Source: Isoalcanivorax indicus
GTDB taxonomy: Bacteria; Pseudomonadota; Gammaproteobacteria; Pseudomonadales; Alcanivoracaceae
Assembly: GCF_003259185.1 (NCBI RefSeq)
Contig: NZ_QGMP01000001.1
Coordinates: forward strand, 2,170,001-2,234,000
Reading direction: 5' to 3'
Length of the DNA: 64,000 bases
How positions within the stretch are numbered: the first letter of the stretch is position 1; each line of letters begins with the position of its first letter. The translations under genes and the position numbers were made by a program. Under the pieces are notes generated by a model, which saw only the letters and a program-made list of their open reading frames with translations, had not been told where the DNA came from and did not search any database. Positions 1 to 64,000 of the stretch are shown here, one piece after another.

Positions 1-468
1 CGGGGCGAACTCTTCGGGCCGGGCAACGCCCGCCTGCCCCTACCCAACATGCTGATGATGGACCGTATCACCCATATCAGCGACGCCGGCGGCGCCTACG
101 GCAAGGGCGAGATCCGTGCCGAACTGGATATCGACCCGAGCATGTGGTTCTTCCAGTGTCATTTTGAAAGCGACCCCGTGATGCCCGGCTGCCTGGGCCT
201 GGATGCGCTCTGGCAACTGGTCGGCTTTCACCTGGGCTGGCTCGGCCACCCGGGCCGCGGCCGCGCCCTGGGTGTGGGTGAAGTGAAATTCTCCGGCCAG
301 GTCCTGCCCACCGCCAAACGGGTGACCTATCAGCTTGATATTCGTCGGGTGATCGCTCGCAAGCTGATTCTGGGTCTGGCAGATGGCACCGTGTACGTTG
401 ACGGCCGCGAGATATACGCTGCGAAAGAATTGCGCGTAGGTCTGTTTACTTCCACCGACGGTTTCTGA
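1..468 (+). CDS. fabA: 3-hydroxydecanoyl-ACP dehydratase/isomerase FabA (5' end cut by window)
   Basis: FabA dehydrates 3-hydroxydecanoyl-ACP and isomerises trans-2- to cis-3-decenoyl-ACP, the branch point to unsaturated fatty acids in the cytoplasm. The frame is open from base 1, and its first residues (RGELFG) match the family near residue 17, so about 17 N-terminal residues lie outside the window; the first ATG at 49 is internal. The active-site His codon is at 160-162 (CHF motif) and the Asp codon at 202-204 (GLDALW motif). The C-terminus ends at the usual place. fabB follows after 12 bases, the standard fabAB operon, and its ribosome binding site overlaps the fabA stop. Identification rests on near-continuous similarity to E. 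coli FabA as I recall it. Confidence 0.96.
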
Positions 469-480
469 GGAATTCTGGCA

Positions 481-1695
481 ATGAGAAGAGTCGTGATCAC
501 CGGCCTGGGCATCGTATCCTGTCTTGGCAATGATGCCGCCACCGTCACTGATGCGTTGCGCAAGGGCCGCTCGGGCATTCGCAGCAAACCCGAATACGCC
601 GAACGCGGTTTGCGCAGTCAGGTTGCGGGCTACCCCGACGTTGATCTGGACAGCCTGATCGACCGCAAGACGCGCCGCTTCATGGGCGATGCCGCCGCCT
701 ACGCCTACGTTGCCATGCAAAACGCCATGGACGACGCCGGCCTGACCCGCGAACAGATCTCCGGCCCGCGTATCGGCCTGATCGCCGGTTCCGGCGGCGC
801 CTCGGCTGCCAACCAGGTGGAAGCCATCGACATCGCCCGCGAGCGCGGCGTCAAACGCATGGGGCCTTACATGGTCACCCGGACCATGGCCAGCACCGTG
901 TCCGCCTGCCTGGCCACGCCCTTCGGCATCAAGGGCCTGAACTACTCGATTGCCTCCGCCTGCGCCACCAGCGCGCACTGCATTGGTGCAGCGATGGAGC
1001 AGATCCAGCTGGGCAAGCAGGATGTCATCTTCGCCGGCGGCGGCGAGGAAGAGCACTGGACCATGAGCGCCATGTTCGACGGCATGGGCGCCCTCTCCAC
1101 CAAGTACAACGATGACCCGGCAAAAGCTTCCCGCGCCTATGACGCCTCGCGCGATGGCTTCGTGATCGCAGGCGGTGGCGGGATGGTGGTGGTAGAAGCG
1201 CTGGAACATGCCCAGGCACGCGGCGCGAAAATCTACGCCGAACTGGTCGGCTTTGGCGCCACCTCGGATGGCGCCGACATGGTCGCCCCCAGCGGCGAAG
1301 GCGCCACCCGCTGCATGCAACAGGCCATTGAGGGCCTGGAAGGCCCCATCGACTACATCAACGCCCACGGCACCAGCACACCGGTGGGTGACGTCGCCGA
1401 ACTGAAAGCCATCCGCAACGTGTTTGGCGATCAGATCCCGCCGATCAGTTCCACCAAGAGCCTGTCCGGTCACTCGCTGGGCGCCGCCGGGGTCCACGAG
1501 GCCATTTACTGCCTGCTGATGATGCAGGACGGTTTTATCGCCGGCTCCGCCAACATCGAAACCCTGGACGAGGCGGCCGACGGCATGCCTATCCAGCGCC
1601 AGACCGAAGAACGTGCGCTCAATCAGGTGCTGTCCAACAGCTTTGGTTTCGGCGGTACGAATGCGTCGCTGGTGTTGCGACGGTTTGAGGGCTGA
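481..1695 (+). CDS. fabB: 3-oxoacyl-ACP synthase I (KAS I)
   Basis: This condensing enzyme elongates cis-3-decenoyl-ACP with malonyl-ACP and so commits carbon to unsaturated fatty acids. The 404 residues match KAS I length (E. coli 406). The catalytic Cys is residue 161 (SACATSAH); the two catalytic histidines are H296 ([11 protein letters not shown]) and H331 (GHSLGAAG), with K326 just before. It is the second gene of fabAB, and its ATG is preceded by a TGAGG that overlaps the fabA stop. A strong hairpin terminator begins 29 bases after the stop. No anomaly seen. Confidence 0.97.
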
Positions 1696-1723
1696 GCTGG
1701 TCTTGCCGGGCAAAAAAAGAAAA

Positions 1724-1746
1724 GGGGCGCTTCAGCGCCCCTTTTT
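1724..1746. terminator. Bidirectional intrinsic terminator between fabB and an OMP gene
   Basis: A 7-bp GC stem (GGGGCGC / GCGCCCC) with a 4-base loop is followed by TTTTT on the plus strand and preceded by an A-rich run (1712-1723), so it can also end the minus-strand gene that stops at 1757. Confidence 0.88.
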
Positions 1747-1756
1747 CATGGCCCGC

Positions 1757-2524
1757 TCAGAAGCGAACCTTCAGCTCCGCTGCAATTGACTCGAAATCGT
1801 CGAACTTCTCGTACTCGAGCCCGCCACTCACCAGCGGCGTGAAGAAGTAACGCGTTCCCAGTCCGAACCCTGAATCGCTGACATCATCGTCATCCAGGTG
1901 AAAATAGCGCGCACCGAGACTGACACGGTGATTCAGATAATAATCCGCTGCCAACGTCAGAGAGGAAGAATCCACAGCATCATCCCGGGTCTGGTAGAAA
2001 GCTAACAGGTTGAGAGCAGTCTCTCCCTCAAGCGCCGTGACGTACTTGGCGCCCACCGACAAGATGTCGAAATCGCTGTCTACGCCACCGTCACCGCGAC
2101 CATATCCGGCGAAAAGAAGCAGGCTTTCTGCCGGGAAAAAACCGATAGTGGCGCCATAATCCGTCAGTGAAGAGCCATTTGAAAGACGCTGCACCTGAGC
2201 CGAGAAGAAAAGATCGTTATGATAAATCTGTACATCCGCATCAAGGATGCTGAGGCTGGCGTCATCCAGTGACACATAGCTCACGCCGAAGCTGCTGACG
2301 CGGTTCAGAAAGGAGGCTTCAGCCAACGGCACATTTGCCGTTGGAACCATATCGAAGTGATAACGGAAGTCAGCCCCGTATAGCACATCGGTTCCCAGAT
2401 CCGGATCATCTGAATCCAGGTAGCCAAGCACAACCCCGAATTCCCCCTGATAATCCATAGCGTGCACTGCGGGCACAAGAGCAAGCATGGCGACGGAGGC
2501 CGCCAGAACGGTCTTTTTGAACAT
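1757..2524 (-). CDS. Putative beta-barrel outer-membrane protein (small barrel A)
   Basis: This 255-residue secreted protein has a signal peptide ending near VPAVHA and alternating hydrophobic strands throughout. It ends in ...KVRF, the terminal aromatic residue recognised by the BAM complex. ATG at 2524 is preferred over the in-frame GTG at 2536, because that GTG lies within the GTGGGGA ribosome binding site. It is a diverged paralogue of the gene at 3986-4702: both share PLAEA(S/A)FL and the final RYFFTP..SG.LEYE block. It follows a classical porin, and the porin-barrel pair occurs twice in tandem. Substrate is unknown; 'putative porin' is a family-level call. Confidence 0.75.
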   Translation of the reverse strand: MFKKTVLAASVAMLALVPAVHAMDYQGEFGVVLGYLDSDDPDLGTDVLYGADFRYHFDMVPTANVPLAEASFLNRVSSFGVSYVSLDDASLSILDADVQIYHNDLFFSAQVQRLSNGSSLTDYGATIGFFPAESLLLFAGYGRGDGGVDSDFDILSVGAKYVTALEGETALNLLAFYQTRDDAVDSSSLTLAADYYLNHRVSLGARYFHLDDDDVSDSGFGLGTRYFFTPLVSGGLEYEKFDDFESIAAELKVRF

Positions 2525-2548
2525 ATTGATCCCCACTTTTTGTTAGAT

Positions 2549-2576
2549 AAAAAAAAGGGGCCTGAAAAGGCCCCTT
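2549..2576 (-). terminator. Intrinsic terminator of porin A
   Basis: On the minus strand a stem AAGGGGCC / GGCCCCTT with a 6-base loop runs into eight T residues, 13 bases after the porin stop and upstream of small barrel A. Confidence 0.85.
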
Positions 2577-2588
2577 CTGTTCACACCG

Positions 2589-3665
2589 TCAGAACCGGTG
2601 TTCTGCACCGATACCGACCACGGCGAAGTGGCGGTCACCGTCAACTTCCTGACGGGTGGTGTAGATGTAGGTTTTGGTTTGCTGGCCGAGCATATAGTCA
2701 GCGCCGATAGTAGCCTGGCGTGCCTTGATGTCGGTAGCGCGGAAGTCCGTCTCACCATACTGTGCCTTCAGCTTGACCATGTCAGTCAGCTCGAAGCCAG
2801 CGCTCAGCAGGTAGGAACGGTTCTTGTTGTCAGAGTCATTGACGTCTTCAGCTTGCTGAAGCAATACGCCGATTTCCAGTGCGTCCATATTAATGCCGGC
2901 AACCACACGGTAGATATCGTTGCTGACACCCAGATCCAGGCTGGAAATACCAAGGCCGGTATCCGCATAGGCGTCGCTCAGGTAAAGACCGTTGCCACCC
3001 TGAATACCGTAGTTGTTCTTGTCGTAGCCCAGACCGGCGTAGAAATCACCCAGGTCCAGCATTGCCGAGATGGACAAGGTATCGAACAGCTTGTTGTTCG
3101 GGTTGCCGCTGCCGGTAGCATCGTCCTGATTTTCAGCTGCGACCGTCGCCACAGCAACCGTCAGCATGTCGGCGATCTTCGGCGTGGTGTACTGGATGAC
3201 ATTGTCTGCACGCCATTCACCGGCAACGATGTTGGCGAAATCTGCATAACGAATGTCGCGGAACTGGTCTACACCAGCACCCATGGCGCGCAGCGGGGTA
3301 TCAAACCGGCCGGCCTGTACAGAACCGAAACCGCTTTCCACACCCAGGAAGCTGTTACGGGTGAAGAGCAGATCATCGCCGGTCACACCTTCATCAACAT
3401 TCACACCGAACTCGAGCTGATAGAAGCCGCGCAGCCCAGCTGTCAGGTCCGCGCCACCACGAATACCAAAGAACGACTTGTTGGAGTTGAGTTGATAGGT
3501 GCCAGCTTCCTCATCGAAGCCAATCCCTGCAGGGACGCCAGCTTCCTTGCCGTCAAAGTGATCAATTGCAAGATTGATACGGCCGTACAGTTCAGCATTG
3601 GCCAGTGCGGAAACCGGAGCGGCAATCACTGCGCCCACGGCAAGTGCAAGCAACTTCTTTTTCAT
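2589..3665 (-). CDS. Gram-negative general porin (porin A)
   Basis: A 358-residue porin of the OmpC/Porin_4 type, forming a water-filled channel in the outer membrane. It starts MKKKLLALAVGAVIA with a signal peptide cleaved near ALANA, then ELYGRINLAID, a family hallmark, and F/LGVESGFGSVQAGR, the conserved strand before the constriction loop. It ends in EHRF. ATG at 3665 is chosen because AGGGAGA lies just upstream; an upstream in-frame start at 3698 would put extra residues before the signal peptide. It is a paralogue of the porin at 4944-5957. It has its own promoter candidate and terminator. Confidence 0.88.
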   Translation of the reverse strand: MKKKLLALAVGAVIAAPVSALANAELYGRINLAIDHFDGKEAGVPAGIGFDEEAGTYQLNSNKSFFGIRGGADLTAGLRGFYQLEFGVNVDEGVTGDDLLFTRNSFLGVESGFGSVQAGRFDTPLRAMGAGVDQFRDIRYADFANIVAGEWRADNVIQYTTPKIADMLTVAVATVAAENQDDATGSGNPNNKLFDTLSISAMLDLGDFYAGLGYDKNNYGIQGGNGLYLSDAYADTGLGISSLDLGVSNDIYRVVAGINMDALEIGVLLQQAEDVNDSDNKNRSYLLSAGFELTDMVKLKAQYGETDFRATDIKARQATIGADYMLGQQTKTYIYTTRQEVDGDRHFAVVGIGAEHRF

Positions 3666-3985
3666 TGGAGATCTCCCTGATAAAGCGTTGGTCCTCATTA
3701 ATATTAATGGCCGGTACCTGCATACCGACTCACCCGACTATATGACAGAAGGATTTCAGTGAAAAGACCTTTTGGTATAGGTCTTGTGACCAACCATCGG
3801 CTCATGCGCGCGCATCAAACGAGCGTGAAAACGCAGTCGCAAGGTTTTAATTAACAGTATTTTACAATTCGATCCGGACATGACATGCCGTGAAGATCAT
3901 GCGAATTAAAAAGCGAGGAGTGTTTGAGCAGGAATGCAAGGCAGGAGGAAGTGCGGGCAAGCCGTCAGGCCTGCCCGCTGGTACA
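3666..3985. other. 320-bp intergenic region upstream of porin A
   Basis: No gene seen. It carries the porin A promoter candidate (3737-3765) and a 6-bp inverted repeat AAGACC/GGTCTT (3764-3785) followed by TTTT on the minus strand, which could terminate readthrough. A 7-bp GC hairpin (3953-3978) lies just after the small barrel B stop but lacks a T-run. The segment 3840-3880 is AT-rich. Confidence 0.6.
3737..3765 (-). promoter_or_regulatory. Candidate sigma-70 promoter of porin A
   Basis: On the minus strand TTTTCA, 17 bases, TATAGT, about 75 bases before the start codon. The -10 region shares 11 of 12 bases with the -10 region upstream of the paralogous unit (cgactatatgac at 3735-3746 versus cgaatatatgac at 4761-4772, plus-strand reading). 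Confidence 0.45.
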
Positions 3986-4702
3986 TCAGAAGCGTGCAGA
4001 CAGCCGCACACCAATGGTGTCAAAACTATCCTCAGTCTCGTACTCCAGTTCGCCGCTGATCGTCGGCGTAAAGAAGTAACGGGCTCCAACACCGTAAGCG
4101 GTCTTCTCTCCGCTCACACCACTGTCAGATACGCGCACACCCGCACTGAATTCATTGGTGAAAAAGTAGTCGCCCAGCACGGCGATGCCGGTATCCCCGT
4201 CCGTATCACTGATGGATGCTTCCAGGTTCACGAAGTTGTTGCCCAGCTTGGCCACATACTTGGCGTTCAGGGAAATGGTCTCTTCTTCGATTTCCTCGCC
4301 ATCATCGTAGCCGACACTGAGCAGGAGATTGTCGGACAGCATGTAACCCAGCCGCACGGCGTACTCTGCGTCTCCATCAAAATCGGTATAGGCAGCGGCC
4401 ACATAAAAGTCATTGATCCAGAATTCACCACCCAGAGCGAAAACGTCGACATCCAGCTCATCGACCGTAACGTAGCTGGCAAAAATATTGTTGTTACGGC
4501 CCAGAAAGGCCGCTTCAGCCAGCGGACGACCCGCTGTTTGCACCTGGTCAAGGTAGAAGGTGCCGTCAACGCCAATGGCATGATCGTCACCGTCCAAGTC
4601 AATATAGAAAATACCGGCTTCTACCTGGTAATCCTGGGCCTGGGCAACCCCATGAAAGGAACAGGCAGCGGCCACAGCCAACGCCAGACAGGTCTTTTTC
4701 AT
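3986..4702 (-). CDS. Putative beta-barrel outer-membrane protein (small barrel B)
   Basis: A 238-residue paralogue of the protein at 1757-2524. It has a signal peptide (MKKTCLALAVAAAC..., cleavage near AQAQ), then an acidic, glycine-rich barrel. The conserved C-terminal block GARYFFTPTISGELEYE ends in ARF, a BAM-type terminal aromatic. AAGGA precedes the ATG. It lies downstream of porin B, as small barrel A lies downstream of porin A. A precise function cannot be read; an outer-membrane channel or accessory barrel is most likely. Confidence 0.75.
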   Translation of the reverse strand: MKKTCLALAVAAACSFHGVAQAQDYQVEAGIFYIDLDGDDHAIGVDGTFYLDQVQTAGRPLAEAAFLGRNNNIFASYVTVDELDVDVFALGGEFWINDFYVAAAYTDFDGDAEYAVRLGYMLSDNLLLSVGYDDGEEIEEETISLNAKYVAKLGNNFVNLEASISDTDGDTGIAVLGDYFFTNEFSAGVRVSDSGVSGEKTAYGVGARYFFTPTISGELEYETEDSFDTIGVRLSARF

Positions 4703-4762
4703 TGTGCGAATCCTTTTGTCTTGAGTTATTGGTATCCATGCCCCCCGAACAGAGGCTCTACG

Positions 4763-4791
4763 AATATATGACGATGGGATGACAATGTGAA
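4763..4791 (-). promoter_or_regulatory. Candidate sigma-70 promoter of small barrel B
   Basis: Minus strand TTCACA, a 17-base spacer, TATATT, 61-66 bases before the ATG. The match to TTGACA/TATAAT and the ideal spacing make this the best promoter in the porin block after reading the intergenic gaps. Confidence 0.5.
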
Positions 4792-4865
4792 GCCCCGTTC
4801 AGGTGCGTCCGCACCGCATCGGTGCGCGCAGAGGGGGTCCATGCGGGATCGAGGCAAGCCCGGCA

Positions 4866-4892
4866 CAAAAAAAGGCCCGCTTTCGCGGGCCT
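4866..4892 (-). terminator. Intrinsic terminator of porin B
   Basis: On the minus strand a stem AGGCCCGC / GCGGGCCT with a GAAA loop runs into TTTTTTT, about 50 bases after the porin B stop. Confidence 0.88.
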
Positions 4893-4943
4893 TGAAGGTG
4901 TTACCGTTTTACTCAGCCTTGCATCTTCTTATGAGGGTTGTCC

Positions 4944-5957
4944 TCAGAAGTCGTAACGCAGACCCAGGGAGAAGCCACTGGCGTCTTCGCCCGCCGCACC
5001 CGATGCGTCGGTGCTGCGGCCTTGCTGCCACGGAGTCAGGGCGATGGCATCGTCATTCATCGCTACGGCGTAGTTAACGTAGACACGCAGAGCGCGGTCA
5101 ATACGGTGCTCGAAGCCCAGAGCCACCAGGTCGGTGCTCAGGTCATCGTTGTCAGCATCGCGGGTCAACCACATGCCGCGCACGTAGTTCTTCGGTGACA
5201 CCTTGAACTCCGCACCCAGGCCGTACACGTCAGCGTCCAGATCATCGTTCACGTCGTGATCAACCGTCTGATAGAACGCTACCAGCTTCAGCGGATCCGT
5301 GATCTGGTAAGACAGGGCCAGACGAACGGCGTTACGCTTGTCGCGGCTATTGTCTTCACCATACTGCTCATAAGCCAGAGCGGAATCCAGGGCGCCGTTC
5401 TTGTAGGTGACAGACACGGACATACCCTCGTCCTTCTCACCATCACCCTTGTTTGTACCTTCATGCACAGAATAAGCGATGTTGAGTTGCAAGCCGTCGA
5501 AGCTCGGGGTCTGGTAGTGGATGGTGTTAGGCATACGCTCATCAAAGCGCGCGTCACCCACCCGCGTCAGGTTACGCATGTCACCGACCTGATCACCAAA
5601 CAGGTTGGCCGGGTTACGGGCGCGCTTGAACGGCGAGTCGAACTGACCCACGCGGAACATACCGAAGTCACCCTTCACCCCCACGAAGGTATCGCGGCCG
5701 GACAGGTTGCTGTTGCCCTGGTTATAGGTAATCTCACCTTCCACCTGGAAAATACCGGAAATACCACCGAAGTCCTTCTCGCCCTTGAAGCCCAGACGGG
5801 AGGAGTTGCTGGAGACGTTCAGTTCGCTGTAATCGTCGCCGTCATCCAGATAATCCAGAGATACGTGCGCGCGGCCATAAATGCTGACATCAGCAACCGC
5901 GGCCAGCGGCATTGCAACCGCAGCCCCCACAGCAATGGCAAGCAGCTTCTTGTTCAT
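4944..5957 (-). CDS. Gram-negative general porin (porin B)
   Basis: A 337-residue outer-membrane porin. MNKKLLAIAVGAAVAMP is the signal peptide (cleavage near AAVADV), then VSIYGRAHVSLDYLD, RLGFKGEKDFGG and RDTFVGVKGDFG..RVGQFDSPFK, the conserved porin strands preceding the constriction loop. It ends in LRYDF, with a terminal Phe. GGGAGAA precedes the ATG. It is a paralogue of porin A and forms with small barrel B the upstream copy of a duplicated two-gene unit; the separate terminators suggest each gene is controlled independently. Confidence 0.9.
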   Translation of the reverse strand: MNKKLLAIAVGAAVAMPLAAVADVSIYGRAHVSLDYLDDGDDYSELNVSSNSSRLGFKGEKDFGGISGIFQVEGEITYNQGNSNLSGRDTFVGVKGDFGMFRVGQFDSPFKRARNPANLFGDQVGDMRNLTRVGDARFDERMPNTIHYQTPSFDGLQLNIAYSVHEGTNKGDGEKDEGMSVSVTYKNGALDSALAYEQYGEDNSRDKRNAVRLALSYQITDPLKLVAFYQTVDHDVNDDLDADVYGLGAEFKVSPKNYVRGMWLTRDADNDDLSTDLVALGFEHRIDRALRVYVNYAVAMNDDAIALTPWQQGRSTDASGAAGEDASGFSLGLRYDF

Positions 5958-6085
5958 TCGGGTTCTCCCTCAATAAGGCTTCTGCATACTTTGGTGACGC
6001 AACAACATGCTGCGACTGGCGTGAAGTATGGAAATGAGGGATGACCGTCAGGTTGCTCTTGTGTGAACTTTTCATGAACGGGGAA

Positions 6086-6820
6086 CTATCGCGTCTGGAT
6101 ACCGGTAACCACCACATCCACGCGCCGATCCGGGGCCAGGCAGGCGATCAGTTCGCAGATCACCAGGTCCTGCGGGCATTCGCCGTCTTCGGTCAGGGGC
6201 TGGTCCGGCCCCCGGCCTTGCACGGTGATGGCCTCGGCGGGCAGGCCCTGCTCCACCAGGCGGGCCTTGACGGCGGCGGCGCGCTGTTCCGACAGCTGCT
6301 GGTTGGCCGCGCGGGTGCCGATCCGGTCGGTGTGGCCGGTCAGAGTGATATGCAGGTTCCCGGCCCGACGCAGGCGGATACGCACCGCCAGCTGGTCCAC
6401 AGCGCGTTCGCCGGCCAGACTCAGGCGATGGTGACCGAAGTGAAACGAGGCATCCGCGTCGAGTCGGAAGGGCCGCTCTGCGGACATCTCCGGTTCCGGT
6501 TCGGGCTCAGCCTCGTGGTGAACCACGTCGTCCTCCACTGGCCACTCCTCCTCCACGGGTCGGGCCATGGCGGTGCGGTCCAGCGGCGCCTCATCGGGTT
6601 CCGGTTCGGCGCGCAGCCGCTGGCGCCGGGCCACTTCCGGGTCGCATTGCGGCACGGCAAACGCCGGGCGCCAGGCGGCGGTGCGCCAGCACTCGCCGTG
6701 TTCGTTGAACAACAGCTGGCCGTCAGGGGTGGTCAGATAGCCGGGGATACGGCTGTCCACCGGGGTGGCCTGGCAACCGGCGAGCAGCATCAGGATAAAA
6801 AGCATGCAGAACCGCATCAT
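6086..6820 (-). CDS. OmpA-like peptidoglycan-binding lipoprotein
   Basis: This 244-residue protein has a lipoprotein signal (MMRFCMLFILMLLAGC, lipobox LAGC, Cys16), a Pro/Glu-rich linker with acidic EPEPEPE repeats, and a C-terminal OmpA domain. The OmpA domain shows LTGHTDRIG and LSEQRAAAVKARL, carrying the Asp and Arg that bind diaminopimelate in this family. It should tether the outer membrane to peptidoglycan. ATG at 6820 lies one base after the stop of the giant autotransporter upstream, so translation is probably coupled. Start 6817 is equally possible. The pairing suggests a joint role in surface display or anchoring; this is an inference. Confidence 0.85.
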   Translation of the reverse strand: MMRFCMLFILMLLAGCQATPVDSRIPGYLTTPDGQLLFNEHGECWRTAAWRPAFAVPQCDPEVARRQRLRAEPEPDEAPLDRTAMARPVEEEWPVEDDVVHHEAEPEPEPEMSAERPFRLDADASFHFGHHRLSLAGERAVDQLAVRIRLRRAGNLHITLTGHTDRIGTRAANQQLSEQRAAAVKARLVEQGLPAEAITVQGRGPDQPLTEDGECPQDLVICELIACLAPDRRVDVVVTGIQTR

Positions 6821-6821
6821 G

Positions 6822-9800
6822 TCACCACCGCACATTCAGGCTGAGCAAGGCGCTGTGTTCGTCCACCGCGCCGCCAAAACGCCCCTGATAGCCGCCCCAC
6901 AGGGAGACGCCACGGGCCAGATAGACTTCACCGCCGAGGGCGGTGGCCAGTTGCAACGCATCGTTGTCGGCGCCGCTGACCGTAAAGGGCACCTCGGTGC
7001 CGCTGAAACGCGCCTGCTGGGTAAAGCGGGTGTCACCAAACGCCTTGATCAGGCTGGCGCCCGCCTGCACCTGGGCCCAGCGGTCGGCGCCGAGCAGCCA
7101 GGGGCGCGATACCTCCAGCCCGGCACTGGCCTCCCCGGTGCTGAATCGCCCGGTCTCTACTTCCAGTCCGGCGCCGCCGGCCTCGCTCTCGTCAAAGGCG
7201 TTGCGCTGGATGCGCTGCCATTGCAGGCCCAGATGCGGGCGCAGGCCATAGTTGCCGAGGTGCAGGCCGGTGCCGGCTTCCAGTGCCAGGGTGGTGACAT
7301 CGGTGGCCGCTTTCGAGCGCGCGCCCTGATTGCCGGGGGGCACGGTGCGGCGCAGCGCGGTGTCGGTGCGGCCGTGACTCAGGGCACTGGTGACATGCAG
7401 GTCACCGAAGCTGTTCCAGCGGCTGTAAGCGCCCACTTGCCAGGTATCCAGATCCCCCTGCGCGTCACGGTCGTCGAAGCGCAGATCGCCCTGCCCCAGC
7501 CCGACCCCGGCACCGACAATCAGTTGTTCACTCCAGTAGCCGTCGAGCCCGGCGGAGACCAGTTGCCCGTTCAGGGTAAAGGCGGCGTTGCCGGTGGCGT
7601 CATCCTGCTTTTCCTTGAGTTGCAGGGCGCGTGCCTGCACCCAGGCGCCTTCCAGGGGGCGCACCGGGCCGCCAGCCTGATGCGGGGCCAGGGTGTCGGC
7701 CACCACGGGAGCATTGCCGGTCAGGGCACCCAGATGATGATCCAGGCGCTCTTCAACGCGCCCGCGTGAGGTGCTGCCGAGGCGGCTGGTGCGTTGTTGC
7801 AGATGGTCGCTGAAAAGGCGGCCCATGCGGGCGCCGCCGGTCAACCCGGCGGTCAGGCTGTCGCCACTGAGCTGATCGTAGGCGCGGCGTGCCCCCTGCG
7901 CATTCAGGCCGGAAACATAAGCCGCCACGGGGTTGGCCGGGTCCAGTTCATCCAGCGCCCCGGCGACGGCGCGCTGGTTGCGGGTCAGGGACACCTGCAC
8001 GAACTGGGTATCGTTGCGGCCCAGGATCAGGTCGACATAATTGCTGCCCACGTTCAGCGTCGGGGTCAGGAACACCAGATCCGAGGCCACGGAGTCGAAT
8101 TCGCCGGACACGCTGGCGGCATTGAGAATGCGGTAGACGGTGCCATCGGCATAGTCGCCCCCGCCGCCCCCACCCACCAGCACCAGCAGATCACCGCCCA
8201 GTTGCGCGCTGCCCGCCACCTGCAAGGGGGTCACACCGCCGTCGGCGCGGACACCCAGTTGCCAGAGGCTGCCGGGTTCGAACACCAGATGCCCGCCCAC
8301 CGTCAGGTTGCCACCGAACGCCGGGTTGGCCAGGGTGCCGCCGCTGGCCAGACGCAGGTCGCCGTCGAGTATCCCGGCGCCCAGCAGCATGCCGCCGGTC
8401 ACGTCCAGATCGCCGCCCAGACGGCCGTCCAGATACAGGCGCCCGGCGCGCACTTCGGTGATGCCATTGAAGGCGCTGCTGTTGGCGGTCAGATACAGGC
8501 TGCCCGGGCCGTGCTGCTCGATACGGCCGCTGCCACTGAGGGCACCATTGAAGCCCAGGGTGTCGGCGCGTTCGAAGCCCAGCGTGGCACCACTGTCGAC
8601 AAACACGTTACCCAGAAGGGTGCCGCTGTGGCCGCCGTCACCGATACGCAATTCACCGCCAGTCACGTGGGTGGTGCCAGCGGCAATCAGGCCGGTCAGG
8701 CTGAGCACGCCGTCGCCGGCCTTGGTGAAGTCGCCGCTGCCGCTGATGATGTTGCTGTACACCACATCAAAGCCGTTGGTATCCAGCGCGCCGCCCACGC
8801 TGGTCAGGCGCACGCCGCGCAAATCGTCAAAGGCCTGCGCCCAGGCGAAGGCGCCGCCGTCCAGAATCAGGTCCCCACTGCCCAGGCGGTGGTCGGCATC
8901 CGCCGCCAGTCGGCCATCGAGCACGCGCACATCGCCGGTGAACGCATTGTTGCCGGTCAGCACGGTGGTGCCCGTCCCCACCTGGTACAGCCCGCCCGCG
9001 CCGCTGATATCACCCGCCAGGGTCAACAGGTCGCTGCGATCCAGCAGCAGGCCCGTACCGGCATCCAGCTGCACCGGGCCGCTGAGGCTGCCCTGGGTGC
9101 CGCCGTCGCCGATTTGCAGGCCACCACCGGCCACCCGGGTGCCGCCGGTATGGCTGGCGTCGCCGGTGAGGATGAGAATGCCGCTGCTGGTGGTCGCCAG
9201 CGCGCCGTCGCCGCTGATGTCCCCGGCAAACAGGTAGTCGTCACTGCGATCGAACAGCAGGCGAGCACCGGCATCGATCACAGCATCGCCAAGCAGACTG
9301 CCTTCGGTGCCGCCCAGGCCCACCCGCACACTGCCGGATTCCACATGCGTGCCGCCGGTGTAGTGCTGATCGGTGAGCATCACCAGTTCCCCGGCGCCGC
9401 GCATGATGACACCGCCTTCGCCACTGATAGTGTGGGCGTAACCGGACAGGTCATCACGGCCGAAGGCCAGCGCCGCGCCGGCCTCCACGGTCACGTCGCT
9501 GGCCAGTATGCCGCGCAGCCCTTCGCCCACTTGCAACACGCCCTCGGCCACATGGGTACTGCCGCTGTGTTCGGCCACGCCGGTAAACACCAGGGTGCCG
9601 TCACCGCTTTTCAGAAGGTCGCCGGTGCCGAAAGTGTCGCCGCGCAGCTCAAAGGTGTCGGGACCATCCACACGCAGTTCGCCGCCACCGGTGGCGATTT
9701 CCAGATCCGCACGCAGGTTGCTGCCGAACAGCAGACCGCCGCCATCCAGTGTCACCGGACCCAGCCCCAGCAGCGCCTCGGCATCGAAGCCCACATAGCC

Positions 9801-12800
9801 CTGCTGCACGCGCAGGCCGCCGGTGAACATATTCATGTGCGTGCCGGAAAACTGCAGCACGCCGGGGCCGTCCATGACGATGCTGCCAGCGCCGTGGATA
9901 CGGCCATCCAGTGTCAGCACCCCATCGCGATGCACATCCAGTCGGGCGTCCTGAGCAATAAGGATATCGCCTGCCAGCGATCCCGACGTGCCGCCTTGCC
10001 CCAGCTGCAAGACGCCTTCGGCAATATCGGTGAGGCCGGTATAGGCATTGTCGCCGGTCAGGATCAGGGTGCCGCTGCCCAGTACACGCAGGCCATCGCT
10101 GGCCGTGGCGCCGGTAATGGCGCCGGAGGAAATGACCTGATAGACACCGGTATCGAGGGTGCCCCCGCCGTTGGAAAGCAGGATCGGCAGCAGGTCATCC
10201 GTATCGGTCAGCAACCGCAGGCCGCCCAGCCCGGACAGTTCAAGCTGCCCCTGGCCAAGCGCCTGCTCCCGCGCCAGGGCCAGAAAACTGTGCTGGCCTT
10301 CTACGATGGTGTTGCCGACATAGGTGTTGTCGGCATCCAGAATCACGGTGCCGTCACCACTGATGCGCAAGTCACCGCTGCCGGAAATGGCACCGGTGAG
10401 GGTCACTGTGGTGCTGTTGAAACTGTTGAGGGTACCGCTGCCTTCCAGCACCAGTTCATGGGCGCTGACCGTGCTCTCGGCAAAGCGCAGGCCACCCCCG
10501 GCCAGCGTGAGCGGACCGAGGCCCAGGTTGTGATCGCCCTGCACATTGAGAAGGCCGCTTTCGACGCGCGTGCTGCCGTGGCTGTTGTGGCCGCGCAACA
10601 GGAATTCACGGCCGCCAGACAGGACCAGTTGGCCCGCGCCGGTCAGGGTGCCCTCAAAAAGGCCCGCATCGCCGTCCCGGGCCTCCGCCAACAGCAACCG
10701 CAACTGCCGGTCCTCCAGGTTGACGGTGCCCTCCCCGGACAGGTCGGTCAGCACACGATCGGCACCGCCCAGATTCCAGTTGGCATCCGCAGCCACATCC
10801 AGCGCCGACACACTGACGGCGCCCGTGACGGTGCCGGATTCAATGTACGTATTCCCGGCGTACAGCGCCGGACCGGTCACGATGAACTCGCCGTCGCCGC
10901 GATAACGCACATCGCCAATCCCGGCGAGCGCATTCGGCAAGGTAATGCTGTGGCCGCCATTATCGAAACGGGCGCCGCCCTCACCAATCAGCACCGTGCG
11001 CAAGTCATCAAAGGCATCGCTGAACAGGATGCCGCCGCCATCCATGATCAACGACGAGCTGCCCAGCCGGGCATCGCTGTCCAGCACCAGGTTGCCGCCA
11101 CGCAAGATCCAGCTCCCCGCAAAGGCGGTGTCCGTGGCCAGCACCAGATTGCCCTCGCCCGCCAGCGTCACGCTGCCCTCGCCGGTGACATCGCCCTGCA
11201 CCGTGGCCGTGCCGCCCGCCTGCACCGCAAAGTGCCCGCCACCGCTGTTGATCATCACGTCGCGGGTCAGGTTGAATCCGTTCCCCATGCCCAGGCCGCC
11301 ACCGTCGAGCACCACAATGCCGTTGCTGCCGCCGAGGTTGGCATCCTGTTGCACCACCAGCGTGGTGCCGGTGACATAGGTGTCGCCACTGTAAGTATTG
11401 TTGCCACGCAGATGCACCTCGCCCTCAAGGCTGGTGCCGGTGACGATCAGGTTCCAGCGATCATAATCATTGGCGCCCGCCAGCCCCGCGCCGACACTGT
11501 CCGCAATGCTGTCGGCGATCACCAGTTGCTGGCCGCTGCCCGGGCCGCGCAGCGTCAGGTTGCCGGAGCCCTGCAGGAACAGGCCCTCGCCCGCCGCCTG
11601 GCCCTCGCCCGCCCCGGTGCCGCCCAGGCCGCCCTGCACGCCACCGCCAGACAGCGACGACCTCCCGGCCACGGTCAGCCCGCCTCCCTCCGCCACAAAG
11701 ATCGCACCGCCCAGACCGGCACCACCGCCGCCTCCCGTGCTGCTGCCCTGGCCGCCACCGACACCGCCCGCCCCGCCTGTGCCCCCGGCACCACCACCGC
11801 CGCCCAGGCCACCGGCACCCCCCTGGGTGCCACTGCCACCGCCGCCCCCGAAACCACCGTCACCGCCCACACCGGCGACGGCACCGCCACCACCTCCCCC
11901 GGTGCCGCCCTGACCGCCCGCCGCCGTGCCAGCACCGCCGCCACCGCCGCCGCCAAACCCACCGGAGCCCGCGCTACCGGAGGCACCGTCCGCACTGCCG
12001 CCACCGCCGCCCAGAGTGCCGCCCGCGCCGCCGGACGCAGCGCTGCCGTCCTGGCCGTCAAAACCACCGCCGCCACCCCCACCGGGCAGGGCACTGTCAC
12101 CCGCACCGCCGCCACCGCCCTGCTGACCGCCACTGCCGCCGCCGTGCCCCGCACCCGCCTCAGCGTTCGCCCAAGGCTGATCCCAATGACCGTCCGCACC
12201 GTCTTCTTCACCCGGCCGGGCATGGCCGCCCGAGGCCAGACCACCGCCGCCACCACCACTGGCCGCGCCCCCGTCGCCGCCCGCCGCCAGACCACCGCCG
12301 CCGCCACCACCGATCTCCCCGGCGCCGCCATCGCCTTGCAGGCCACCCCCGCCGCCACCGCCATCAGCGCCCGCCGCACCGCCATCACCGCCAAGACCAC
12401 CGCCGCCGCCACCCAGGCCATCGCTGCCCTGCCCACCGCTGGCCGCGTTGTCCGCCAGCGAGACATTGTTCAGCACCACATCTGCCCGGCTGTTGACGAA
12501 CACCGCCCCCCCGGCCCCCATCCCACCGCCGCCGCCATCCTGGCCAGCGCCCCCCTGGGCATGCCCCTCGCGCAGCACGATGTCATTCAGGTTCACCAGA
12601 ATGCGCGGCCCACCGGCATCCGGCCCGGCCCCGATCAACAGCAGCCGCTCATCCCCCTGACCGCTGAGCGTGTGGCCATGCCCCTTGATGGTGACGCTGT
12701 TCAGCACCGGCGGCAGCGGACCGGACAACGCAATGGATTGGGTAAATTCGATGAAGTGCGGCCCCTGGCTGCCATTGACGCTTTCCAGCGCGGCCACCAG

Positions 12801-12926
12801 CTCGGCTTCATTGCTGACATGGAACGTGGCCGCCGCAGCGGGGAGGGTTACACAAAGCAGGACACCACAGCAGAGCCGGGCGCACAGGCGAATACCTGCC
12901 CGGCGGGCGAGAGAGACGGGGCGCAT
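6822..12926 (-). CDS. Giant glycine-rich autotransporter (type Va secretion)
   Basis: A 2034-residue surface protein. Residues 1-33 are a signal peptide (AAAA cleavage); about 34-120 look like the start of a beta-helix; about 124-430 (nucleotides 11640-12560) are an extreme Gly/Ala-rich tract. From about 480 to 1600 there are many autotransporter-associated beta-strand repeats of the pattern GTLxLTGxNxYTGxTxVxxGxLQxG. The last ~270 residues form an autotransporter beta-barrel (PLEGAWVQARAL, GAGVGLGQG, final LSLNVRW). GAAGGAG precedes the ATG. The passenger is probably an adhesin or biofilm protein; this is inferred from architecture. The next gene, an OmpA lipoprotein, starts one base after the stop. 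Confidence 0.92.
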   Translation of the reverse strand: MRPVSLARRAGIRLCARLCCGVLLCVTLPAAAATFHVSNEAELVAALESVNGSQGPHFIEFTQSIALSGPLPPVLNSVTIKGHGHTLSGQGDERLLLIGAGPDAGGPRILVNLNDIVLREGHAQGGAGQDGGGGGMGAGGAVFVNSRADVVLNNVSLADNAASGGQGSDGLGGGGGGLGGDGGAAGADGGGGGGGLQGDGGAGEIGGGGGGGLAAGGDGGAASGGGGGGLASGGHARPGEEDGADGHWDQPWANAEAGAGHGGGSGGQQGGGGGAGDSALPGGGGGGGFDGQDGSAASGGAGGTLGGGGGSADGASGSAGSGGFGGGGGGGAGTAAGGQGGTGGGGGGAVAGVGGDGGFGGGGGSGTQGGAGGLGGGGGAGGTGGAGGVGGGQGSSTGGGGGAGLGGAIFVAEGGGLTVAGRSSLSGGGVQGGLGGTGAGEGQAAGEGLFLQGSGNLTLRGPGSGQQLVIADSIADSVGAGLAGANDYDRWNLIVTGTSLEGEVHLRGNNTYSGDTYVTGTTLVVQQDANLGGSNGIVVLDGGGLGMGNGFNLTRDVMINSGGGHFAVQAGGTATVQGDVTGEGSVTLAGEGNLVLATDTAFAGSWILRGGNLVLDSDARLGSSSLIMDGGGILFSDAFDDLRTVLIGEGGARFDNGGHSITLPNALAGIGDVRYRGDGEFIVTGPALYAGNTYIESGTVTGAVSVSALDVAADANWNLGGADRVLTDLSGEGTVNLEDRQLRLLLAEARDGDAGLFEGTLTGAGQLVLSGGREFLLRGHNSHGSTRVESGLLNVQGDHNLGLGPLTLAGGGLRFAESTVSAHELVLEGSGTLNSFNSTTVTLTGAISGSGDLRISGDGTVILDADNTYVGNTIVEGQHSFLALAREQALGQGQLELSGLGGLRLLTDTDDLLPILLSNGGGTLDTGVYQVISSGAITGATASDGLRVLGSGTLILTGDNAYTGLTDIAEGVLQLGQGGTSGSLAGDILIAQDARLDVHRDGVLTLDGRIHGAGSIVMDGPGVLQFSGTHMNMFTGGLRVQQGYVGFDAEALLGLGPVTLDGGGLLFGSNLRADLEIATGGGELRVDGPDTFELRGDTFGTGDLLKSGDGTLVFTGVAEHSGSTHVAEGVLQVGEGLRGILASDVTVEAGAALAFGRDDLSGYAHTISGEGGVIMRGAGELVMLTDQHYTGGTHVESGSVRVGLGGTEGSLLGDAVIDAGARLLFDRSDDYLFAGDISGDGALATTSSGILILTGDASHTGGTRVAGGGLQIGDGGTQGSLSGPVQLDAGTGLLLDRSDLLTLAGDISGAGGLYQVGTGTTVLTGNNAFTGDVRVLDGRLAADADHRLGSGDLILDGGAFAWAQAFDDLRGVRLTSVGGALDTNGFDVVYSNIISGSGDFTKAGDGVLSLTGLIAAGTTHVTGGELRIGDGGHSGTLLGNVFVDSGATLGFERADTLGFNGALSGSGRIEQHGPGSLYLTANSSAFNGITEVRAGRLYLDGRLGGDLDVTGGMLLGAGILDGDLRLASGGTLANPAFGGNLTVGGHLVFEPGSLWQLGVRADGGVTPLQVAGSAQLGGDLLVLVGGGGGGDYADGTVYRILNAASVSGEFDSVASDLVFLTPTLNVGSNYVDLILGRNDTQFVQVSLTRNQRAVAGALDELDPANPVAAYVSGLNAQGARRAYDQLSGDSLTAGLTGGARMGRLFSDHLQQRTSRLGSTSRGRVEERLDHHLGALTGNAPVVADTLAPHQAGGPVRPLEGAWVQARALQLKEKQDDATGNAAFTLNGQLVSAGLDGYWSEQLIVGAGVGLGQGDLRFDDRDAQGDLDTWQVGAYSRWNSFGDLHVTSALSHGRTDTALRRTVPPGNQGARSKAATDVTTLALEAGTGLHLGNYGLRPHLGLQWQRIQRNAFDESEAGGAGLEVETGRFSTGEASAGLEVSRPWLLGADRWAQVQAGASLIKAFGDTRFTQQARFSGTEVPFTVSGADNDALQLATALGGEVYLARGVSLWGGYQGRFGGAVDEHSALLSLNVRW

Positions 12927-13026
12927 GGTGGCTCCTTCGTTATTATTCTGTTTGTCGTTATTGTTTTTGAACTTTCAAACTAGCGCGCGACGCCGCACAG
13001 CGCAATACACAAGAATGTTTACCCGT

Positions 13027-13821
13027 TTATTCCTCCTTCTGCTTGGCCGCCCGCCACAGCGCTTCCAGCGCCTCCGCATCCAGCGTTGCCAACCCCGTGT
13101 CACGCTCCCCCGCCAGCGCCTCCATCATGCGGAAACGACGCTCGAACTTGTGCGTCGCCCCACGCAACGCCTGCTCGGCCTCCACATGCACATGACGCGA
13201 CAGATTGACCACCGTGAACAGCACGTCACCCAATTCATCCGCGACCGCCCCCTGATCCCCCGACGCCATGGCCGCCTCCAGCTCGTCCAGCTCCGCACGC
13301 ACCTGCGCCAGCACCGGCCCCGCCTGCGGCCAGTCAAACCCCACCCGCGCCGCTTTTTTCTGCACCTTGGCCGCCCGCTGCAAAGCCGGCAACCCCGCAG
13401 GCACGCCATCCAGCTGACTTTCGCGCGGCGCTCCCCGCTGCGCCTGCTCCGACGCCTTGGTGGCCTCCCACGTATCCTTGATCTCGGCCAGACTCGCCCC
13501 CTGCCGATCACCAAACACATGCGGATGCCGACGCACCATCTTGTCGATCAGCCCGCGCGTCACGTCATCAAAATTGAACAGCCCCTGCTCTTCCGCCATG
13601 CGCGCATGAAAGATCACCTGCAACAGCAAATCCCCCAACTCATCACGCAGCCCTTCATGGTCTCCCGCTGCAATGGCATCAGCGACCTCAAAGGCTTCCT
13701 CGATGGTATAGGGCGCAATACTGGAAAACGTCTGCTGCAGATCCCACGGACACCCCGTCTCGGGGTCGCGAAGACGCGCCATGACTGCAAGCATCTCTTC
13801 GATACTGTTCGCTTCACCCAT
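13027..13821 (-). CDS. mazG: Nucleoside triphosphate pyrophosphohydrolase MazG
   Basis: MazG hydrolyses NTPs and dNTPs to monophosphate and pyrophosphate; in E. coli it limits RelA/ppGpp effects. The 264-residue protein (E. coli 263) has two MazG helical domains: the N-terminal metal-binding set EEAFEVADAI...DELGDLLLQVIFHA, and a second C-terminal set DELGDVLFTVVNLSRH. GCPWDLQQT is the usual N-terminal signature. It lies downstream of relA on the same strand, separated by repeat element 1. The same relA-mazG order is found in Pseudomonas. Confidence 0.95.
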   Translation of the reverse strand: MGEANSIEEMLAVMARLRDPETGCPWDLQQTFSSIAPYTIEEAFEVADAIAAGDHEGLRDELGDLLLQVIFHARMAEEQGLFNFDDVTRGLIDKMVRRHPHVFGDRQGASLAEIKDTWEATKASEQAQRGAPRESQLDGVPAGLPALQRAAKVQKKAARVGFDWPQAGPVLAQVRAELDELEAAMASGDQGAVADELGDVLFTVVNLSRHVHVEAEQALRGATHKFERRFRMMEALAGERDTGLATLDAEALEALWRAAKQKEE

Positions 13822-13864
13822 AACTGCTCCACTTTTTTCGTGACGACAGCCCCGAACGCAGACA

Positions 13865-13981
13865 GGCCCTCGGGGGCGGGTACTGCTTTTCAGGACTGTC
13901 GAGAGGCATGGATGCCGAACGCAAGCCTACAAGGACGTATTCACGGCGTGTCCTGAAAAGCAGTACCCGCCCCCGAGGGCC
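13865..13981 (-). repeat. Structured inverted-repeat element, copy 1
   Basis: Perfect 32-bp arms (13865-13896 and 13950-13981) enclose a 53-nt core (13897-13949). The core reads in the opposite sense to copies 2 and 4 and differs from copy 2 at two positions; one change (TACG/TGTA) becomes a G-U pair. It is the only unpaired copy of the family and sits between relA and mazG. Its outer flank GTGACCACC matches the flank of other copies. Strand is given as that on which the core begins ACGCC. Confidence 0.9.
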
Positions 13982-14012
13982 GTGACCACCGCTCCCTGCC
14001 AGATACGATGCT

Positions 14013-16262
14013 TCATTTTTTGTAGCGTCGTACTTCAAGCACCCCAGGCAACTGATCCATCCGCGCCAGCACCTTGCCCAGATTCCCCAGACTGGAAATC
14101 TCGATCGTCAGCAACATCGTCGCCGTGTTGTCCTCCACATGCGATTCCGTATGCACCGCCGTCACATTCACCCGCTCATTGGCCAACACCGACAGCAGAT
14201 CACGCAACAACCCCTGCCGGTCCCACGCCCGGATATAGATATCCACCGGATAACTGATCCGGTCCGCATGCCCCCAGCTCACCTCGATCACACGCGCCGG
14301 ATCATCCGCCTGCATGGCCAGCAGGTTCGGGCACGTCGCCCGATGCACCGTCACGCCACGCCCGATGGTGATATACCCCATGATCGGATCGCCCGGAATC
14401 GGCTGGCAGCAGGCCGCGATATGGGTCATCAGATTGCCCACACCTTCGATGGTAATGTCGCTGGCGTCCTCACGGCGCGCATCCCGGGACTTGCGTGGAA
14501 TGAATTCCAGCTCACGCTGCGTCCCGTCAGCATCCAGCTGCCCCTGGACATGATTGACGACACTGGCCGGACGCAGATCGCCCGCCCCCAGCGCCGCCAG
14601 CACATCTTCGCCCGTCTTCAGATTGAATTGCGGTGCCAGCTGGTCCAGGTCTATATGCCCGAGTGCCAGACGCGACAGCTCGCGTTCCAGAATCGCCTTG
14701 CCCTGGCTGATATGCGTGCCGCGATCCTGACGCTTGAACCAGTGCTGAATGCGAGCACGGGCCGACGCACTGTGCACATAGCCCAGCGATGCCGTCAGCC
14801 AGTCGCGGCTGGGGCCGCCCTCGCGCGTCGTCAGGATTTCCACCTGCTCACCGGTCTGCAAGGTGTAGTTCAGGGGCACGATATGCCCATTGACCTTGGC
14901 GCCCCGGCAACGGTGCCCGACTTCAGTGTGAATCTGGTAGGCAAAATCGACCGGCGTGGCGCCCGCCTCCAGATCGACCACATGGCCATCCGGGGTGAAC
15001 ACGTAAACGCGCTGGCCGGTTTCCTGGCTGCGGAAATCGTCGACCAGATTGGCAATACTGGTTTCACCAAGCTCGTCGTGCCACTCCAGCACCTGGCGCA
15101 ACCAGGCGATCTTGTGTTCGTAGTCGGCCCCCTTGCGGCGCGGCCCACCCTCCTTGTAACGCCAGTGGGCACAGACACCCAGCTCCGCATCCTCGTGCAT
15201 ATCGAAGGTCCGGATCTGCACTTCCAGCATCTTGCGTTCCGGCCCCACTACGGCGGTGTGCAGACTCTGGTAACCGTTCTCCTTCGGCGTGGCGATATAG
15301 TCATCGAATTCTTTTGGCACATGCTGCCACAGCGAATGCACGATACCGAGAGCCGCATAGCAGTCACGCATTTCCGGCACGCGAATACGCACGGCACGCA
15401 CATCGTAGACTTCATAAAAGTCCAGATGCTTTTTCTGCATCTTTCGCCAGATGCTGTAGATATGCTTGGCGCGGCCATCTACCTGCGCGCCGTGAATGCC
15501 GGAGCGCTCCAGGTGGCCCTTGAGTTCATTGATGACATTGTCGATGTACTGCTCGCGATCGAGCCGTTTTTCATCGAGCAAACGCGCGATCTTCTTGTAG
15601 GCGCCCGGTTGCAGGTAACGGAACGACAGGTCTTCCAGTTCCCATTTCAACTGGCCCACACCCAGACGATGGGCCAGCGGTGCATAGATATCGAAAATCT
15701 CGCGGGCCACCTTGCGGCGACGCTCTTCATCGGCATCCTTGAGGGCACGAATGATGACCGTCCGTTCGGCCAGCTTGAGCAGGGCCACGCGCACATCATC
15801 GACCATGGCCACCAGCATCTTGCGGACGTTGTCGAGCTGTCCCTCCTGCTGGCCCAGCACCGGTTTGCGCGTCGGGTTGAGCACGGCACTGATGGCCGCC
15901 ATACGCAGTACACCCTCCACCAGCCGGGCGATGGTCTCGCCGAACTCGCGCTCGACTTCCAGCAGCGACAGGTGGCCCTCACGCACGGAGCGGTAGAGCA
16001 CGGCGGCAGGCAGGATTTCCCCGTCGGCACGAAGGTCTGCGAGGATTTCGGCCATTTCCAGGCCGATGCGGTAACAACCGATACCATAGGGCCAGCGGCG
16101 CCCGGCAAGGTCACCCGCTTCCTCGCACTGTCGCGCGCGATCACAGGCCCGCGCCAGCAGCTCCGTGTCCGGCAGGTGGCAACGGGCCTCCACGCTGGCC
16201 AGCCAGGTGGGCAAGTCGGTGTACTCTCCGGCCAGCGGCGGCTGACGGCGGACGGTAACCAT
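14013..16262 (-). CDS. relA: GTP pyrophosphokinase RelA ((p)ppGpp synthetase I)
   Basis: RelA makes (p)ppGpp on ribosomes stalled with uncharged tRNA. The 749 residues show the full order: a degenerate HD domain (LYRSVREG in place of the catalytic HD..ED residues, so no hydrolase), the synthetase domain (YEVYDVRAVRI, EFDDYIATPKENGYQSLHT, MHEDAELGVCAHWRYKEG), TGS, the zinc-finger region (ACCQPIPGDPIMGYI) and a C-terminal ACT domain. The EFDD acidic motif marks a monofunctional synthetase rather than a bifunctional SpoT. It follows rlmD by 39 bases in a cysM-rlmD-relA-mazG run, as in P. aeruginosa. Confidence 0.97.
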   Translation of the reverse strand: MVTVRRQPPLAGEYTDLPTWLASVEARCHLPDTELLARACDRARQCEEAGDLAGRRWPYGIGCYRIGLEMAEILADLRADGEILPAAVLYRSVREGHLSLLEVEREFGETIARLVEGVLRMAAISAVLNPTRKPVLGQQEGQLDNVRKMLVAMVDDVRVALLKLAERTVIIRALKDADEERRRKVAREIFDIYAPLAHRLGVGQLKWELEDLSFRYLQPGAYKKIARLLDEKRLDREQYIDNVINELKGHLERSGIHGAQVDGRAKHIYSIWRKMQKKHLDFYEVYDVRAVRIRVPEMRDCYAALGIVHSLWQHVPKEFDDYIATPKENGYQSLHTAVVGPERKMLEVQIRTFDMHEDAELGVCAHWRYKEGGPRRKGADYEHKIAWLRQVLEWHDELGETSIANLVDDFRSQETGQRVYVFTPDGHVVDLEAGATPVDFAYQIHTEVGHRCRGAKVNGHIVPLNYTLQTGEQVEILTTREGGPSRDWLTASLGYVHSASARARIQHWFKRQDRGTHISQGKAILERELSRLALGHIDLDQLAPQFNLKTGEDVLAALGAGDLRPASVVNHVQGQLDADGTQRELEFIPRKSRDARREDASDITIEGVGNLMTHIAACCQPIPGDPIMGYITIGRGVTVHRATCPNLLAMQADDPARVIEVSWGHADRISYPVDIYIRAWDRQGLLRDLLSVLANERVNVTAVHTESHVEDNTATMLLTIEISSLGNLGKVLARMDQLPGVLEVRRYKK

Positions 16263-16301
16263 GTTTCTACTCCCTCGGGCCCGGTACCGGAATCAGTACC
16301 C

Positions 16302-17645
16302 TCAGCACCGCTCGAACAGGGCGATGGATTCCACATGGGTGGTATGCGGGAACATGTCCATCACGCCCGCACTCACCAGATCGTAGCCCAGTGCCTTCAA
16401 CTCCCCCGCATCACGGGCCAGCGTGGCCGGATTGCAGGAGACGTAAACCAGTTTACTGGCCCCGAAATGGGGCATCAGACGAACCATTTCAAGCGCCCCG
16501 CTGCGCGGCGGGTCGATCAGCACCCGGTCAAAGTGGCTGTCTGCCCACGCCTGACCACTGATGTCCTGGCTCAGATCCCAGGCATGAAACGCCACATTAT
16601 CCAGGCCATTGGCCCGCGCATTTTCGTAGCCCCGCGCCACCATGGTGTCGCTCAGTTCCACACCCACCACCTCACGGGCGCGGCGCGCCAGTGGCAGGGT
16701 AAAATTGCCAAGACCACAGAACAGATCCAGCACCCGATGGTCCGGCTGGATATCCAGCAAGTCCAGTGCCAACGGCACCATGCGCTGGTTGATCTCGCTG
16801 TTCACCTGGGTGAAGTCGTTGGGGTGAAACGCCATGCGCAAATCAGCGCCGGGGTGCCGATAATGCAGCCGTGTCGGGACCGCATCCCCTTCCGGCGGCG
16901 CCACCCGATGCACAGTGCTTTCGTTGCCGGGCTGCAGGTAGCAGTGCCAGCCACGGGCCACACAAAAATCGATCAGTCGCTGCTGGTCCGCCGCGCTGAG
17001 CGGGTCCATATGGCGAAACACCAACGCGATGGCATCCTCGCCTGCGGCCACTTCTATCTGCGGAATACGGCGACGGCTTTCCAGGCTGTTGAGCAAGGCG
17101 CGCAGGTCCATGAAGGCATGGCCCACTTCCGGAATCAGCACCTCGCAGCCTTTCAGGTCGGCCAGGAAGTTGCTGCGCTTTTCACGAAAGCCGACAAACG
17201 CCGTCTCCCGGGCATCCACATAGCGCGCGCCAAGACGCGCCTTGGTCCGATACCCGGTGCGCGGGCCAAGTAGCGGGTCCAGCCAGGTGCGCGGGGTCAG
17301 GCCGCCAAAATGATCCAGCTGCTCGGCCAGCACCTGCTGTTTCAGGCGTATCTGCGCCTCGGGGTGCATGTGCTGCAGGCTGCAACCGCCGCAGATGTCG
17401 GCATGCTGGCATGGCGGGGCGACCCGCTCTGGCGCGGGCTGGCTGATGGTTTCGGCCACACCCTCATCAAACTTGCCGCGGCGCCAGGTGTAGCGGAATT
17501 CCACGGTCTCGCCCGGCAGGGCATTGGCGATGAAGGTGGTCTTGCCGTCCAGACGGGCAATACCACGGCCGTCGTGGCCCAGCGTTTCGATCTGTGCAGT
17601 GAAGGTGCCCTCGGGCAGGGGCTTGCGGCGCTGACGTCGACCCAT
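16302..17645 (-). CDS. rlmD: 23S rRNA (uracil-1939-C5)-methyltransferase RlmD
   Basis: A 447-residue SAM-dependent methyltransferase for U1939 of 23S rRNA (formerly RumA). It has an N-terminal TRAM domain ([20 protein letters not shown]), the iron-sulfur cysteines ([12 protein letters not shown]), the SAM-binding motif ([16 protein letters not shown]) and the catalytic region (IDPPRSGA, then [10 protein letters not shown] with the nucleophilic Cys). Its ATG overlaps the cysM TGA by one base, so the two are translationally coupled. No anomaly seen. Confidence 0.96.
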
Positions 17646-18562
17646 CAGACCGCTCCGGCCGGCGCCCGGAACACCCCGGTGGACAGGTAACGGTCACCCC
17701 GATCACAGACAATAGCGACGATCACGGCGTTCTCCACCTCACGGCTGAGTTGCAGCGCCGCCGCGATGGCGCCGCCCGAGGACACCCCGCAGAAGATGCC
17801 TTCCTCACGCGCCAGGCGGCGCATGGTGTCTTCCGCCATCTGCTGGCTCATGTCCACCACCCGGTCCACCCGGCTGATATCGAAGATGCTGGGCAGGTAC
17901 TCTTTCGGCCAGCGGCGGATGCCCGGGATCTGCGCGCCATCCGTCGGTTGCAGACCGATGATCTCGATATCCGGGTTCTGTTCCTTGAGGTACTTCGACA
18001 CCCCCATGATGGTGCCGGTGGTGCCCATGGAGGAAATGAAATGGGTGATGCGGCCGCCGGTATCACGCCAGATCTCCGGGCCGGTGGTCTCGTAGTGGGC
18101 CAGCGGGTTGTCCGGGTTGGCGAACTGGTCCAGCACCCGGCCTTCTCCCCGGGCCTGCATCGCCTGCGCCAGATCGCGGGCACCTTCCATGCCCTCCTCC
18201 TTGCTCACCGAGATCAGCTCGGCGCCGTAGGCCGCCATGGCATCACGACGCTCCTGACTCTGGTTGGCGGGCATGATCAGCTTGATGCGGTAGCCGCGCA
18301 TGGCCGCCGCCATGGCCAGGGCGATGCCGGTGTTGCCACTGGTCGCCTCGATCAGCGTATCGCCCGGGCGGATCTCGCCACGCGCCTCGGCTTTCATGAT
18401 CATGTTCAGGGCCGGGCGGTCCTTGACGGAACCGGCCGGGTTATTGCCCTCCAGCTTGGCCAGGATGACATTCGAGGTGTCCCCGGGCATGCGCTGCAGG
18501 CGCACCAGCGGCGTGTTACCGACGGTGCTCTCGATATTGGGGTATGGGGTGGATGCGCTCAT
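17645..18562 (-). CDS. cysM: Cysteine synthase B (O-acetylserine sulfhydrylase) CysM
   Basis: A PLP enzyme making cysteine from O-acetylserine and sulfide or thiosulfate. The 305 residues fit CysM (E. coli 303). The PLP lysine is in [10 protein letters not shown], the substrate loop in EATSGNTG, and the phosphate-binding region in [17 protein letters not shown]-like and [13 protein letters not shown] sequences distinguish CysM from CysK. The frame stays open far upstream on this strand, but similarity begins at MSASTPYPN (ATG 18562); ATG 18571 is an alternative. Divergent from gacS with a 93-bp gap. Confidence 0.95.
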
Positions 18563-18655
18563 GGGCGCCATTGTAGGCGCCACCGCGCCGCGCCGCCAGC
18601 AGGGGTGATGCCGGCCCCGTGGCCGTGCATAATGCCGGAATGCCAGGACACAATA

Positions 18656-21412
18656 ATGACTGATCTCAATCTGCGCACACGTATCCTGCTGCTGACCGCC
18701 GTGCCGGTAGTCATCGCGGCATTGGCGCTGGGCGGCTATGTGCTGTCGAGTCGCGTCAACGAGATTCGCGACAACACCCACAACCTGCATCGCCTGATTC
18801 TGGACAGCTACGCCGCCCGCCTGCAAGCGCTGGACGCCGCAGATCTGGCCGGCCACCAGCGCGTGATGCAGGCCCTGCTCGATGAAGCCGACGTGCGCGC
18901 CGCCACCCTGCGCCAGGGCCCTGATGCCGTGCACGCCGGGCCGCGCATGCGCCCGCTGAATGGCGACAACCAGACCTTCAACAGCCTGTCGCCGGACACC
19001 CACATCCTGCCCACCGGCGACACCTGGCGCTGGCGCCAGCAGTTGCACGCCGACCCCGAACGGGTACTGGAAATCGAGTTCTCCGGTCACCGGCAACGTA
19101 TCGAGATGCTGGAGACCCTGCTCACCCTTGTTCTCAGCACCCTGACCATCATCGGCCTGGCCCTGATTCCGGCCCTGCGCTTCAGCCGCCGTATGACGGC
19201 GCCGATGACCGCCTTTACCGAAACCCTGCAGCAGATCCGCGACGGCGCCCTGAACAGCCGCGTGCATGTGGGGGCCGGGGGCGAACTGGGCCAGCTTGAA
19301 CGTGCCATCAACGCCATGGCCGAAGCACTGGAAGAGGCGCAGACGGAACTGCAACAGAACGTCGATCAGGCCACGGAAGACCTGCGCGAAACACTGGAAA
19401 CCATCGAGATCCAGAACATCGAACTGGACATGGCACGCAAGCAGGCGCTCAAGGCCAGCCAGATCAAGTCCGAGTTCCTGGCCAACATGAGCCACGAAAT
19501 CCGCACGCCGCTGAACGGCATTATCGGCTTCACCCGGCTACTGCTGCGCTCGGAACTGAGCCCGCGCCAGCGCGATTACCTCAGCACCATCCGCAAGTCC
19601 TCCGAAGCCCTGCTGTCGATCATCAATGACATCCTCGACTTCTCGAAGATCGAGGCCGGCAAACTGAGCCTGGATCGCGTGCCCCTGAACCTGCACGACC
19701 TGATCGAGGAAGTGCAGACCATGCTGGCGCCGCTGGCCCAGGAAAAGAGCCTGGAACAGGCCGCCATCATCTATTCCGACGTGCCACTGCACCTGCTCAG
19801 CGACCCGCTGCGCATCCGCCAGGTGCTGACCAACCTGGTCAACAACGCCATCAAGTTCACCGAGCGCGGCTCGGTGGTAGTGCGCACCATGCTGGAAGAA
19901 GAGCGCGACCATATGGCCACCATCAAGGTGGCCGTGACCGACACCGGCAGCGGCATCAGCGAAGAAATGCAGAAGGAGTTGTTCAGCGCCTTTACCCAGG
20001 TGGACCAGAGCAGCGCCCGGCGCATGGGCGGCACCGGCCTGGGCCTGGCCATCTCGAAACGCCTGGTGGAAGAAATGGGCGGCGAGATCGGTGTCGACAG
20101 CACCCCCGGCCGCGGCTCCACCTTCTGGTTCACCCTGCGCGTGGAAATCGACGAACACACCCCCGTCACCGACAGCTTCCGCGCCTTTCGCGGCGCCACC
20201 GCCATCCTGATCGAACCCAACGAGCATGCCCGCCTGGGCCTGTACCACATGCTGCGCGCCTGGGGGCTGGAAGTGACCACCCTGCAAGCGCTGGATGCCC
20301 TGCTACCCATGCTGGAAGACAACAGCCTGCCCGCAGCAGACTTCGCCATCATCGGCATGCCCCCCGGGCACGATCAGGACGACGAAGTGCGGCGAGCCGC
20401 GGAGCTGCTCTGCGGCCAGCAACAACGCCGCCTGGTGGTGCTGTGCAACCAGGCTGACCGCCTGAGCCGGCGACTGCCGGAATACCCGCAACTGCATCGC
20501 GTGCTCGGCAAACCCGCCACCCGCATGCGTCTGTATGACGCCCTGCTGGAATTGAGCGGCCAGGAGAATGACCACCGCAGCCAGCGCGGCGGCGAGCCAC
20601 GCTCCGATCTGAACCTGAACGTCATGGTGGTGGACGATCACCCCGGCAACCTGCGCCTGGCCACCGTATTCCTGGAAGAAATGGGCGTGCGTGTGCGCGC
20701 CTGCCACAGCGGCGCCGACGCCATCGCCGCCTTTGCCGAACAGACCTTCGACCTGGTGTTCATGGACATCCAGATGCCGGACATGGACGGCATGCAGACC
20801 ACCCGTGAACTGCGTGCCCTGGAGCAGGACCAGCGCCACACCCCGATCATCGCCCTGACCGCGCATGCTCTGGCCAGCGAGCGCCAGACCCTGCTCCAGG
20901 CCGGGATGGACGACTATCTGTCGAAACCGGTGAGTGAAGGGCACCTGCGCCACATGCTGGAAAAATGGGTCGCCGCCCCCGACGTGCAGCGCATCAGGAC
21001 TGCCGCGCCGACCGACGACCCGCAGGACGACGACGCCCCCTTGCCCGGCGAAGAAACCCTGCCGGTGTTCGACCCCGCCCTGGCGCTGGCCCGCGCAGGT
21101 GACCGCCCGGCCCTGGCCCAGGAGATGCACAGCATGTTGCTGGCCAGCCTCGACCAGGATGCACCGCGGATCAGCGCCCAGGCCGAAGCCGACAGCCTGA
21201 CGCCGTTACTGGAAAGCGTGCACAAGCTGCACGGCGCCACCCGCTACTGCGGCGCGCCGCGCCTGGAACGGGCCGCCCGGACCCTGGAAGAAGCCTTGAA
21301 GACCGACGCCCCCGACAACGTGCGCAACGACGCCGTGGATCGCCTGCTGCTGGAGATCGAAGCCGTGCGTACTCAGGTGCCGGATTCAATTACCGCAAAC
21401 GCCAGCACATAG
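18656..21412 (+). CDS. gacS: Hybrid sensor histidine kinase GacS/BarA
   Basis: The inner-membrane sensor of the Gac/Rsm regulatory cascade, which phosphorylates GacA/UvrY. The 918 residues run in order: TM1 (about 10-30), a periplasmic region of about 120 residues, TM2 (about 155-180), HAMP, a coiled linker, the H-box with H280 ([10 protein letters not shown]), and the ATPase domain ([23 protein letters not shown]). A degenerate receiver follows in which the phospho-acceptor Asp is replaced (AIIGMPPG), then a true receiver with D704 ([11 protein letters not shown]) and an Hpt domain with H856 ([10 protein letters not shown]). ATG 18656 is chosen from the TM1 position; AGGA lies upstream. The last 40 bases overlap acpS on the other strand. 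Its position beside cysM is conserved in Pseudomonas. Confidence 0.93.
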
Positions 21413-21759
21413 TCCTGTTCATCGCTGATCGACACATGCGCACGGCAGCCGCCCCCGGCGCGCTCAAGCCGCGCCGCCCCGGCACCGAACCAGAACACCT
21501 CCGGACGCCCCAGCGCATCAGGCAGCACCGCCATGTCACGCCAGCTCAACCCCTGGCGCAACCCGGTCCCCAATGCCTTGAGCAACGCCTCCTTGGCCGC
21601 AAAGCGCTTGGCCAGCCAGCGCACCGGGTCCTTGTGCGCCTGCCATATCTGTAATTCATCATCGTGCAGCAAGCGCTGCGCCAGCGCCGCACCGCGCCGC
21701 CCACAGGCCGCCTGCATGCGTGCAACCGCTACAATGTCCGTACCGATACCGACGATCAC
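21373..21759 (-). CDS. acpS: Holo-[acyl-carrier-protein] synthase
   Basis: AcpS transfers 4'-phosphopantetheine from CoA to apo-ACP. The 128 residues carry the two family signatures, [12 protein letters not shown] near the N-terminus and [15 protein letters not shown] around residues 50-64, with the metal-binding Asp and Glu. It starts with GTG inside the pdxJ stop (GTGA overlap of 4 bases), the usual pdxJ-acpS coupling. Its 3' end overlaps the end of gacS by 40 bases in convergent orientation. Confidence 0.95.
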
Positions 21760-22505
21760 ACCCGCCGCCCGGCGCGCACCGCCGCCTGATCAATCAGCGC
21801 CCGCATGCTGCGCACCGCCTCATCGAGCCCGGTAAGCACCGCGCGGGCGACAATGGCATGGCCGATATTCAGCTCATGAATACCCGGCAGCGCGGCAATG
21901 TCCTGCGTATTGTGATAGTGCAGCCCATGCCCGGCATTCACGATCAGACCGTTTTCCTTGCCCAGATCCAGCCCGGTGTGGATACGCCGCAGCTCCTCGA
22001 TACGCGTGGCCTCGTCGTCTGCCTCTGCGTACTGCCCGGTGTGCAATTCAATCGCGGCGGCACCGCAGGCCACGGCGGCCTCGATCTGCGCGGGCACGGC
22101 ATCAATAAACAGCGACACCTGAATACCCGCATCATTGAGACGGCCACAGGCGGCTTTCAATTCCTCGAAATTCCCGACCACATCCAGGCCACCTTCGGTG
22201 GTGAGTTCTTCGCGCCGTTCGGGCACCAGGCAGCAATGCGGTGGCCGCAGGCGGCAGGCAATATCGAGCATTTCGCGGGTGGCGGCCATTTCCAGATTGA
22301 TACGGGTCTGGGCGGTCTGCATCAGCAGTTCCACATCCCGGTCGTTGATATGACGGCGATCTTCACGCAGGTGCACGGTAATGCCGTCGGCGCCGGCCTG
22401 TTCGGCCATCAGCGCAGCCTGCACGGGCTCGGGATAACGGGTGCCGCGCGCCTGGCGCAGCGTAGCGATGTGGTCGATATTCACGCCCAGCAGGACACGT
22501 TGCAT
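21756..22505 (-). CDS. pdxJ: Pyridoxine 5'-phosphate synthase PdxJ
   Basis: PdxJ condenses 1-deoxyxylulose 5-phosphate with 3-amino-2-oxopropyl phosphate in vitamin B6 synthesis. The 249-residue TIM barrel has [16 protein letters not shown], the conserved start, [21 protein letters not shown] and the phosphate-binding end NAGHGL...[12 protein letters not shown]. The open frame continues upstream into the repeat elements, but family similarity starts at MQRVLLGVN (ATG 22505; AAGGGAAA upstream). It is the penultimate gene of the rpoE-to-acpS run, separated from recO by two structured repeats. Confidence 0.96.
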
Positions 22506-22613
22506 GATGAGTCGGTTTCCCTTGGTCGTCGGATGGAAGCTCTGGTTTGTCAGTATAAACCCTTGGGCTGTGAGTTGTCGGTATGGACCATTGCTTCCTG
22601 GTTTGGTGGTTAT

Positions 22614-22730
22614 GGCCCTTGGGGACGGGGACTGCGTTTCAGGACACGCCGTGAATACATCCCTGTAGGCTTGCGTTCGGCATCCATGCCTCTCGACAGT
22701 CCTGAAACGCAGTCCCCGTCCCCAAGGGCC
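22614..22730 (+). repeat. Structured inverted-repeat element, copy 2
   Basis: Perfect 32-bp arms (22614-22645 and 22699-22730) flank a 53-nt core (22646-22698). Within the core, GCC (22648-22650) and GGC (22668-22670) bracket a TACA/TGTA hairpin (22656-22667), and GGCAT/ATGCC (22679-22690) forms a second hairpin. This is the reference copy of core variant I. It forms a tail-to-tail pair with copy 3, 144 bases away, between pdxJ and recO. Confidence 0.92.
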
Positions 22731-22874
22731 GTCACGTGCAGCCAGTCCCAAAGGCTGCCAGCCAACCGGGAGTCATGTTCTTGCTGCCGCCGCGAGCCCG
22801 GACCAGACAATGAAGTCCCAGCACGAACCCATCTTGCCGTTCGCTGAACGTCCATTGATCCCACTGAACGTGCC

Positions 22875-22991
22875 GGTCCAAGGGGGCGGGCATTCCCTTT
22901 CAGGACCTTCGAGAGGCATGGATGCCGAACGAGAGCTTACAGGGATGTACTTGCAGCGTGTCCTGAAAGGGAATGCCCGCCCCCTTGGACC
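22875..22991 (-). repeat. Structured inverted-repeat element, copy 3
   Basis: Perfect 32-bp arms (22875-22906 and 22960-22991) surround a 53-nt core (22907-22959) of variant II, identical to copy 5 and inverted relative to copy 2. In variant II the GCC/GGC closing pairs become GCT/AGC and the GTGAA bulge becomes GCAAG, so pairing is kept. It is the right-hand member of pair A. Confidence 0.92.
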
Positions 22992-23021
22992 ATGACCACA
23001 GGACGATGAAGAATGGAACAA

Positions 23022-23702
23022 TCAGCGAAACAGCTCACGACTGACCAGAGGCCGATCACCGAGCAAGGGCGCAAGGGCCTGGCGCAGCAGGTCGCGGGCG
23101 ACGCGGCGGGCGGTGTCGTGCCAGTCGCCGGCGGCGATGGCCAGCAAGGCGTCGCCTGGGAAGCCTTTGGGGTCGGGGATCAGGCCGAGGGTGGTGTCGA
23201 GGCGGTAGCCATGGCCGGCGTTCAGGGGCTCGCCTTCCGCGTCATGGTCGAGGGAGAAGCCATAGCCCAGGGCCTCCAGCAGCGTCAGCTCGAAACGGCG
23301 CAGCAGCACATCCTGCGGCATGTCCGCGTCAGTAAGCAGCGACAGCGTGGCGCGGTACGGCTCCAGCAATTCCGGGTGAGGGTCAAAGCGATGCAGCAAA
23401 CGCACCAGGATTTCGTTCAGGTAAAAGCCGCAGAACAGCGCCCGGCCCTTGAGCGGCAACGCCGGGGCTTCCGCTTCGCAGTGGATCAGGGTGAGCAATT
23501 CGCCGCGACCGCTGAAGCTGGCCAGCAACGGACGAAACGGCTGCAGCAGCGTATTGCGCCGACCGCCACGGGCGACGGCACCGATGCGACCCTGGCGGGC
23601 ACCAAACAGCTCAAGAATAACGCTACTGTTGCGATAGGGACGACTGTGCAGCACCCAGACGGACTCCAGGCCGCCGGGGCCGGGTGCAGCGTCCGTCGTC
23701 AT
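23022..23702 (-). CDS. recO: DNA repair protein RecO
   Basis: RecO works with RecR and RecF to load RecA on SSB-coated DNA. The 226-residue protein has an N-terminal OB-fold (WVLHSRPYRNSSVILELFGARQGRIGAVARGGRR) and the helical C-terminal part (LFCGFYLNEILVRLL, RRFELTLLEALGYG). It lacks a clear zinc-binding Cys cluster, as do many proteobacterial RecO proteins. It starts 2 bases after the era stop, so it is coupled to era. Confidence 0.94.
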   Translation of the reverse strand: MTTDAAPGPGGLESVWVLHSRPYRNSSVILELFGARQGRIGAVARGGRRNTLLQPFRPLLASFSGRGELLTLIHCEAEAPALPLKGRALFCGFYLNEILVRLLHRFDPHPELLEPYRATLSLLTDADMPQDVLLRRFELTLLEALGYGFSLDHDAEGEPLNAGHGYRLDTTLGLIPDPKGFPGDALLAIAAGDWHDTARRVARDLLRQALAPLLGDRPLVSRELFR

Positions 23703-23704
23703 AC

Positions 23705-24607
23705 TCAGTCGCCGTAGCCCAGCGAGCGCAACGCGCGGCTATCGTCAGACCAGCCGGAGCGGATTTTTACCCACAACTCCAGCATCACCTTGCGTTCGAT
23801 CAGCGCCTCGATGTCCTGGCGGGCTTCGGTGCCGATCTTCTTGATGCGGTCGCCGCCGCTGCCAATCAGGATTTTCTTCTGCCCACGGCGTTCCACCAGA
23901 ATGGCCGCATTGATGCGCGTCACCGTGGGCGTGTCTTCCCACAGCTCGACTTCCACGGTGATCTGGTGCGGCAGTTCCTGGCCGAGCTGTCGGAAGACCT
24001 TTTCGCGGATCATTTCCGCCGCCATGAAGCGCAGGCTGCGATCCGTGATCTGGTCTTCGTCGTACCAGAAGTCTCCGGCTGGCAGACGTTGCGCCAGGGC
24101 GGCTTCCAGAGCGTCGAGGTTGTGCCCGCCGAGGGCAGACACGGGAATCACGTCAGCGAAATCGTACAGGGCACTCAGCCGCTGGATATGAGGCAGCAAC
24201 GCGGCCTTGTCTTCCAGGCTGTCGACCTTGTTGATAATCAACAGTACCGGCACCTCGGCGCGCTGAAGCAGGGCCAATACATGCTCATCGGCGTCGGTCC
24301 ACTTCAGGGCGTCGACCATGAAGCAGATCAGATCGATCCCCGCCAGGGCCGTCAGGGCCGACTGGTTCATCGCCTTGTTCAGGGCGCGCTGGGCGTCCTG
24401 ATGAATGCCGGGCGTGTCGGCAAAGATAATCTGGTAGTCCTCGCGGGTCAGAATCCCGTGGATACGGTGCCGGGTGGTCTGCGGCTTGCGCGAGGTGATG
24501 CTGATCTTCTGCCCGATGAGGTGATTCATCAGGGTGGACTTGCCCACGTTCGGGCGGCCGATGATGCTGACCACGCCACAGCGGGTGGTCGAGGCGGACT
24601 CAGTCAC
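23705..24607 (-). CDS. era: Ribosome-associated GTPase Era
   Basis: Era is an essential GTPase for 16S rRNA maturation and 30S assembly. The 300-residue protein (E. coli 301) has G1 GRPNVGKST, G3 DTPGIH, G4 NKVD and a C-terminal KH domain (ILIGSGGDRIKKIGTEAR, then LELWVKIRSGWSDD). A GTG at 24607 is the start that fits the family length; it overlaps the end of rnc by 8 bases. A longer frame to 24700 lies inside rnc and is not used. Confidence 0.96.
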   Translation of the reverse strand: MTESASTTRCGVVSIIGRPNVGKSTLMNHLIGQKISITSRKPQTTRHRIHGILTREDYQIIFADTPGIHQDAQRALNKAMNQSALTALAGIDLICFMVDALKWTDADEHVLALLQRAEVPVLLIINKVDSLEDKAALLPHIQRLSALYDFADVIPVSALGGHNLDALEAALAQRLPAGDFWYDEDQITDRSLRFMAAEMIREKVFRQLGQELPHQITVEVELWEDTPTVTRINAAILVERRGQKKILIGSGGDRIKKIGTEARQDIEALIERKVMLELWVKIRSGWSDDSRALRSLGYGD

Positions 24608-25292
24608 GCAATTGCTCCTCAAGCCAGGCCAGGGCCTGGGCGGCCGCGGTCTGTTCTGCCCGGCGGCGGTTGCTGCCCCGGGCGGTTTCCTGATGATCAT
24701 ACCCCGGCAGGCGGCAGATCACCTCGAAGGACTGGCGCGGGGGCTGGCCGCTCACGGTCAGTATGTCGTATTCCGGCAGCGGCATCTGGCGCCCCTGAAG
24801 CCGTTCCTGCAGTTGTGTCTTGGCATCCTTGACGGTTTCGGTGGGAGACACGCCATCCAGGCGGTCACCGAACCAGGCGAGCACGCGCTCGCGGCATACC
24901 TCGGGGCCCGCATCCAGCCGCACAGCGCCGATAATCGCTTCCAGGGCGTCGGCCAGGATGGAGGCGCGCCGCTCACCGCCGCTTTTCATCTCGCCGCCCC
25001 CCAGACGAATGCAGGGGCCCAGGTCCAGCCCGCGGGCAACGTCAGCCAGGGTCTGGCCACGCACCAGGGCAGCGCGCATACGCGTCAGCTGGCCTTCGCT
25101 GGCCTCGGGAAAGCGCTGGAACAGCCAGTGGGCGATGATCTGCCCGAGCTGGGCATCGCCAAGGAACTCCAGACGTTCGTTGTTCACCTGACGGTGGGCG
25201 CTGCGGTGGGTCAGGGCCTGCTCGAGCAGGGCCTGGTCTGTGAAGTGGTAACCCAGCCGCTTGCACAGCCGGGTCAGTTCAAGCTCGGTCAT
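24600..25292 (-). CDS. rnc: Ribonuclease III
   Basis: RNase III cleaves double-stranded RNA, including rRNA precursors. The 230 residues (E. coli 226) show an N-terminal catalytic domain with the signature NERLEFLGDAQLG (usually GDSVL), the second acidic set (ILADALEAIIGAVRLDAG), and a C-terminal dsRNA-binding domain (DAKTQLQERLQG...GSNRRRAEQTAAAQAL). It overlaps the DUF4845 gene by ATGA and era by 8 bases, within the lepA-lepB-rnc-era-recO operon. Confidence 0.96.
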   Translation of the reverse strand: MTELELTRLCKRLGYHFTDQALLEQALTHRSAHRQVNNERLEFLGDAQLGQIIAHWLFQRFPEASEGQLTRMRAALVRGQTLADVARGLDLGPCIRLGGGEMKSGGERRASILADALEAIIGAVRLDAGPEVCRERVLAWFGDRLDGVSPTETVKDAKTQLQERLQGRQMPLPEYDILTVSGQPPRQSFEVICRLPGYDHQETARGSNRRRAEQTAAAQALAWLEEQLRD

Positions 25293-25666
25293 CGGGTGCT
25301 TTTCTCGTAATCCTTCTGGAAAGCGATCACGAGATCAATATTCCCGAACAGTGGCTCACGGACTTCGTAATCCAGGCCGATATGCAGACGCCCGCCATCC
25401 TTGCTGATGGCCAGATCACGGGACGATACCGCCGTGACATTGTTGACCGAAAAACGCCGGTCGATGGCCTGCCGGATTTCGTTATCGGACTGCATGATGA
25501 TGCGGCTGTCCTGCAAGGTATTATTGATCGCCGTATTGATCGTGCTGTATTCCAGATAGGCGGGAATAATGCGAATCGCCGCAGTGCCAAGCACAACGGC
25601 GATGACGATGACGACCATCCACCCGACCATGGACAGCCCACGCATACGCGATGGCAGTGTTGTCAT
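25289..25666 (-). CDS. DUF4845 single-pass membrane protein
   Basis: This 125-residue protein has an N-terminal transmembrane helix (about residues 12-33, MVGWMVVIVIAVVLGTAAI) and a small periplasmic domain. It matches the protein of unknown function found between lepB and rnc in Pseudomonas and relatives (DUF4845). It overlaps lepB by TAATG and rnc by ATGA, so it is tightly coupled to both. Its fixed position next to signal peptidase suggests a link with protein export; no activity is known to me. Confidence 0.85.
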   Translation of the reverse strand: MTTLPSRMRGLSMVGWMVVIVIAVVLGTAAIRIIPAYLEYSTINTAINNTLQDSRIIMQSDNEIRQAIDRRFSVNNVTAVSSRDLAISKDGGRLHIGLDYEVREPLFGNIDLVIAFQKDYEKSTR

Positions 25667-26463
25667 TATTGTGTCTCCACCTCAACCTTGTCGATGGCCC
25701 CGTTACGGGAGAAGCTGGGCAATGACAGCCCCGGCCGCCAGTGCATCCAGATCATGAACGCCTTGCCGACGATCAGGTCTTCCGACACCGCGCCCCACAT
25801 GCGGCTGTCGCTGCTGTTGTCCCGGTTGTCGCCGACCATGAAATAATGCCCTTCCGGCACTTCCCAGTCATTATCCTCGCTGCGCGACAGCGTCTGGCCT
25901 GTGAACCGATTCACGACAGACTCGGTGCGCACCAGATGGACTGCCTCTCCCAGCGTTTCGATATACAGGTCTTCACGGTAGCGGCCCGCGCTGCGGCTGT
26001 CGACCTGCTCGCGCTCGACCGGCTCGCCGTTGATCAGCAGCCGGCCATCGCGCTGGCTGACCACATCACCGGGCAGACCGACGACCCGCTTGATGAAATT
26101 CTGGTTCCGGTTCAGCGGGTAGCGAAACACCATGACGTCGCCCCGCTCCGGGTCGGCGATGCTGACGACGCGGGTATTGGTCACCGGCAGGCGTAGCCCA
26201 TAGGCAAACTTGTTCACCAGAATGAAGTCGTTCACTTCCAGGGTCGGCAACATGGAGCCCGAGGGGATGGTGAAGGGCTCGACCAGGAACGAGCGAATCA
26301 GCAGGACCACCAGGAACACCGGCAGCAACGAGTTGGTGAACTCCACGGTCTCGCGCACGGCCTTGCCGCCACGCTCGCGCAACCGCCATTTCTTGTCCGC
26401 CAGCCACAGCACCCCCGAAACCAGTACCGCCAGCGTCAGCCAGAAGCCGATATCAATATCCAT
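25666..26463 (-). CDS. lepB: Signal peptidase I
   Basis: LepB removes signal peptides from exported proteins at the periplasmic face. The 265 residues have two N-terminal membrane helices (about 6-22 and 44-60), the catalytic Ser70 (IPSGSMLPTL), the general-base Lys125 (NFIKRVVGLPGD) and a box near the end (GHYFMVGDNRDNSSDSR). ATG 26463 overlaps the lepA stop by one base; an in-frame TTG at 26466 is less likely. LepA-LepB coupling is conserved. Confidence 0.96.
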   Translation of the reverse strand: MDIDIGFWLTLAVLVSGVLWLADKKWRLRERGGKAVRETVEFTNSLLPVFLVVLLIRSFLVEPFTIPSGSMLPTLEVNDFILVNKFAYGLRLPVTNTRVVSIADPERGDVMVFRYPLNRNQNFIKRVVGLPGDVVSQRDGRLLINGEPVEREQVDSRSAGRYREDLYIETLGEAVHLVRTESVVNRFTGQTLSRSEDNDWEVPEGHYFMVGDNRDNSSDSRMWGAVSEDLIVGKAFMIWMHWRPGLSLPSFSRNGAIDKVEVETQ

Positions 26464-28262
26464 CAATCACTCACCTTGAGCACGGCCAGGAAGGCTTCCT
26501 GGGGGATTTCCACACTACCGACCTGCTTCATGCGCTTCTTGCCGGCTTTCTGTTTCTCAAGCAGCTTGCGCTTGCGGCTGACATCACCGCCATAGCATTT
26601 TGCCAACACGTTCTTGCGCAGGGCCTTGACCGTCTGGCGGGCGATGATCTTGTTGCCAATGGCCGCCTGGATGGCCACGTCGAACATCTGCCGGGGCACC
26701 AGCTCCTTCATCTTCTCAACCAGGATACGGCCACGATACATGGCCTGGTCGGCGTGGCAGATCATCGCCAGGGCGTCCACTTTCTCACCGTTGATCAGCA
26801 CGTCCACACGCACCAGCCTGGCCGCCTCGAAGCGATCAAAGCTGTAATCCAGTGAGGCATAACCCCGGCTGCAGGACTTCAGCTTGTCAAAGAAATCCAG
26901 CACCACTTCCGCCATCGGAATGTCATAGGTGAGCGCGACCTGCTTGCCGAGGAACTGCATGTTCTTCTGCACGCCACGGCGCTCGACCGACAGGGTCATC
27001 ACGGCACCGACATACTCCTGCGGCACCAGAATATTGACGCGGGCGACAGGCTCGCGGAATTCCTCGACCTTGTTGGTTTCCGGCAGGTCAGAGGGGTTGT
27101 CCACATGCAGAATGCTGCCGTCCGCCAGCAGCAGTTCGTACACCACCGTCGGCGCCGTGGTAATCAGGTCCAGATCGTATTCGCGCTCCAGACGTTCCTG
27201 AATGATTTCCATGTGCAGCATGCCCAGGAAACCCACACGGAAGCCAAACCCCAGGGCATCGGAGCTTTCCGGCTCATAGAACAGCGAGGCATCATTGAGG
27301 GCCAGCTTGGACAGGGCGTCACGGAAGTTTTCGTAATCGTCGGCACTGACCGGAAACATGCCGGCGTACACCTGCGGCTTGACCTTCTTGAAGCCAGGCA
27401 GGGCTTCCACTTCCGGGGTCTTGGCGTGGGTCAGGGTGTCGCCCACGGGGGCGCCGAGAATTTCCTTGATGCTGGCGCTGATCCAGCCCACCTCGCCCGC
27501 TTCCAGGACGGTGCGTTCGGTGCGCTTGGGGGTAAAGATGCCGAGCAGGTCCACCGAGTGGGTCTGGCCGGTGGATTTCACCAGGATCTTGTCGCCTTTC
27601 TTCAGGCGGCCGCGGGTCACTCGCACCAGCGACACCACCCCCAGATAGTTGTCGAACCAGGAGTCGATGATCAGGGCCTGGAGCTTGTCCTCGCGCTCAC
27701 CCACCGGTGGCGGAATCCGCTCGACCAGCTGTTCCAGCAGATCTTCAATGCCGACCCCGGTCTTGGCCGAGACACGGCAGGCATCGTGGGCATCCAGGCC
27801 GATGATTTCCTCGATCTCCTGGATCACCCGCTCGGGCTCCACCTGCGGAAGATCGATCTTGTTCAGCACCGGCAGCACTTCCAGATCCTGCTCGATGGCG
27901 GTGTAACAGTTGGCCACGGACTGCGCCTCGACACCCTGGGCAGCATCCACCACCAGCAGGGCCCCTTCGCAGGCAGACAGGGAACGGGACACCTCGTAGG
28001 AGAAATCCACGTGGCCGGGGGTGTCGATGAAGTTGAGCTGGTAGGTCTCGCCGTTACGTGCCTTGTAATACAAGGTCACGCTCTGCGCCTTGATGGTGAT
28101 GCCGCGTTCGCGCTCCAGATCCATGGAGTCCAGCACCTGCTCCTTGAGCTCGCGATCAGACAGCCCGCCGCAGACCTGGATAAAGCGGTCCGCCAGGGTG
28201 GATTTGCCATGATCGATGTGGGCGATGATGGAGAAATTTCGAATATGGCTGATATCAGTCAC
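26463..28262 (-). CDS. lepA: Elongation factor 4 (LepA) GTPase
   Basis: LepA/EF4 is a ribosomal translocase-like GTPase. The 599 residues are the exact E. coli length. G1 [11 protein letters not shown]2 region RERGITIK, G3 DTPGHVDF and G4 NKIDLP are present, followed by the unique C-terminal domain ([19 protein letters not shown]). It starts with GTG (28262). It heads the lepA-lepB-rnc-era-recO group, 111 bases after mucD. Confidence 0.97.
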
Positions 28263-28373
28263 GCAGGAGCCTCAGGGTGGCGCGCAGTCACGGGCGCAGT
28301 TGCCGGTCATAAGGCGGCTGATTCTAGCGGATTTGAAGCCGTGGGGCGATGATGCCCCACGGCCGGGGAGCAC

Positions 28374-29792
28374 TTATTCCTCGCTCTCGGCGTCGCCGTC
28401 GGCTTCCACCCGCAACGCCAGGAAGCGCGGGTTCTCGCCCCGCTGGATCAGCGCGGGCACCCAGGCGTTCTGCGGCAGGGTCGTCAGAATCTCTTCCAGT
28501 GCCTCAGGGTCATCCACCGTCATGTTGTTCAGGGTGCGCAGGATGTCACCCCGGCGGATACCCGCGCGGGACGCCGGGCCAGGCCGTACATCCGTAATCT
28601 TCACGCCGTGGTCCAGACCCATGTTCTCGCGCTCTTGCGCGGTCATGGGCTCCACAGTCAGACCCAGTGGGTCGGCTTGTACTTCGGGTGTTTCGACTTG
28701 CGCGTCGCGGCTGCGGCGACCGCCGTCTTCCGGCAATTCACCCACCGGCACCTTCAATGTCACCCGCTTGCCATCACGCATCACCACGGCCTCTGCCTCG
28801 GTGCCGGGCACCACACGCCCCACCACATGCGGCAACTGCGAGGAGCGGTGAATACGCTCGCCGTTGAACTCCAGCACCACATCACCGGCCTGGATACCGC
28901 CTTTCGCTGCGGGCGAGTCGGACATCACCTGAGCCACCAGCGCCCCGGCAGGCTTGTCCAGCCCGAACGACTCGGCCAGATCACGGTCCACGTCCTGGAT
29001 CAGCACGCCAAGCCAGCCCCGGGCCACCCGGCCGGTCTCGCGCAGCTGCTTGACCACGTCCATGGCCATGTCGATGGGAATCGCAAAAGACAGCCCCATG
29101 AACCCGCCCGAACGCGAGACGATCTGGGAGTTGATGCCCACCACTTCGCCATCCAGATTGAACAGCGGGCCACCGGAGTTGCCCGGATTGATGGCCACAT
29201 CCGTCTGGATGAAGGGCACATAGTTCTCATTCGGCAGGCTGCGACCCACGGCGCTGACGATCCCGGCGGTCACGGTGCTTTCGAACCCGAACGGTGCGCC
29301 GATGGCCAGCACCCAGGCGCCGACCCTCAGATCGCGGGACGAACCGATGCGCACCACCGGCAGGTCCCCGGCCTCGATACGCAGCAGCGCCAGGTCGCTC
29401 TGCTCGTCCTGCCCCACCAGTTCGGCTTCCAGTTCACGGCGATCCTGCAGGCGCACCAGTATCCGGTCAGCGTTACGCACCACATGGTAGTTGGTCAGGA
29501 TGTAGCCATCGCGGGAGATGATGAAGCCCGAGCCCTGGGATTCGGCATCCCGGGGCGGGGTATCGAAATGGTCTTCCATGCCTTCAAAAAAGTGCCGGAA
29601 GAACTCCGGAACACGCTGCCCCTGGCCACGGCGCCCTTCGACACGCTGCAGGGTGCTGATGTTGACCACCGCATCCTGATTATCTTCCACCAGCGCGGTG
29701 AAATCCGGCAAGGTCCCGGCATGCGGCCGACAGCTGATCAACAGCCCGACCAGAAACACGAAAATCCAGCGTGCAGGCACTTGTGTCTTCAT
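28374..29792 (-). CDS. mucD: Periplasmic serine protease MucD/DegP family
   Basis: An HtrA-type protease and chaperone that degrades misfolded envelope proteins and restrains the sigma-E response. In 472 residues it has the triad H103 (LTNYHVV), D133 (QSDLALL) and S206 (NPGNSGGPL), then two PDZ domains (about 255-345 and 380-465). An unusual point is that the signal sequence ends LLISC (Cys21), which fits a lipobox, so the protein may be membrane-anchored; a signal peptidase I site after PHAG is the alternative. It is the last gene of rpoE-rseABC-mucD. Confidence 0.94.
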   Translation of the reverse strand: MKTQVPARWIFVFLVGLLISCRPHAGTLPDFTALVEDNQDAVVNISTLQRVEGRRGQGQRVPEFFRHFFEGMEDHFDTPPRDAESQGSGFIISRDGYILTNYHVVRNADRILVRLQDRRELEAELVGQDEQSDLALLRIEAGDLPVVRIGSSRDLRVGAWVLAIGAPFGFESTVTAGIVSAVGRSLPNENYVPFIQTDVAINPGNSGGPLFNLDGEVVGINSQIVSRSGGFMGLSFAIPIDMAMDVVKQLRETGRVARGWLGVLIQDVDRDLAESFGLDKPAGALVAQVMSDSPAAKGGIQAGDVVLEFNGERIHRSSQLPHVVGRVVPGTEAEAVVMRDGKRVTLKVPVGELPEDGGRRSRDAQVETPEVQADPLGLTVEPMTAQERENMGLDHGVKITDVRPGPASRAGIRRGDILRTLNNMTVDDPEALEEILTTLPQNAWVPALIQRGENPRFLALRVEADGDAESEE

Positions 29793-29845
29793 CAGATGTC
29801 ATCCCCTGTTTTCCGACGTGGCATGCGTATCAGCGTCGCATGCTC

Positions 29846-30331
29846 TCAGTGATGGCAGAGCGAAACAGGCTGCGCGGCAGCGGCCGGCGCACCGGCCCGG
29901 CGGACGACCTGTGGATGCAGGGCGGGGTCGCGGGCGTGCTGTTGACTGTACCAGCGATTGACCAGAAAACCGATCGCCAGACCGGCAACGCCGAACGGTG
30001 CAGCCAGATCGCCGCCGGGCAGGCCGGACGGCAGCGCCGCACCGACCAGTGCCGCCACAAACATCAGCAGCAGCGGCACCAGATAAAGCATCACGGCGCC
30101 ACGCAACAGCGCCCCTTCGGGGATACCCACGACCACGGCATCGTCCACCGCCAGCGTCAGGGTCGGGTTCAGCGCCCGCACCCGAGCCCGGGCACCGGCA
30201 CGTTCGCTGTCCATCAGGCCATGGCCACAGCCCTTGCGGGCGCTGCAATCACGGCAGGCGCTGAAACGCAGCGTTTCCACCCAGACGGCGCCGGGCTCTA
30301 CGGCCACTACGCGTCCGGATTCCTCAATCAT
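29846..30331 (-). CDS. rseC: Sigma-E regulatory protein RseC/MucC
   Basis: An inner-membrane protein of 161 residues in the RseC/MucC family. The N-terminal domain has a cysteine cluster (SACRDCSARKGCGHG) typical of the family, then two membrane helices (about 84-103 and 108-128). The C-terminal tail is Ala/His-rich. In other bacteria it modulates sigma-E or, as RsxC partner, keeps SoxR reduced. It overlaps rseB by ATGA. The assignment rests on the Cys cluster, topology and operon position. Confidence 0.9.
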   Translation of the reverse strand: MIEESGRVVAVEPGAVWVETLRFSACRDCSARKGCGHGLMDSERAGARARVRALNPTLTLAVDDAVVVGIPEGALLRGAVMLYLVPLLLMFVAALVGAALPSGLPGGDLAAPFGVAGLAIGFLVNRWYSQQHARDPALHPQVVRRAGAPAAAAQPVSLCHH

Positions 30332-31332
30332 TGCGCGGCATCCAGTCGCACACTGGCAGCCGCCAGCACGCGCTCGGCGGTGGCCTGCGGGATCTCTCCC
30401 ACCAGCGTCACCAGCCAGGCACTGTCACCCTGCTCCAGGCGACGGCTGACCGCCACGGTAGGCCCCATGCGTGACATGCCCTCCTCGACCGTCGACTCGG
30501 CAGTGACCGGCTCGACAAACAAGGTGAACGAGGCGAGGCCATCGCCATAGGCCAGCGCGGACACCGGCACCTGCTCGGGCGTAGCCCGGCGCAGGTCACG
30601 GTCCAGCGCGGCAAAGCCTTCCGGCAGCCACTCGATATCAATCTCCAGACGCCCCTGCGGGTAGGCTCCCGGCTCCACCCCTTCGATGGCGGTTTCCATG
30701 GCCGCCTCCGGGGTGGCGAAATCGTCGGCGGTCAGCGTTGCCGCGGTGTCCAGCGCCACGAATTCCATGCGCTCCAGCACCATGCCACTGGCATCCACCA
30801 TCTCGGATTTCAGCAGCAGCTTGCTGTCCTGATCGATCCACAAACGATAGCCATGCCGGTGGCTGTCCAGCGGCGCAATGCGCAGGTGCCAGGTCTGACG
30901 CCCGGCGACACGGCCTTCTCCGTCGAGCAGCACGTTGTACTGCTCCGGCAGGGCCCGGTCGAGACGATCCTGGAACGGCATCGGCGCCAGGCCGGACTGC
31001 GCTGGCAGGCGGGTAATACTGCGGTCGGGGTGGATGCAGATCACCTGGTCATCCCGGCGGATCAACTCGGCGAGTTGACCATCCAGATGCGTCAGGCGCT
31101 CGTACTCATGCCCGTCAATCACGGCATGCCGCACCTTCATGGTGGACAGCTCATTGCCGTGCATATAGAGAAAGCGGCCCTGGTAATCGAGGCTGCGATT
31201 CGCCTCGGCCATGGCCGCCAACAGCGTGCGGGGTTCGGAGTCAGACTGCGACGTGTCCGCGAAGGCCCAGGTCGACAACAGAATCGGCAACAGAGCAAGC
31301 CGCAGGGCAGCACGACGCAGCATGTGAGTCAT
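30328..31332 (-). CDS. rseB: Sigma-E negative regulator RseB/MucB
   Basis: RseB/MucB is a periplasmic protein that binds RseA and protects it from DegS, and senses lipoproteins or LPS. The 334-residue protein has a signal peptide (cleavage near WAFAD), the N-terminal lipid-binding fold (SLDYQGRFLYMHGNELSTMKVRH) and a smaller C-terminal domain that contacts RseA. It starts 6 bases after the rseA stop; ATG 31332 or 31323 is possible. Neighbours are exactly those of mucABCD. Confidence 0.94.
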   Translation of the reverse strand: MTHMLRRAALRLALLPILLSTWAFADTSQSDSEPRTLLAAMAEANRSLDYQGRFLYMHGNELSTMKVRHAVIDGHEYERLTHLDGQLAELIRRDDQVICIHPDRSITRLPAQSGLAPMPFQDRLDRALPEQYNVLLDGEGRVAGRQTWHLRIAPLDSHRHGYRLWIDQDSKLLLKSEMVDASGMVLERMEFVALDTAATLTADDFATPEAAMETAIEGVEPGAYPQGRLEIDIEWLPEGFAALDRDLRRATPEQVPVSALAYGDGLASFTLFVEPVTAESTVEEGMSRMGPTVAVSRRLEQGDSAWLVTLVGEIPQATAERVLAAASVRLDAAQ

Positions 31333-31338
31333 CTCGTC

Positions 31339-31911
31339 TTACTTGTCCTGTTGCCGGGCATCCGCGCTGACCAGCCGGGCGTAGGGCACCATGCCCTGGC
31401 CGCCGTGGCGCGCTGCCATTTCACTGTGCCGGATCATCAGCGGATTGATCTGGCTCCCGGCGTCAGCCCGCAGGCCGTCGCTGCGCGGCGTCGCCGTCAG
31501 CCCCTGGCCGACCAGGAAGGCATCACCAAACGGCCGGCTGCGGGATTCCACCACCGGTGCAGACGCCACCATACCCGGCGCCTCGCCAGCGTGCTGCGCG
31601 CCCCAGAACTGCCAGCCCACGGTCACCGTCGCCGCTGCCACGGAGGCCGCCACGGCGGTCCGGGCGATACTTCCCAACCAGTGATTGCGGCTGCGCCCTT
31701 CGGCGTTCAATGCCGCGCTGAGACGCGCATTGAAGTCCGCCGGCACGGCCGCCACCGGCTGCTTGCGCGCGACATCGCCGGCCAGCTGCCAGCGCTGCCA
31801 CAGGGCTGCACCTGTGTCGTCCAGATCACGCAGTATGCGCCGCGTCTCCAGTTCGCTGGTTTCACCGTCCAGCAGACTGGACAGCAGTTCCCGCTCGCGT
31901 TCTGTGCTCAT
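31339..31911 (-). CDS. rseA: Anti-sigma-E factor RseA/MucA
   Basis: A single-pass inner-membrane protein that sequesters RpoE until cleaved by DegS and RseP. The 190 residues have an N-terminal sigma-binding domain (MSTERERELLSSLLDGETSELETRRIL), a membrane helix near residues 81-102 (TAVAASVAAATVTVGWQFWG) and a periplasmic tail that binds RseB. AAGGTG precedes the ATG. It lies 41 bases after rpoE. In P. aeruginosa loss of this protein (MucA) gives mucoidy. Confidence 0.93.
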   Translation of the reverse strand: MSTERERELLSSLLDGETSELETRRILRDLDDTGAALWQRWQLAGDVARKQPVAAVPADFNARLSAALNAEGRSRNHWLGSIARTAVAASVAAATVTVGWQFWGAQHAGEAPGMVASAPVVESRSRPFGDAFLVGQGLTATPRSDGLRADAGSQINPLMIRHSEMAARHGGQGMVPYARLVSADARQQDK

Positions 31912-31952
31912 GGCATCACCTTCTGCTTGCCATCAAGAAAGGCCTGGTGTCA

Positions 31953-32519
31953 TTACCGCTGCATGAGCGGACGCACCACCTGATCTATCGCCTCACGGGC
32001 GCGGAAGATACGTGATCTTACCGTGCCCACCGGGCAATCCATTACCGCCGCGATGTCCTCATAGCTGAGACCGTCGAACTCCCGTAACGTTACCGCAGTT
32101 TTGAGCTCCTGGGGCAATCCGTTGATGGCCTCATGGATGGCGGTCTCAAGTTCATGGGACAACGCCAGTGACTCCGGGGTTCCAACTTCGTGCAATCCGT
32201 CGGCACCGATGAACTGCTCGGCGTCGGCGGCATCCACATCTGATCCGGGGGGGCGCCGACCGGCGGCCACCAGGTGATTCTTGGCTGTATTGACCGCAAT
32301 GCGGTACAGCCACGTATAAAAGGCGCTGTCGCCACGGAAACGGGGCAAGGCCCGCCACGCCTTGATAAAGGCCTCCTGGGCGACATCCTGCACTTCATCA
32401 TGGTCACGCACATAGCGGCTGATCAGCGCAAAGATCCTGTGCTGATACTTGCGCACCAGCAGATCAAATGCCCGTGAATCACCCTTCTTGGCGCGTTTGA
32501 CCAGTTCCTCGTCAGTCAC
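31953..32519 (-). CDS. rpoE: Extracytoplasmic stress sigma factor RpoE/AlgU
   Basis: The sigma factor for envelope stress. The 188 residues carry region 2 (LVRKYQHRIFALISRYVRDHDEVQDVAQEAFIKAW, where the usual AWRAL..FRGDSAFYTWLYRIA block follows) and region 4 (LPQELKTAVTLREFDGLSYEDIAAVMDCPVGTVRSRI). It starts with GTG at 32519 after GGGGGAG. It heads an operon with rseA, rseB, rseC and mucD and has its own sigma-E promoter at 32561-32587, so it is auto-activated. Divergent from nadB, as in E. coli and Pseudomonas. Confidence 0.97.
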   Translation of the reverse strand: MTDEELVKRAKKGDSRAFDLLVRKYQHRIFALISRYVRDHDEVQDVAQEAFIKAWRALPRFRGDSAFYTWLYRIAVNTAKNHLVAAGRRPPGSDVDAADAEQFIGADGLHEVGTPESLALSHELETAIHEAINGLPQELKTAVTLREFDGLSYEDIAAVMDCPVGTVRSRIFRAREAIDQVVRPLMQR

Positions 32520-32560
32520 CCGTGCTCCCCCGACTGGCCGCTCGGGCCCTGAATGCGTGT

Positions 32561-32587
32561 TCAGATGCCCGCAGACGGCACAAGTTC
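32561..32587 (-). promoter_or_regulatory. Sigma-E (RpoE) promoter of the rpoE operon
   Basis: On the minus strand GAACTT, a 16-base spacer, TCTGA: an exact match to the sigma-E/AlgU consensus. The -10 ends 42 bases before the rpoE GTG. This supports autoregulation of rpoE-rseABC-mucD. A 12-bp direct repeat (GATAGCGTC at 32603-32611 and 32615-32623) lies upstream of the -35. Confidence 0.9.
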
Positions 32588-32818
32588 CGTATTGGTGTCC
32601 GTGATAGCGTCCACGATAGCGTCATAGTCTCATCCCGACCGGTTCTCCGGTCGCGCTTGCAAAGCGGAGCATTGTAGCAAAGCCGCACTGGCGGCGTCCC
32701 CTGCCGCCCGCGCTGTTTTATGAATTGATACAGTCGGGCCGCGCCTGCGTTCACACGCTCGGGCATGGTGCGAATGCCCCGCCCTTCTTATACTGGCCGC
32801 CTGCCCAATGGAGCACTT

Positions 32819-34420
32819 ATGGCCACCTTTCATCACGATGTTCTGATTATCGGCAGCGGGGCTGCCGGTCTGACCGTGGCGCTGCACCAGCCCGCCGACA
32901 GCTGCATCGCGCTGCTGTCCAAGGGCGAGTTGACAAGCGCCAGCACCTATTACGCCCAGGGTGGCGTGGCGGCCGTCATGGACCAGAAGGACTCGCTGGA
33001 GTCCCATATCAAGGATACCCATGTCGCCGGTGCCGGGCTGTGCCACGATGATGCCGTGCGCATGACCGTGGAACATGGCCCGGCGGCCATCAACTGGCTG
33101 ATCGACCAGGGGGTGGGGTTCACCCGCTTCGAGGAAGACGGCCAGCAGCGTTATCACCTGACCCGCGAAGGGGGCCACAGCCATCGCCGCGTCATCCATG
33201 TGGCCGATGCCACCGGCCTGGCCATCTCCGGCGCCCTGATCGACCAGGTCAGGCAGCGCGACAACGTGACCCTGTACGAGCACCGCGTGGCCGTGGACCT
33301 GCTCCACGACACCGGCCCGGACGGTCGCCGCCGCTGCATTGGCGCCTATGTCCACGACAGTCTGCGCGGCCAGACTGATGTCTTCCTGGCCAAGTGCGTG
33401 GTGCTGGCCACCGGCGGCGCCTCCAAGGTCTACCTCTACACGTCCAACCCGGACGTGGCCACCGGTGACGGCGTCGCCATGGCCTGGCGCGCGGGCTGCC
33501 GGGTGGCCAACATGGAGTTCATGCAGTTCCATCCCACCTGCCTGTACCACCCCAAGGCCAAGTCCTTTCTGGTCACCGAAGCCATTCGCGGCGAGGGCGG
33601 GCGCCTGTTGCTGCCCGACGGCGAGCGCTTCATGCACCGCTTCCATGAGCGTGCCGAACTGGCACCCCGGGACGTGGTGGCCCGTGCCATCGACTTTGAA
33701 ATGAAACGCCTGGGGGCAGACTGCCTGTACCTGGACATCAGTCATCGCCCGGCGGATTTCATCATCAACCACTTTCCCACGGTCTATGCCAAGTGCCTGC
33801 AACTGGGCATCGATATCACCCGGGAACCCATGCCGGTGGTGCCCGCTGCCCATTACACCTGCGGCGGTGTGATGACCGACCTGAACGGCCAGACCGATCT
33901 GGATGGCCTCTATGCCATCGGTGAGACCGCCTTTACTGGCCTGCATGGTGCCAACCGCATGGCCAGCAACTCACTGCTGGAATGCTTCGTCTTCGGTCAG
34001 GCGGCGAGCCAGCATATCGCCAGCCGTCTGGCGGACCTGCCCGCCCCCGAGGCGGCACCGGAGTGGGATGCCTCCCAGGTCACCGATTCCGATGAGGACG
34101 TCATCATCAGTCACAACTGGGACGAGCTGCGCCGTTTCATGTGGGACTACGTGGGCATCGTGCGCACGGTCAAGCGCCTGGAACGCGCCTCACACCGGAT
34201 CGAGCTGCTGAAGCGGGAGATTGCCGAGTACTACTCCAACTACAGCATTTCCAATGACCTGCTGGAGCTGCGCAACCTGGTGGTGATCGGCGAGTTGATC
34301 ATCCGTTCGGCATTGCAGCGGCGCGAATCCCGCGGGCTGCACTACATGCTGGATTATCCGGATACCCGTGCCGAGGTGGCCGACACCGTACTGGTGCCGG
34401 AGAATCCGGCACGCCCCTGA
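32819..34420 (+). CDS. nadB: L-aspartate oxidase NadB
   Basis: NadB is the FAD enzyme oxidising L-aspartate to iminoaspartate, the first step of de novo NAD synthesis. The 533 residues (E. coli 540) have an N-terminal dinucleotide fold (DVLIIGSGAAGLTVAL), STYYAQGGVAAV, the catalytic region HPTCLYHP...SFLVTEAIRGEGG and HYTCGGV...GLHGANRMASNSLLE. GGAG lies 7 bases before ATG 32819; the longer frame to 32765 has no such site. Divergent from rpoE across a 299-bp gap. It converges on ygfX. Confidence 0.96.
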   Translation: MATFHHDVLIIGSGAAGLTVALHQPADSCIALLSKGELTSASTYYAQGGVAAVMDQKDSLESHIKDTHVAGAGLCHDDAVRMTVEHGPAAINWLIDQGVGFTRFEEDGQQRYHLTREGGHSHRRVIHVADATGLAISGALIDQVRQRDNVTLYEHRVAVDLLHDTGPDGRRRCIGAYVHDSLRGQTDVFLAKCVVLATGGASKVYLYTSNPDVATGDGVAMAWRAGCRVANMEFMQFHPTCLYHPKAKSFLVTEAIRGEGGRLLLPDGERFMHRFHERAELAPRDVVARAIDFEMKRLGADCLYLDISHRPADFIINHFPTVYAKCLQLGIDITREPMPVVPAAHYTCGGVMTDLNGQTDLDGLYAIGETAFTGLHGANRMASNSLLECFVFGQAASQHIASRLADLPAPEAAPEWDASQVTDSDEDVIISHNWDELRRFMWDYVGIVRTVKRLERASHRIELLKREIAEYYSNYSISNDLLELRNLVVIGELIIRSALQRRESRGLHYMLDYPDTRAEVADTVLVPENPARP

Positions 34421-34429
34421 CGCAGCGAC

Positions 34430-34801
34430 TCACGCTGCCTGCAACAGCATCAGCAACCGGCGCCAGGCGTGCGCCGGCAGTTGATCGCGGTACACCACCC
34501 CCTCAGCAAACACCACGCAGCCGGGCCAGCGCACCGCCGACAGGGGCTGCTCATACACCACGCGCTGCGCCATGGGCTGTCGGCCCCGGCGCCAGGTGAT
34601 CGATACCGCCGAGGGCCAGACGATCAACTGGATGGCGCATGGCCGACGCCAGGCCGCGCCGCACCACAGCAGCGTCAGGACCAGCATCACCAGCAGGCAG
34701 AACAGGGGGGATATCGTCTGCAGGCCGGAAAGCCAGCAGGCACACCACAAGGCAGGCAATGGCAGCAGCGGCATGACGCCCCGCCACCGCCCCGGCAGCA
34801 C
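34430..34801 (-). CDS. ygfX: YgfX-like small membrane protein
   Basis: A 123-residue protein with two adjacent membrane helices (LPLPALWCACWLSGL and CLLVMLVLTLLWCGAA) and a basic, Trp-rich C-terminal domain ending in WRRLLMLL. The layout and the position directly after sdhE match YgfX (CptA), reported in E. coli as the partner of SdhE and as a cell-shape toxin. The start is uncertain: GTG 34801, one base after the sdhE stop, fits the family length, while ATG 34849 inside sdhE is possible. Primary sequence similarity is weak, so the name rests partly on context. Confidence 0.7.
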   Translation of the reverse strand: MLPGRWRGVMPLLPLPALWCACWLSGLQTISPLFCLLVMLVLTLLWCGAAWRRPCAIQLIVWPSAVSITWRRGRQPMAQRVVYEQPLSAVRWPGCVVFAEGVVYRDQLPAHAWRRLLMLLQAA

Positions 34802-34802
34802 C

Positions 34803-35075
34803 TCAGTCTTTTGCCCCCACGAGGGTGAGCATGTGGCGGACGAAGGCATCCAGTTCTCCGTCATCAGGGCGACTCCGGCGGGTAAACCATTCGAACAGGT
34901 CCGCATCCTGACACGCCAGCAAACGTTCGAAGGTCTGCTGATGAGCAGACGTATCGTGCAGAAAGTGCTCGTCCAGATAAGCGTTCAGCACCACGTCGGT
35001 TTCCAGCAGGCCTCGACGGCACTGCCACACCAGGCGGCGCTTCCTTTCCTCGGCGGTAAGTCTCGGCATGGTCAT
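34803..35075 (-). CDS. sdhE: FAD assembly factor SdhE
   Basis: SdhE helps attach FAD covalently to succinate dehydrogenase SdhA (and fumarate reductase). The 90-residue protein has the RGxxE motif in WQCRRGLLETD and the conserved later block FERLLACQDADLFEWF. It sits upstream of ygfX and divergent from ygfZ, an arrangement shared with enterobacteria. GCAGGAACGC precedes MTMPRL. No anomaly seen. Confidence 0.95.
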   Translation of the reverse strand: MTMPRLTAEERKRRLVWQCRRGLLETDVVLNAYLDEHFLHDTSAHQQTFERLLACQDADLFEWFTRRSRPDDGELDAFVRHMLTLVGAKD

Positions 35076-35269
35076 GCGTTCCTGCCCATCTCGTTTGCAG
35101 CGGGAGTTGAGCGCGCATTATCGGTGCATTTTGCACGCTTTGCCACGAGGCCTCCCGCCAGGCCACCGCTCACGACGTACATTGTTCATGCACCGCGCTT
35201 CGCGTACCTTGCTTTAACACAGGGTGCACCACATATACTGCACCCGCTGTCAGCCAGGAGTGATAGATC

Positions 35270-36310
35270 ATGTCCGCCATCCACGATACCCGCCCCGCCG
35301 CCTGGACATCGTTGCTCGATGACGCTGGCGCCCGGCGCGACCAGGACGGTATTGCGCGCGATCTTGGCACCCTGCCCGGCGACGCCGCCGCCGACATGGC
35401 CTATGCCTGTGACCACCTGCAACTGCTCGCCCTGCGCGGCCCGGATGCCGCCACCTTCCTGCAAGGCCAGGTCACGGCCGATATCCGCGATCTGAGCCAG
35501 CAACGCAGCCGCCTTGCCATGCACCTGAGTCTGAAAGGGCGCGCTCTGGTCAGCTTCCGCGTGCTGCCCGCCGAAGAGGGCCTGGATCTGCTGGTGCCAG
35601 CGACCATGGCCAGCGCCCTGCAGGAAAAACTGGGTAAATACATGGTCTTTTCCAAGGCCACACTGACCCTCGACACGCAGCGCGTGGTGATCGGACTGAG
35701 CGGCCCCGGCGCCTCCGAGACGCTGTCCGGTGCCGGCCTGCCCCTGCCCCGGGACAGCGACGCCTGGGCCAGCAACGACACCATCAGCGTGGTGCGTGCG
35801 GGCCACCGCTATCTGGTGGTCGCGCCCGTGGAAGACGCGCTGGACCTGTGGCCGTCCCTGACCGACGACCACGACACCGGCGCCGCCGACCATGCCCTGC
35901 TGGCCGACATCGCCGACGGTGAAGGACACATCTTCCCTGGCGCCGAGGATCTGTTCCTGCCGCAGGTGCTCAACTATGACCTGATCCACGGCGTCAGCTT
36001 CAACAAGGGCTGCTATACCGGCCAGGAAGTGGTGGCCCGGATGAAGTTCAAGGGACAACTCAAGCAGCGCATGCGCCGCTTGCAATGGGAAAGCGACCGA
36101 CCGCTGCCCCCGGGCACCGTGCTGCGCAACAACGGCGGCCAGTCCGTGGGTGAGGTGGTGGTCAGTGTGCTGACCCGCCAGGGTGTGCAGGCCCTCGCGG
36201 TGCTGCGCCACGACGCCGAAGGCCCTTTGCTGGTGGACGGCCTGCCGCTGGGCCACCGTCCCGCGCCACTGCCCTACGCACTGCCCGAGGACGCGCCAGC
36301 CAACGACTGA
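35270..36310 (+). CDS. ygfZ: Folate-binding protein YgfZ
   Basis: A tetrahydrofolate-dependent factor for iron-sulfur cluster enzymes, related to the T-protein of glycine cleavage. In 346 residues the hallmark KGCYTGQE motif appears near residue 246, preceded by FLPQVLNYDLIHGVSFN, and FLQGQVTADI near the N-terminus is also characteristic. AGGAG precedes the ATG. It is divergent from sdhE across 194 bp and converges on the phospholipase-like gene. It probably supports Fe-S enzymes such as MiaB and succinate dehydrogenase, as known in E. coli. Confidence 0.94.
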   Translation: MSAIHDTRPAAWTSLLDDAGARRDQDGIARDLGTLPGDAAADMAYACDHLQLLALRGPDAATFLQGQVTADIRDLSQQRSRLAMHLSLKGRALVSFRVLPAEEGLDLLVPATMASALQEKLGKYMVFSKATLTLDTQRVVIGLSGPGASETLSGAGLPLPRDSDAWASNDTISVVRAGHRYLVVAPVEDALDLWPSLTDDHDTGAADHALLADIADGEGHIFPGAEDLFLPQVLNYDLIHGVSFNKGCYTGQEVVARMKFKGQLKQRMRRLQWESDRPLPPGTVLRNNGGQSVGEVVVSVLTRQGVQALAVLRHDAEGPLLVDGLPLGHRPAPLPYALPEDAPAND

Positions 36311-36345
36311 GCGCAGCCTATGGGCTACGGGCGTGCCGATCTGGT

Positions 36346-38133
36346 TTACATGAGGGGGCGCAGGAAACCGAAGAAACGGCTGACCACGCCCGCCTGCACG
36401 CGGCGGCTGCGCAATGCCACTTCGGGAAACTCGCCTTCCGGTTCATAGTGCAGCAGAAAATCCGGATCATCCGGCAACACCGGGCGCCCCCCGTCGACCA
36501 GCGAATAATTCTGGCTCATGTGGGCGGGCCACAGGTCGAGGGTCGGCAGGCGCCGGGAGACACGGGCCGCCCCGCGATTGACGGCGCCCAGCACCGGCAC
36601 CCGCGAGGGCGTCAGCCCGTGGGTCCAGCTGTTGCTGTCTGCCATCAATCGCTCCAGCTTGTCTGCCATGACGCCCGCGAAAGCAGCGTCATGGATGATC
36701 AGGCCATTTTCGGTGTTGTACACCTCCGAGCGCGGATCAAAATTGTGCGAGGTAATCACCGCCACTTCCCGGTCTATCACCAGCACCTTGCCGTGCACAC
36801 TGACCCGCGGCCCGGGGCTGTCCGCCACCGGCGAGCGCGGATCACCGCTCATGGGCATGGCAATACCTGCCGCTTTTTCCTCGATCAGCAGATCGTAACG
36901 CGGCACATAATCGGCAATGTCCTCGGGGAAGGGGCGCAACTCGTGAATCGTCAGATGATGCTGGCGCAGCATCCGCTCGCGCTGGCGTCGACTGATGGCA
37001 TAGACCGGGAAGGCATCCGTCGCGGCCAGCGAGTTGGTGCTGATACGCCAGGTCACTGCGGGGTCGCGGTGCTCACGCAGGAAGCGCTCGAAATCCCGCG
37101 ACATGACCCAGTACGGGCTTTGCAGGTGGATGGAGTGCTGTGCTGAGGCCATCAGCGCGCGCAATTGCCCGGTGCTGTCTTCCTCCGGCTCCTGCGGTGC
37201 CACCCGGATCTTGTCCGGCGGATCATTGAAATAGCTGACCTCGCCCACCACATGGCCGAAATGCTCGATCAGTTCGGCCAGCCAGTCCGGATCACGCGCC
37301 AGATCAATGAACGGCGCGATGCGTGCCGAGCCGATCTCCGGCCACAATACCGGGCTGCCTTCCAGCGCCTCGGCCACATCGCGGGTGTGACGCGGCGACC
37401 GCACCCGGTCATGATCCCAGTAGCGGAAAAAACCCGCCTCAGCCTCGTGTACGATCTGCCCGGTGACCAGCACCTCGAAATCGATGAAATTCATGCGCGT
37501 GTCGAGATCGAAGTAACGCCCGGCCGTATTCCGCCCGCCGACAATCATGTGCCGACCGTCCACCGCGAACAGCTTGTTGTGCATGCGGTGGTTAAGCGTG
37601 CGGAAACAGCACAGGGCCGAGGTGATCACATGGCGACCGCGCGCCACCGCCAGCTCGCGCCGGGGCCCGCCCAGGGGATTGTACAACCGCACCTGGAAAT
37701 TCGGATGGGCCATTTCCAGCGCCGCCTGCACGGCAGGGTCAGGCAACGACAACAGGGCGTCCACCAGGATATGGACCTCCACCCCTCGCCGGGCGGCGGC
37801 CAGCATTTCCGCCAGCAGCAACTGTCCGGCCTCGTCGTCATAGAGGATGTAGTTCTGTAACAGAATACGCTCGCGGGCGCTGCGGATCAGATGCAGGCGG
37901 GCAGCCAGCGCATCCGTTCCACGTTGCAGGGTAATCACATGATGACTGTCGCCGCTGCCGTCGTACAGGTCAGCCAGCGGGCTGTCGGGCGCACAGACAC
38001 GGGGATGGCCCGGCGGGCAGGTGCGCTGGTCCTGCTGCAGGGCGGCCACGCGCTGGTCCATGCGGTCCGGGTCCACGGGTGTTGCGCTGCAGGCCCCCAG
38101 GCACAGCAGACTGATGATCAGGGCGACCCGCAT
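36346..38133 (-). CDS. Phospholipase D-like lipoprotein (cardiolipin synthase-like)
   Basis: A 595-residue protein with a lipoprotein signal (MRVALIISLLCLGACS; lipobox LGAC) and two PLD catalytic motifs: HNKLFAVDGRHMIVGGRN around residue 200 and HGKVLVIDREVAVITSHNFDPRSE around residue 455. Both have the His, Lys and Asp of the HKD superfamily. ATG 38133 is preceded by AGGAGG. It resembles the YmdC/ClsC group of phosphatidyltransferases, but a lipobox at the start implies a periplasmic or outer-membrane-facing enzyme. Substrate not readable. Divergent from an acyltransferase gene, which also points to phospholipid work. Confidence 0.85.
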   Translation of the reverse strand: MRVALIISLLCLGACSATPVDPDRMDQRVAALQQDQRTCPPGHPRVCAPDSPLADLYDGSGDSHHVITLQRGTDALAARLHLIRSARERILLQNYILYDDEAGQLLLAEMLAAARRGVEVHILVDALLSLPDPAVQAALEMAHPNFQVRLYNPLGGPRRELAVARGRHVITSALCCFRTLNHRMHNKLFAVDGRHMIVGGRNTAGRYFDLDTRMNFIDFEVLVTGQIVHEAEAGFFRYWDHDRVRSPRHTRDVAEALEGSPVLWPEIGSARIAPFIDLARDPDWLAELIEHFGHVVGEVSYFNDPPDKIRVAPQEPEEDSTGQLRALMASAQHSIHLQSPYWVMSRDFERFLREHRDPAVTWRISTNSLAATDAFPVYAISRRQRERMLRQHHLTIHELRPFPEDIADYVPRYDLLIEEKAAGIAMPMSGDPRSPVADSPGPRVSVHGKVLVIDREVAVITSHNFDPRSEVYNTENGLIIHDAAFAGVMADKLERLMADSNSWTHGLTPSRVPVLGAVNRGAARVSRRLPTLDLWPAHMSQNYSLVDGGRPVLPDDPDFLLHYEPEGEFPEVALRSRRVQAGVVSRFFGFLRPLM

Positions 38134-38259
38134 GGCCACCTCCTGTCGGCAGACAATACCAGCCCTCCAGCACAACACAGCGAGCGTGACCAGCGCGCCA
38201 AACCCCTCATCATTTTTTGTGTATGATCAGCAAGCCAGAACCAAGGGAGACGACCCGTG

Positions 38260-39147
38260 ATGCGTGTGCCTGCCGCGCTGCTGATTGTTCTACTGCTGTT
38301 ACTCAACACCCTGATCCTGATCGGCCCGATGATGCTGATCGCCCTGCTCAAGCTGGTACTGCCCGGCCAGACGCTCAAGGATGCCTGTTCCCGTGCTGTC
38401 ATGTGGATTGCCGAAACCTGGGCCGAGCTGTGCAAGGCCACCTTTGCCCTGCTGACGCCCACCCACTGGGACATCCGCTGCGACGTGCCGCTGCGCCAGG
38501 ACACCTCCTATCTGGTCGTCAGCAACCATCAATCCTGGGTGGATATTCCGGCACTGGTACAGGCCTTCAACCGCAAGACACCCTATTTCAAGTTCTTTCT
38601 CAAGCAGGAGCTGATCTGGGTGCCGTTCCTCGGGCTGGCGTTCTGGGCACTGGATTACCCCTTCATGAAGCGCTACAGCAAAAGTGTGCTGGCAAAACAC
38701 CCCGAACTGCGCGGCAAGGATCTGGAAATCACCAAAGCCGCCTGCCAGAAATTCCGGCGCATGCCCGTCACCGTGGTCAACTATCTGGAAGGCACCCGCT
38801 TTACCCCCGCCAAACATGCTGCCCAGCAGTCACCGTATCGCAATCTGCTGAAACCGAAAAGCGGCGGCGTTGCCTTTGTGCTGGGCGCCCTGGGCGAACA
38901 GATTGACGCCCTGCTGGATGTCACGGTGGTCTATCCGGACGGCCCACCCCCGGGCTTCGCGGACCTGCTGATGGGTCGGGTGCCACGGGTCATCGTCGAT
39001 ATTCGCGTCACACCGCTGGAGGACTGGCTCTGGCAAGGCGACTACGAGAACGATCGGCAATTCCGTGCGCGCATCCAGCGCTGGGTCAGCGACCTCTGGC
39101 ACGCCAAGGATGCACGGATCGACGCCCTGAAACAGGCCAGCGGCTGA
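38260..39147 (+). CDS. PlsC-family acyltransferase (YihG-like)
   Basis: A membrane acyltransferase of 295 residues. There is an N-terminal hydrophobic hairpin (about residues 5-40), then the HX4D motif NHQSWVDI near residue 88 and the acceptor motif NYLEGTRF, which replaces the usual FPEGTR. This combination and the LKQELIWVPFLG block are typical of the YihG/LCLAT group acting on lysophospholipids. AAGGGAGA lies upstream; GTG 38257 immediately before the ATG is an alternative start. It is divergent from the phospholipase-like gene. Confidence 0.88.
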   Translation: MRVPAALLIVLLLLLNTLILIGPMMLIALLKLVLPGQTLKDACSRAVMWIAETWAELCKATFALLTPTHWDIRCDVPLRQDTSYLVVSNHQSWVDIPALVQAFNRKTPYFKFFLKQELIWVPFLGLAFWALDYPFMKRYSKSVLAKHPELRGKDLEITKAACQKFRRMPVTVVNYLEGTRFTPAKHAAQQSPYRNLLKPKSGGVAFVLGALGEQIDALLDVTVVYPDGPPPGFADLLMGRVPRVIVDIRVTPLEDWLWQGDYENDRQFRARIQRWVSDLWHAKDARIDALKQASG

Positions 39148-39166
39148 CAGCGGCGACCGCCCCCTC

Positions 39167-40273
39167 TTACAGGTCAGCAAGAGGATGGCTGGCCGCCGGC
39201 AGTTCGAAAAAGCCGTCGATATAGCCCACCGGCACCTCTTCCGGCTTGTGGTAGCGGAACTGCGGCGCGCCATCCTTTTCGATCAGCAGCGCCCGCACAC
39301 CCTCACGGAAATCCGGGTGCATGGCGCACTGCACCGACATGATCCATTCCATCCGGAACACGTCACCCAACGACAGATGCCGGGCGCGACGCAACTGCTC
39401 CCATACCAGCCAGGCGGTCTGGGCACAGCCACGCTCGAAGGTAGATACCGCCCGCTGCATCCAGTCGCTGTACCCCTTGCTGTGCAACAGGGCTTCGCCC
39501 ACTTCCACCAGGGTGGCGCCATCACAGACACGATTGATGTCGTCAAAATGCTCGCGCACTGGCGAGGCAGGCGTCTCCTGCGGTGACGCTTCCCGCAACA
39601 GCCGGTGCACCAGCGCATGATCGGTGGCCGCATCGCCGCTCAGTGACAGTGCCTGCAGCGCCGACAACACTGCATCGCGACGCTCGGCGTGGATAAACAC
39701 GTCGGCCATGCCCATGAACAGCGCGTCTCCGGCGTTCAGATGCACGCCGGTCAGCCCGGCAAACAGGCCGGTCTTGCCCGGCGTGCGATTGAGGAAGAAA
39801 CTGCCGCCCACATCCGGGTACAGGCCAATGGTGATTTCCGGCATCGCCAGTTTTGTTTTTTCCGTCACCACCCGTTGCGACGCACCCTGCATCAGCCCCA
39901 TGCCACCGCCCATGACAATGCCATGGGCCCAGCAGATCAGGGGTTTCTCATAGACATGAATCAGATGGTCCAGACGGTATTCACTGGCGAAGTAATCTTC
40001 GATAAACGCGTTGCGCTCGCCCACGGGCGTCATGCTCCGGTACATCTCGACGATGTCACCGCCCGCACAGAAGGCTTTCTCGCCCGCCCCTTCCAGCCAG
40101 ACACAAGCCACCCGCTCATCGGCAGCCCAGGCGGTCAGCTGCTCATGCAGCAGATGAATCATCGGCAGGCTCAGGGCATTCAGGCTACGTTGGGCATTGA
40201 GCCGGGCCAGACCGATCACACGATCGGATTCACAGGGCAGTTCTTCAAAGACAACCGGGGCGTCGGTGCTCAT
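39167..40273 (-). CDS. 3-hydroxyisobutyryl-CoA hydrolase
   Basis: A crotonase-superfamily enzyme that releases 3-hydroxyisobutyrate from its CoA ester in valine breakdown. The 368 residues carry the oxyanion-hole strands GAGEKAFCAGGDI and GIVMGGGMGL, and the hydrolase-specific MPEITIGLYPDVGGSFFLNR with catalytic Glu and Asp. The C-terminal DFREGVRALLIEKD is also typical. AAGGAGC precedes the ATG. It is the last gene of an operon with mmsA, an acyl-CoA dehydrogenase and mmsB, which fixes the pathway. A plain enoyl-CoA hydratase would be about 100 residues shorter. Confidence 0.92.
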   Translation of the reverse strand: MSTDAPVVFEELPCESDRVIGLARLNAQRSLNALSLPMIHLLHEQLTAWAADERVACVWLEGAGEKAFCAGGDIVEMYRSMTPVGERNAFIEDYFASEYRLDHLIHVYEKPLICWAHGIVMGGGMGLMQGASQRVVTEKTKLAMPEITIGLYPDVGGSFFLNRTPGKTGLFAGLTGVHLNAGDALFMGMADVFIHAERRDAVLSALQALSLSGDAATDHALVHRLLREASPQETPASPVREHFDDINRVCDGATLVEVGEALLHSKGYSDWMQRAVSTFERGCAQTAWLVWEQLRRARHLSLGDVFRMEWIMSVQCAMHPDFREGVRALLIEKDGAPQFRYHKPEEVPVGYIDGFFELPAASHPLADL

Positions 40274-40299
40274 CGACAGGCTCCTTCAGGCTATTGGTT

Positions 40300-41190
40300 T
40301 CAGGCGGACTGGCCAGCGATCAGGCGCAGAATGCTGGCAAAGTCCAGCCGCCCGGCCCCCTGCCCGCCGTGCAGACCATACAGGTTGCGAGCCAGTGCGC
40401 CCAGCGGCGTGCGGGTGCCAGCACGCAACGCATTGTCCATGGCCAGCCCCAGATCCTTGTTCATCAGATCCACCGCAAAACCGCCCTGGTAATCATTCGA
40501 CGACGGCACCCCGTCCATGACACCGGGCCAGGGGTTGTAGACTTCCAGCGACCAGTTGCGGCCGGAACTGGCCAGCATGATCTCGGACAGCACCTTCGGG
40601 TCCAGACCATTGTCTGCGCCGAGTTGCAGGGCTTCGCAGGTGCCGATCATCTGGATCGCCAGCAGCATGTTGTTGCACAGTTTCGCCGTCTGCCCGGCAC
40701 CACTGTCGCCCGCGCGGAACACCTTCTTGCCCATGGCCTCCAGCACCGGCCTGGCCCGCGCTACCGCGTCGGCCGGGCCGCCACAGATGAACGTCAGGGT
40801 CCCGGCCCGCGCACCGCCGACACCACCGGATACCGGCGCATCAATCATCACCCGCCCGCGTGCGGCGGCATCGGCCGCCACCGCCTTGGCGGTATCCGCG
40901 TCAATGGTCGAACAGTCGATAATCAGCGCCGTGGCAGGAATCTGCGCAAGAATGCCCTGCTCCCCCTGGTACAGCCCCGTGACCGCCGCCGCCGAAGGCA
41001 ACATGCTGATCACCACCTCGGCCTCCGCCACGGTTGCAGCTGGCGACGCCCCGGTCTGCACGCCGTCACCCGCCACCAACTTGAGCAACTCGGCGGACAG
41101 ATCGTACGCGGTCACCACGTGCCCGGCCTTGACCAGATTGATGGCCATGGGCCCGCCCATGTTGCCCACGCCAAAGAATGCGATCTTCAT
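40300..41190 (-). CDS. mmsB: 3-hydroxyisobutyrate dehydrogenase MmsB
   Basis: An NAD-dependent enzyme that oxidises 3-hydroxyisobutyrate to methylmalonate semialdehyde. The 296 residues have the Rossmann start (MKIAFFGVGNMGGPMAINL), the substrate-binding motif DAPVSGGVGGARAGTLTF and the catalytic Lys in GAGQTAKLCNNMLL. ATG 41190 follows GGGAGA; the longer frame upstream is a shadow. It lies between the acyl-CoA dehydrogenase and the hydrolase in one direction, a standard valine-degradation operon. Confidence 0.96.
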   Translation of the reverse strand: MKIAFFGVGNMGGPMAINLVKAGHVVTAYDLSAELLKLVAGDGVQTGASPAATVAEAEVVISMLPSAAAVTGLYQGEQGILAQIPATALIIDCSTIDADTAKAVAADAAARGRVMIDAPVSGGVGGARAGTLTFICGGPADAVARARPVLEAMGKKVFRAGDSGAGQTAKLCNNMLLAIQMIGTCEALQLGADNGLDPKVLSEIMLASSGRNWSLEVYNPWPGVMDGVPSSNDYQGGFAVDLMNKDLGLAMDNALRAGTRTPLGALARNLYGLHGGQGAGRLDFASILRLIAGQSA

Positions 41191-41234
41191 GCCTGTCTCC
41201 CTGTTGTGATGTCGATGGTGCGTCGATGGTGCTG

Positions 41235-42377
41235 TCAGCGCCCGGCCAGCAGATGCCGGGCAATGATGACGCGCATGATTTCGTTGGTGCCTTCCAGAAT
41301 CTGGTGTACCCGGGTATCGCGCACATAACGCTCCAGCGGATATTCGCGGATATACCCGTAGCCACCGTGCAGTTGCAGCGCGTTGTTGCAGATATCGAAA
41401 CACAGATCGGTGGCCAGCCGCTTGGCCATGGCACAGGCCGCCGTGCGATCCGGCAGACCCGCGTCGAGCTTCCACGCCGCCTGACGCACCATCAGCCGCG
41501 CCGCCTCCAGCTCGGTGGCCATGTCCGCCAGACGGAACTGCACCGTCTGGAAATCCGCCAGCGGCTGATCGAACTGGCGCCGCTCACTGACGTAGGCCAG
41601 TGACTGATTCAGGGCCGCCTGCGCCGTACCCAGCGAGCAGGAGGCAATATTGATCCGCCCGCCATCCAGCCCGCGCATGGCAATACGAAAACCCTCGCCT
41701 TCTTCACCCAGGCGATAACGCGCCGGGATGCGCACGCCCTCGAGCTGCACCTGCCGCGTCGGCTGGCTCTTCCAGCCCATCTTGTCTTCATTGCGGCCAT
41801 AGCTCACACCCGGCGCATCGCCGGGAATCAGGAAGCAGGAAATGCCTTTCGCCCCCGCCTCGCCGGTACGCGCCATCAGCACCAGCACATCGGTGCTGCC
41901 GGCGCCGGAAATAAAGGCCTTGCTGCCCTCCAGCACATAGTCATCGCCATCACGACGCGCGCGGGTTTTCAGCGACGCCGCATCCGAACCCGCATTGGGC
42001 TCGGTCAGGCAGTAGGACGCCAGCGCGTCCCCCGACGCCAGGGCCGCACACCATTCGTCACGCACGGCATCACCGCCGAAGGTGGCCACCATCCAGGTCG
42101 CCATGTTGTGAATGGTGATATAGGCCGTGGTCGAGGTGCAGCCCTCAGCCAGCACCTCGAAAATGAGGCTGGCATCCAGGCGCGACAACCCGAGACCGCC
42201 CTGCGCTTCCGGGGTGTAGAGCCCCATGAAACCGAGCTGTCCGGCCGCGCGCAACACCGGCACCGGAAAATGGCTGTTGGCATCCCAGTCTGCGGCATGC
42301 GGCGCCAGTTGTTTTTCCATGAACTGGCGCGCGGTATCGCAGTAGGCCCGTTGCGTCTCGCTGAGTGAAAAGTCCAT
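41235..42377 (-). CDS. Acyl-CoA dehydrogenase, probably isobutyryl-CoA dehydrogenase
   Basis: A 380-residue FAD enzyme of the short-chain acyl-CoA dehydrogenase fold. Signatures are YCLTEPNAGSDAASLKTRA (FAD contact) and LHGGYGYIREYPLERYVRD, and the catalytic base is Glu in QILEGTNEIMRVII. Its place between mmsA and mmsB indicates oxidation of isobutyryl-CoA to methacrylyl-CoA (as human ACAD8). It starts 3 bases after the mmsA stop. I see no separate enoyl-CoA hydratase for the next step in this window; it may be encoded elsewhere. Confidence 0.9.
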   Translation of the reverse strand: MDFSLSETQRAYCDTARQFMEKQLAPHAADWDANSHFPVPVLRAAGQLGFMGLYTPEAQGGLGLSRLDASLIFEVLAEGCTSTTAYITIHNMATWMVATFGGDAVRDEWCAALASGDALASYCLTEPNAGSDAASLKTRARRDGDDYVLEGSKAFISGAGSTDVLVLMARTGEAGAKGISCFLIPGDAPGVSYGRNEDKMGWKSQPTRQVQLEGVRIPARYRLGEEGEGFRIAMRGLDGGRINIASCSLGTAQAALNQSLAYVSERRQFDQPLADFQTVQFRLADMATELEAARLMVRQAAWKLDAGLPDRTAACAMAKRLATDLCFDICNNALQLHGGYGYIREYPLERYVRDTRVHQILEGTNEIMRVIIARHLLAGR

Positions 42378-42380
42378 GGC

Positions 42381-43874
42381 TTACTTCAGGCTGATGGTCA
42401 TGTTGGCTTCGTGCACCACGTCATCGTCCGGCCAACGCGAGGTCACGGTCTTGGTTTCGGTGTAGAAACGCACCGCCTGCTTGCCGTAGGCGTGCAGGTC
42501 ACCATAGAAAGACCCTTTCCAGCCGGTAAAGGAGAAGAACGGCAGCGGCACCGGAATCGGCACATTGATCCCCACCTGCCCGACTTCCACCTCATGCTGA
42601 TACTTGCGCGCTGCCGCGCCACTGGCCGTAAAGATCGAGGTGCCATTGCCATAGGGGTTGTTGTTCACCAGCGTGATCGCCTCGTCGAGGGAATCGACAC
42701 TGGTGCAGCACAGCACCGGGCCGAACACCTCTTCGCGATAGATTCGCATCGACGGGGTCACATTATTGAACAGCGTCGGTCCGACCCAGTTGCCGTCCGG
42801 GTAGCCGTCCACGGTGCAGTCACTGCCGTCCAGCAGGCATTCGGCGCCCTCCTCACGGCCCGCCGCAATCAATGCCAGCACCCGCTCCTTCGCCTGCGGA
42901 CTGATCAGCGGCCCGTAACCGGCGTCCTCATCATTCCAGGCGCCGGGGCGCACCTTCGCCAGCGCATCGCGCAGCGCCGGAATCATGTCCTTCGCCTTGC
43001 CGACAAACACCGCCACCGAGATCGCCATGCAACGCTGCCCGGCCGCGCCCACGGAAGCGCCCACCAGTTGATTGACCACCTGCTGCGGATTGGCATCCGG
43101 CATGATTACCATATGATTCTTGGCCCCGGCAAAACACTGGGCGCGCTTGAGATTCTGCGTCGCGGTGCGATAGACATGCTGGCCCACCGGCACCGAGCCC
43201 ACAAACGACACCGCCCGCACGGTGTCGTGATTCAACAGCGTGTCCACCTGCGTCTTGCCGCCATGCACCACCTGCAACACCCCTTCAGGCGCACCGGCTT
43301 CAAGGAACAGCTCTGCCAATCGCACCGCCGTCATCGGGTCCTGCTCCGACGGTTTGAGCACAAAGCTGTTACCGCAGGCGATGGCCATGGGAAACATCCA
43401 CAACGGAATCATGGCCGGAAAGTTGAACGGGGTGATGCCGACACACACGCCCAGCGGCTGAATCCAGGAATGCGTATCCACACCACGGGCCACGTTCTCG
43501 ACCGTCTCGCCCATCATCATGGCGGCCACATTGGCGGCCTGCTCCACGACCTCGATACCGCGCCAGACGTCTCCCTTGGCATCGGCAAAGGTCTTGCCGG
43601 TTTCCTGCGACACCAGCTCACCCAGTTCATCATGGTGCTGCTTGAGCAGATGCTGGTAACGCAGCATCACCCGTGCCCGCTCCGACACCGCAACCTCGCG
43701 CCAGCTGAGAAACGCCTCGGCAGCACTGGCGAGCGCTTGCTGCATCTCGGCGTCGGTGGCCATGGGCACCTCCCACAACACCTTCTGCGTGGCCGGATCG
43801 GTCACCGGCAGCCAATCGGATGAGGCGCTTTCCTGGAAAGCACCGGCAATGAGTTGCGGCACGCGGCGGGTCAT
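42381..43874 (-). CDS. mmsA: Methylmalonate-semialdehyde dehydrogenase (acylating) MmsA
   Basis: A CoA-dependent aldehyde dehydrogenase giving propionyl-CoA from methylmalonate semialdehyde, the end of valine degradation. The 497 residues have the nucleophile Cys in [17 protein letters not shown], the NAD-binding [12 protein letters not shown] and the conserved [20 protein letters not shown] tail. GGAGATAG precedes the ATG. It is first in mmsA-acdH-mmsB-hydrolase and divergent from an AraC regulator, as mmsA is from mmsR in P. aeruginosa. Confidence 0.96.
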
Positions 43875-43902
43875 GGGCTATCTCCTGGGTCGGTGGGCCG
43901 TT

Positions 43903-43940
43903 CCTGCAAACCCCTGTTTTAGCACACCCGGGCTTGCAGG
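43903..43940. promoter_or_regulatory. Inverted repeat, candidate MmsR operator
   Basis: CCTGCAAACCC (43903-43913) and GGGCTTGCAGG (43930-43940) match as an inverted repeat at 10 of 11 positions with a 16-base spacer. They are centred in the 103-bp gap between the divergent mmsA and AraC genes. Confidence 0.5.
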
Positions 43941-43977
43941 TAAGATGGCATTCCTTGCACGAGATGGACTTTATTGC

Positions 43978-44850
43978 ATGCTGCACACCTCCAACTGGCC
44001 CCTGCCCGCGCACGGCGAACGGGTCCTGCTGCCCCGCCCGCTTACCGACGCACTGGCCCGCCACCCGTTGTCTCGCGACTGCCACCCGCTGGCCTTCGGC
44101 TACTACCCCAGCGCCCGGGGCCACCAGATGGCACGCCAGACGCCGGAGGATCATCTTGTGATTTATTGCGTGGAAGGCGTGGGCTGGGCGACCTGCGGCG
44201 AGCATCGCGAAACGGTACAGCCGGGCGACATGCTGCTGCTGCCGGCGGGGCAGCCGCACGCCTATGGCGCCTCTTCAGCCAATCCCTGGAGCCTTTACTG
44301 GATGCATCTGGGCGGCGATCGCGTCCCGGACCTGTTTCAGCATGTGGGGCTGACGGGGCGCTGCACGGTCGGCCTGCACGAGCGGCTGGTCTCCGACTTC
44401 CGGGCGCTGCTGGCGCTGGCCCGGGGCGGCTACCGCGAGACCGCCTTCCTGCACGGCGCCGACCTGTGCCGCAGCCTGCTGAGTTATGCGGCGTTACTGC
44501 GCCAGCGCGCCAGCGACGACAACGAGGGCCATTTGGACCTGGACCGCCTGCACCACCTGATGGCCAGCCAACTGGACACCCGCCCGACCCTGGCCGACCT
44601 GGCCCGCGCCGCAGGCCAGCGCTCGCCATGGCAGTTCATCCGCCGCTACCGGGCGCTGACGGGACAAACGCCGATGCAGGCGTTCCTGCATCGCAAGATC
44701 GAGCGGGCCTGCTATCTGCTGGACGTGAGCGATCTGACGGTGGCGGATATCGCCCGGCAACTGGGGTATGACGATCCCTATTACTTTTCGCGGCTGTTTC
44801 GGAAAATTACCGGCGTGAGTCCGCAGCGGTATCGGGTTGGGGGGGCATGA
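43978..44850 (+). CDS. mmsR: AraC-family regulator of valine catabolism (MmsR-like)
   Basis: A transcription activator of 290 residues. The N-terminal cupin (about 40-130, LVIYCVEGVGWATCGEHRETVQPGDMLLLPAG-type strands) is the AraC effector domain, and the C-terminal ~100 residues hold two helix-turn-helices (TLADLARAAGQRSPWQFIRRYRALTG and TVADIARQLGYDDPYYFSRLFRKITGVSP). It is divergent from mmsA with a short shared control region, the arrangement of P. aeruginosa mmsR. ATG 43978 is used; ATG 43945 after GCAGG is a real alternative that would add 11 residues. Confidence 0.85.
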   Translation: MLHTSNWPLPAHGERVLLPRPLTDALARHPLSRDCHPLAFGYYPSARGHQMARQTPEDHLVIYCVEGVGWATCGEHRETVQPGDMLLLPAGQPHAYGASSANPWSLYWMHLGGDRVPDLFQHVGLTGRCTVGLHERLVSDFRALLALARGGYRETAFLHGADLCRSLLSYAALLRQRASDDNEGHLDLDRLHHLMASQLDTRPTLADLARAAGQRSPWQFIRRYRALTGQTPMQAFLHRKIERACYLLDVSDLTVADIARQLGYDDPYYFSRLFRKITGVSPQRYRVGGA

Positions 44851-44888
44851 TCTCGTTGTTTTCCATTCTTTTCTGGTCAGGTGGTTGT

Positions 44889-45007
44889 GGCCCTCGGGGG
44901 GCGGGTAAGGGTGTTCAGGACACGCCGTGAATACCTCCCTGTAGGCTTGCGTTCGGCATCCATGCCTCTCGACAGTCCTGAACACCCTTACCCGCCCCCC
45001 GAGGGCC
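44889..45007 (+). repeat. Structured inverted-repeat element, copy 4
   Basis: Perfect 33-bp arms (44889-44921 and 44975-45007) surround a 53-nt core (44922-44974) of variant I, one base different from copy 2 (TACC instead of TACA, which costs one pair in the small hairpin). Left member of pair B. It lies just after the AraC gene and before ung, so between convergent genes. Confidence 0.92.
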
Positions 45008-45132
45008 GTCACGCGCAGCCTGGTCAACAGCTTCCAGCCAACCGAAGGCTTGATTCTTCCGCTAGGCCGGGCTGAGCAGCACGAACAAAACGTTCCGTTG
45101 GCTGGTGGCTTGTTAAACGGGCTGCGCGTGAC

Positions 45133-45249
45133 GGCCCGCAGGGGTGGATGTCCCCTTTCAGGACCTTCGAGAGGCATGGATGCCGAACGAGAGCTTACAG
45201 GGATGTACTTGCAGCGTGTCCTGAAAGGGGACATCCACCCCTGCGGGCC
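45133..45249 (-). repeat. Structured inverted-repeat element, copy 5
   Basis: Perfect 32-bp arms (45133-45164 and 45218-45249) with a 53-nt core (45165-45217) identical to copy 3 and inverted relative to copy 4. The arms differ strongly from those of copy 3 in the middle of the stem but remain fully complementary. Right member of pair B. Confidence 0.92.
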
Positions 45250-45279
45250 ATCACCACCACACCACCAAAACATGGCACC

Positions 45280-45969
45280 TCAATCCAGACGCCAGTCGAT
45301 CGGCGCCTCCCCACGATCCATAAGGTATTCGTTCACCCGCGAGAAATGCCCGCAGCCAATAAAGCCACGGTGCGCCGACAAGGGCGAAGGATGTGGCGCC
45401 GTGAGGACCAGATGGCGCTGGCGATCAATCAGGTTGCCCTTCTTTTGCGCGTAGCTGCCCCACAACAGGAATACCAGCCCCTCACGGCCTGCATTGAGAC
45501 GCTCGATCGCCCTGTCGGTAAAGCGCTCCCAGCCCCGCCCCTGATGGGACGCCGCCTGGCGCTGCTCCACACTCAGCACCGCATTGAGCAACAGCACCCC
45601 CTGCTCGGCCCAGCGTTGCAGGCAACCATGCCCCGGAATCGGCAGACCCAGATCGCGGTGAATTTCCTTGAAGATGTTGACCAGACTCGGCGGCGGGGGA
45701 ACGCCTTCCGGCACAGAAAAGCTCAGGCCGTGCGCCTGGCCAGGACCGTGATAAGGGTCCTGGCCCAGAATCACCACACGTACCGCGTCGAACGGCGTGC
45801 TGTTGAAGGCGTTGAACATCAGCGGACCAGGCGGGTAGATCACCTTGCCCTGGCGTTTCTGATCACGCAGGAAGGCGCGTAGCGCCTGCATGTAGCCGCT
45901 GTCGAACTCCGCAGCAAGCTGCTGTTTCCAGCCTGCCTCCAGATCGATGCCCCGTTCCTGCTGTGTCAT
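45280..45969 (-). CDS. ung: Uracil-DNA glycosylase
   Basis: Ung removes uracil from DNA. The 229 residues (E. coli 229) have the catalytic motif [22 protein letters not shown] with its Asp, the uracil-specific [11 protein letters not shown] and the final [17 protein letters not shown] with the catalytic His. It starts 8 bases after the TetR stop, so the two may be co-transcribed. It is a family 1 enzyme with no missing residue. Confidence 0.97.
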
Positions 45970-45977
45970 ACCGCCCC

Positions 45978-46652
45978 TTAACCCTGACCAGAGTGGACCA
46001 GCAGATTGAGCAGGTGGTGGATACGCGCGCGCACGTCGGCCTCACTGTACTGATCCGGCGAGGCCAGCAGTTCGTATTCCAGGTGCAGCAGCGCGCCGTA
46101 CATCAGCTCCGCGTCCAGCGGCGGCGCAGTGGTGCCCAGCTTTTCACAGGCGCGCACCAGCACTTCAATCTGTTTGGCCTTGTACAGGTCGGCCAGGCCA
46201 CGCAGGCGCTCGTCCAGCACGGCTTCGTGCATGAAGGCCTGTTCGGCAATCAGGTGGTCGCGCTTGTTGGTGACTTCGCCAACGACATAAGCAGTGGTCA
46301 TCTCGGCCAGCATGTCCAGCAACTGTCTGCGCGCTTCGGGACTGTCCGCCACTTGCGGTGGCGCGCCATCGATCAGTGCAAAGGCCTGGTCGCGGAACGG
46401 CTCGATGACTTCCTCCATGGCCTGCTCGGCGAACAGGGTGAAGGTGTCAGAGATGAGGTCGGTAATGTCCTTGAAGTAATAGGTGGTGGCGGATAACGGC
46501 ACATCGGCTTCGGCGGCGACAGCGCGATGGCGCACACTGCGCACCCCTTCACGTACGATCAACCGCAGTGCGGCTTCGAGAATGGCCCGGCGGCGCTGTT
46601 CGCTGCCCGCCCGGCGTGCCTTGCGTCCCTGATACTGGATTGCAGACGTCAT
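45978..46652 (-). CDS. TetR-family transcriptional regulator
   Basis: A 224-residue regulator with an N-terminal helix-turn-helix ([35 protein letters not shown], then [17 protein letters not shown], the TetR signature) and a helical ligand domain that I cannot assign. It lies between lysS and ung on the same strand. Target genes are unknown; it may control itself and ung or a distant operon. Confidence 0.88.
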
Positions 46653-46748
46653 GTACTGCCCTTTTTGATTGTGGTGGATCCCTGAACTGTTGCAGGTTGC
46701 CCCACCCCGCGGGGCTGCACCGCCCTGACAGCGGTGCCCTGCTACCCA

Positions 46749-48215
46749 TCAGCGGCCCGTCGGCCGCATATGAGGAAAGAGAATCACATCCCGGATGGAA
46801 GGCGAATCGGTAAAAAGCATGACCAGTCGATCAATGCCAATTCCTTCACCTGCTGTGGGCGGCATGCCGTACTCCAGCGCGGTCACGTAATCCTCGTCAT
46901 AGAACATGGCTTCGTCGTCGCCGGCTTCCTTCTCGGCCACCTGATTGCGGAAGCGCTCGGCCTGATCTTCGGCGTCGTTGAGCTCAGAGAAGCCGTTGGC
47001 AATCTCGCGGCCGCCGACAAAGAACTCGAAGCGGTCGGTGACGAAGGGGTTCGTGTCCGAGCGGCGCGCCAGCGGCGAAACTTCGGTCGGGTATTCGGTG
47101 ATGAAAGTGGGCTGCATCAGGCGATGCTCCACGGTCTTCTCGAAGATTTCGATCTGCACCTTGCCGAGGCCGTAGCCGTCCTTGAGCGGAATGCCGAGTG
47201 CCGAGGCAATCTCGCGGGCACCGGCTTCGTCCGCCAGCTTGTCCGCCTGGATATCCGGATTGAACTGCAGGATAGAATCGAACACGGACAGGCGCGCAAA
47301 CGGCTTGCCGAAATCGAAGACCTCGCCCTGATAGGTCACAGTGGTATCACCGAGCACGTCCTGCGCCAGAGTGCGCAGCATGTCTTCGGTCAGGTCCATC
47401 AGGTCGTTGTAATCGGCGTAGGCCTGATAGAACTCGACCATGGTGAATTCAGGATTGTGCCGGGTAGACAGGCCTTCATTGCGGAAATTGCGGTTGATCT
47501 CGAACACACGATCAAAACCGCCCACCACCAGCCGCTTCAGATACAGCTCCGGCGCGATGCGCAGGTACATGTCCATATCCAGGCTGTTGTGATGGGTGAT
47601 AAAGGGCCGCGCGGTGGCGCCACCGGGAATCACCTGCAGCATCGGTGTTTCGGCTTCATAGAAGCCACGATCAGCCAGATAACGACGAATACCGCTGATC
47701 ACCTGCGCACGAATACGGAAGGTGCGCCGGGTGTCCTCGTTGGTCATCAGATCAACGTAACGCTGGCGATAGCGAATTTCGGTGTCGGTAAGCCCTTTGT
47801 GTTTTTCCGGCAGCGGCCGCAGTGATTTGGTCAGCAGACGATGCTCGTCCATCATCACATACAGATCACCCTTGCCGGATTTGCACAGCTTGCCACGCAC
47901 CCAGATGATATCGCCCAGATCCCAGTGTCTGGTGTCCTTCTGTACCTCTTTGGTGGCGTAGATCTGGATGCGGCCGCTCTGGTCCTGCAATACCTTGAAG
48001 GCCTTGCGATCCAGCATCAGGCGCCCGGCCACAGACACGGTAATGCCTTCGGCTTCCAGGCTTTCCTTGTCGCGCTCGCCGTACTGCGCCAGCAGATCGG
48101 CGGCCTGATGTTCCGGGCGGACATCGTTGGGGAAGGCCTGGCCCTGCTCGCGCAATGCGGCCAGTTTTTCGCGCCGTTCGGCAATCAGCCGGTTTTCATC
48201 CAGTTGTTCAGTCAT
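46749..48215 (-). CDS. lysS: Lysyl-tRNA synthetase (class II)
   Basis: Charges tRNA-Lys. The 488 residues (E. coli LysS 505) have the OB-fold anticodon domain ([13 protein letters not shown]), class II motif 1 ([21 protein letters not shown]), motif 2 ([26 protein letters not shown]) and motif 3 ([26 protein letters not shown]). It starts 15 bases after the prfB stop, the prfB-lysS operon of E. coli and Pseudomonas. Confidence 0.97.
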
Positions 48216-48230
48216 TTTTCACCCGCAGGA

Positions 48231-49350
48231 TTACAGCCCCGATTTCAGTGAGGCTTCGATAAAGCGATCCAGATCACCGTCCAGCACCGCCTGGGTATTA
48301 CGTGTCTCGACGCCAGTGCGCAGATCCTTGATGCGCGCATCATCAAGCACATAAGAACGGATCTGGCTGCCCCAGCCGATATCCGCCTTGGTATTTTCCA
48401 GGCGCTGCTTCTCGGCGTTGCGTTTCTGCATCTCCAGCTCGTAGACACGGGCCTGCAGCATCTTGATGGCCTGATCCTTGTTCTGATGCTGGGAACGACC
48501 ACTCTGGCACTGCGTCACCACGGTATGTTCTTCGCCCGTGTCCGGGTCCTTGAACACATAGGTCAGACGCACCGCCGAGTCGGTCCGGTTGACGTGCTGA
48601 CCGCCCGCGCCGGACGCGCGGTAGGTGTCCACCCGCACGGCCCCCATGTCGATGTCGATATCGATGTCGTCGTCCACTTCCGGTGACACGAAGACCGAAC
48701 TGAAAGAGGTATGACGGCGACCGCCGGAATCGAACGGCGATTTGCGCACCAGCCGGTGCACGCCGGTTTCCGTACGCAGCCAGCCGTAGGCGTATTCGCC
48801 CTGCACGTGGATGGTGGCACTCTTGATGCCGGCCACTTCGCCAGCGGAGGCTTCCACCAGTTCGGTCTTGAAGCCGTGGGCTTCGCACCAGCGCAGGTAC
48901 ATGCGCAGCAGCATTTCGGCCCAGTCCTGGGCTTCGGTGCCGCCGGAACCGGCCTGGATGTCCACATAGGCGCTGTTGGCGTCCATTTCACCGGCGAACA
49001 TGCGGCGGAATTCCAGATGGGCGACCTGGGCTTCAAGCTTGTCCAGTTCACCGGCCAGTTCCGCGAGCATGCTCTCGTCTTCCTCGTCCACCGCCAGTTC
49101 CAGCATGGCTTCGCTGTCCTCGAACCCGCCGGCCAACTGGTCCAGCGTCTCGACAACGCCGCCCAACTGGGCGCGCTCACGCCCCAGGGCCTGGGCTTTC
49201 TCGGGGGTATTCCAGACGGCGGGATCTTCGAGCTCGCGCTCGACTTCGGTCAGACGTTCACGCTTGCCAGCGTAGTCAAAGATACCCCCTCAGCGCGTCG
49301 GTGCGCGCCTTGAGGTCGGCCAGCTGGTTGCGCAGCGGATTGATTTCCAT
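48231..49350 (-). CDS. prfB: Peptide chain release factor 2, with programmed +1 frameshift
   Basis: RF2 ends translation at UGA and UAA. The gene is two frames: 49350-49279 (24 codons, [14 protein letters not shown]...LRGYL) ends at an in-frame TGA (49278-49276). Skipping T49278 continues at GAC 49277 to the stop at 48231, giving 372 residues (E. coli 365). The stop-codon motif [10 protein letters not shown] and the catalytic GGQ ([15 protein letters not shown]) are present. The frameshift site has AGGGGG three bases before CTT TGA C. RF2 therefore limits its own synthesis. The downstream frame alone, from 49166, is not the gene. Confidence 0.97.
49275..49290 (-). promoter_or_regulatory. prfB programmed +1 frameshift signal
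   Basis: Minus strand AGGGGGTATCTTTGAC: a Shine-Dalgarno-like AGGGGG (49290-49285), spacer TAT, slippery CTT and stop TGA (49278-49276) followed by C, the poor-termination context. Identical in layout to the E. coli prfB site. Confidence 0.95.
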
Positions 49351-49438
49351 AGAAAAGCGTTCCGGTTGAGGGTCAACGGCCAGGCCCGGAGGGCCCGGCA
49401 ACGAAGCACGCGATTCTACCGATTAGCAGCGTGACTGG

Positions 49439-49723
49439 CTATTCCGAGAGCTCGTAGACGTGATAGGACTCCGGGCGCAGCATGTCCACGGCGGTACCAC
49501 AGAAGACCGCATGATCAGGAATCCCGTCGCCGGTATGGAAAACCCGGAAGCGGCGCGCCACCTGGTCGTCCTCGATCACGCTGCCCGCAGGCACTTCCAC
49601 CCATACATAGAGCAGGCGCTCCTGCTGGCTGAAGGCGACCTGCCGGACCACCCCTTCGGCGTCCATTTTCAGGGTCTGTATCTCGTTCCCGGTCTGTAGC
49701 CGGTGTTTGTGCATGGTTTTCAC
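49439..49723 (-). CDS. Small conserved hypothetical protein
   Basis: A 94-residue cytoplasmic protein, probably starting at GTG 49723 (MKTMHKHRL) with GGGAGA 8 bases upstream; ATG 49714 is an alternative. It has alternating beta-strand pattern (QTLKMDAEGVVRQVAF, LLYVWVEV, RRFRVFHTG) and resembles small proteins beginning MKTI.K.. that are listed as DUF7352; I recall this only loosely. No motif for function. It lies between prfB and the DUF389 gene. Confidence 0.6.
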   Translation of the reverse strand: MKTMHKHRLQTGNEIQTLKMDAEGVVRQVAFSQQERLLYVWVEVPAGSVIEDDQVARRFRVFHTGDGIPDHAVFCGTAVDMLRPESYHVYELSE

Positions 49724-49748
49724 TGGGGATCTCCCTTGTTCAATGAAA

Positions 49749-49769
49749 CGCCCGCCTTGTGGGCGGGCG
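49749..49769 (-). terminator. Hairpin after the DUF389 gene
   Basis: Stem CGCCCGCC / GGCGGGCG with a 5-base loop, 44 bases after the DUF389 stop on the minus strand, followed by TTTCATT, a weak T-run. Confidence 0.6.
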
Positions 49770-49813
49770 GCAGACTCATGGTAACGGCATCACGCGTTGC
49801 CCGGTAGGGCCGT

Positions 49814-51751
49814 CTACAACCGCAATCGGTAGGCCGCCTCCAGCGCCACCGGCCGGTCCAGCATCGCCTCGAGCTGCAACTTGAGTTCCTGCAGGTCGCC
49901 GGGGGCCAGCATCTGCGCGCTGATCACGTCGGCGCGCACACGCAGTTCCTCGCGGCTCACGTTCAGCGAGATGTCGGCCAGTCGCAAGGGCTTGCCGTTG
50001 ACGGTGAACTCCTGCACCAGCAGGCGGTGCTCGATCTGCCAGTGCTGGTTGATGTTGTTGAACGAGATCGCCAGCGGAATCGACACCAGCAACACCAGCG
50101 CCAGCGACCAGCCGAGCCCTTTGGTGGCCCGCTTGACCGGCGCATAGCCGAGCATCATGAACGTCAGCAGCCCGGCCAGGGCGATACCCACCAGGTTGGT
50201 CAGGAACAGCAGGCTGGCGCCGCTGATGACTTCCCAGCTCATCCAGCCCACACCGATCCCGGCCACACACAGCGGTGGCACCAGCGCCACCGCGATGGCC
50301 ACGCCGGGCAGGCTCTTCATCACGCTTTCGCGGGCATGGGCATAAGCGCCGGCGACGCCGGAACCCACAGCCACGCCCAGGTCGAGCAACGAGGGCTGCA
50401 AGCGCCCGGCGATCTCCGGCGTGATCTTCTGCAAGGGCACAATCAGCGCGGCCAGGGCCGAGGCGCCGAGCGCCAGCAACACCCCCAGCCCGATGGTGCT
50501 GAGCGACGTGCGAATCAGGGCGGTGTCGTTACGCAGCGCGCCCATCGACAGGGAGATGATCGGCGCCATGAGCGGCGCCAGCACCATGGCGCCGATGATC
50601 ACCGCCGCGCTGTTGAGGAACAGCCCGAGGCTCGCCACCAGACTGCTGAGCACCATCAGGATCACGTAGTCACGGCTGCCCCGGGCGTTGTCCTTGAGCA
50701 GCAGGAACAGGTCCTTGAAGTCTTCCTCGATGGCCCGGGTAAAGAACGGCAGGTGCTTCTGGATCATTTCCACCCGCGCTTCATTCTGCGGCAGGTTGTC
50801 CACCTTCATGGTGTCTTTCTTTTCGCCAGCGGACTCATGCCGTTCGTAGAACTCGTCGTTCAGATTGATACGCACCGATTGCGGTTCGACCCGCACCAGC
50901 AACTTGCTCGCTTCGCGGCGGCGACCGTCCACGAAGTACGGCAGTGTCTTGCTGCCCGCGATTTCCAGACGGTCCGTCTTGATATAGCTGATCGCCGCCG
51001 GCAACTTCTTGCCGATGCGGCTGCCCTGGAACAGGGCAATCACCAGAAACGCCAGGTACTCGACCACCGATTTGGGCGCAATCAGTACCGAGGACACCTT
51101 GGCGTCCTGCACCGAGATACTGGTGTTCACCAGACGGGCCGCCGCGCTGTGCACTTCGTTCTCGATCAGCACAATGCCAGTGACCGCGGTCTTCAGGGTC
51201 ACGTCACGGCCGGTGGTGAGCGTGACCGGAAACGGCTTGATGCGGAACAGGTTGGCGATACTGACAAAACAGGACTGGATAAAGGTCCACAGGCGCGAGA
51301 GCTGGCTCGGGTGCTCACTGACATAGCCCTTGCTGCGCTGATCCAGAAACGGCGTCTCACCGAGCATGACCATGCCCAGCACCACTTCATCGTTGCACAG
51401 CACCACGTCCACCGCCCGCCCTTCGGCCATGAAGGCCAGCGGCAGCGATTCTTCCAGCTTGCGAGGAATATTGAACAGCCGCCAGGTCAGCGAGCGCGGG
51501 CTGACCGGGATGATGCCCACCGAGTAATCATGCACCCGCGCGCCATGGATGATGCGCGACAGGTCGCCGTCGTTCACCAGCGCCAGGACATGACGGCTCT
51601 TTTCCAGCCAGCTACCGGGGTTCTCGGCAAATTCGTCCAGAGAGACGGGAAACAGGGTGATGTCGTGTTCCGAGGCGTGGGCGCTGACGCGCTCCAGCAG
51701 GGCTTCGCCTTCGTCCTTGTACACCGCCAGCGCCGTGCGCACAGCCGTCAT
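49814..51751 (-). CDS. Lipid kinase-like / DUF389 membrane fusion protein
   Basis: A 645-residue protein in two halves. Residues 1 to about 310 resemble the diacylglycerol-kinase/YegS fold: an N-terminal alpha/beta domain and a later beta-rich part with VEYLAFLVIALFQGSRI, YIKTDRLEI and FVDG near the end. However, I cannot find an intact GGDGT nucleotide motif (VLALVNDGDLSR stands in its place). Residues about 375-600 are a DUF389 (TIGR00341) region with about six membrane helices and the block NSAAVIIGAMVLAPLMAPI. ATG 51751 is chosen because AAGGAG lies upstream. Function unknown; it may be a regulated transporter or lipid-binding membrane protein. Confidence 0.8.
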   Translation of the reverse strand: MTAVRTALAVYKDEGEALLERVSAHASEHDITLFPVSLDEFAENPGSWLEKSRHVLALVNDGDLSRIIHGARVHDYSVGIIPVSPRSLTWRLFNIPRKLEESLPLAFMAEGRAVDVVLCNDEVVLGMVMLGETPFLDQRSKGYVSEHPSQLSRLWTFIQSCFVSIANLFRIKPFPVTLTTGRDVTLKTAVTGIVLIENEVHSAAARLVNTSISVQDAKVSSVLIAPKSVVEYLAFLVIALFQGSRIGKKLPAAISYIKTDRLEIAGSKTLPYFVDGRRREASKLLVRVEPQSVRINLNDEFYERHESAGEKKDTMKVDNLPQNEARVEMIQKHLPFFTRAIEEDFKDLFLLLKDNARGSRDYVILMVLSSLVASLGLFLNSAAVIIGAMVLAPLMAPIISLSMGALRNDTALIRTSLSTIGLGVLLALGASALAALIVPLQKITPEIAGRLQPSLLDLGVAVGSGVAGAYAHARESVMKSLPGVAIAVALVPPLCVAGIGVGWMSWEVISGASLLFLTNLVGIALAGLLTFMMLGYAPVKRATKGLGWSLALVLLVSIPLAISFNNINQHWQIEHRLLVQEFTVNGKPLRLADISLNVSREELRVRADVISAQMLAPGDLQELKLQLEAMLDRPVALEAAYRLRL

Positions 51752-51869
51752 GGGGGCTCCTTGGAGGGGATGATCCGGAAGCACATCTTCCCTTCCCGAG
51801 TCCGTGAGGGTCAATCCATGACGACATCCGACAGGCCCTGAACATCATTCACATTCCAACACATGAAAC

Positions 51870-51882
51870 GATAACTGTTATC
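51870..51882. promoter_or_regulatory. 13-bp perfect palindrome upstream of the TonB receptor
   Basis: GATAACTGTTATC, perfectly symmetric around its central base, lies 5 bases before the Fur-box-like site. It may be a second half-match for Fur or the site of another regulator. Confidence 0.4.
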
Positions 51883-51886
51883 TCTT

Positions 51887-51905
51887 GCAAATCATTCTCA
51901 TTATA
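51887..51905. promoter_or_regulatory. Fur-box-like operator
   Basis: Read on the minus strand TATAATGAGAATGATTTGC matches the 19-bp Fur consensus at 14 positions. It lies 58 bases before the TonB receptor ATG, where it would overlap a promoter. It implies iron repression of the five-gene operon that follows. Confidence 0.7.
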
Positions 51906-51962
51906 AATAGCATTCACGCCCTCTTGATTCTTTTGCTTGCCCAGACAACAGGAGCCCGCATC

Positions 51963-54356
51963 ATGCCTTGCTTGCGCCTCGCCTATTTACCGCTCTGCCT
52001 GCTGGTCTTGACCAGTCCGATACAGGCCAGCGAGCCCGCCGCCGATGCACCAAACCGGCTGGACCAGGTGGATGTCGTCTCGACCGCCGCCGGTTTTACC
52101 CAGAAACTGACCGATGCCCCGGCCAGCGTCACCGTGGTGACACGCCAGGAACTGGAGAACAAGCCCTACGCGGGACTGGCGGACGCCCTCCGGGATATCG
52201 AAGGCATTGATACCGGCGCCAATCTCGACAAGAACGGCAATATCAGCATCACCCTGCGCGGCCTGCCCCCCGAATACACGCTGATACTCATCAATGGTCG
52301 GCGGCAGAGTGACATCGGCAACATCGGCCCGAACAATTTCGGCAACAGCCAGTTCATGTACATGCCACCTCTGGACGCCATCGAGCGTATCGAAGTCGTA
52401 CGGGGCCCCATGTCGACCTTGTATGGGGCAGACGCCATGGGCGGGGTCATCAACATCATCACCCGCAAGGTGGCCGATCAATGGGGCGGCTCGGTATCAC
52501 ACAGCCTGACCCTGCAGGAGCAATCCCAGTTCGGCGATGACCGTAAAACCGACTTCTTTGCCACCGGCCCTCTGGTCCAGGGGCTGCTGGGCATGAGCGT
52601 CCGCGCCAGCCTGTTTGAGCGCGACGACAGCGACCCCGGATACGCCGGCAATCAACTGCCACTGCCTCCGGAAGATATCAATGACGTTCCCAACCCCCCG
52701 TTCTTCGAAGACAGCGGCAACTTTGGCGACCGAAAGATCGTGGCGGCAAAGAACTGGAATGCGGGCGTCAGCTTCAATCTGACGCCGCTCGAGAACCATG
52801 ACTTTACCCTGGAGTACGATGTCGCGCGCCAGCGCTACGACAACACAGAGGGCCAGACGGGTACCCTGGATGGCCCCGACAGCCTCTGGCGTCAGGGCAC
52901 TGGCGGTACGGCCGGCATCGTCGCCCCTCGGGTCGGCTATAGCGAATATCAGCGCGTGGAGCGCGACCAGGCAGTGCTGGCCCATACTGGCAGATGGTCG
53001 TTTGGCACCACCGAGAGCAGCTTCACCCACAGCCGCAGCGCCAATCTGGGACGCTCCCTGCCGCTGACAGTGCAGGAACGTGAAGCACTTCAGGCCATCT
53101 GGGACCAGGCCAAGGCGGACCAGGGCATTGCCGGTAACGGTGCGCCCGAACTCACCGATGATATTCGCACCGAACTGGAAAACACCTTCCTGCCCCGCCA
53201 GCGACGTGAGCTGGAGATCCGCAACAACATCTTCGACAGCAAATTCCATGGTGAAGTGGGCCGGCACCTGTTCACGCTCGGCGGGCAATACTTCCATGCC
53301 GAAATGGAAGACGGCGTCTTCGGCATGTTCGGCGACGGCTTCCGCGATGGCACCGTCCAGAAACATGAGCAATGGGCGATCTTCGCCGAAGACAACTGGG
53401 ACATCGTCGATGCGCTGACCATCACGCTGGGCACGCGTTACGACCATCACAACATATTTGGCAGCCAGGTCAGTCCGCGCGGTTATCTGACCTTCCGGGC
53501 AAATGACAACTGGACCCTGAAAGGCGGTGTCAGTACCGGTTACAAGGCGCCAAGACCAGAGCAACTGTTCCCCGGTATCACCGGCTTCGGCGCACAGGGT
53601 GTCAGCCCGATGGTCGGCTCGCCGGATCTGCAACCGGAAACCAGCATCAACTATGAACTGGCGGCTTATTTCACGAACTGGGATAACTTCAACGGGAACA
53701 TTACCGTCTTCTTCAATGATTTCAGGGACAAGATCGTTAATCAGGACAATGCGCCCAATTGCTTTGACAACAATGGCAACCAGGTGCTGACAGAAAACTG
53801 CGTCAACATCGGCCCGGGCTGGGCAGAACTCGGGTACACCCAGTTCAGACAAGCCACCAACGTCGACAAGGCAGAAACCCGCGGCGTGGAACTGGCCGGC
53901 CGTTACCACTTTACCCCGGCGCTGTGGCTGCGCATGAACTATACCTACACGGATAGCGAGCAGAAGAGCGGCGCAGAGCGCGGTCTGCCGCTGGTCAACA
54001 CGCCCGAACACATGGCCAATGCCACGCTGGGATGGGACGCCACGGAAAATCTGAGCCTGTCGCTGATCTCGGAAATCCGTGACGAGCGCTTCCGTGGTGT
54101 GGCGGATGCCAGCGGCCCGCAGCAAGTCTCTCAAAAGCTCTACTACAAGGGCTATGAGGTACTGAGCGCTGGCGCCCGATACACCGTCAGCGATCAACTG
54201 ACCCTGCACGCGCGGGTCAACAATCTGCTCGACAAGGATATGTCCGGCCGTACCTGCACCCTCAATGCGGAGCAGAACGGCTACCACTGCGCCAATGACT
54301 ACAACGTGACAGAAAAAGGCCGCAGCCTCTGGCTGTCCGCCAACATGCATTTTTGA
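51963..54356 (+). CDS. TonB-dependent outer-membrane receptor (siderophore type)
   Basis: A 797-residue ligand-gated barrel. It has a signal peptide (cleavage near IQAS), a plug with LTDAPASVTVVTRQEL, DALRDIEGIDTGAN, ITLRGLPPEYTLILINGRR and VRGPMSTLYGADAMGGVINIITRK (about residues 35-170), then a 22-strand barrel ending in NMHF. The plug resembles FepA/CirA types. ATG 51963 follows CAGGAG; upstream frame codons are not needed. It heads a plus-strand operon with PepSY, DUF2271, DUF4198 and flavoreductase genes behind a Fur-box-like site, so a ferric chelate is the likely ligand. The specific ligand cannot be read. Confidence 0.93.
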   Translation: MPCLRLAYLPLCLLVLTSPIQASEPAADAPNRLDQVDVVSTAAGFTQKLTDAPASVTVVTRQELENKPYAGLADALRDIEGIDTGANLDKNGNISITLRGLPPEYTLILINGRRQSDIGNIGPNNFGNSQFMYMPPLDAIERIEVVRGPMSTLYGADAMGGVINIITRKVADQWGGSVSHSLTLQEQSQFGDDRKTDFFATGPLVQGLLGMSVRASLFERDDSDPGYAGNQLPLPPEDINDVPNPPFFEDSGNFGDRKIVAAKNWNAGVSFNLTPLENHDFTLEYDVARQRYDNTEGQTGTLDGPDSLWRQGTGGTAGIVAPRVGYSEYQRVERDQAVLAHTGRWSFGTTESSFTHSRSANLGRSLPLTVQEREALQAIWDQAKADQGIAGNGAPELTDDIRTELENTFLPRQRRELEIRNNIFDSKFHGEVGRHLFTLGGQYFHAEMEDGVFGMFGDGFRDGTVQKHEQWAIFAEDNWDIVDALTITLGTRYDHHNIFGSQVSPRGYLTFRANDNWTLKGGVSTGYKAPRPEQLFPGITGFGAQGVSPMVGSPDLQPETSINYELAAYFTNWDNFNGNITVFFNDFRDKIVNQDNAPNCFDNNGNQVLTENCVNIGPGWAELGYTQFRQATNVDKAETRGVELAGRYHFTPALWLRMNYTYTDSEQKSGAERGLPLVNTPEHMANATLGWDATENLSLSLISEIRDERFRGVADASGPQQVSQKLYYKGYEVLSAGARYTVSDQLTLHARVNNLLDKDMSGRTCTLNAEQNGYHCANDYNVTEKGRSLWLSANMHF

Positions 54357-54366
54357 GGCGACCGTC

Positions 54367-54975
54367 GTGGCGATTTCTTCCAGTCTGTGGCGCCAGGTCG
54401 TGCAATGGCACTGGATCAGTTCCGCCGTATGCCTGATCGGTATGCTGCTGTTTGCCCTCACCGGCATCACGCTGAACCACGCCGCAGACATCGAGGCGCA
54501 TCCGGTAGTCAGCACCTGGCAAGGCACCCTGCCCGCGCCCCTGCGCGCCTCGCTGGACGCGCAGGACGACGGCGCGGCGCCGCTGCCACGCGCGCTGCGC
54601 GAGTACCTGGTGCGGGAAACCGGCAACGACCCCGGTGCCCGGGTAGCGGAATGGGATGACGGCGACCTCTATCTGTCGCTGCCACGCCCCGGTGGCGATG
54701 CCTGGTTAAGCGTGGATATCGACAGCGGCGAGTGGCTGCTGGAGCGCACCGATCGCGGCGTCATCGCCTGGCTCAACGATCTGCACAAGGGCCGCAACAC
54801 CGGCACCGCCTGGTCCTGGTTCCTCGACATTTTCGCGCTCGGCTGTGTGGTGTTCTGCCTCACCGGCCTGCTGTTGCTTTATCGCTATGCAGGCGCGCGG
54901 CACAGCACCTGGCCACTGGTCGGCCTCGGTGTGGTGATTCCCGCGCTGCTGCTGCTTCTTTTCGTACACGCATGA
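54367..54975 (+). CDS. PepSY-associated membrane protein
   Basis: A 202-residue inner-membrane protein with three or so helices: one near residues 13-37 (WHWISSAVCLIGMLLFALTGITL), one near 150-170 (WFLDIFALGCVVFCLTGLLLL) and one at the C-terminus. Between them is a periplasmic PepSY-like domain (about 45-140) and NDLHKGR, the His-containing motif of PepSY_TM reductases. It starts with GTG 54367 after GAGG, 10 bases from the receptor stop. Family members work in siderophore reduction; with the flavoreductase downstream it could be the transmembrane electron carrier. Confidence 0.82.
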   Translation: MAISSSLWRQVVQWHWISSAVCLIGMLLFALTGITLNHAADIEAHPVVSTWQGTLPAPLRASLDAQDDGAAPLPRALREYLVRETGNDPGARVAEWDDGDLYLSLPRPGGDAWLSVDIDSGEWLLERTDRGVIAWLNDLHKGRNTGTAWSWFLDIFALGCVVFCLTGLLLLYRYAGARHSTWPLVGLGVVIPALLLLLFVHA

Positions 54976-55000
54976 GGATTTGTTCCATGAGGAGATCACG

Positions 55001-55513
55001 ATGCGCTTTCCAATCCTGATCGGCCTGTCGATGCTGCTGCCTGTCAGCAGCCTGGCTGCCGAACTGACCGTCTCGGTGGAAGTGCCGCGCCTGAACGTGG
55101 CCGAGTACCACCGCCCCTATGTGGCCCTCTGGCTGGAACATGCCGACACCGGCGAGATCACCAGCCTGTCGGTCTGGTACGACCTGAACCTGCGCAACCG
55201 CGAGGGCGAAAAATGGCTCAAGGACATGCGCCAGTGGTGGCGCCGCGACGGCCGCAGCCTGACCTTCCCGGTGGACAGCGTCAGCAGCGCCACCCGCCCG
55301 GTCGGCCACCACACCCTGACGTTCGTTCCCGGCGAGTCGCCGCTGAACGCGCTGCCCGACGGCGACTATCGCCTGCTGGTGGAAGCCGCCCGCGAAGTGG
55401 GCGGGCGTGAAGTCCTGACCCTGCCCTTTACCTGGCCCGTGTCGGCGGCGCACACCGTCGAGGCACAGGGCGAACATGAACTCGGCGCGGTCTCGTTAAC
55501 CGTCGCACCTTGA
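55001..55513 (+). CDS. DUF2271 periplasmic protein
   Basis: A 170-residue exported protein: signal peptide (MRFPILIGLSMLLPVSSLAA), then a beta-sandwich domain with YHRPYVALWLEHADTGEI and LSVWYDLNLRNREGEKWLKDMRQWWRR, the signature of DUF2271. ATG 55001 follows GAGGAG. It lies in a TonB receptor-PepSY-DUF2271-DUF4198-flavoreductase operon. Function unknown; the conserved grouping suggests it handles a metal or chelate in the periplasm. Confidence 0.85.
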   Translation: MRFPILIGLSMLLPVSSLAAELTVSVEVPRLNVAEYHRPYVALWLEHADTGEITSLSVWYDLNLRNREGEKWLKDMRQWWRRDGRSLTFPVDSVSSATRPVGHHTLTFVPGESPLNALPDGDYRLLVEAAREVGGREVLTLPFTWPVSAAHTVEAQGEHELGAVSLTVAP

Positions 55514-55536
55514 AACGCATCATCAGGAGAACATCC

Positions 55537-56358
55537 ATGAACACTACGGCCACCCGTTTGCTGTTACCTGCCCTGGCACTGGGCAGCGCCCTGCTGCTGC
55601 CACTGACCGCCCAGGCCCACCGCGGCTGGATCCTGCCCGCCGCCACGACGCTGTCCAGCGAGGACGCCTGGGTCACGTTTGATGGCGCCATTTCCAACGA
55701 TATTTTCCACACCGACTATGCGCCGCTGCGCCTGAACAATCTGGAGGTGGCGGGCCCCAACGGTGAGGCGATCACCGTGCACAATGCGCACACCGGCAAG
55801 TACCGCAGCACCTTCGACCTGAACCTGACCGAACGCGGCACCTACCGGATCAGCGCCGTCAACACGGGCATCTTTGCCAGTTGGGAAGAAAACGGTGAAC
55901 GCAAACGCTGGCGCGGCAGCGCGGAAGAATTCGCGAATGCGGTACCGCGCCGGGCGAAAAAACTCGAAGTCACCGAATTCTCCCGCCGCCTGGAAACCTA
56001 TGTCACCGCCGGCGCCCCGGACAAGTCGGTGTTTGTCACCGAAGGCACGGGCCTGACGCTGGCGCCGGACACCCACCCGAACGATCTGTTTGCCGGCGAA
56101 ACCGCGCGCTTCCGCTTCCTGATCGACGGCAAACCCGCCGCCGGTGCCAGTGTGGAGGTGATTCCCGGTGGCATGCGCTACCGTAACCATCAGGATCTGG
56201 AAACCCTGACCACTGATGAGGACGGGTACCTGAGCATCCAATGGCCCGGCGCGGGTATGTACTGGATTGGCGCCAGCTACGACGATGACCAGGCCAGCCG
56301 ACGCGGTGCGCGACGTCATGCCAGCTACAGCGGTACCTTCGAGGTGTTGCCTGACTAA
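55537..56358 (+). CDS. DUF4198 periplasmic protein
   Basis: A 273-residue exported protein with a signal peptide (cleavage at AQAHRGW) so that the mature protein begins with His, as expected for a metal-contacting N-terminus in this DUF4198 (NikM/CbtA-like) family. Two beta-sandwich domains follow, the second with ARFRFLIDGKPAAGASVEVIPGG, and a final TTDEDGYLSIQWPGAGMYWIGA. CAGGAG precedes ATG 55537. In other bacteria DUF4198 proteins accompany nickel or other metal uptake systems. Confidence 0.83.
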   Translation: MNTTATRLLLPALALGSALLLPLTAQAHRGWILPAATTLSSEDAWVTFDGAISNDIFHTDYAPLRLNNLEVAGPNGEAITVHNAHTGKYRSTFDLNLTERGTYRISAVNTGIFASWEENGERKRWRGSAEEFANAVPRRAKKLEVTEFSRRLETYVTAGAPDKSVFVTEGTGLTLAPDTHPNDLFAGETARFRFLIDGKPAAGASVEVIPGGMRYRNHQDLETLTTDEDGYLSIQWPGAGMYWIGASYDDDQASRRGARRHASYSGTFEVLPD

Positions 56359-56361
56359 GCG

Positions 56362-58128
56362 ATGCGCCTCGACATGACGGCTTCCGCAAACACCACCTGG
56401 CGACTGCCCGATGCGCCATCCCGTCCCGGGGTGGCGCGCTCCTTTGCCGCCCTGAGTGTCGCGGCGTTGCTGCTGTGTCTGTTATGGCCCGGCGAACGGG
56501 TACTCCTGTGGCTGAACCCCTCGCTCCCCACGCCCGACATGACGGAGCGTGCGCTGCCCGCCGCGCCACTGATCCGCCGCATTGAAGCCGCCGAACCGGC
56601 CCTGCGCGTGCACCAGCTGCGTCTGCCCACCGCACCAGGACAACTGGCCCGGGCGACGCTGATCGACAACAACGGCACGGCACATCAGCGGCTGGTCAAT
56701 CCGGTGACCGGCGCACTGCACAGCGAACTGCGCGGCGCGGCGCTCCATCAACGCATGGAGCGCGCCCGGCAGCGCCTGCTGCGGACGCTGGGCGCGCCCC
56801 TGCCTGCCGCGTTCCTGATGTTATTCGGCTATGCCCTGTGGAGTCGCAGCCTGCTGCGCCGTGCGCACCCCGCTGCAGCATCCGGGCGCCCCGGACCCAC
56901 CACACTGGTCGGTTACGCCAGCCAGACCGGAGGCGCTGAAGCGCTGGCCCGGCAGGCCGCCGACGTCCTGCAACAGGCCGGTCGCCAGGCCCGGCTGTTA
57001 CCACTGAATGCCATCACTGCCGAGCAGCTGGCCGACACCCGCGAGGCCCTGTTTCTGGTCAGCACCCACGGCGATGGTGACCCGCCGGACAATGCCGCCG
57101 TCTTCGCTCGCCGCCAGTTGCCCGCCAGCGCGGACCTCAAAGGTCTGCGCTTCGGTCTGCTCGCTCTGGGTGACCGTCGCTATACGGATTTCTGCGGCTT
57201 CGGCCGCAGCCTGCACCAGTGGCTTTGCCAACACGGCGCCTGCGCATTATTTCCGCCGCTGGAAGTCGATGATCAGTGCCCGGACGCCTTGATGCAGTGG
57301 CAGGCTCACCTGCAGGGGCTGAGCGGCCAACCCGCTGTTCACGCCAGTGACAGCGCAGCGACCTTCTCGGCACCCGGCGTGCACACGGCCACACTGGTGC
57401 GGCGCCAGCCCCTGAATCCCGGCAGCCCCGGCAACCCGGTCTGGCAGGTGGATTTTGACGCCAGCACGCTACCCACCTGGGAGGCGGGCGATCTGGCGCT
57501 GCTGCATCTCGATCAGAACGAAACCCGCAGCTACTCGATTGCCTCGCTCCCGGGCAGCGGTGTCTTGCGCCTGCTGGTACGTGCCATGTACCGACCCGAC
57601 GGCACACCCGGCCTGGGCTCCGGCCTGCTGACTCGGCAGCTTGCGCCGGGCGAGGAGGCCCGTCTCAGCCTGCGCAGCAACCCCGGCTTCCGCCCGCCTG
57701 CCGCCGACACGCCCCTGATCCTGATCGGCAACGGCACTGGCCTGGCGGGCCTGCTCGCCCATCTGCACCAGCGCATGGCCGATGGCGCCTGTCGCAACTG
57801 GCTGCTTTTCGGCGAGCGCAGCCCGCAACACGATCGCTTCTGCAACGACATCCTGGACCTCTGGGTTCAGCAGGGCTCGTTGCACATGCAGCGCGTCTTC
57901 TCCCGCCCCTTTTCTGACACCCCCGCCAGCACCCTGTCCTACGTTCAGGACCTGCTGCCCGCGCACGCTGACACCTTGCGCGAATGGCTCGCCGACGGCG
58001 CTGTGCTCTGTGTTTGCGGCAGCCTGACCATGGGCCAGGGCGTCGACCAGACCCTCCGCCATCTCCTGGGCGACGACGACGTGGACGCGTTGCTGACTGC
58101 AGGGCGGTATCGTCGGGATGTCTACTGA
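56362..58128 (+). CDS. Membrane flavoreductase (PepSY/flavodoxin/FNR-like)
   Basis: A 588-residue oxidoreductase. Residues 27-45 and about 148-162 are membrane helices with a periplasmic PepSY-like loop between them. About 180-320 is a flavodoxin domain (FMN; GYASQTGGAEALARQ, STHGDGDPPDNA, LALGDRRYTDFCGFG). About 350-588 is an FAD/NADPH reductase of the sulfite-reductase alpha type (RSYSIAS, LIGNGTGLAGLLAH, GSLTMGQGVD). It should take electrons from NADPH to a periplasmic acceptor, probably a ferric chelate. It starts at ATG 56362 three bases after the DUF4198 stop; ATG 56374 is possible. Repeats 6 and 7 follow. Confidence 0.88.
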   Translation: MRLDMTASANTTWRLPDAPSRPGVARSFAALSVAALLLCLLWPGERVLLWLNPSLPTPDMTERALPAAPLIRRIEAAEPALRVHQLRLPTAPGQLARATLIDNNGTAHQRLVNPVTGALHSELRGAALHQRMERARQRLLRTLGAPLPAAFLMLFGYALWSRSLLRRAHPAAASGRPGPTTLVGYASQTGGAEALARQAADVLQQAGRQARLLPLNAITAEQLADTREALFLVSTHGDGDPPDNAAVFARRQLPASADLKGLRFGLLALGDRRYTDFCGFGRSLHQWLCQHGACALFPPLEVDDQCPDALMQWQAHLQGLSGQPAVHASDSAATFSAPGVHTATLVRRQPLNPGSPGNPVWQVDFDASTLPTWEAGDLALLHLDQNETRSYSIASLPGSGVLRLLVRAMYRPDGTPGLGSGLLTRQLAPGEEARLSLRSNPGFRPPAADTPLILIGNGTGLAGLLAHLHQRMADGACRNWLLFGERSPQHDRFCNDILDLWVQQGSLHMQRVFSRPFSDTPASTLSYVQDLLPAHADTLREWLADGAVLCVCGSLTMGQGVDQTLRHLLGDDDVDALLTAGRYRRDVY

Positions 58129-58167
58129 AGTGTGGCTGGTGCCATTACTTTCGGGTGTGGTGGTTAT

Positions 58168-58286
58168 GGCCCTCGGGGGGCGGGTAAAGGGTTTCTGGAC
58201 ACGCCGTGAACCCATCCATGGGGGCTCTCGTTCGGCATCCATGCCTCTCGAAGGTCCAGAAACCCTTTACCCGCCCCCCGAGGGCC
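58168..58286 (+). repeat. Structured inverted-repeat element, copy 6
   Basis: Perfect 33-bp arms (58168-58200 and 58254-58286) with a 53-nt core (58201-58253). The small hairpin TACA/TGTA of other copies is replaced by CCCAT/ATGGG (58211-58222), still between GCC (58203-58205) and GGC (58223-58225), a clear compensatory change. Left member of pair C. Confidence 0.92.
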
Positions 58287-58382
58287 GTCACGCGCAGCCC
58301 GGTTAACAACGTCCAGCCAACCGGGAGCCTGGTTCTGGCGACATGCTACGAAGTGGGATTCATGTCGTTGGCACTGAACTGA

Positions 58383-58495
58383 GGCCTCGGGGCGGGGTAC
58401 TCCCTTCCAGAAGTGTGTGAGGCAGGATGCCGAACGCAAGCCCCCATGGATGGGTTCACGGCGGCTTCTGGAAGGGAGTACCCCGCCCCGAGGCC
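58383..58495 (-). repeat. Structured inverted-repeat element, copy 7 (short core)
   Basis: Perfect 31-bp arms (58383-58413 and 58465-58495) and a 51-nt core (58414-58464). Read on the minus strand, it has the CCCAT/ATGGG hairpin of copy 6 and a shortened second hairpin GGCA-TCC-TGCC, where the usual is GGCAT-CC-ATGCC. The closing sequence of the arms (CCAGAAG) differs from the TTTCAGGAC of other copies on both arms. Right member of pair C. Confidence 0.88.
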
Positions 58496-58591
58496 GTGCT
58501 ACGAAGCTCCCACACCACAAAGCCCCCCCAAAAAGCAGACAAAAAAAACGCCGGGAGTACCGGCGTTCATAAGGAGGGTTCGGAGAAAACC

Positions 58592-58669
58592 ATGAAGAAC
58601 AATCGCACTAACAGAATCAGCTATGTCCTGCATTCTGTGACGCGACGTGAAGAAAAAAGTTCACCTTGA
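58592..58669 (+). CDS. Possible 25-residue small ORF
   Basis: ATG 58592 to TGA 58669 encodes a basic peptide (MKNNRTNRISYVLHSVTRRE...). GGAG lies 6 bases upstream, in addition to AAGGAGGG at 58571. It is 90 bases before the acyl-CoA dehydrogenase start and could be a leader peptide or chance. Low confidence. Confidence 0.25.
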   Translation: MKNNRTNRISYVLHSVTRREEKSSP

Positions 58670-58759
58670 TTCGTCTTTTTCCGCCATTTGCTATGCTTCC
58701 CACGCGCTACTGACCCATTTCGCCTGAAATCAGGCACTTACAACACAACGAGGCCCGGA

Positions 58760-60565
58760 ATGACCAAGAGCCCGATCATGGACCGCCGTAACCTGGATTT
58801 CCTGCTGTATGAAGTCCTCGGCGCCGACCAGTTGACCACCCTGCCCGCCTTCAACGACCACAACCGCGAGACCTTCGACGCCGTCATCGACCTGGCCCAC
58901 AGCCTCGCGCTGGAGAAGTTCCTGCCGCACAACCGCAAGTCCGACCTGCAGGAACCGGAGTTCGACAACGGCCGGGTCCGTATCATCCCGGAAGTGAAGG
59001 AGGCCCTGGACGCCTATATTGCCGCCGGGTTCATGAGCGCCACCGTGCCAGCAGACCAGGGCGGCATGCAGTTGCCTTTCCTGGTGGATACCGCTGCCGG
59101 CAGCGCCTTCGGCGCCGCCAATGTCGCCACCTTTGCCTACGTCATTCTTGCCCGCGGTGTCGCCAGCCTGCTGGGCGCCCACGGCAACGAGGATCAGAAA
59201 CAGCGCTATCGCGACCCGATTCTGGCCGGGCGCTTCTACGGCACCATGTGCCTGAGCGAGCCGCAGGCGGGCTCCTCGCTGGCCGATATCCGCACCCGCG
59301 CCACGCCGCAGGAGGGCGGCCACTACCTGCTGGAAGGCGCCAAGATGTGGATCAGCGGCGGCGAGCATGAACTGGGCGAGAACATCGTGCATATGGTGCT
59401 GGCACGGTTGCCGGACGCACCGCCGGGGGTCCGGGGCATCAGCCTGTTCGTGGTGCCGAAGTTTCATGTCAACGACGACGGCAGCCTGGGCGAGCGCAAC
59501 GATGTGGTGCTGGCCGGGGTGAACCACAAGATGGGTTACCGGGGCACCGTGAACACGTTCCTCAAGTTCGGCGAGAACGGCCACTGCAAGGGCTGGCTGG
59601 TGGGTGAGCCAAATCAGGGGCTGGCCTGCATGTTCCATATGATGAATGAGGCGCGCATCGGTGTCGGCCTGGGCGCCATCATGCTGGGCCAGGCGGGTTA
59701 TCTGCATTCGCTGGAGTATGCGCGAGAGCGTTCGCAGGGCCGGTTGCCGGACCAGAAGGACCCGGTCAGCCCGCCAGTACCCTTGATCGAACACGCCGAC
59801 GTGCGGCGCATGCTGTTGCAGCAGAAAAGCTATGTGGAGGCGCCGCTGGCGCTGACGTTGTACGGCGCCAGACTCGTGGATGAAAAGGCCCACGCCGAAG
59901 ACGAGGCCACCCGTACCGAGGCAGGGCTGCTGCTGGAGGTGCTGACGCCGATCATCAAGGCCTGGCCGTCGGACTGGTGCCTCAAAGCCAACGAGTTGGC
60001 GATCCAGATTCTGGGCGGCTACGGCTACACGCGCGAATATCCGGTGGAGCAGTTCTACCGCGACAACCGCCTGAATCCGATTCACGAGGGCACCAACGGC
60101 ATCCAGGCGATGGACCTGCTGGGCCGCAAGGCGATGATGCACAACGGCGCGGGGCTGAAGCTGCTGCTGCAACGCATCACCCGCACGCTGGCAGGTTGCC
60201 AGGGCATCGAGCGCTTGCAGGAGGAGTGCGCCAGTGTGCAGGCCGCCCTGCAGCGCATTGGTGAGGTCACGGCCTTTCTGGGCCAGCAACTGGCGACGGG
60301 CCAGGTGCGGCTGGCGCTGGCCAATGCGACCCACTACATGACACTGGTAGGCCATACCGTGATGGCCTGGATGCTGCTGGAACAGGCACGCCTCGCCGCC
60401 GGGGCGCTACCGTCGGCCTCGGGCAGTGACCGCGATTTCTACGAGGGAAAACTGCTGACGTGCCGCTTCTTCATGCGCCATGAATTGCCGGTGATCGAGC
60501 ATAGCGCGACGCTGTTGCTGTCGATGGATGACACGACGCTGGTGATGCCGGAAGCGGGGTTCTGA
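58760..60565 (+). CDS. Large acyl-CoA dehydrogenase (DmdC/FadE-like)
   Basis: An FAD enzyme of 601 residues, longer than the 380-residue short-chain family because of an added N-terminal helix and a C-terminal domain. It has GTMCLSEPQAGSSLADIRTRA, LEGAKMWISGGEHE, NHKMGYRGTVN and ILGGYGYTREYPVEQFYRDNRLNPIHEGTNGIQ with a catalytic Glu. It is of the C-terminally extended group (DmdC-type). ATG 58760 is used; 58778 is an alternative. No fatty-acid specificity can be read. It has its own intergenic region and a converging AraC gene. Confidence 0.9.
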   Translation: MTKSPIMDRRNLDFLLYEVLGADQLTTLPAFNDHNRETFDAVIDLAHSLALEKFLPHNRKSDLQEPEFDNGRVRIIPEVKEALDAYIAAGFMSATVPADQGGMQLPFLVDTAAGSAFGAANVATFAYVILARGVASLLGAHGNEDQKQRYRDPILAGRFYGTMCLSEPQAGSSLADIRTRATPQEGGHYLLEGAKMWISGGEHELGENIVHMVLARLPDAPPGVRGISLFVVPKFHVNDDGSLGERNDVVLAGVNHKMGYRGTVNTFLKFGENGHCKGWLVGEPNQGLACMFHMMNEARIGVGLGAIMLGQAGYLHSLEYARERSQGRLPDQKDPVSPPVPLIEHADVRRMLLQQKSYVEAPLALTLYGARLVDEKAHAEDEATRTEAGLLLEVLTPIIKAWPSDWCLKANELAIQILGGYGYTREYPVEQFYRDNRLNPIHEGTNGIQAMDLLGRKAMMHNGAGLKLLLQRITRTLAGCQGIERLQEECASVQAALQRIGEVTAFLGQQLATGQVRLALANATHYMTLVGHTVMAWMLLEQARLAAGALPSASGSDRDFYEGKLLTCRFFMRHELPVIEHSATLLLSMDDTTLVMPEAGF

Positions 60566-60577
60566 TAAAAAACAGGC

Positions 60578-60610
60578 AAAAAAAGGGCGTGCTGTCAGGT
60601 AGCACGCCCT
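60578..60610 (-). terminator. Terminator between the acyl-CoA dehydrogenase and AraC genes
   Basis: A 10-bp stem AGGGCGTGCT / AGCACGCCCT with a 7-base loop. The T-run is on the minus strand (A-run at 60578-60584 in plus reading), so it mainly serves the AraC gene that stops at 60734; on the plus strand it lacks a T-run. Confidence 0.75.
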
Positions 60611-60733
60611 GGGTGTGCCCGATGACCGGGCAAGCTCTCCGACGTTTGGCATCGCGAGGCGATGCGCATTCTTTCAGGCGGCTCACGCCGCATGCAGTGC
60701 GGGTGTGTAGCGCACACCCGTAAAAACGTGCCG

Positions 60734-61537
60734 CTATCTTGGCGCATCCGGCAAAATAATGACTTGAACGCTACTGCTATCTTTCAGTACAGCGGACGGT
60801 CGTAAACCGAACATGCGGCGGAAGGTCCGGCTGAAATGGGCTGAATCGGAGAAGCCCGCCATCAGCGCTGCTTCCGTCAGGGAAATCCCCCTCTCCAGCA
60901 TCTGCACGGCGCGGCTGACACGCAGCCACAATAGATACTGGCTCAGGCTCAGGCCCAGTTCCTGCTTGAACAGGTGCTGCAGGCGCGACACCGACAGGGC
61001 GGCGACCCGCGCCAGCCGCTCGACACCCGGTGGCTGCTCCAGGTTGCGGATCAGCAGCTTGCGAACCCGCTCTACCCGGGGGTCACGCCGCAGCGGCCCG
61101 GGCGCCCCGGCGGCCAGCACGTCCACCGCACGCTGGAAGAACCCCACCGCGCGACCCGGCGACCAGTCATCGGCAGGCAGGGCTGCCACCATGTCCGCAT
61201 GTTCCCCGGGGCTCATTTCCACCCAGGGCTTGCCGTGCAGGCGCTGACCGAAGCGGCGGTAGCTTTCGCGATCCGGGTCCACCTGCATGATGATCACGCG
61301 GTCGTCCGCCGTGCGCAGCTGTTGCGTTACGCACGGTGCCACCAGCAGGCCATTACTGGTTACCCAGCGGCCGTCGTGGCCGAAGCGGAACGGTTTGCCG
61401 GTCGCCAGCAGGATGGAGGCGTTGTAGTGCGCATGGGGCGGGTTGTGCACCGGGCAGCCCACCAGCATGGCATGGCCTCCCGCCACGAACAGGCGTCCGA
61501 CCGGCGAGGGGCGCGCATCAGCGTCCTTCTTCATCAT
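60734..61537 (-). CDS. AraC-family transcriptional regulator 1
   Basis: A 267-residue regulator. The N-terminal cupin part (about 20-100) has PPHAHYNASILLATGKPF, and the C-terminal two helix-turn-helices are VERLARVAALSVSRLQHLFKQELGLSLSQYLLWLR and SLTEAALMAGFSDSAHFSRTFRRMFGLRPS. Its targets are not evident. It lies between a convergent acyl-CoA dehydrogenase and another AraC gene 15 bases upstream on the same strand, and the two may form one transcript. Confidence 0.88.
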   Translation of the reverse strand: MMKKDADARPSPVGRLFVAGGHAMLVGCPVHNPPHAHYNASILLATGKPFRFGHDGRWVTSNGLLVAPCVTQQLRTADDRVIIMQVDPDRESYRRFGQRLHGKPWVEMSPGEHADMVAALPADDWSPGRAVGFFQRAVDVLAAGAPGPLRRDPRVERVRKLLIRNLEQPPGVERLARVAALSVSRLQHLFKQELGLSLSQYLLWLRVSRAVQMLERGISLTEAALMAGFSDSAHFSRTFRRMFGLRPSAVLKDSSSVQVIILPDAPR

Positions 61538-61552
61538 CGTTTTTTCCAGTAT

Positions 61553-62572
61553 TCAACCCAGCACGCGGCGGCGATAGGCCCCGGGTGCGCAACCTTCCCA
61601 GCGTTTGAAGGCATGATAGAAATTGGCGGTGTCAGAAAACCCCAGGCTGCAGGCCAGTTGCTCCATGTCGCAGTCCGGTTCCGCCAGGGCAGCGCGGGCA
61701 TACCGATGCCTGACTTGATCACGCAACTCGGCAAAGGTAACACCTTCCCGGCGCAAGCGCCGTTGCAGGGTTCTCGCACTGAGATTCAGACTGCTGGCGA
61801 TGGCCTCGACATGGCTGTCCGGCTGGCCGAGGCGCGCCTCCAGCAACCCCTGCACCTGGCCGGCCAGCCCCTGGGCGCGGCTCAGGCGGGCCAGTTGCTG
61901 ATCCGCCACCCGGCGCAGGCGCTGATTATAGCGCGGATACGCCGTGGGCAGGGCAACATCCATGCCCTCGCGGGCGATCACGATCTCATTGCGGGCCTCA
62001 CCAAACTGCAATGGCACCTGAAAGAAGGTCTCGTACTGCGATATGTCGGCAGGCTGGCGATGCCGGAAACACACACGGCGCAGCCCCAGCTTGCCACCCA
62101 TCAGGGAATTGCCGATGGCCACCATGGTGGCCACCACGACCTCGTTGTGGGTGCGTGTACGGGTAAACTGGAGCAGTTGCTCGTCCGAAGTACTGGCCAG
62201 CACCACCTGGTCATCGGTTTCGATGAGTTCGAACTCCAGATAAGGCACCAGCAGGTCCTTGTAGCGCAGCAGCAGGTTCAGTGCCTCGCGCAGACTGCCT
62301 GCGGTGGCCATCAGGTTGCCGAGCAGGTCAAGGTTGCCATAGTGGTTCTCCTGGCCAACACGCAGCCCGAAGAACGGGTCGTCCTGGGCCACGGAAAAAG
62401 CGGAGGACAACAAGGTATCCAGTTGCGCCAGGGTAATGAACTGATCGTGGCGCCCGACGACATCGGGATCGATCCCGGCACGGTCGAACAGCGCCTGGAT
62501 ATTGAGGCGGCTCTTGAGTGCAATTTCCAGCAACCCGGGCAGGATGGAGGCGGGCAGAAGGCTACCGGCCAT
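61553..62572 (-). CDS. AraC-family transcriptional regulator 2 (arabinose-binding-domain type)
   Basis: A 339-residue regulator of the OruR/ArgR-like AraC group with an N-terminal ~190-residue sensor domain (LLEIALKSRLNIQALFDRAGIDPDVVGRHDQFITLAQLDTLL) and a C-terminal helix-turn-helix pair (HVEAIASSLNLSARTLQRRLRREGVTF, CSLGFSDTANFYHAFKRWEG). ATG 62572 follows AAGGAGAG; a longer upstream frame is not needed. It is divergent from the SRPBCC and MMPL genes and may control them. Confidence 0.88.
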   Translation of the reverse strand: MAGSLLPASILPGLLEIALKSRLNIQALFDRAGIDPDVVGRHDQFITLAQLDTLLSSAFSVAQDDPFFGLRVGQENHYGNLDLLGNLMATAGSLREALNLLLRYKDLLVPYLEFELIETDDQVVLASTSDEQLLQFTRTRTHNEVVVATMVAIGNSLMGGKLGLRRVCFRHRQPADISQYETFFQVPLQFGEARNEIVIAREGMDVALPTAYPRYNQRLRRVADQQLARLSRAQGLAGQVQGLLEARLGQPDSHVEAIASSLNLSARTLQRRLRREGVTFAELRDQVRHRYARAALAEPDCDMEQLACSLGFSDTANFYHAFKRWEGCAPGAYRRRVLG

Positions 62573-62803
62573 CGCAACTCTCCTTAGTCGTATTTTTCTT
62601 GTCTTATCGCGCAGCTTGCTTCGGCGCCGGTTCACCCGGCGCGCAAGGTGCTGGCCCATCCCCTGACGGTTGGGTACTCTTGGCCACCAGAGTATCGCAT
62701 CATGGTGCCAGTTGTGGCAGCCGCCGCCGGTCGCCCTTTCCAATTGTCCCGGCAGGACCGGCACCCTGCACGCCGCCCGTAAACAAAATCACAGAGACCG
62801 TTT

Positions 62804-63235
62804 ATGCTCAAGCGCTATTATGCCGACATGGTTACCGAAGCTGCCGTGCCGCCCGCCCAGGCGTTCCGCTTCTTTTGTCAGGTGAACGACTGGCAGGACT
62901 GGTCCAGCGTCATCCACAAGGCACGGCTGCTCAACGGCGAGTGGCGCAAGGGCTCGCTGCTGCTGTTCATGCCCAAGCTGCCCGGCCTGCCGCCCGCCCC
63001 GCTGGTGGTGCCGATTCTGGAATTTGAAGAGAACCATCGCATTACCTGGGGCATCGACCTGCCCTTCGCCCGGATGCTGCATCGCTTTACCTTCACGCCG
63101 GTCGAAGGCGGCAGCTGCCGCATCCACCACGAAGAGTGGTCCGAAGGCATCGTCAGTCTGCTGACCTTGCCGGTCACCCGCGCCCTGCGCCGCTTCAATG
63201 ACCGCTTTGCCCGCGAACTGGCGGCCATGTTCTGA
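62804..63235 (+). CDS. SRPBCC (START-like) family protein
   Basis: A 143-residue protein of the polyketide-cyclase/START fold: an N-terminal strand then AFRFFCQVNDWQDWSSVIHKARLL, a common 'SRPBCC' pattern with W-x-W and a following beta region (ITWGIDLPFARMLHRFTFTPVEGGSC), and a C-terminal helix (LRRFNDRFARELAAMF). The fold binds hydrophobic ligands. It lies 23 bases before an MMPL transporter gene on the same strand, so it may bind that transporter's lipid or hydrophobic substrate; inferred. Confidence 0.8.
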   Translation: MLKRYYADMVTEAAVPPAQAFRFFCQVNDWQDWSSVIHKARLLNGEWRKGSLLLFMPKLPGLPPAPLVVPILEFEENHRITWGIDLPFARMLHRFTFTPVEGGSCRIHHEEWSEGIVSLLTLPVTRALRRFNDRFARELAAMF

Positions 63236-63258
63236 ACGCCCTGACACAAGGATTCGTC

Positions 63259-64000
63259 GTGACGCATTTCATCTTCAACCTGTATCAGCGCCTGGTGCTG
63301 CGACACCCAGCCATCTGGCTCGTTCTGCTCACCCTGGTGAGCAGCTATGCGCTCTGGGAAACGCGCAACTTCCGGCTCGATGCCTCTGCCGACTCGCTGG
63401 TACTGGAGAACGATGAAGCACTGGCCATGTACCGCGAGGTCTCACGGCAGTACGGCGGCAGTGAATTCCTGATCATCACCTTCGAACCCACCGCCTACGA
63501 CCTGTTCAGCCGCGAGGCGCTGGACACCATCGCCCGTCTGCGTGGCGAACTGGCCGAGATGGATCGCGTGAGTTCGGTCTACACCCTGCTGGATGTCCCG
63601 CTACTGTTCAGTCCGCAGGTGAGCTTTGGTGATCTGGCCAGCGGCTACACCACGCTGGCCGACGAGGACGTGGACCTGGCGCTGGCGCGCGAGGAGTTTA
63701 CCGGCACCAACCCCATGTACGAGGACTTGCTGGTCAATCGCCAGGGCACCATCACGGCCCTGCTGATCACCATGTCCCGGGACCGGGAATATTTCCGCCT
63801 GCTCAATCGCCGTGATGACCTGCGGCAGAAAGACCGGGACGGCACCCTGACCCACGAGGAAGAACGCGAGCTGGCGCGTATCACCCGCGAATTCAGCGAC
63901 TACACCGCGCAAACCCAGGCGCGCAGTGCCGACGAGATCGCCCAGGTACGCGCCCTCATGGACGGCTATCGTGACGAGGCCAACCTGTTCCTGGGCGGCG
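63259..64000 (+). CDS. MMPL/RND-family transporter (3' end beyond window)
   Basis: The frame opens at GTG 63259 (MTHFIFNLYQ) and stays open to the window end, 247 codons. It has an N-terminal membrane helix (PAIWLVLLTLVSSYALWE), then LDASADSLVLENDEALAMYREVSRQYGGSEFLIITF, a hallmark of the MMPL/RND 'predicted exporter' family, and the start of the first periplasmic porter domain. AAGG lies upstream. Not in the usual acrB class: the size and pattern fit the 800-residue MMPL group that moves lipids or hopanoids. Truncated, so family only. Confidence 0.88.
   Translation, partial: MTHFIFNLYQRLVLRHPAIWLVLLTLVSSYALWETRNFRLDASADSLVLENDEALAMYREVSRQYGGSEFLIITFEPTAYDLFSREALDTIARLRGELAEMDRVSSVYTLLDVPLLFSPQVSFGDLASGYTTLADEDVDLALAREEFTGTNPMYEDLLVNRQGTITALLITMSRDREYFRLLNRRDDLRQKDRDGTLTHEEERELARITREFSDYTAQTQARSADEIAQVRALMDGYRDEANLFLGG

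What the first reader, a model, noticed from the sequence alone, without database searches (positions are those of the whole stretch)
13865..58495. Seven-copy family of perfect long-stem intergenic repeats with a shared core
Seven elements (13865, 22614, 22875, 44889, 45133, 58168 and 58383) have 31-33-bp arms that are perfectly complementary within each copy and enclose a 51-53-nt core. The cores align to each other on either strand. The arms keep the outer GGCC and inner TTTCAGGAC ends (six of seven copies) but vary in the middle. A chance run of seven perfect 31-33-bp stems is not credible. All lie between genes, next to stop codons. They could be a MITE-like mobile element, a REP-like family or a structured RNA/terminator. 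I do not know a named family with this core.
Basis: seen in the sequence. Interest (0 to 1): 0.88.

Follow-up and report, generated by a model that had tools for sequence, protein, structure and literature searches.

The report
Dispersed twin-hairpin CsrA-type RNA repeats
The seven repeats belong to a large, apparently unnamed family of hairpin elements scattered through gammaproteobacterial genomes, and each carries two loops with the sequence that the global RNA-binding regulator CsrA/RsmA recognises, so they may be spread-out docking sites or decoys for it; binding itself has not been tested.

Summary
In detail: seven intergenic elements, each with perfect 31-33-bp arms around a 51-53-nt core. 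The genome has at least 62 such elements. Relatives occur in 65 of 369 sampled genomes of the class; all 29 positives among 398 genomes of the phylum sample lie in this class. No Rfam family matches at its gathering score.

The core is conserved, not the arms. It fits a three-way junction with two hairpins (16 of 35 pairs changed on both sides) on an arbitrary long stem. Read on the other strand, both loops are nearly always A(N)GGA, commonly C-ANGGAN-G, the published CsrA/RsmA site, with about 20 nt between them. Arm mismatches in other genomes are 118 A.C to 16 G.T on the model strand, so G.U is tolerated on the GGA strand: that strand's fold appears selected.

Elements often form inverted pairs, and are gained or lost, flipped and re-partnered between related species. 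Best reading: a BIME-like mosaic repeat whose conserved part is a CsrA-dimer-binding RNA module. Binding, transcription and any mobilising enzyme are unproven; a Y1/RAYT transposase was not found in 12 of 65 carriers.

The parts
13865..13981 (+). Single element, type A (strand given = strand with the GGA loops); arms 32 bp, core 13897-13949
22614..22730 (-). Type A element, left half of an inverted pair; core 22646-22698; loops (as TCC on + strand) CATCCCTG 22658-22665 and CATCCATG 22681-22688
22875..22991 (+). Type A element, right half of the same pair
22614..22991 (.). Composite inverted pair A-A between pdxJ-type and recO-type genes; contiguous match in G005, missing from the alignment gap in G001 and G003
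44889..45007 (-). Type A element, left half of a pair
45133..45249 (+). Type A element, right half of the pair (extends its arms to 45128-45254 with one mismatch)
44889..45249 (.). Composite pair between an AraC-type gene and a uracil-DNA-glycosylase-type gene (convergent); the two halves are in the opposite order in G005 (whose contig ends inside the right half); absent in G001, G003, G006
58168..58286 (-). Type A element, left half of a pair; hp1 variant CCCATCCATGGG
58383..58495 (+). Type B element, right half; 51-nt core 58414-58464; loops CAGGATG 58423-58429 (CsrB-type) and CATGGATG 58445-58452
   Evidence: predicted fold

Best explanation
A family of dispersed, BIME-like repeats. The unit is a long hairpin whose arms can have any sequence as long as they pair. 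Its conserved cap is a three-way junction with two short hairpins, each showing an A(N)GGA loop on one strand. Proposed mechanism: when that strand is transcribed (read-through or pervasive transcription), the two GGA loops, about 20 nt apart, bind the two RNA pockets of one CsrA/RsmA dimer, and the long stem protects and presents them. Each transcribed copy would then hold or titrate CsrA, acting as a distributed CsrB/RsmZ-like decoy or a local CsrA anchor. Inverted pairs would give one GGA copy whichever strand is read. The elements turn over as non-autonomous mosaic repeats. SHOWN: anatomy, class-wide conservation, covariation, strand-specific mismatch bias, loop motif and spacing, presence/absence and rearrangement between species. 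INFERRED: CsrA binding, transcription, decoy or anchor function, mobilisation.
For: (1) Core conserved across the class while arms differ in sequence and length. (2) Three-way junction in 31 type-A copies: 99.6% of cells paired, 16 of 35 pairs changed on both sides, 123 doubly changed cells against 32.4 in shuffles; no one-sided (G.U) changes in the 20 arm pairs. (3) Loops on the GGA strand. Model-found set (56 of 58 cores with arms >=15 bp kept by a length filter): hp1 A(N)GGA 56 of 56, hp2 54 of 56. Pattern-found set (112 of 119 kept): hp2, which the pattern did not force, 106 of 112, the other 6 still GGA. Own genome (arms >=24 bp): 50 of 50 for both. (4) This is the published motif: SELEX RUACARGGAUGU with a six-nt loop, CsrB CAGGA(U/A/C)G, CsrA bridging two sites 10-63 nt apart with optimum >18 (PMC7652899, passages); Rsm motif A/U CANGGANG U/A (PMC4353343, passages). 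Here the GGA-GGA gap is 20 nt in 49 of 50, 47 of 56 and 79 of 114 elements; hp1 often reads UACAGGGAUGUA. (5) Diverged copies keep the loops: 11 of 11 fetched type-C copies have two CANGGANG on the same strand; in a Saccharophagus MAG the hp2 stem is all A/T around AGGGAT or AGGAT. (6) Arm mismatches, 166 distinct arms outside the own genome: A.C 118, G.T 16 on the model strand (p 2e-20; per element 75 to 9, p 4e-14), i.e. G.U tolerated on the GGA strand. (7) CsrA is found in 60 of 65 carriers; among genomes >=90% complete, 53 of 54 carriers against 227 of 260 non-carriers (Fisher p 0.015).
Against: No binding or transcription data. Orientation is not biased to neighbouring genes elsewhere: GGA strand sense in 44, antisense in 51 co-directional contexts. 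In this genome the element next to a convergent gene's stop usually has the non-GGA strand in sense. The hp2 stem shows no G.U/A.C bias (9 to 8), and the own genome alone is not decisive (A.C 6, G.T 3). The mismatch bias would also arise from a selected single-stranded DNA hairpin. MFE folds of the GGA strand give the hp2 hairpin in 5 of 5 but the hp1 hairpin in only 3 of 5. The five-nt bulge (GTGAA and variants on the model strand) is conserved and is not explained by CsrA. The model was trained on sequences with these loops, so the model-found set leans towards them. One near-complete carrier (G232, 98%) and four incomplete ones have no CsrA hit; all-genome Fisher p is only 0.085. Sites 1-3 are empty in sister species, so no given copy is essential.
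Confidence: 0.5

Rival explanations
1. A strand-specific single-stranded DNA hairpin transposon, as for REPINs/IS200-IS605: an unknown enzyme recognises the folded GGA strand as DNA, and the loop motif is its recognition site. The likeness to the CsrA site is chance.
For: Strand-specific tolerance of mismatches also fits ssDNA (G-containing mismatches are the most stable in DNA too, recalled). No gene-orientation bias. Presence/absence, flipping and partner exchange. Inverted pairs in other genomes: 23 of 34 neighbouring pairs are model +/-.
Against: No linked transposase found: no element near the genome's single Y1 match; no Y1 match in 12 of 65 carriers, several complete and with many copies (Y1 is enriched in carriers, 53 of 65 against 188 of 304, p 0.0024, so it is not excluded as helper). 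Six fixed and two free loop positions coincide with the published CsrA motif, twice.
Confidence: 0.25
2. A 3'-end element: a transcription attenuator or exonuclease barrier, as proposed for REP/BIME, with the core conserved for stability only.
For: Own genome: 19 of 36 clusters lie in convergent junctions and 3 in divergent ones, against 38 and 40 of 209 junctions in the same loci. Very stable folds, z -7 to -9.
Against: No T-tract after the arms; some copies follow an apparent terminator already; convergent enrichment is weaker elsewhere (41 of 159 against 137 of 825 junctions); does not explain fixed loop sequences or strand bias.
Confidence: 0.12
3. A DNA (cruciform) binding site for a chromosome-organising protein; arms kept perfect by template-switch correction at inverted repeats.
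For: Arms in this genome are perfect in 39 of 50 elements, with 13 mismatches in 1615 pairs; no G.U intermediates in arm pairs of A1.
Against: A cruciform exposes both strands and predicts no strand bias, yet 118 to 16 is seen.
Confidence: 0.06

Closest known systems
[not shown]
   Same: GGA in loops of short hairpins, five- or six-nt loops, several sites about 20 nt apart (motifs from passages of PMC7652899 and PMC4353343).
   Different: Those are single dedicated genes; this is a dispersed repeat with tens of copies, two sites per unit, on a long arbitrary stem, with no promoter or terminator of its own found.
REP / BIME / REPIN (GTAG-tagged palindromes, RAYT-mobilised)
   Same: Intergenic, tens of copies, inverted pairs, mosaic composition, enriched in convergent junctions.
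   Different: Stems 22-36 bp instead of 5-13 (range from PMC3733652), three-way-junction core, no GTAG tag on type A (type B has CGTAG just outside the arm), no RAYT required, class-wide core.
CGTC-tagged REPs (Di Nocera et al. 2013, PMC3733652)
   Same: Palindromic repeats without a known transposase, mostly in inverted dimers; by eye, many cores here show a CGTC next to hp2 on the GGA strand.
   Different: Those have 8-9-bp stems beginning with AT, 4-5-nt loops and a CCA tail, mostly in alphaproteobacteria; not the case here.

Membership tests
CsrA/RsmA-binding RNA (CsrB/RsmZ type) | A(N)GGA in the loop of short hairpins | tested here: met
   motif in print
CsrA/RsmA-binding RNA (CsrB/RsmZ type) | Two or more sites at a distance a dimer can bridge (10-63 nt, optimum >18) | tested here: met
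   gap 20 nt in 49 of 50 own, 47 of 56 and 79 of 114 others
CsrA/RsmA-binding RNA (CsrB/RsmZ type) | Binds CsrA | not testable with these tools
   needs gel shift or CLIP
CsrA/RsmA-binding RNA (CsrB/RsmZ type) | Independently transcribed sRNA gene | not tested
   no expression data; no promoter scan was run
GTAG-REP/BIME | GTAG tag at the foot of a 5-13-bp stem | tested here: not met
   arms mostly 22-33 bp, no GTAG beside type A; definition from PMC3733652
GTAG-REP/BIME | Cognate RAYT transposase in the genome | tested here: not met
   no Y1 match in 12 of 65 carriers; the genome's one Y1 locus has no R1 match within 3.3 kb
GTAG-REP/BIME | Inverted dimers, mosaic composites | tested here: met
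CGTC-REP | 8-9-bp stem beginning AT, 4-5-nt loop, CCA tail | tested here: not met
   sequences against the definition
MITE | Terminal inverted repeats, target-site duplication, matching autonomous element | tested here: inconclusive
   outer flanks CCATTCT..GGTGGTTAT recur; empty sites found but too diverged to read a duplication; no autonomous element sought genome-wide
Rfam family | Reaches a family's gathering score | tested here: not met
   0 matches in the window; only generic microRNA-hairpin matches below threshold over an element
Intrinsic terminator | T-tract after the stem | tested here: not met
   flanks

The most novel reading that the evidence does not exclude
A class-wide, dispersed and partly mobile CsrA sponge: Gammaproteobacteria carry tens of copies of a repeat whose conserved function is to dock a CsrA dimer, so that global CsrA activity depends on how many copies a genome has and which are transcribed, and species differ in it through gain, loss and flipping of copies.
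Probability: 0.35. Interest if true: 0.92.

Novelty: new variant of a known kind. Interest (0 to 1): 0.72.

Why it matters
If true, the CsrA/RsmA network has a second, dispersed layer of antagonists besides CsrB/RsmZ, carried by repeats that differ in number between sister species. It would give a concrete function to a large class of 'extragenic palindromes', and it is directly testable with CLIP-seq and gel shifts. Even if the CsrA part fails, a class-wide strand-specific structured repeat without an Rfam family is worth naming, since it can break assemblies (several G005 contigs end in it).

Tried and rejected
Rejected: Rfam family; RAYT as required mobiliser; intrinsic terminator (no T-tract); mRNA 3'-UTR element in fixed orientation (44 to 51); CGTC- or GTAG-REP membership; plasmid-borne spread (one 68-nt core query, no match in 72,556 plasmid records); virus-borne spread (2 IMG/VR stretches match the core pattern). 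Literature: searches listed nothing that I recognised, from titles and abstract starts, as this element or as a link between CsrA and dispersed repeats; subscription papers and preprints are not in that library. A target-site duplication could not be read.

Weak or wasted steps: one search used an ORF-like translation as query and tests nothing useful; one search timed out. 'Matches' of model R1 (88 own; 38, 37, 60 in G001, G003, G005) include some opposite-strand matches to the same element, so I use at least 62 elements for the own genome: 50 with arms of 24 bp or more in fetched loci plus 12 further places listed. Counts of copies are capped at 10-11 per genome. In one search, 221 matches became 213 after removing overlaps, 209 rows, 172 with arms >=18 bp outside the own genome, 166 distinct. 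The mutation-bias control (own flanks: C>T 20, G>A 4 in the 3' flank; T>C 15, G>A 4 in the 5' flank) uses inherited copies and is only indicative.
Full report
OBSERVATION. The seven elements are real and placed as reported. Minor points are corrected in the observation check. Six of the seven form three inverted pairs.

FAMILY IN THE GENOME. A core profile over fetched own-genome loci found 50 elements with arms of 24 bp or more. Of these, 39 are perfect and the rest carry 13 mismatches in all, out of 1615 pairs. Twelve further places are listed, so at least 62. There are two closely related subtypes: A (53-nt core) and B (51-nt core, CTTCCAGAAG inner arm). A more diverged type C was found beside many A elements. 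Of 36 clusters, 18 show two elements facing each other on the model strand, as A-A, A-B or, in one case (L037), A with C; several elements seen as single by the profile have a type-C neighbour. Flanking sequence outside type A is also shared (CCATTCT...GGTGGTTAT before, GTCACGCGCAGCC after).

STRUCTURE. On 31 distinct type-A copies, the structure is a long stem P1 capped by a three-way junction with hp1 (GCC/GGC plus a 4-bp tip, five-nt bulge) and hp2. 99.6% of cells pair; 16 of 35 pairs have changes on both sides; the covariation score is 0.344 against 0.102 in shuffles, and all slid versions fall far below. In P1 no pair shows a one-sided change. RNAalifold gives much the same fold.

DISTRIBUTION. 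Model R1 built from these copies matches 14 of 37 near relatives; within the genus 3 of 6 other species. In an even sample of the class it matches 65 of 369 genomes, and 29 of 398 in a phylum sample, all 29 in the same class (how many of the 398 belong to other classes is not shown). By their titles these are gammaproteobacterial (Stenotrophomonas, Xanthomonas, Marinobacter, Rheinheimera, Microbulbifer, methanotrophs, Shewanella, Alcanivorax and others), two being labelled only Proteobacteria. In these genomes arms of most elements are 22-33 bp and differ completely from those here, but pair: of 166 distinct arms, 55 are perfect and 103 have at most one mismatch.

WHICH STRAND FOLDS. In those 166 arms (4464 pairs, 225 mismatches), mismatches on the model strand are A.C 118, C.T 51, C.C 19, G.T 16, T.T 8, G.A 8, A.A 3, G.G 2. 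Read on the opposite strand these are G.U 118, G.A 51, G.G 19, A.C 16, A.A 8, C.U 8, U.U 3, C.C 2. G-containing mismatches, the milder ones, prevail on that strand only. The arm finder treated all mismatches alike, and model R1 would favour G.U on its own strand, i.e. the opposite bias. So the fold of the GGA strand appears to be selected, as RNA or single-stranded DNA. The own genome shows the same direction weakly (6 to 3); the hp2 stem does not (9 to 8).

THE LOOPS. On that strand both hairpins present A(N)GGA. Model-found set: hp1 56 of 56, hp2 54 of 56. Pattern-found set, hp2 not forced: 106 of 112, the other six still GGA. Own genome: 50 of 50 for both. The commonest full form is C-ANGGAN-G; type B and some others have the five-nt form AGGAN. 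Type C keeps two CANGGANG on one strand in 11 of 11 copies, and a Saccharophagus MAG has four tandem copies whose hp2 stem is A/T only around AGGGAT or AGGAT. The published sites are RUACARGGAUGU (SELEX, six-nt loop), CAGGA(U/A/C)G (CsrB), dimer bridging at 10-63 nt with optimum >18 (PMC7652899, passages) and A/U CANGGANG U/A (Rsm; PMC4353343, passages). The gap between the two GGAs here is 20 nt in 49 of 50 own elements, 47 of 56 and 79 of 114 others. Predicted GGA-strand folds show the hp2 hairpin in 5 of 5 and the hp1 hairpin in 3 of 5.

TURNOVER. Site 13865 is present in G005 but absent in G001, G002, G003 and G006; site 44889/45133 is in G005 with its halves in opposite order, and absent in G001, G003 and G006. 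For 22614/22875 the same presence/absence for G005 against G001 and G003 is read from alignment gaps only. At two other sites this genome has an A-C pair where G005 has a B next to the flank or contig, and G001 and G003 are empty; G005 contigs break in these elements, so the linkage is partly inferred. No target-site duplication could be read.

CONTEXT. Own genome: 19 convergent, 14 co-directional and 3 divergent clusters, against 38, 131 and 40 of 209 junctions. Other genomes: 41 convergent, 95 co-directional, 23 divergent, 11 inside called genes, 37 at locus ends. The GGA strand is sense in 44 and antisense in 51 co-directional cases, so no orientation rule. Genes were called with a simple codon-model script.

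FACTORS. CsrA: 60 of 65 carriers; 53 of 54 carriers against 227 of 260 non-carriers among genomes at least 90% complete (Fisher p 0.015; all genomes p 0.085). This is permissive, not decisive: CsrA-poor genomes are often small. Y1 transposase: 53 of 65 carriers against 188 of 304 others (p 0.0024), but with 12 carriers lacking a match, so not required.

INTERPRETATION. Shown: a class-wide, strand-specifically folded repeat with two loops of CsrA type at bridging distance, in BIME-like mosaics that turn over. Inferred: that CsrA binds it, and that transcribed copies act as decoys or anchors. The main rival is a single-stranded DNA transposon whose recognition loops resemble the CsrA site by chance. 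The two are compatible in part: an element may spread by one route and be tolerated or kept for the other.

LITERATURE. Nine searches. For PMC3733652 I saw the outline, abstract and passages; for PMC2817692, PMC7652899 and PMC4353343 passages; all others as listings only.

Noticed in passing
L016:3195-3420, L027 about 9652-9861, L029 about 2990-3100: The same kind of insert (TGAGACAAGC...GCCATCTGTGATGGCGGGC..., roughly 80-100 bp) sits inside the hairpin region of three own-genome elements, as if a second small element targets these loops.
   Followed up: no
L170:3114-3743; G008:C1:94424-95646: Tandem arrays of the element in one orientation: four copies about 180 bp apart in a Saccharophagus MAG and six about 227 bp apart in G008; transcribed, such arrays would carry 8-12 GGA loops, like a CsrB.
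   Followed up: partly
L267, L268: Two IMG/VR viral contigs contain the core pattern; R1 scores 74 and 35 bits. Context not examined.
   Followed up: no
L040 (G000:C1:836342-836665): The single Y1-transposase match of the genome has no R1 match around it.
   Followed up: partly
G005 contigs C26, C50, C64, C87, C91, C136: Contig ends of this relative coincide with the elements, so copy numbers in draft genomes are probably too low.
   Followed up: no
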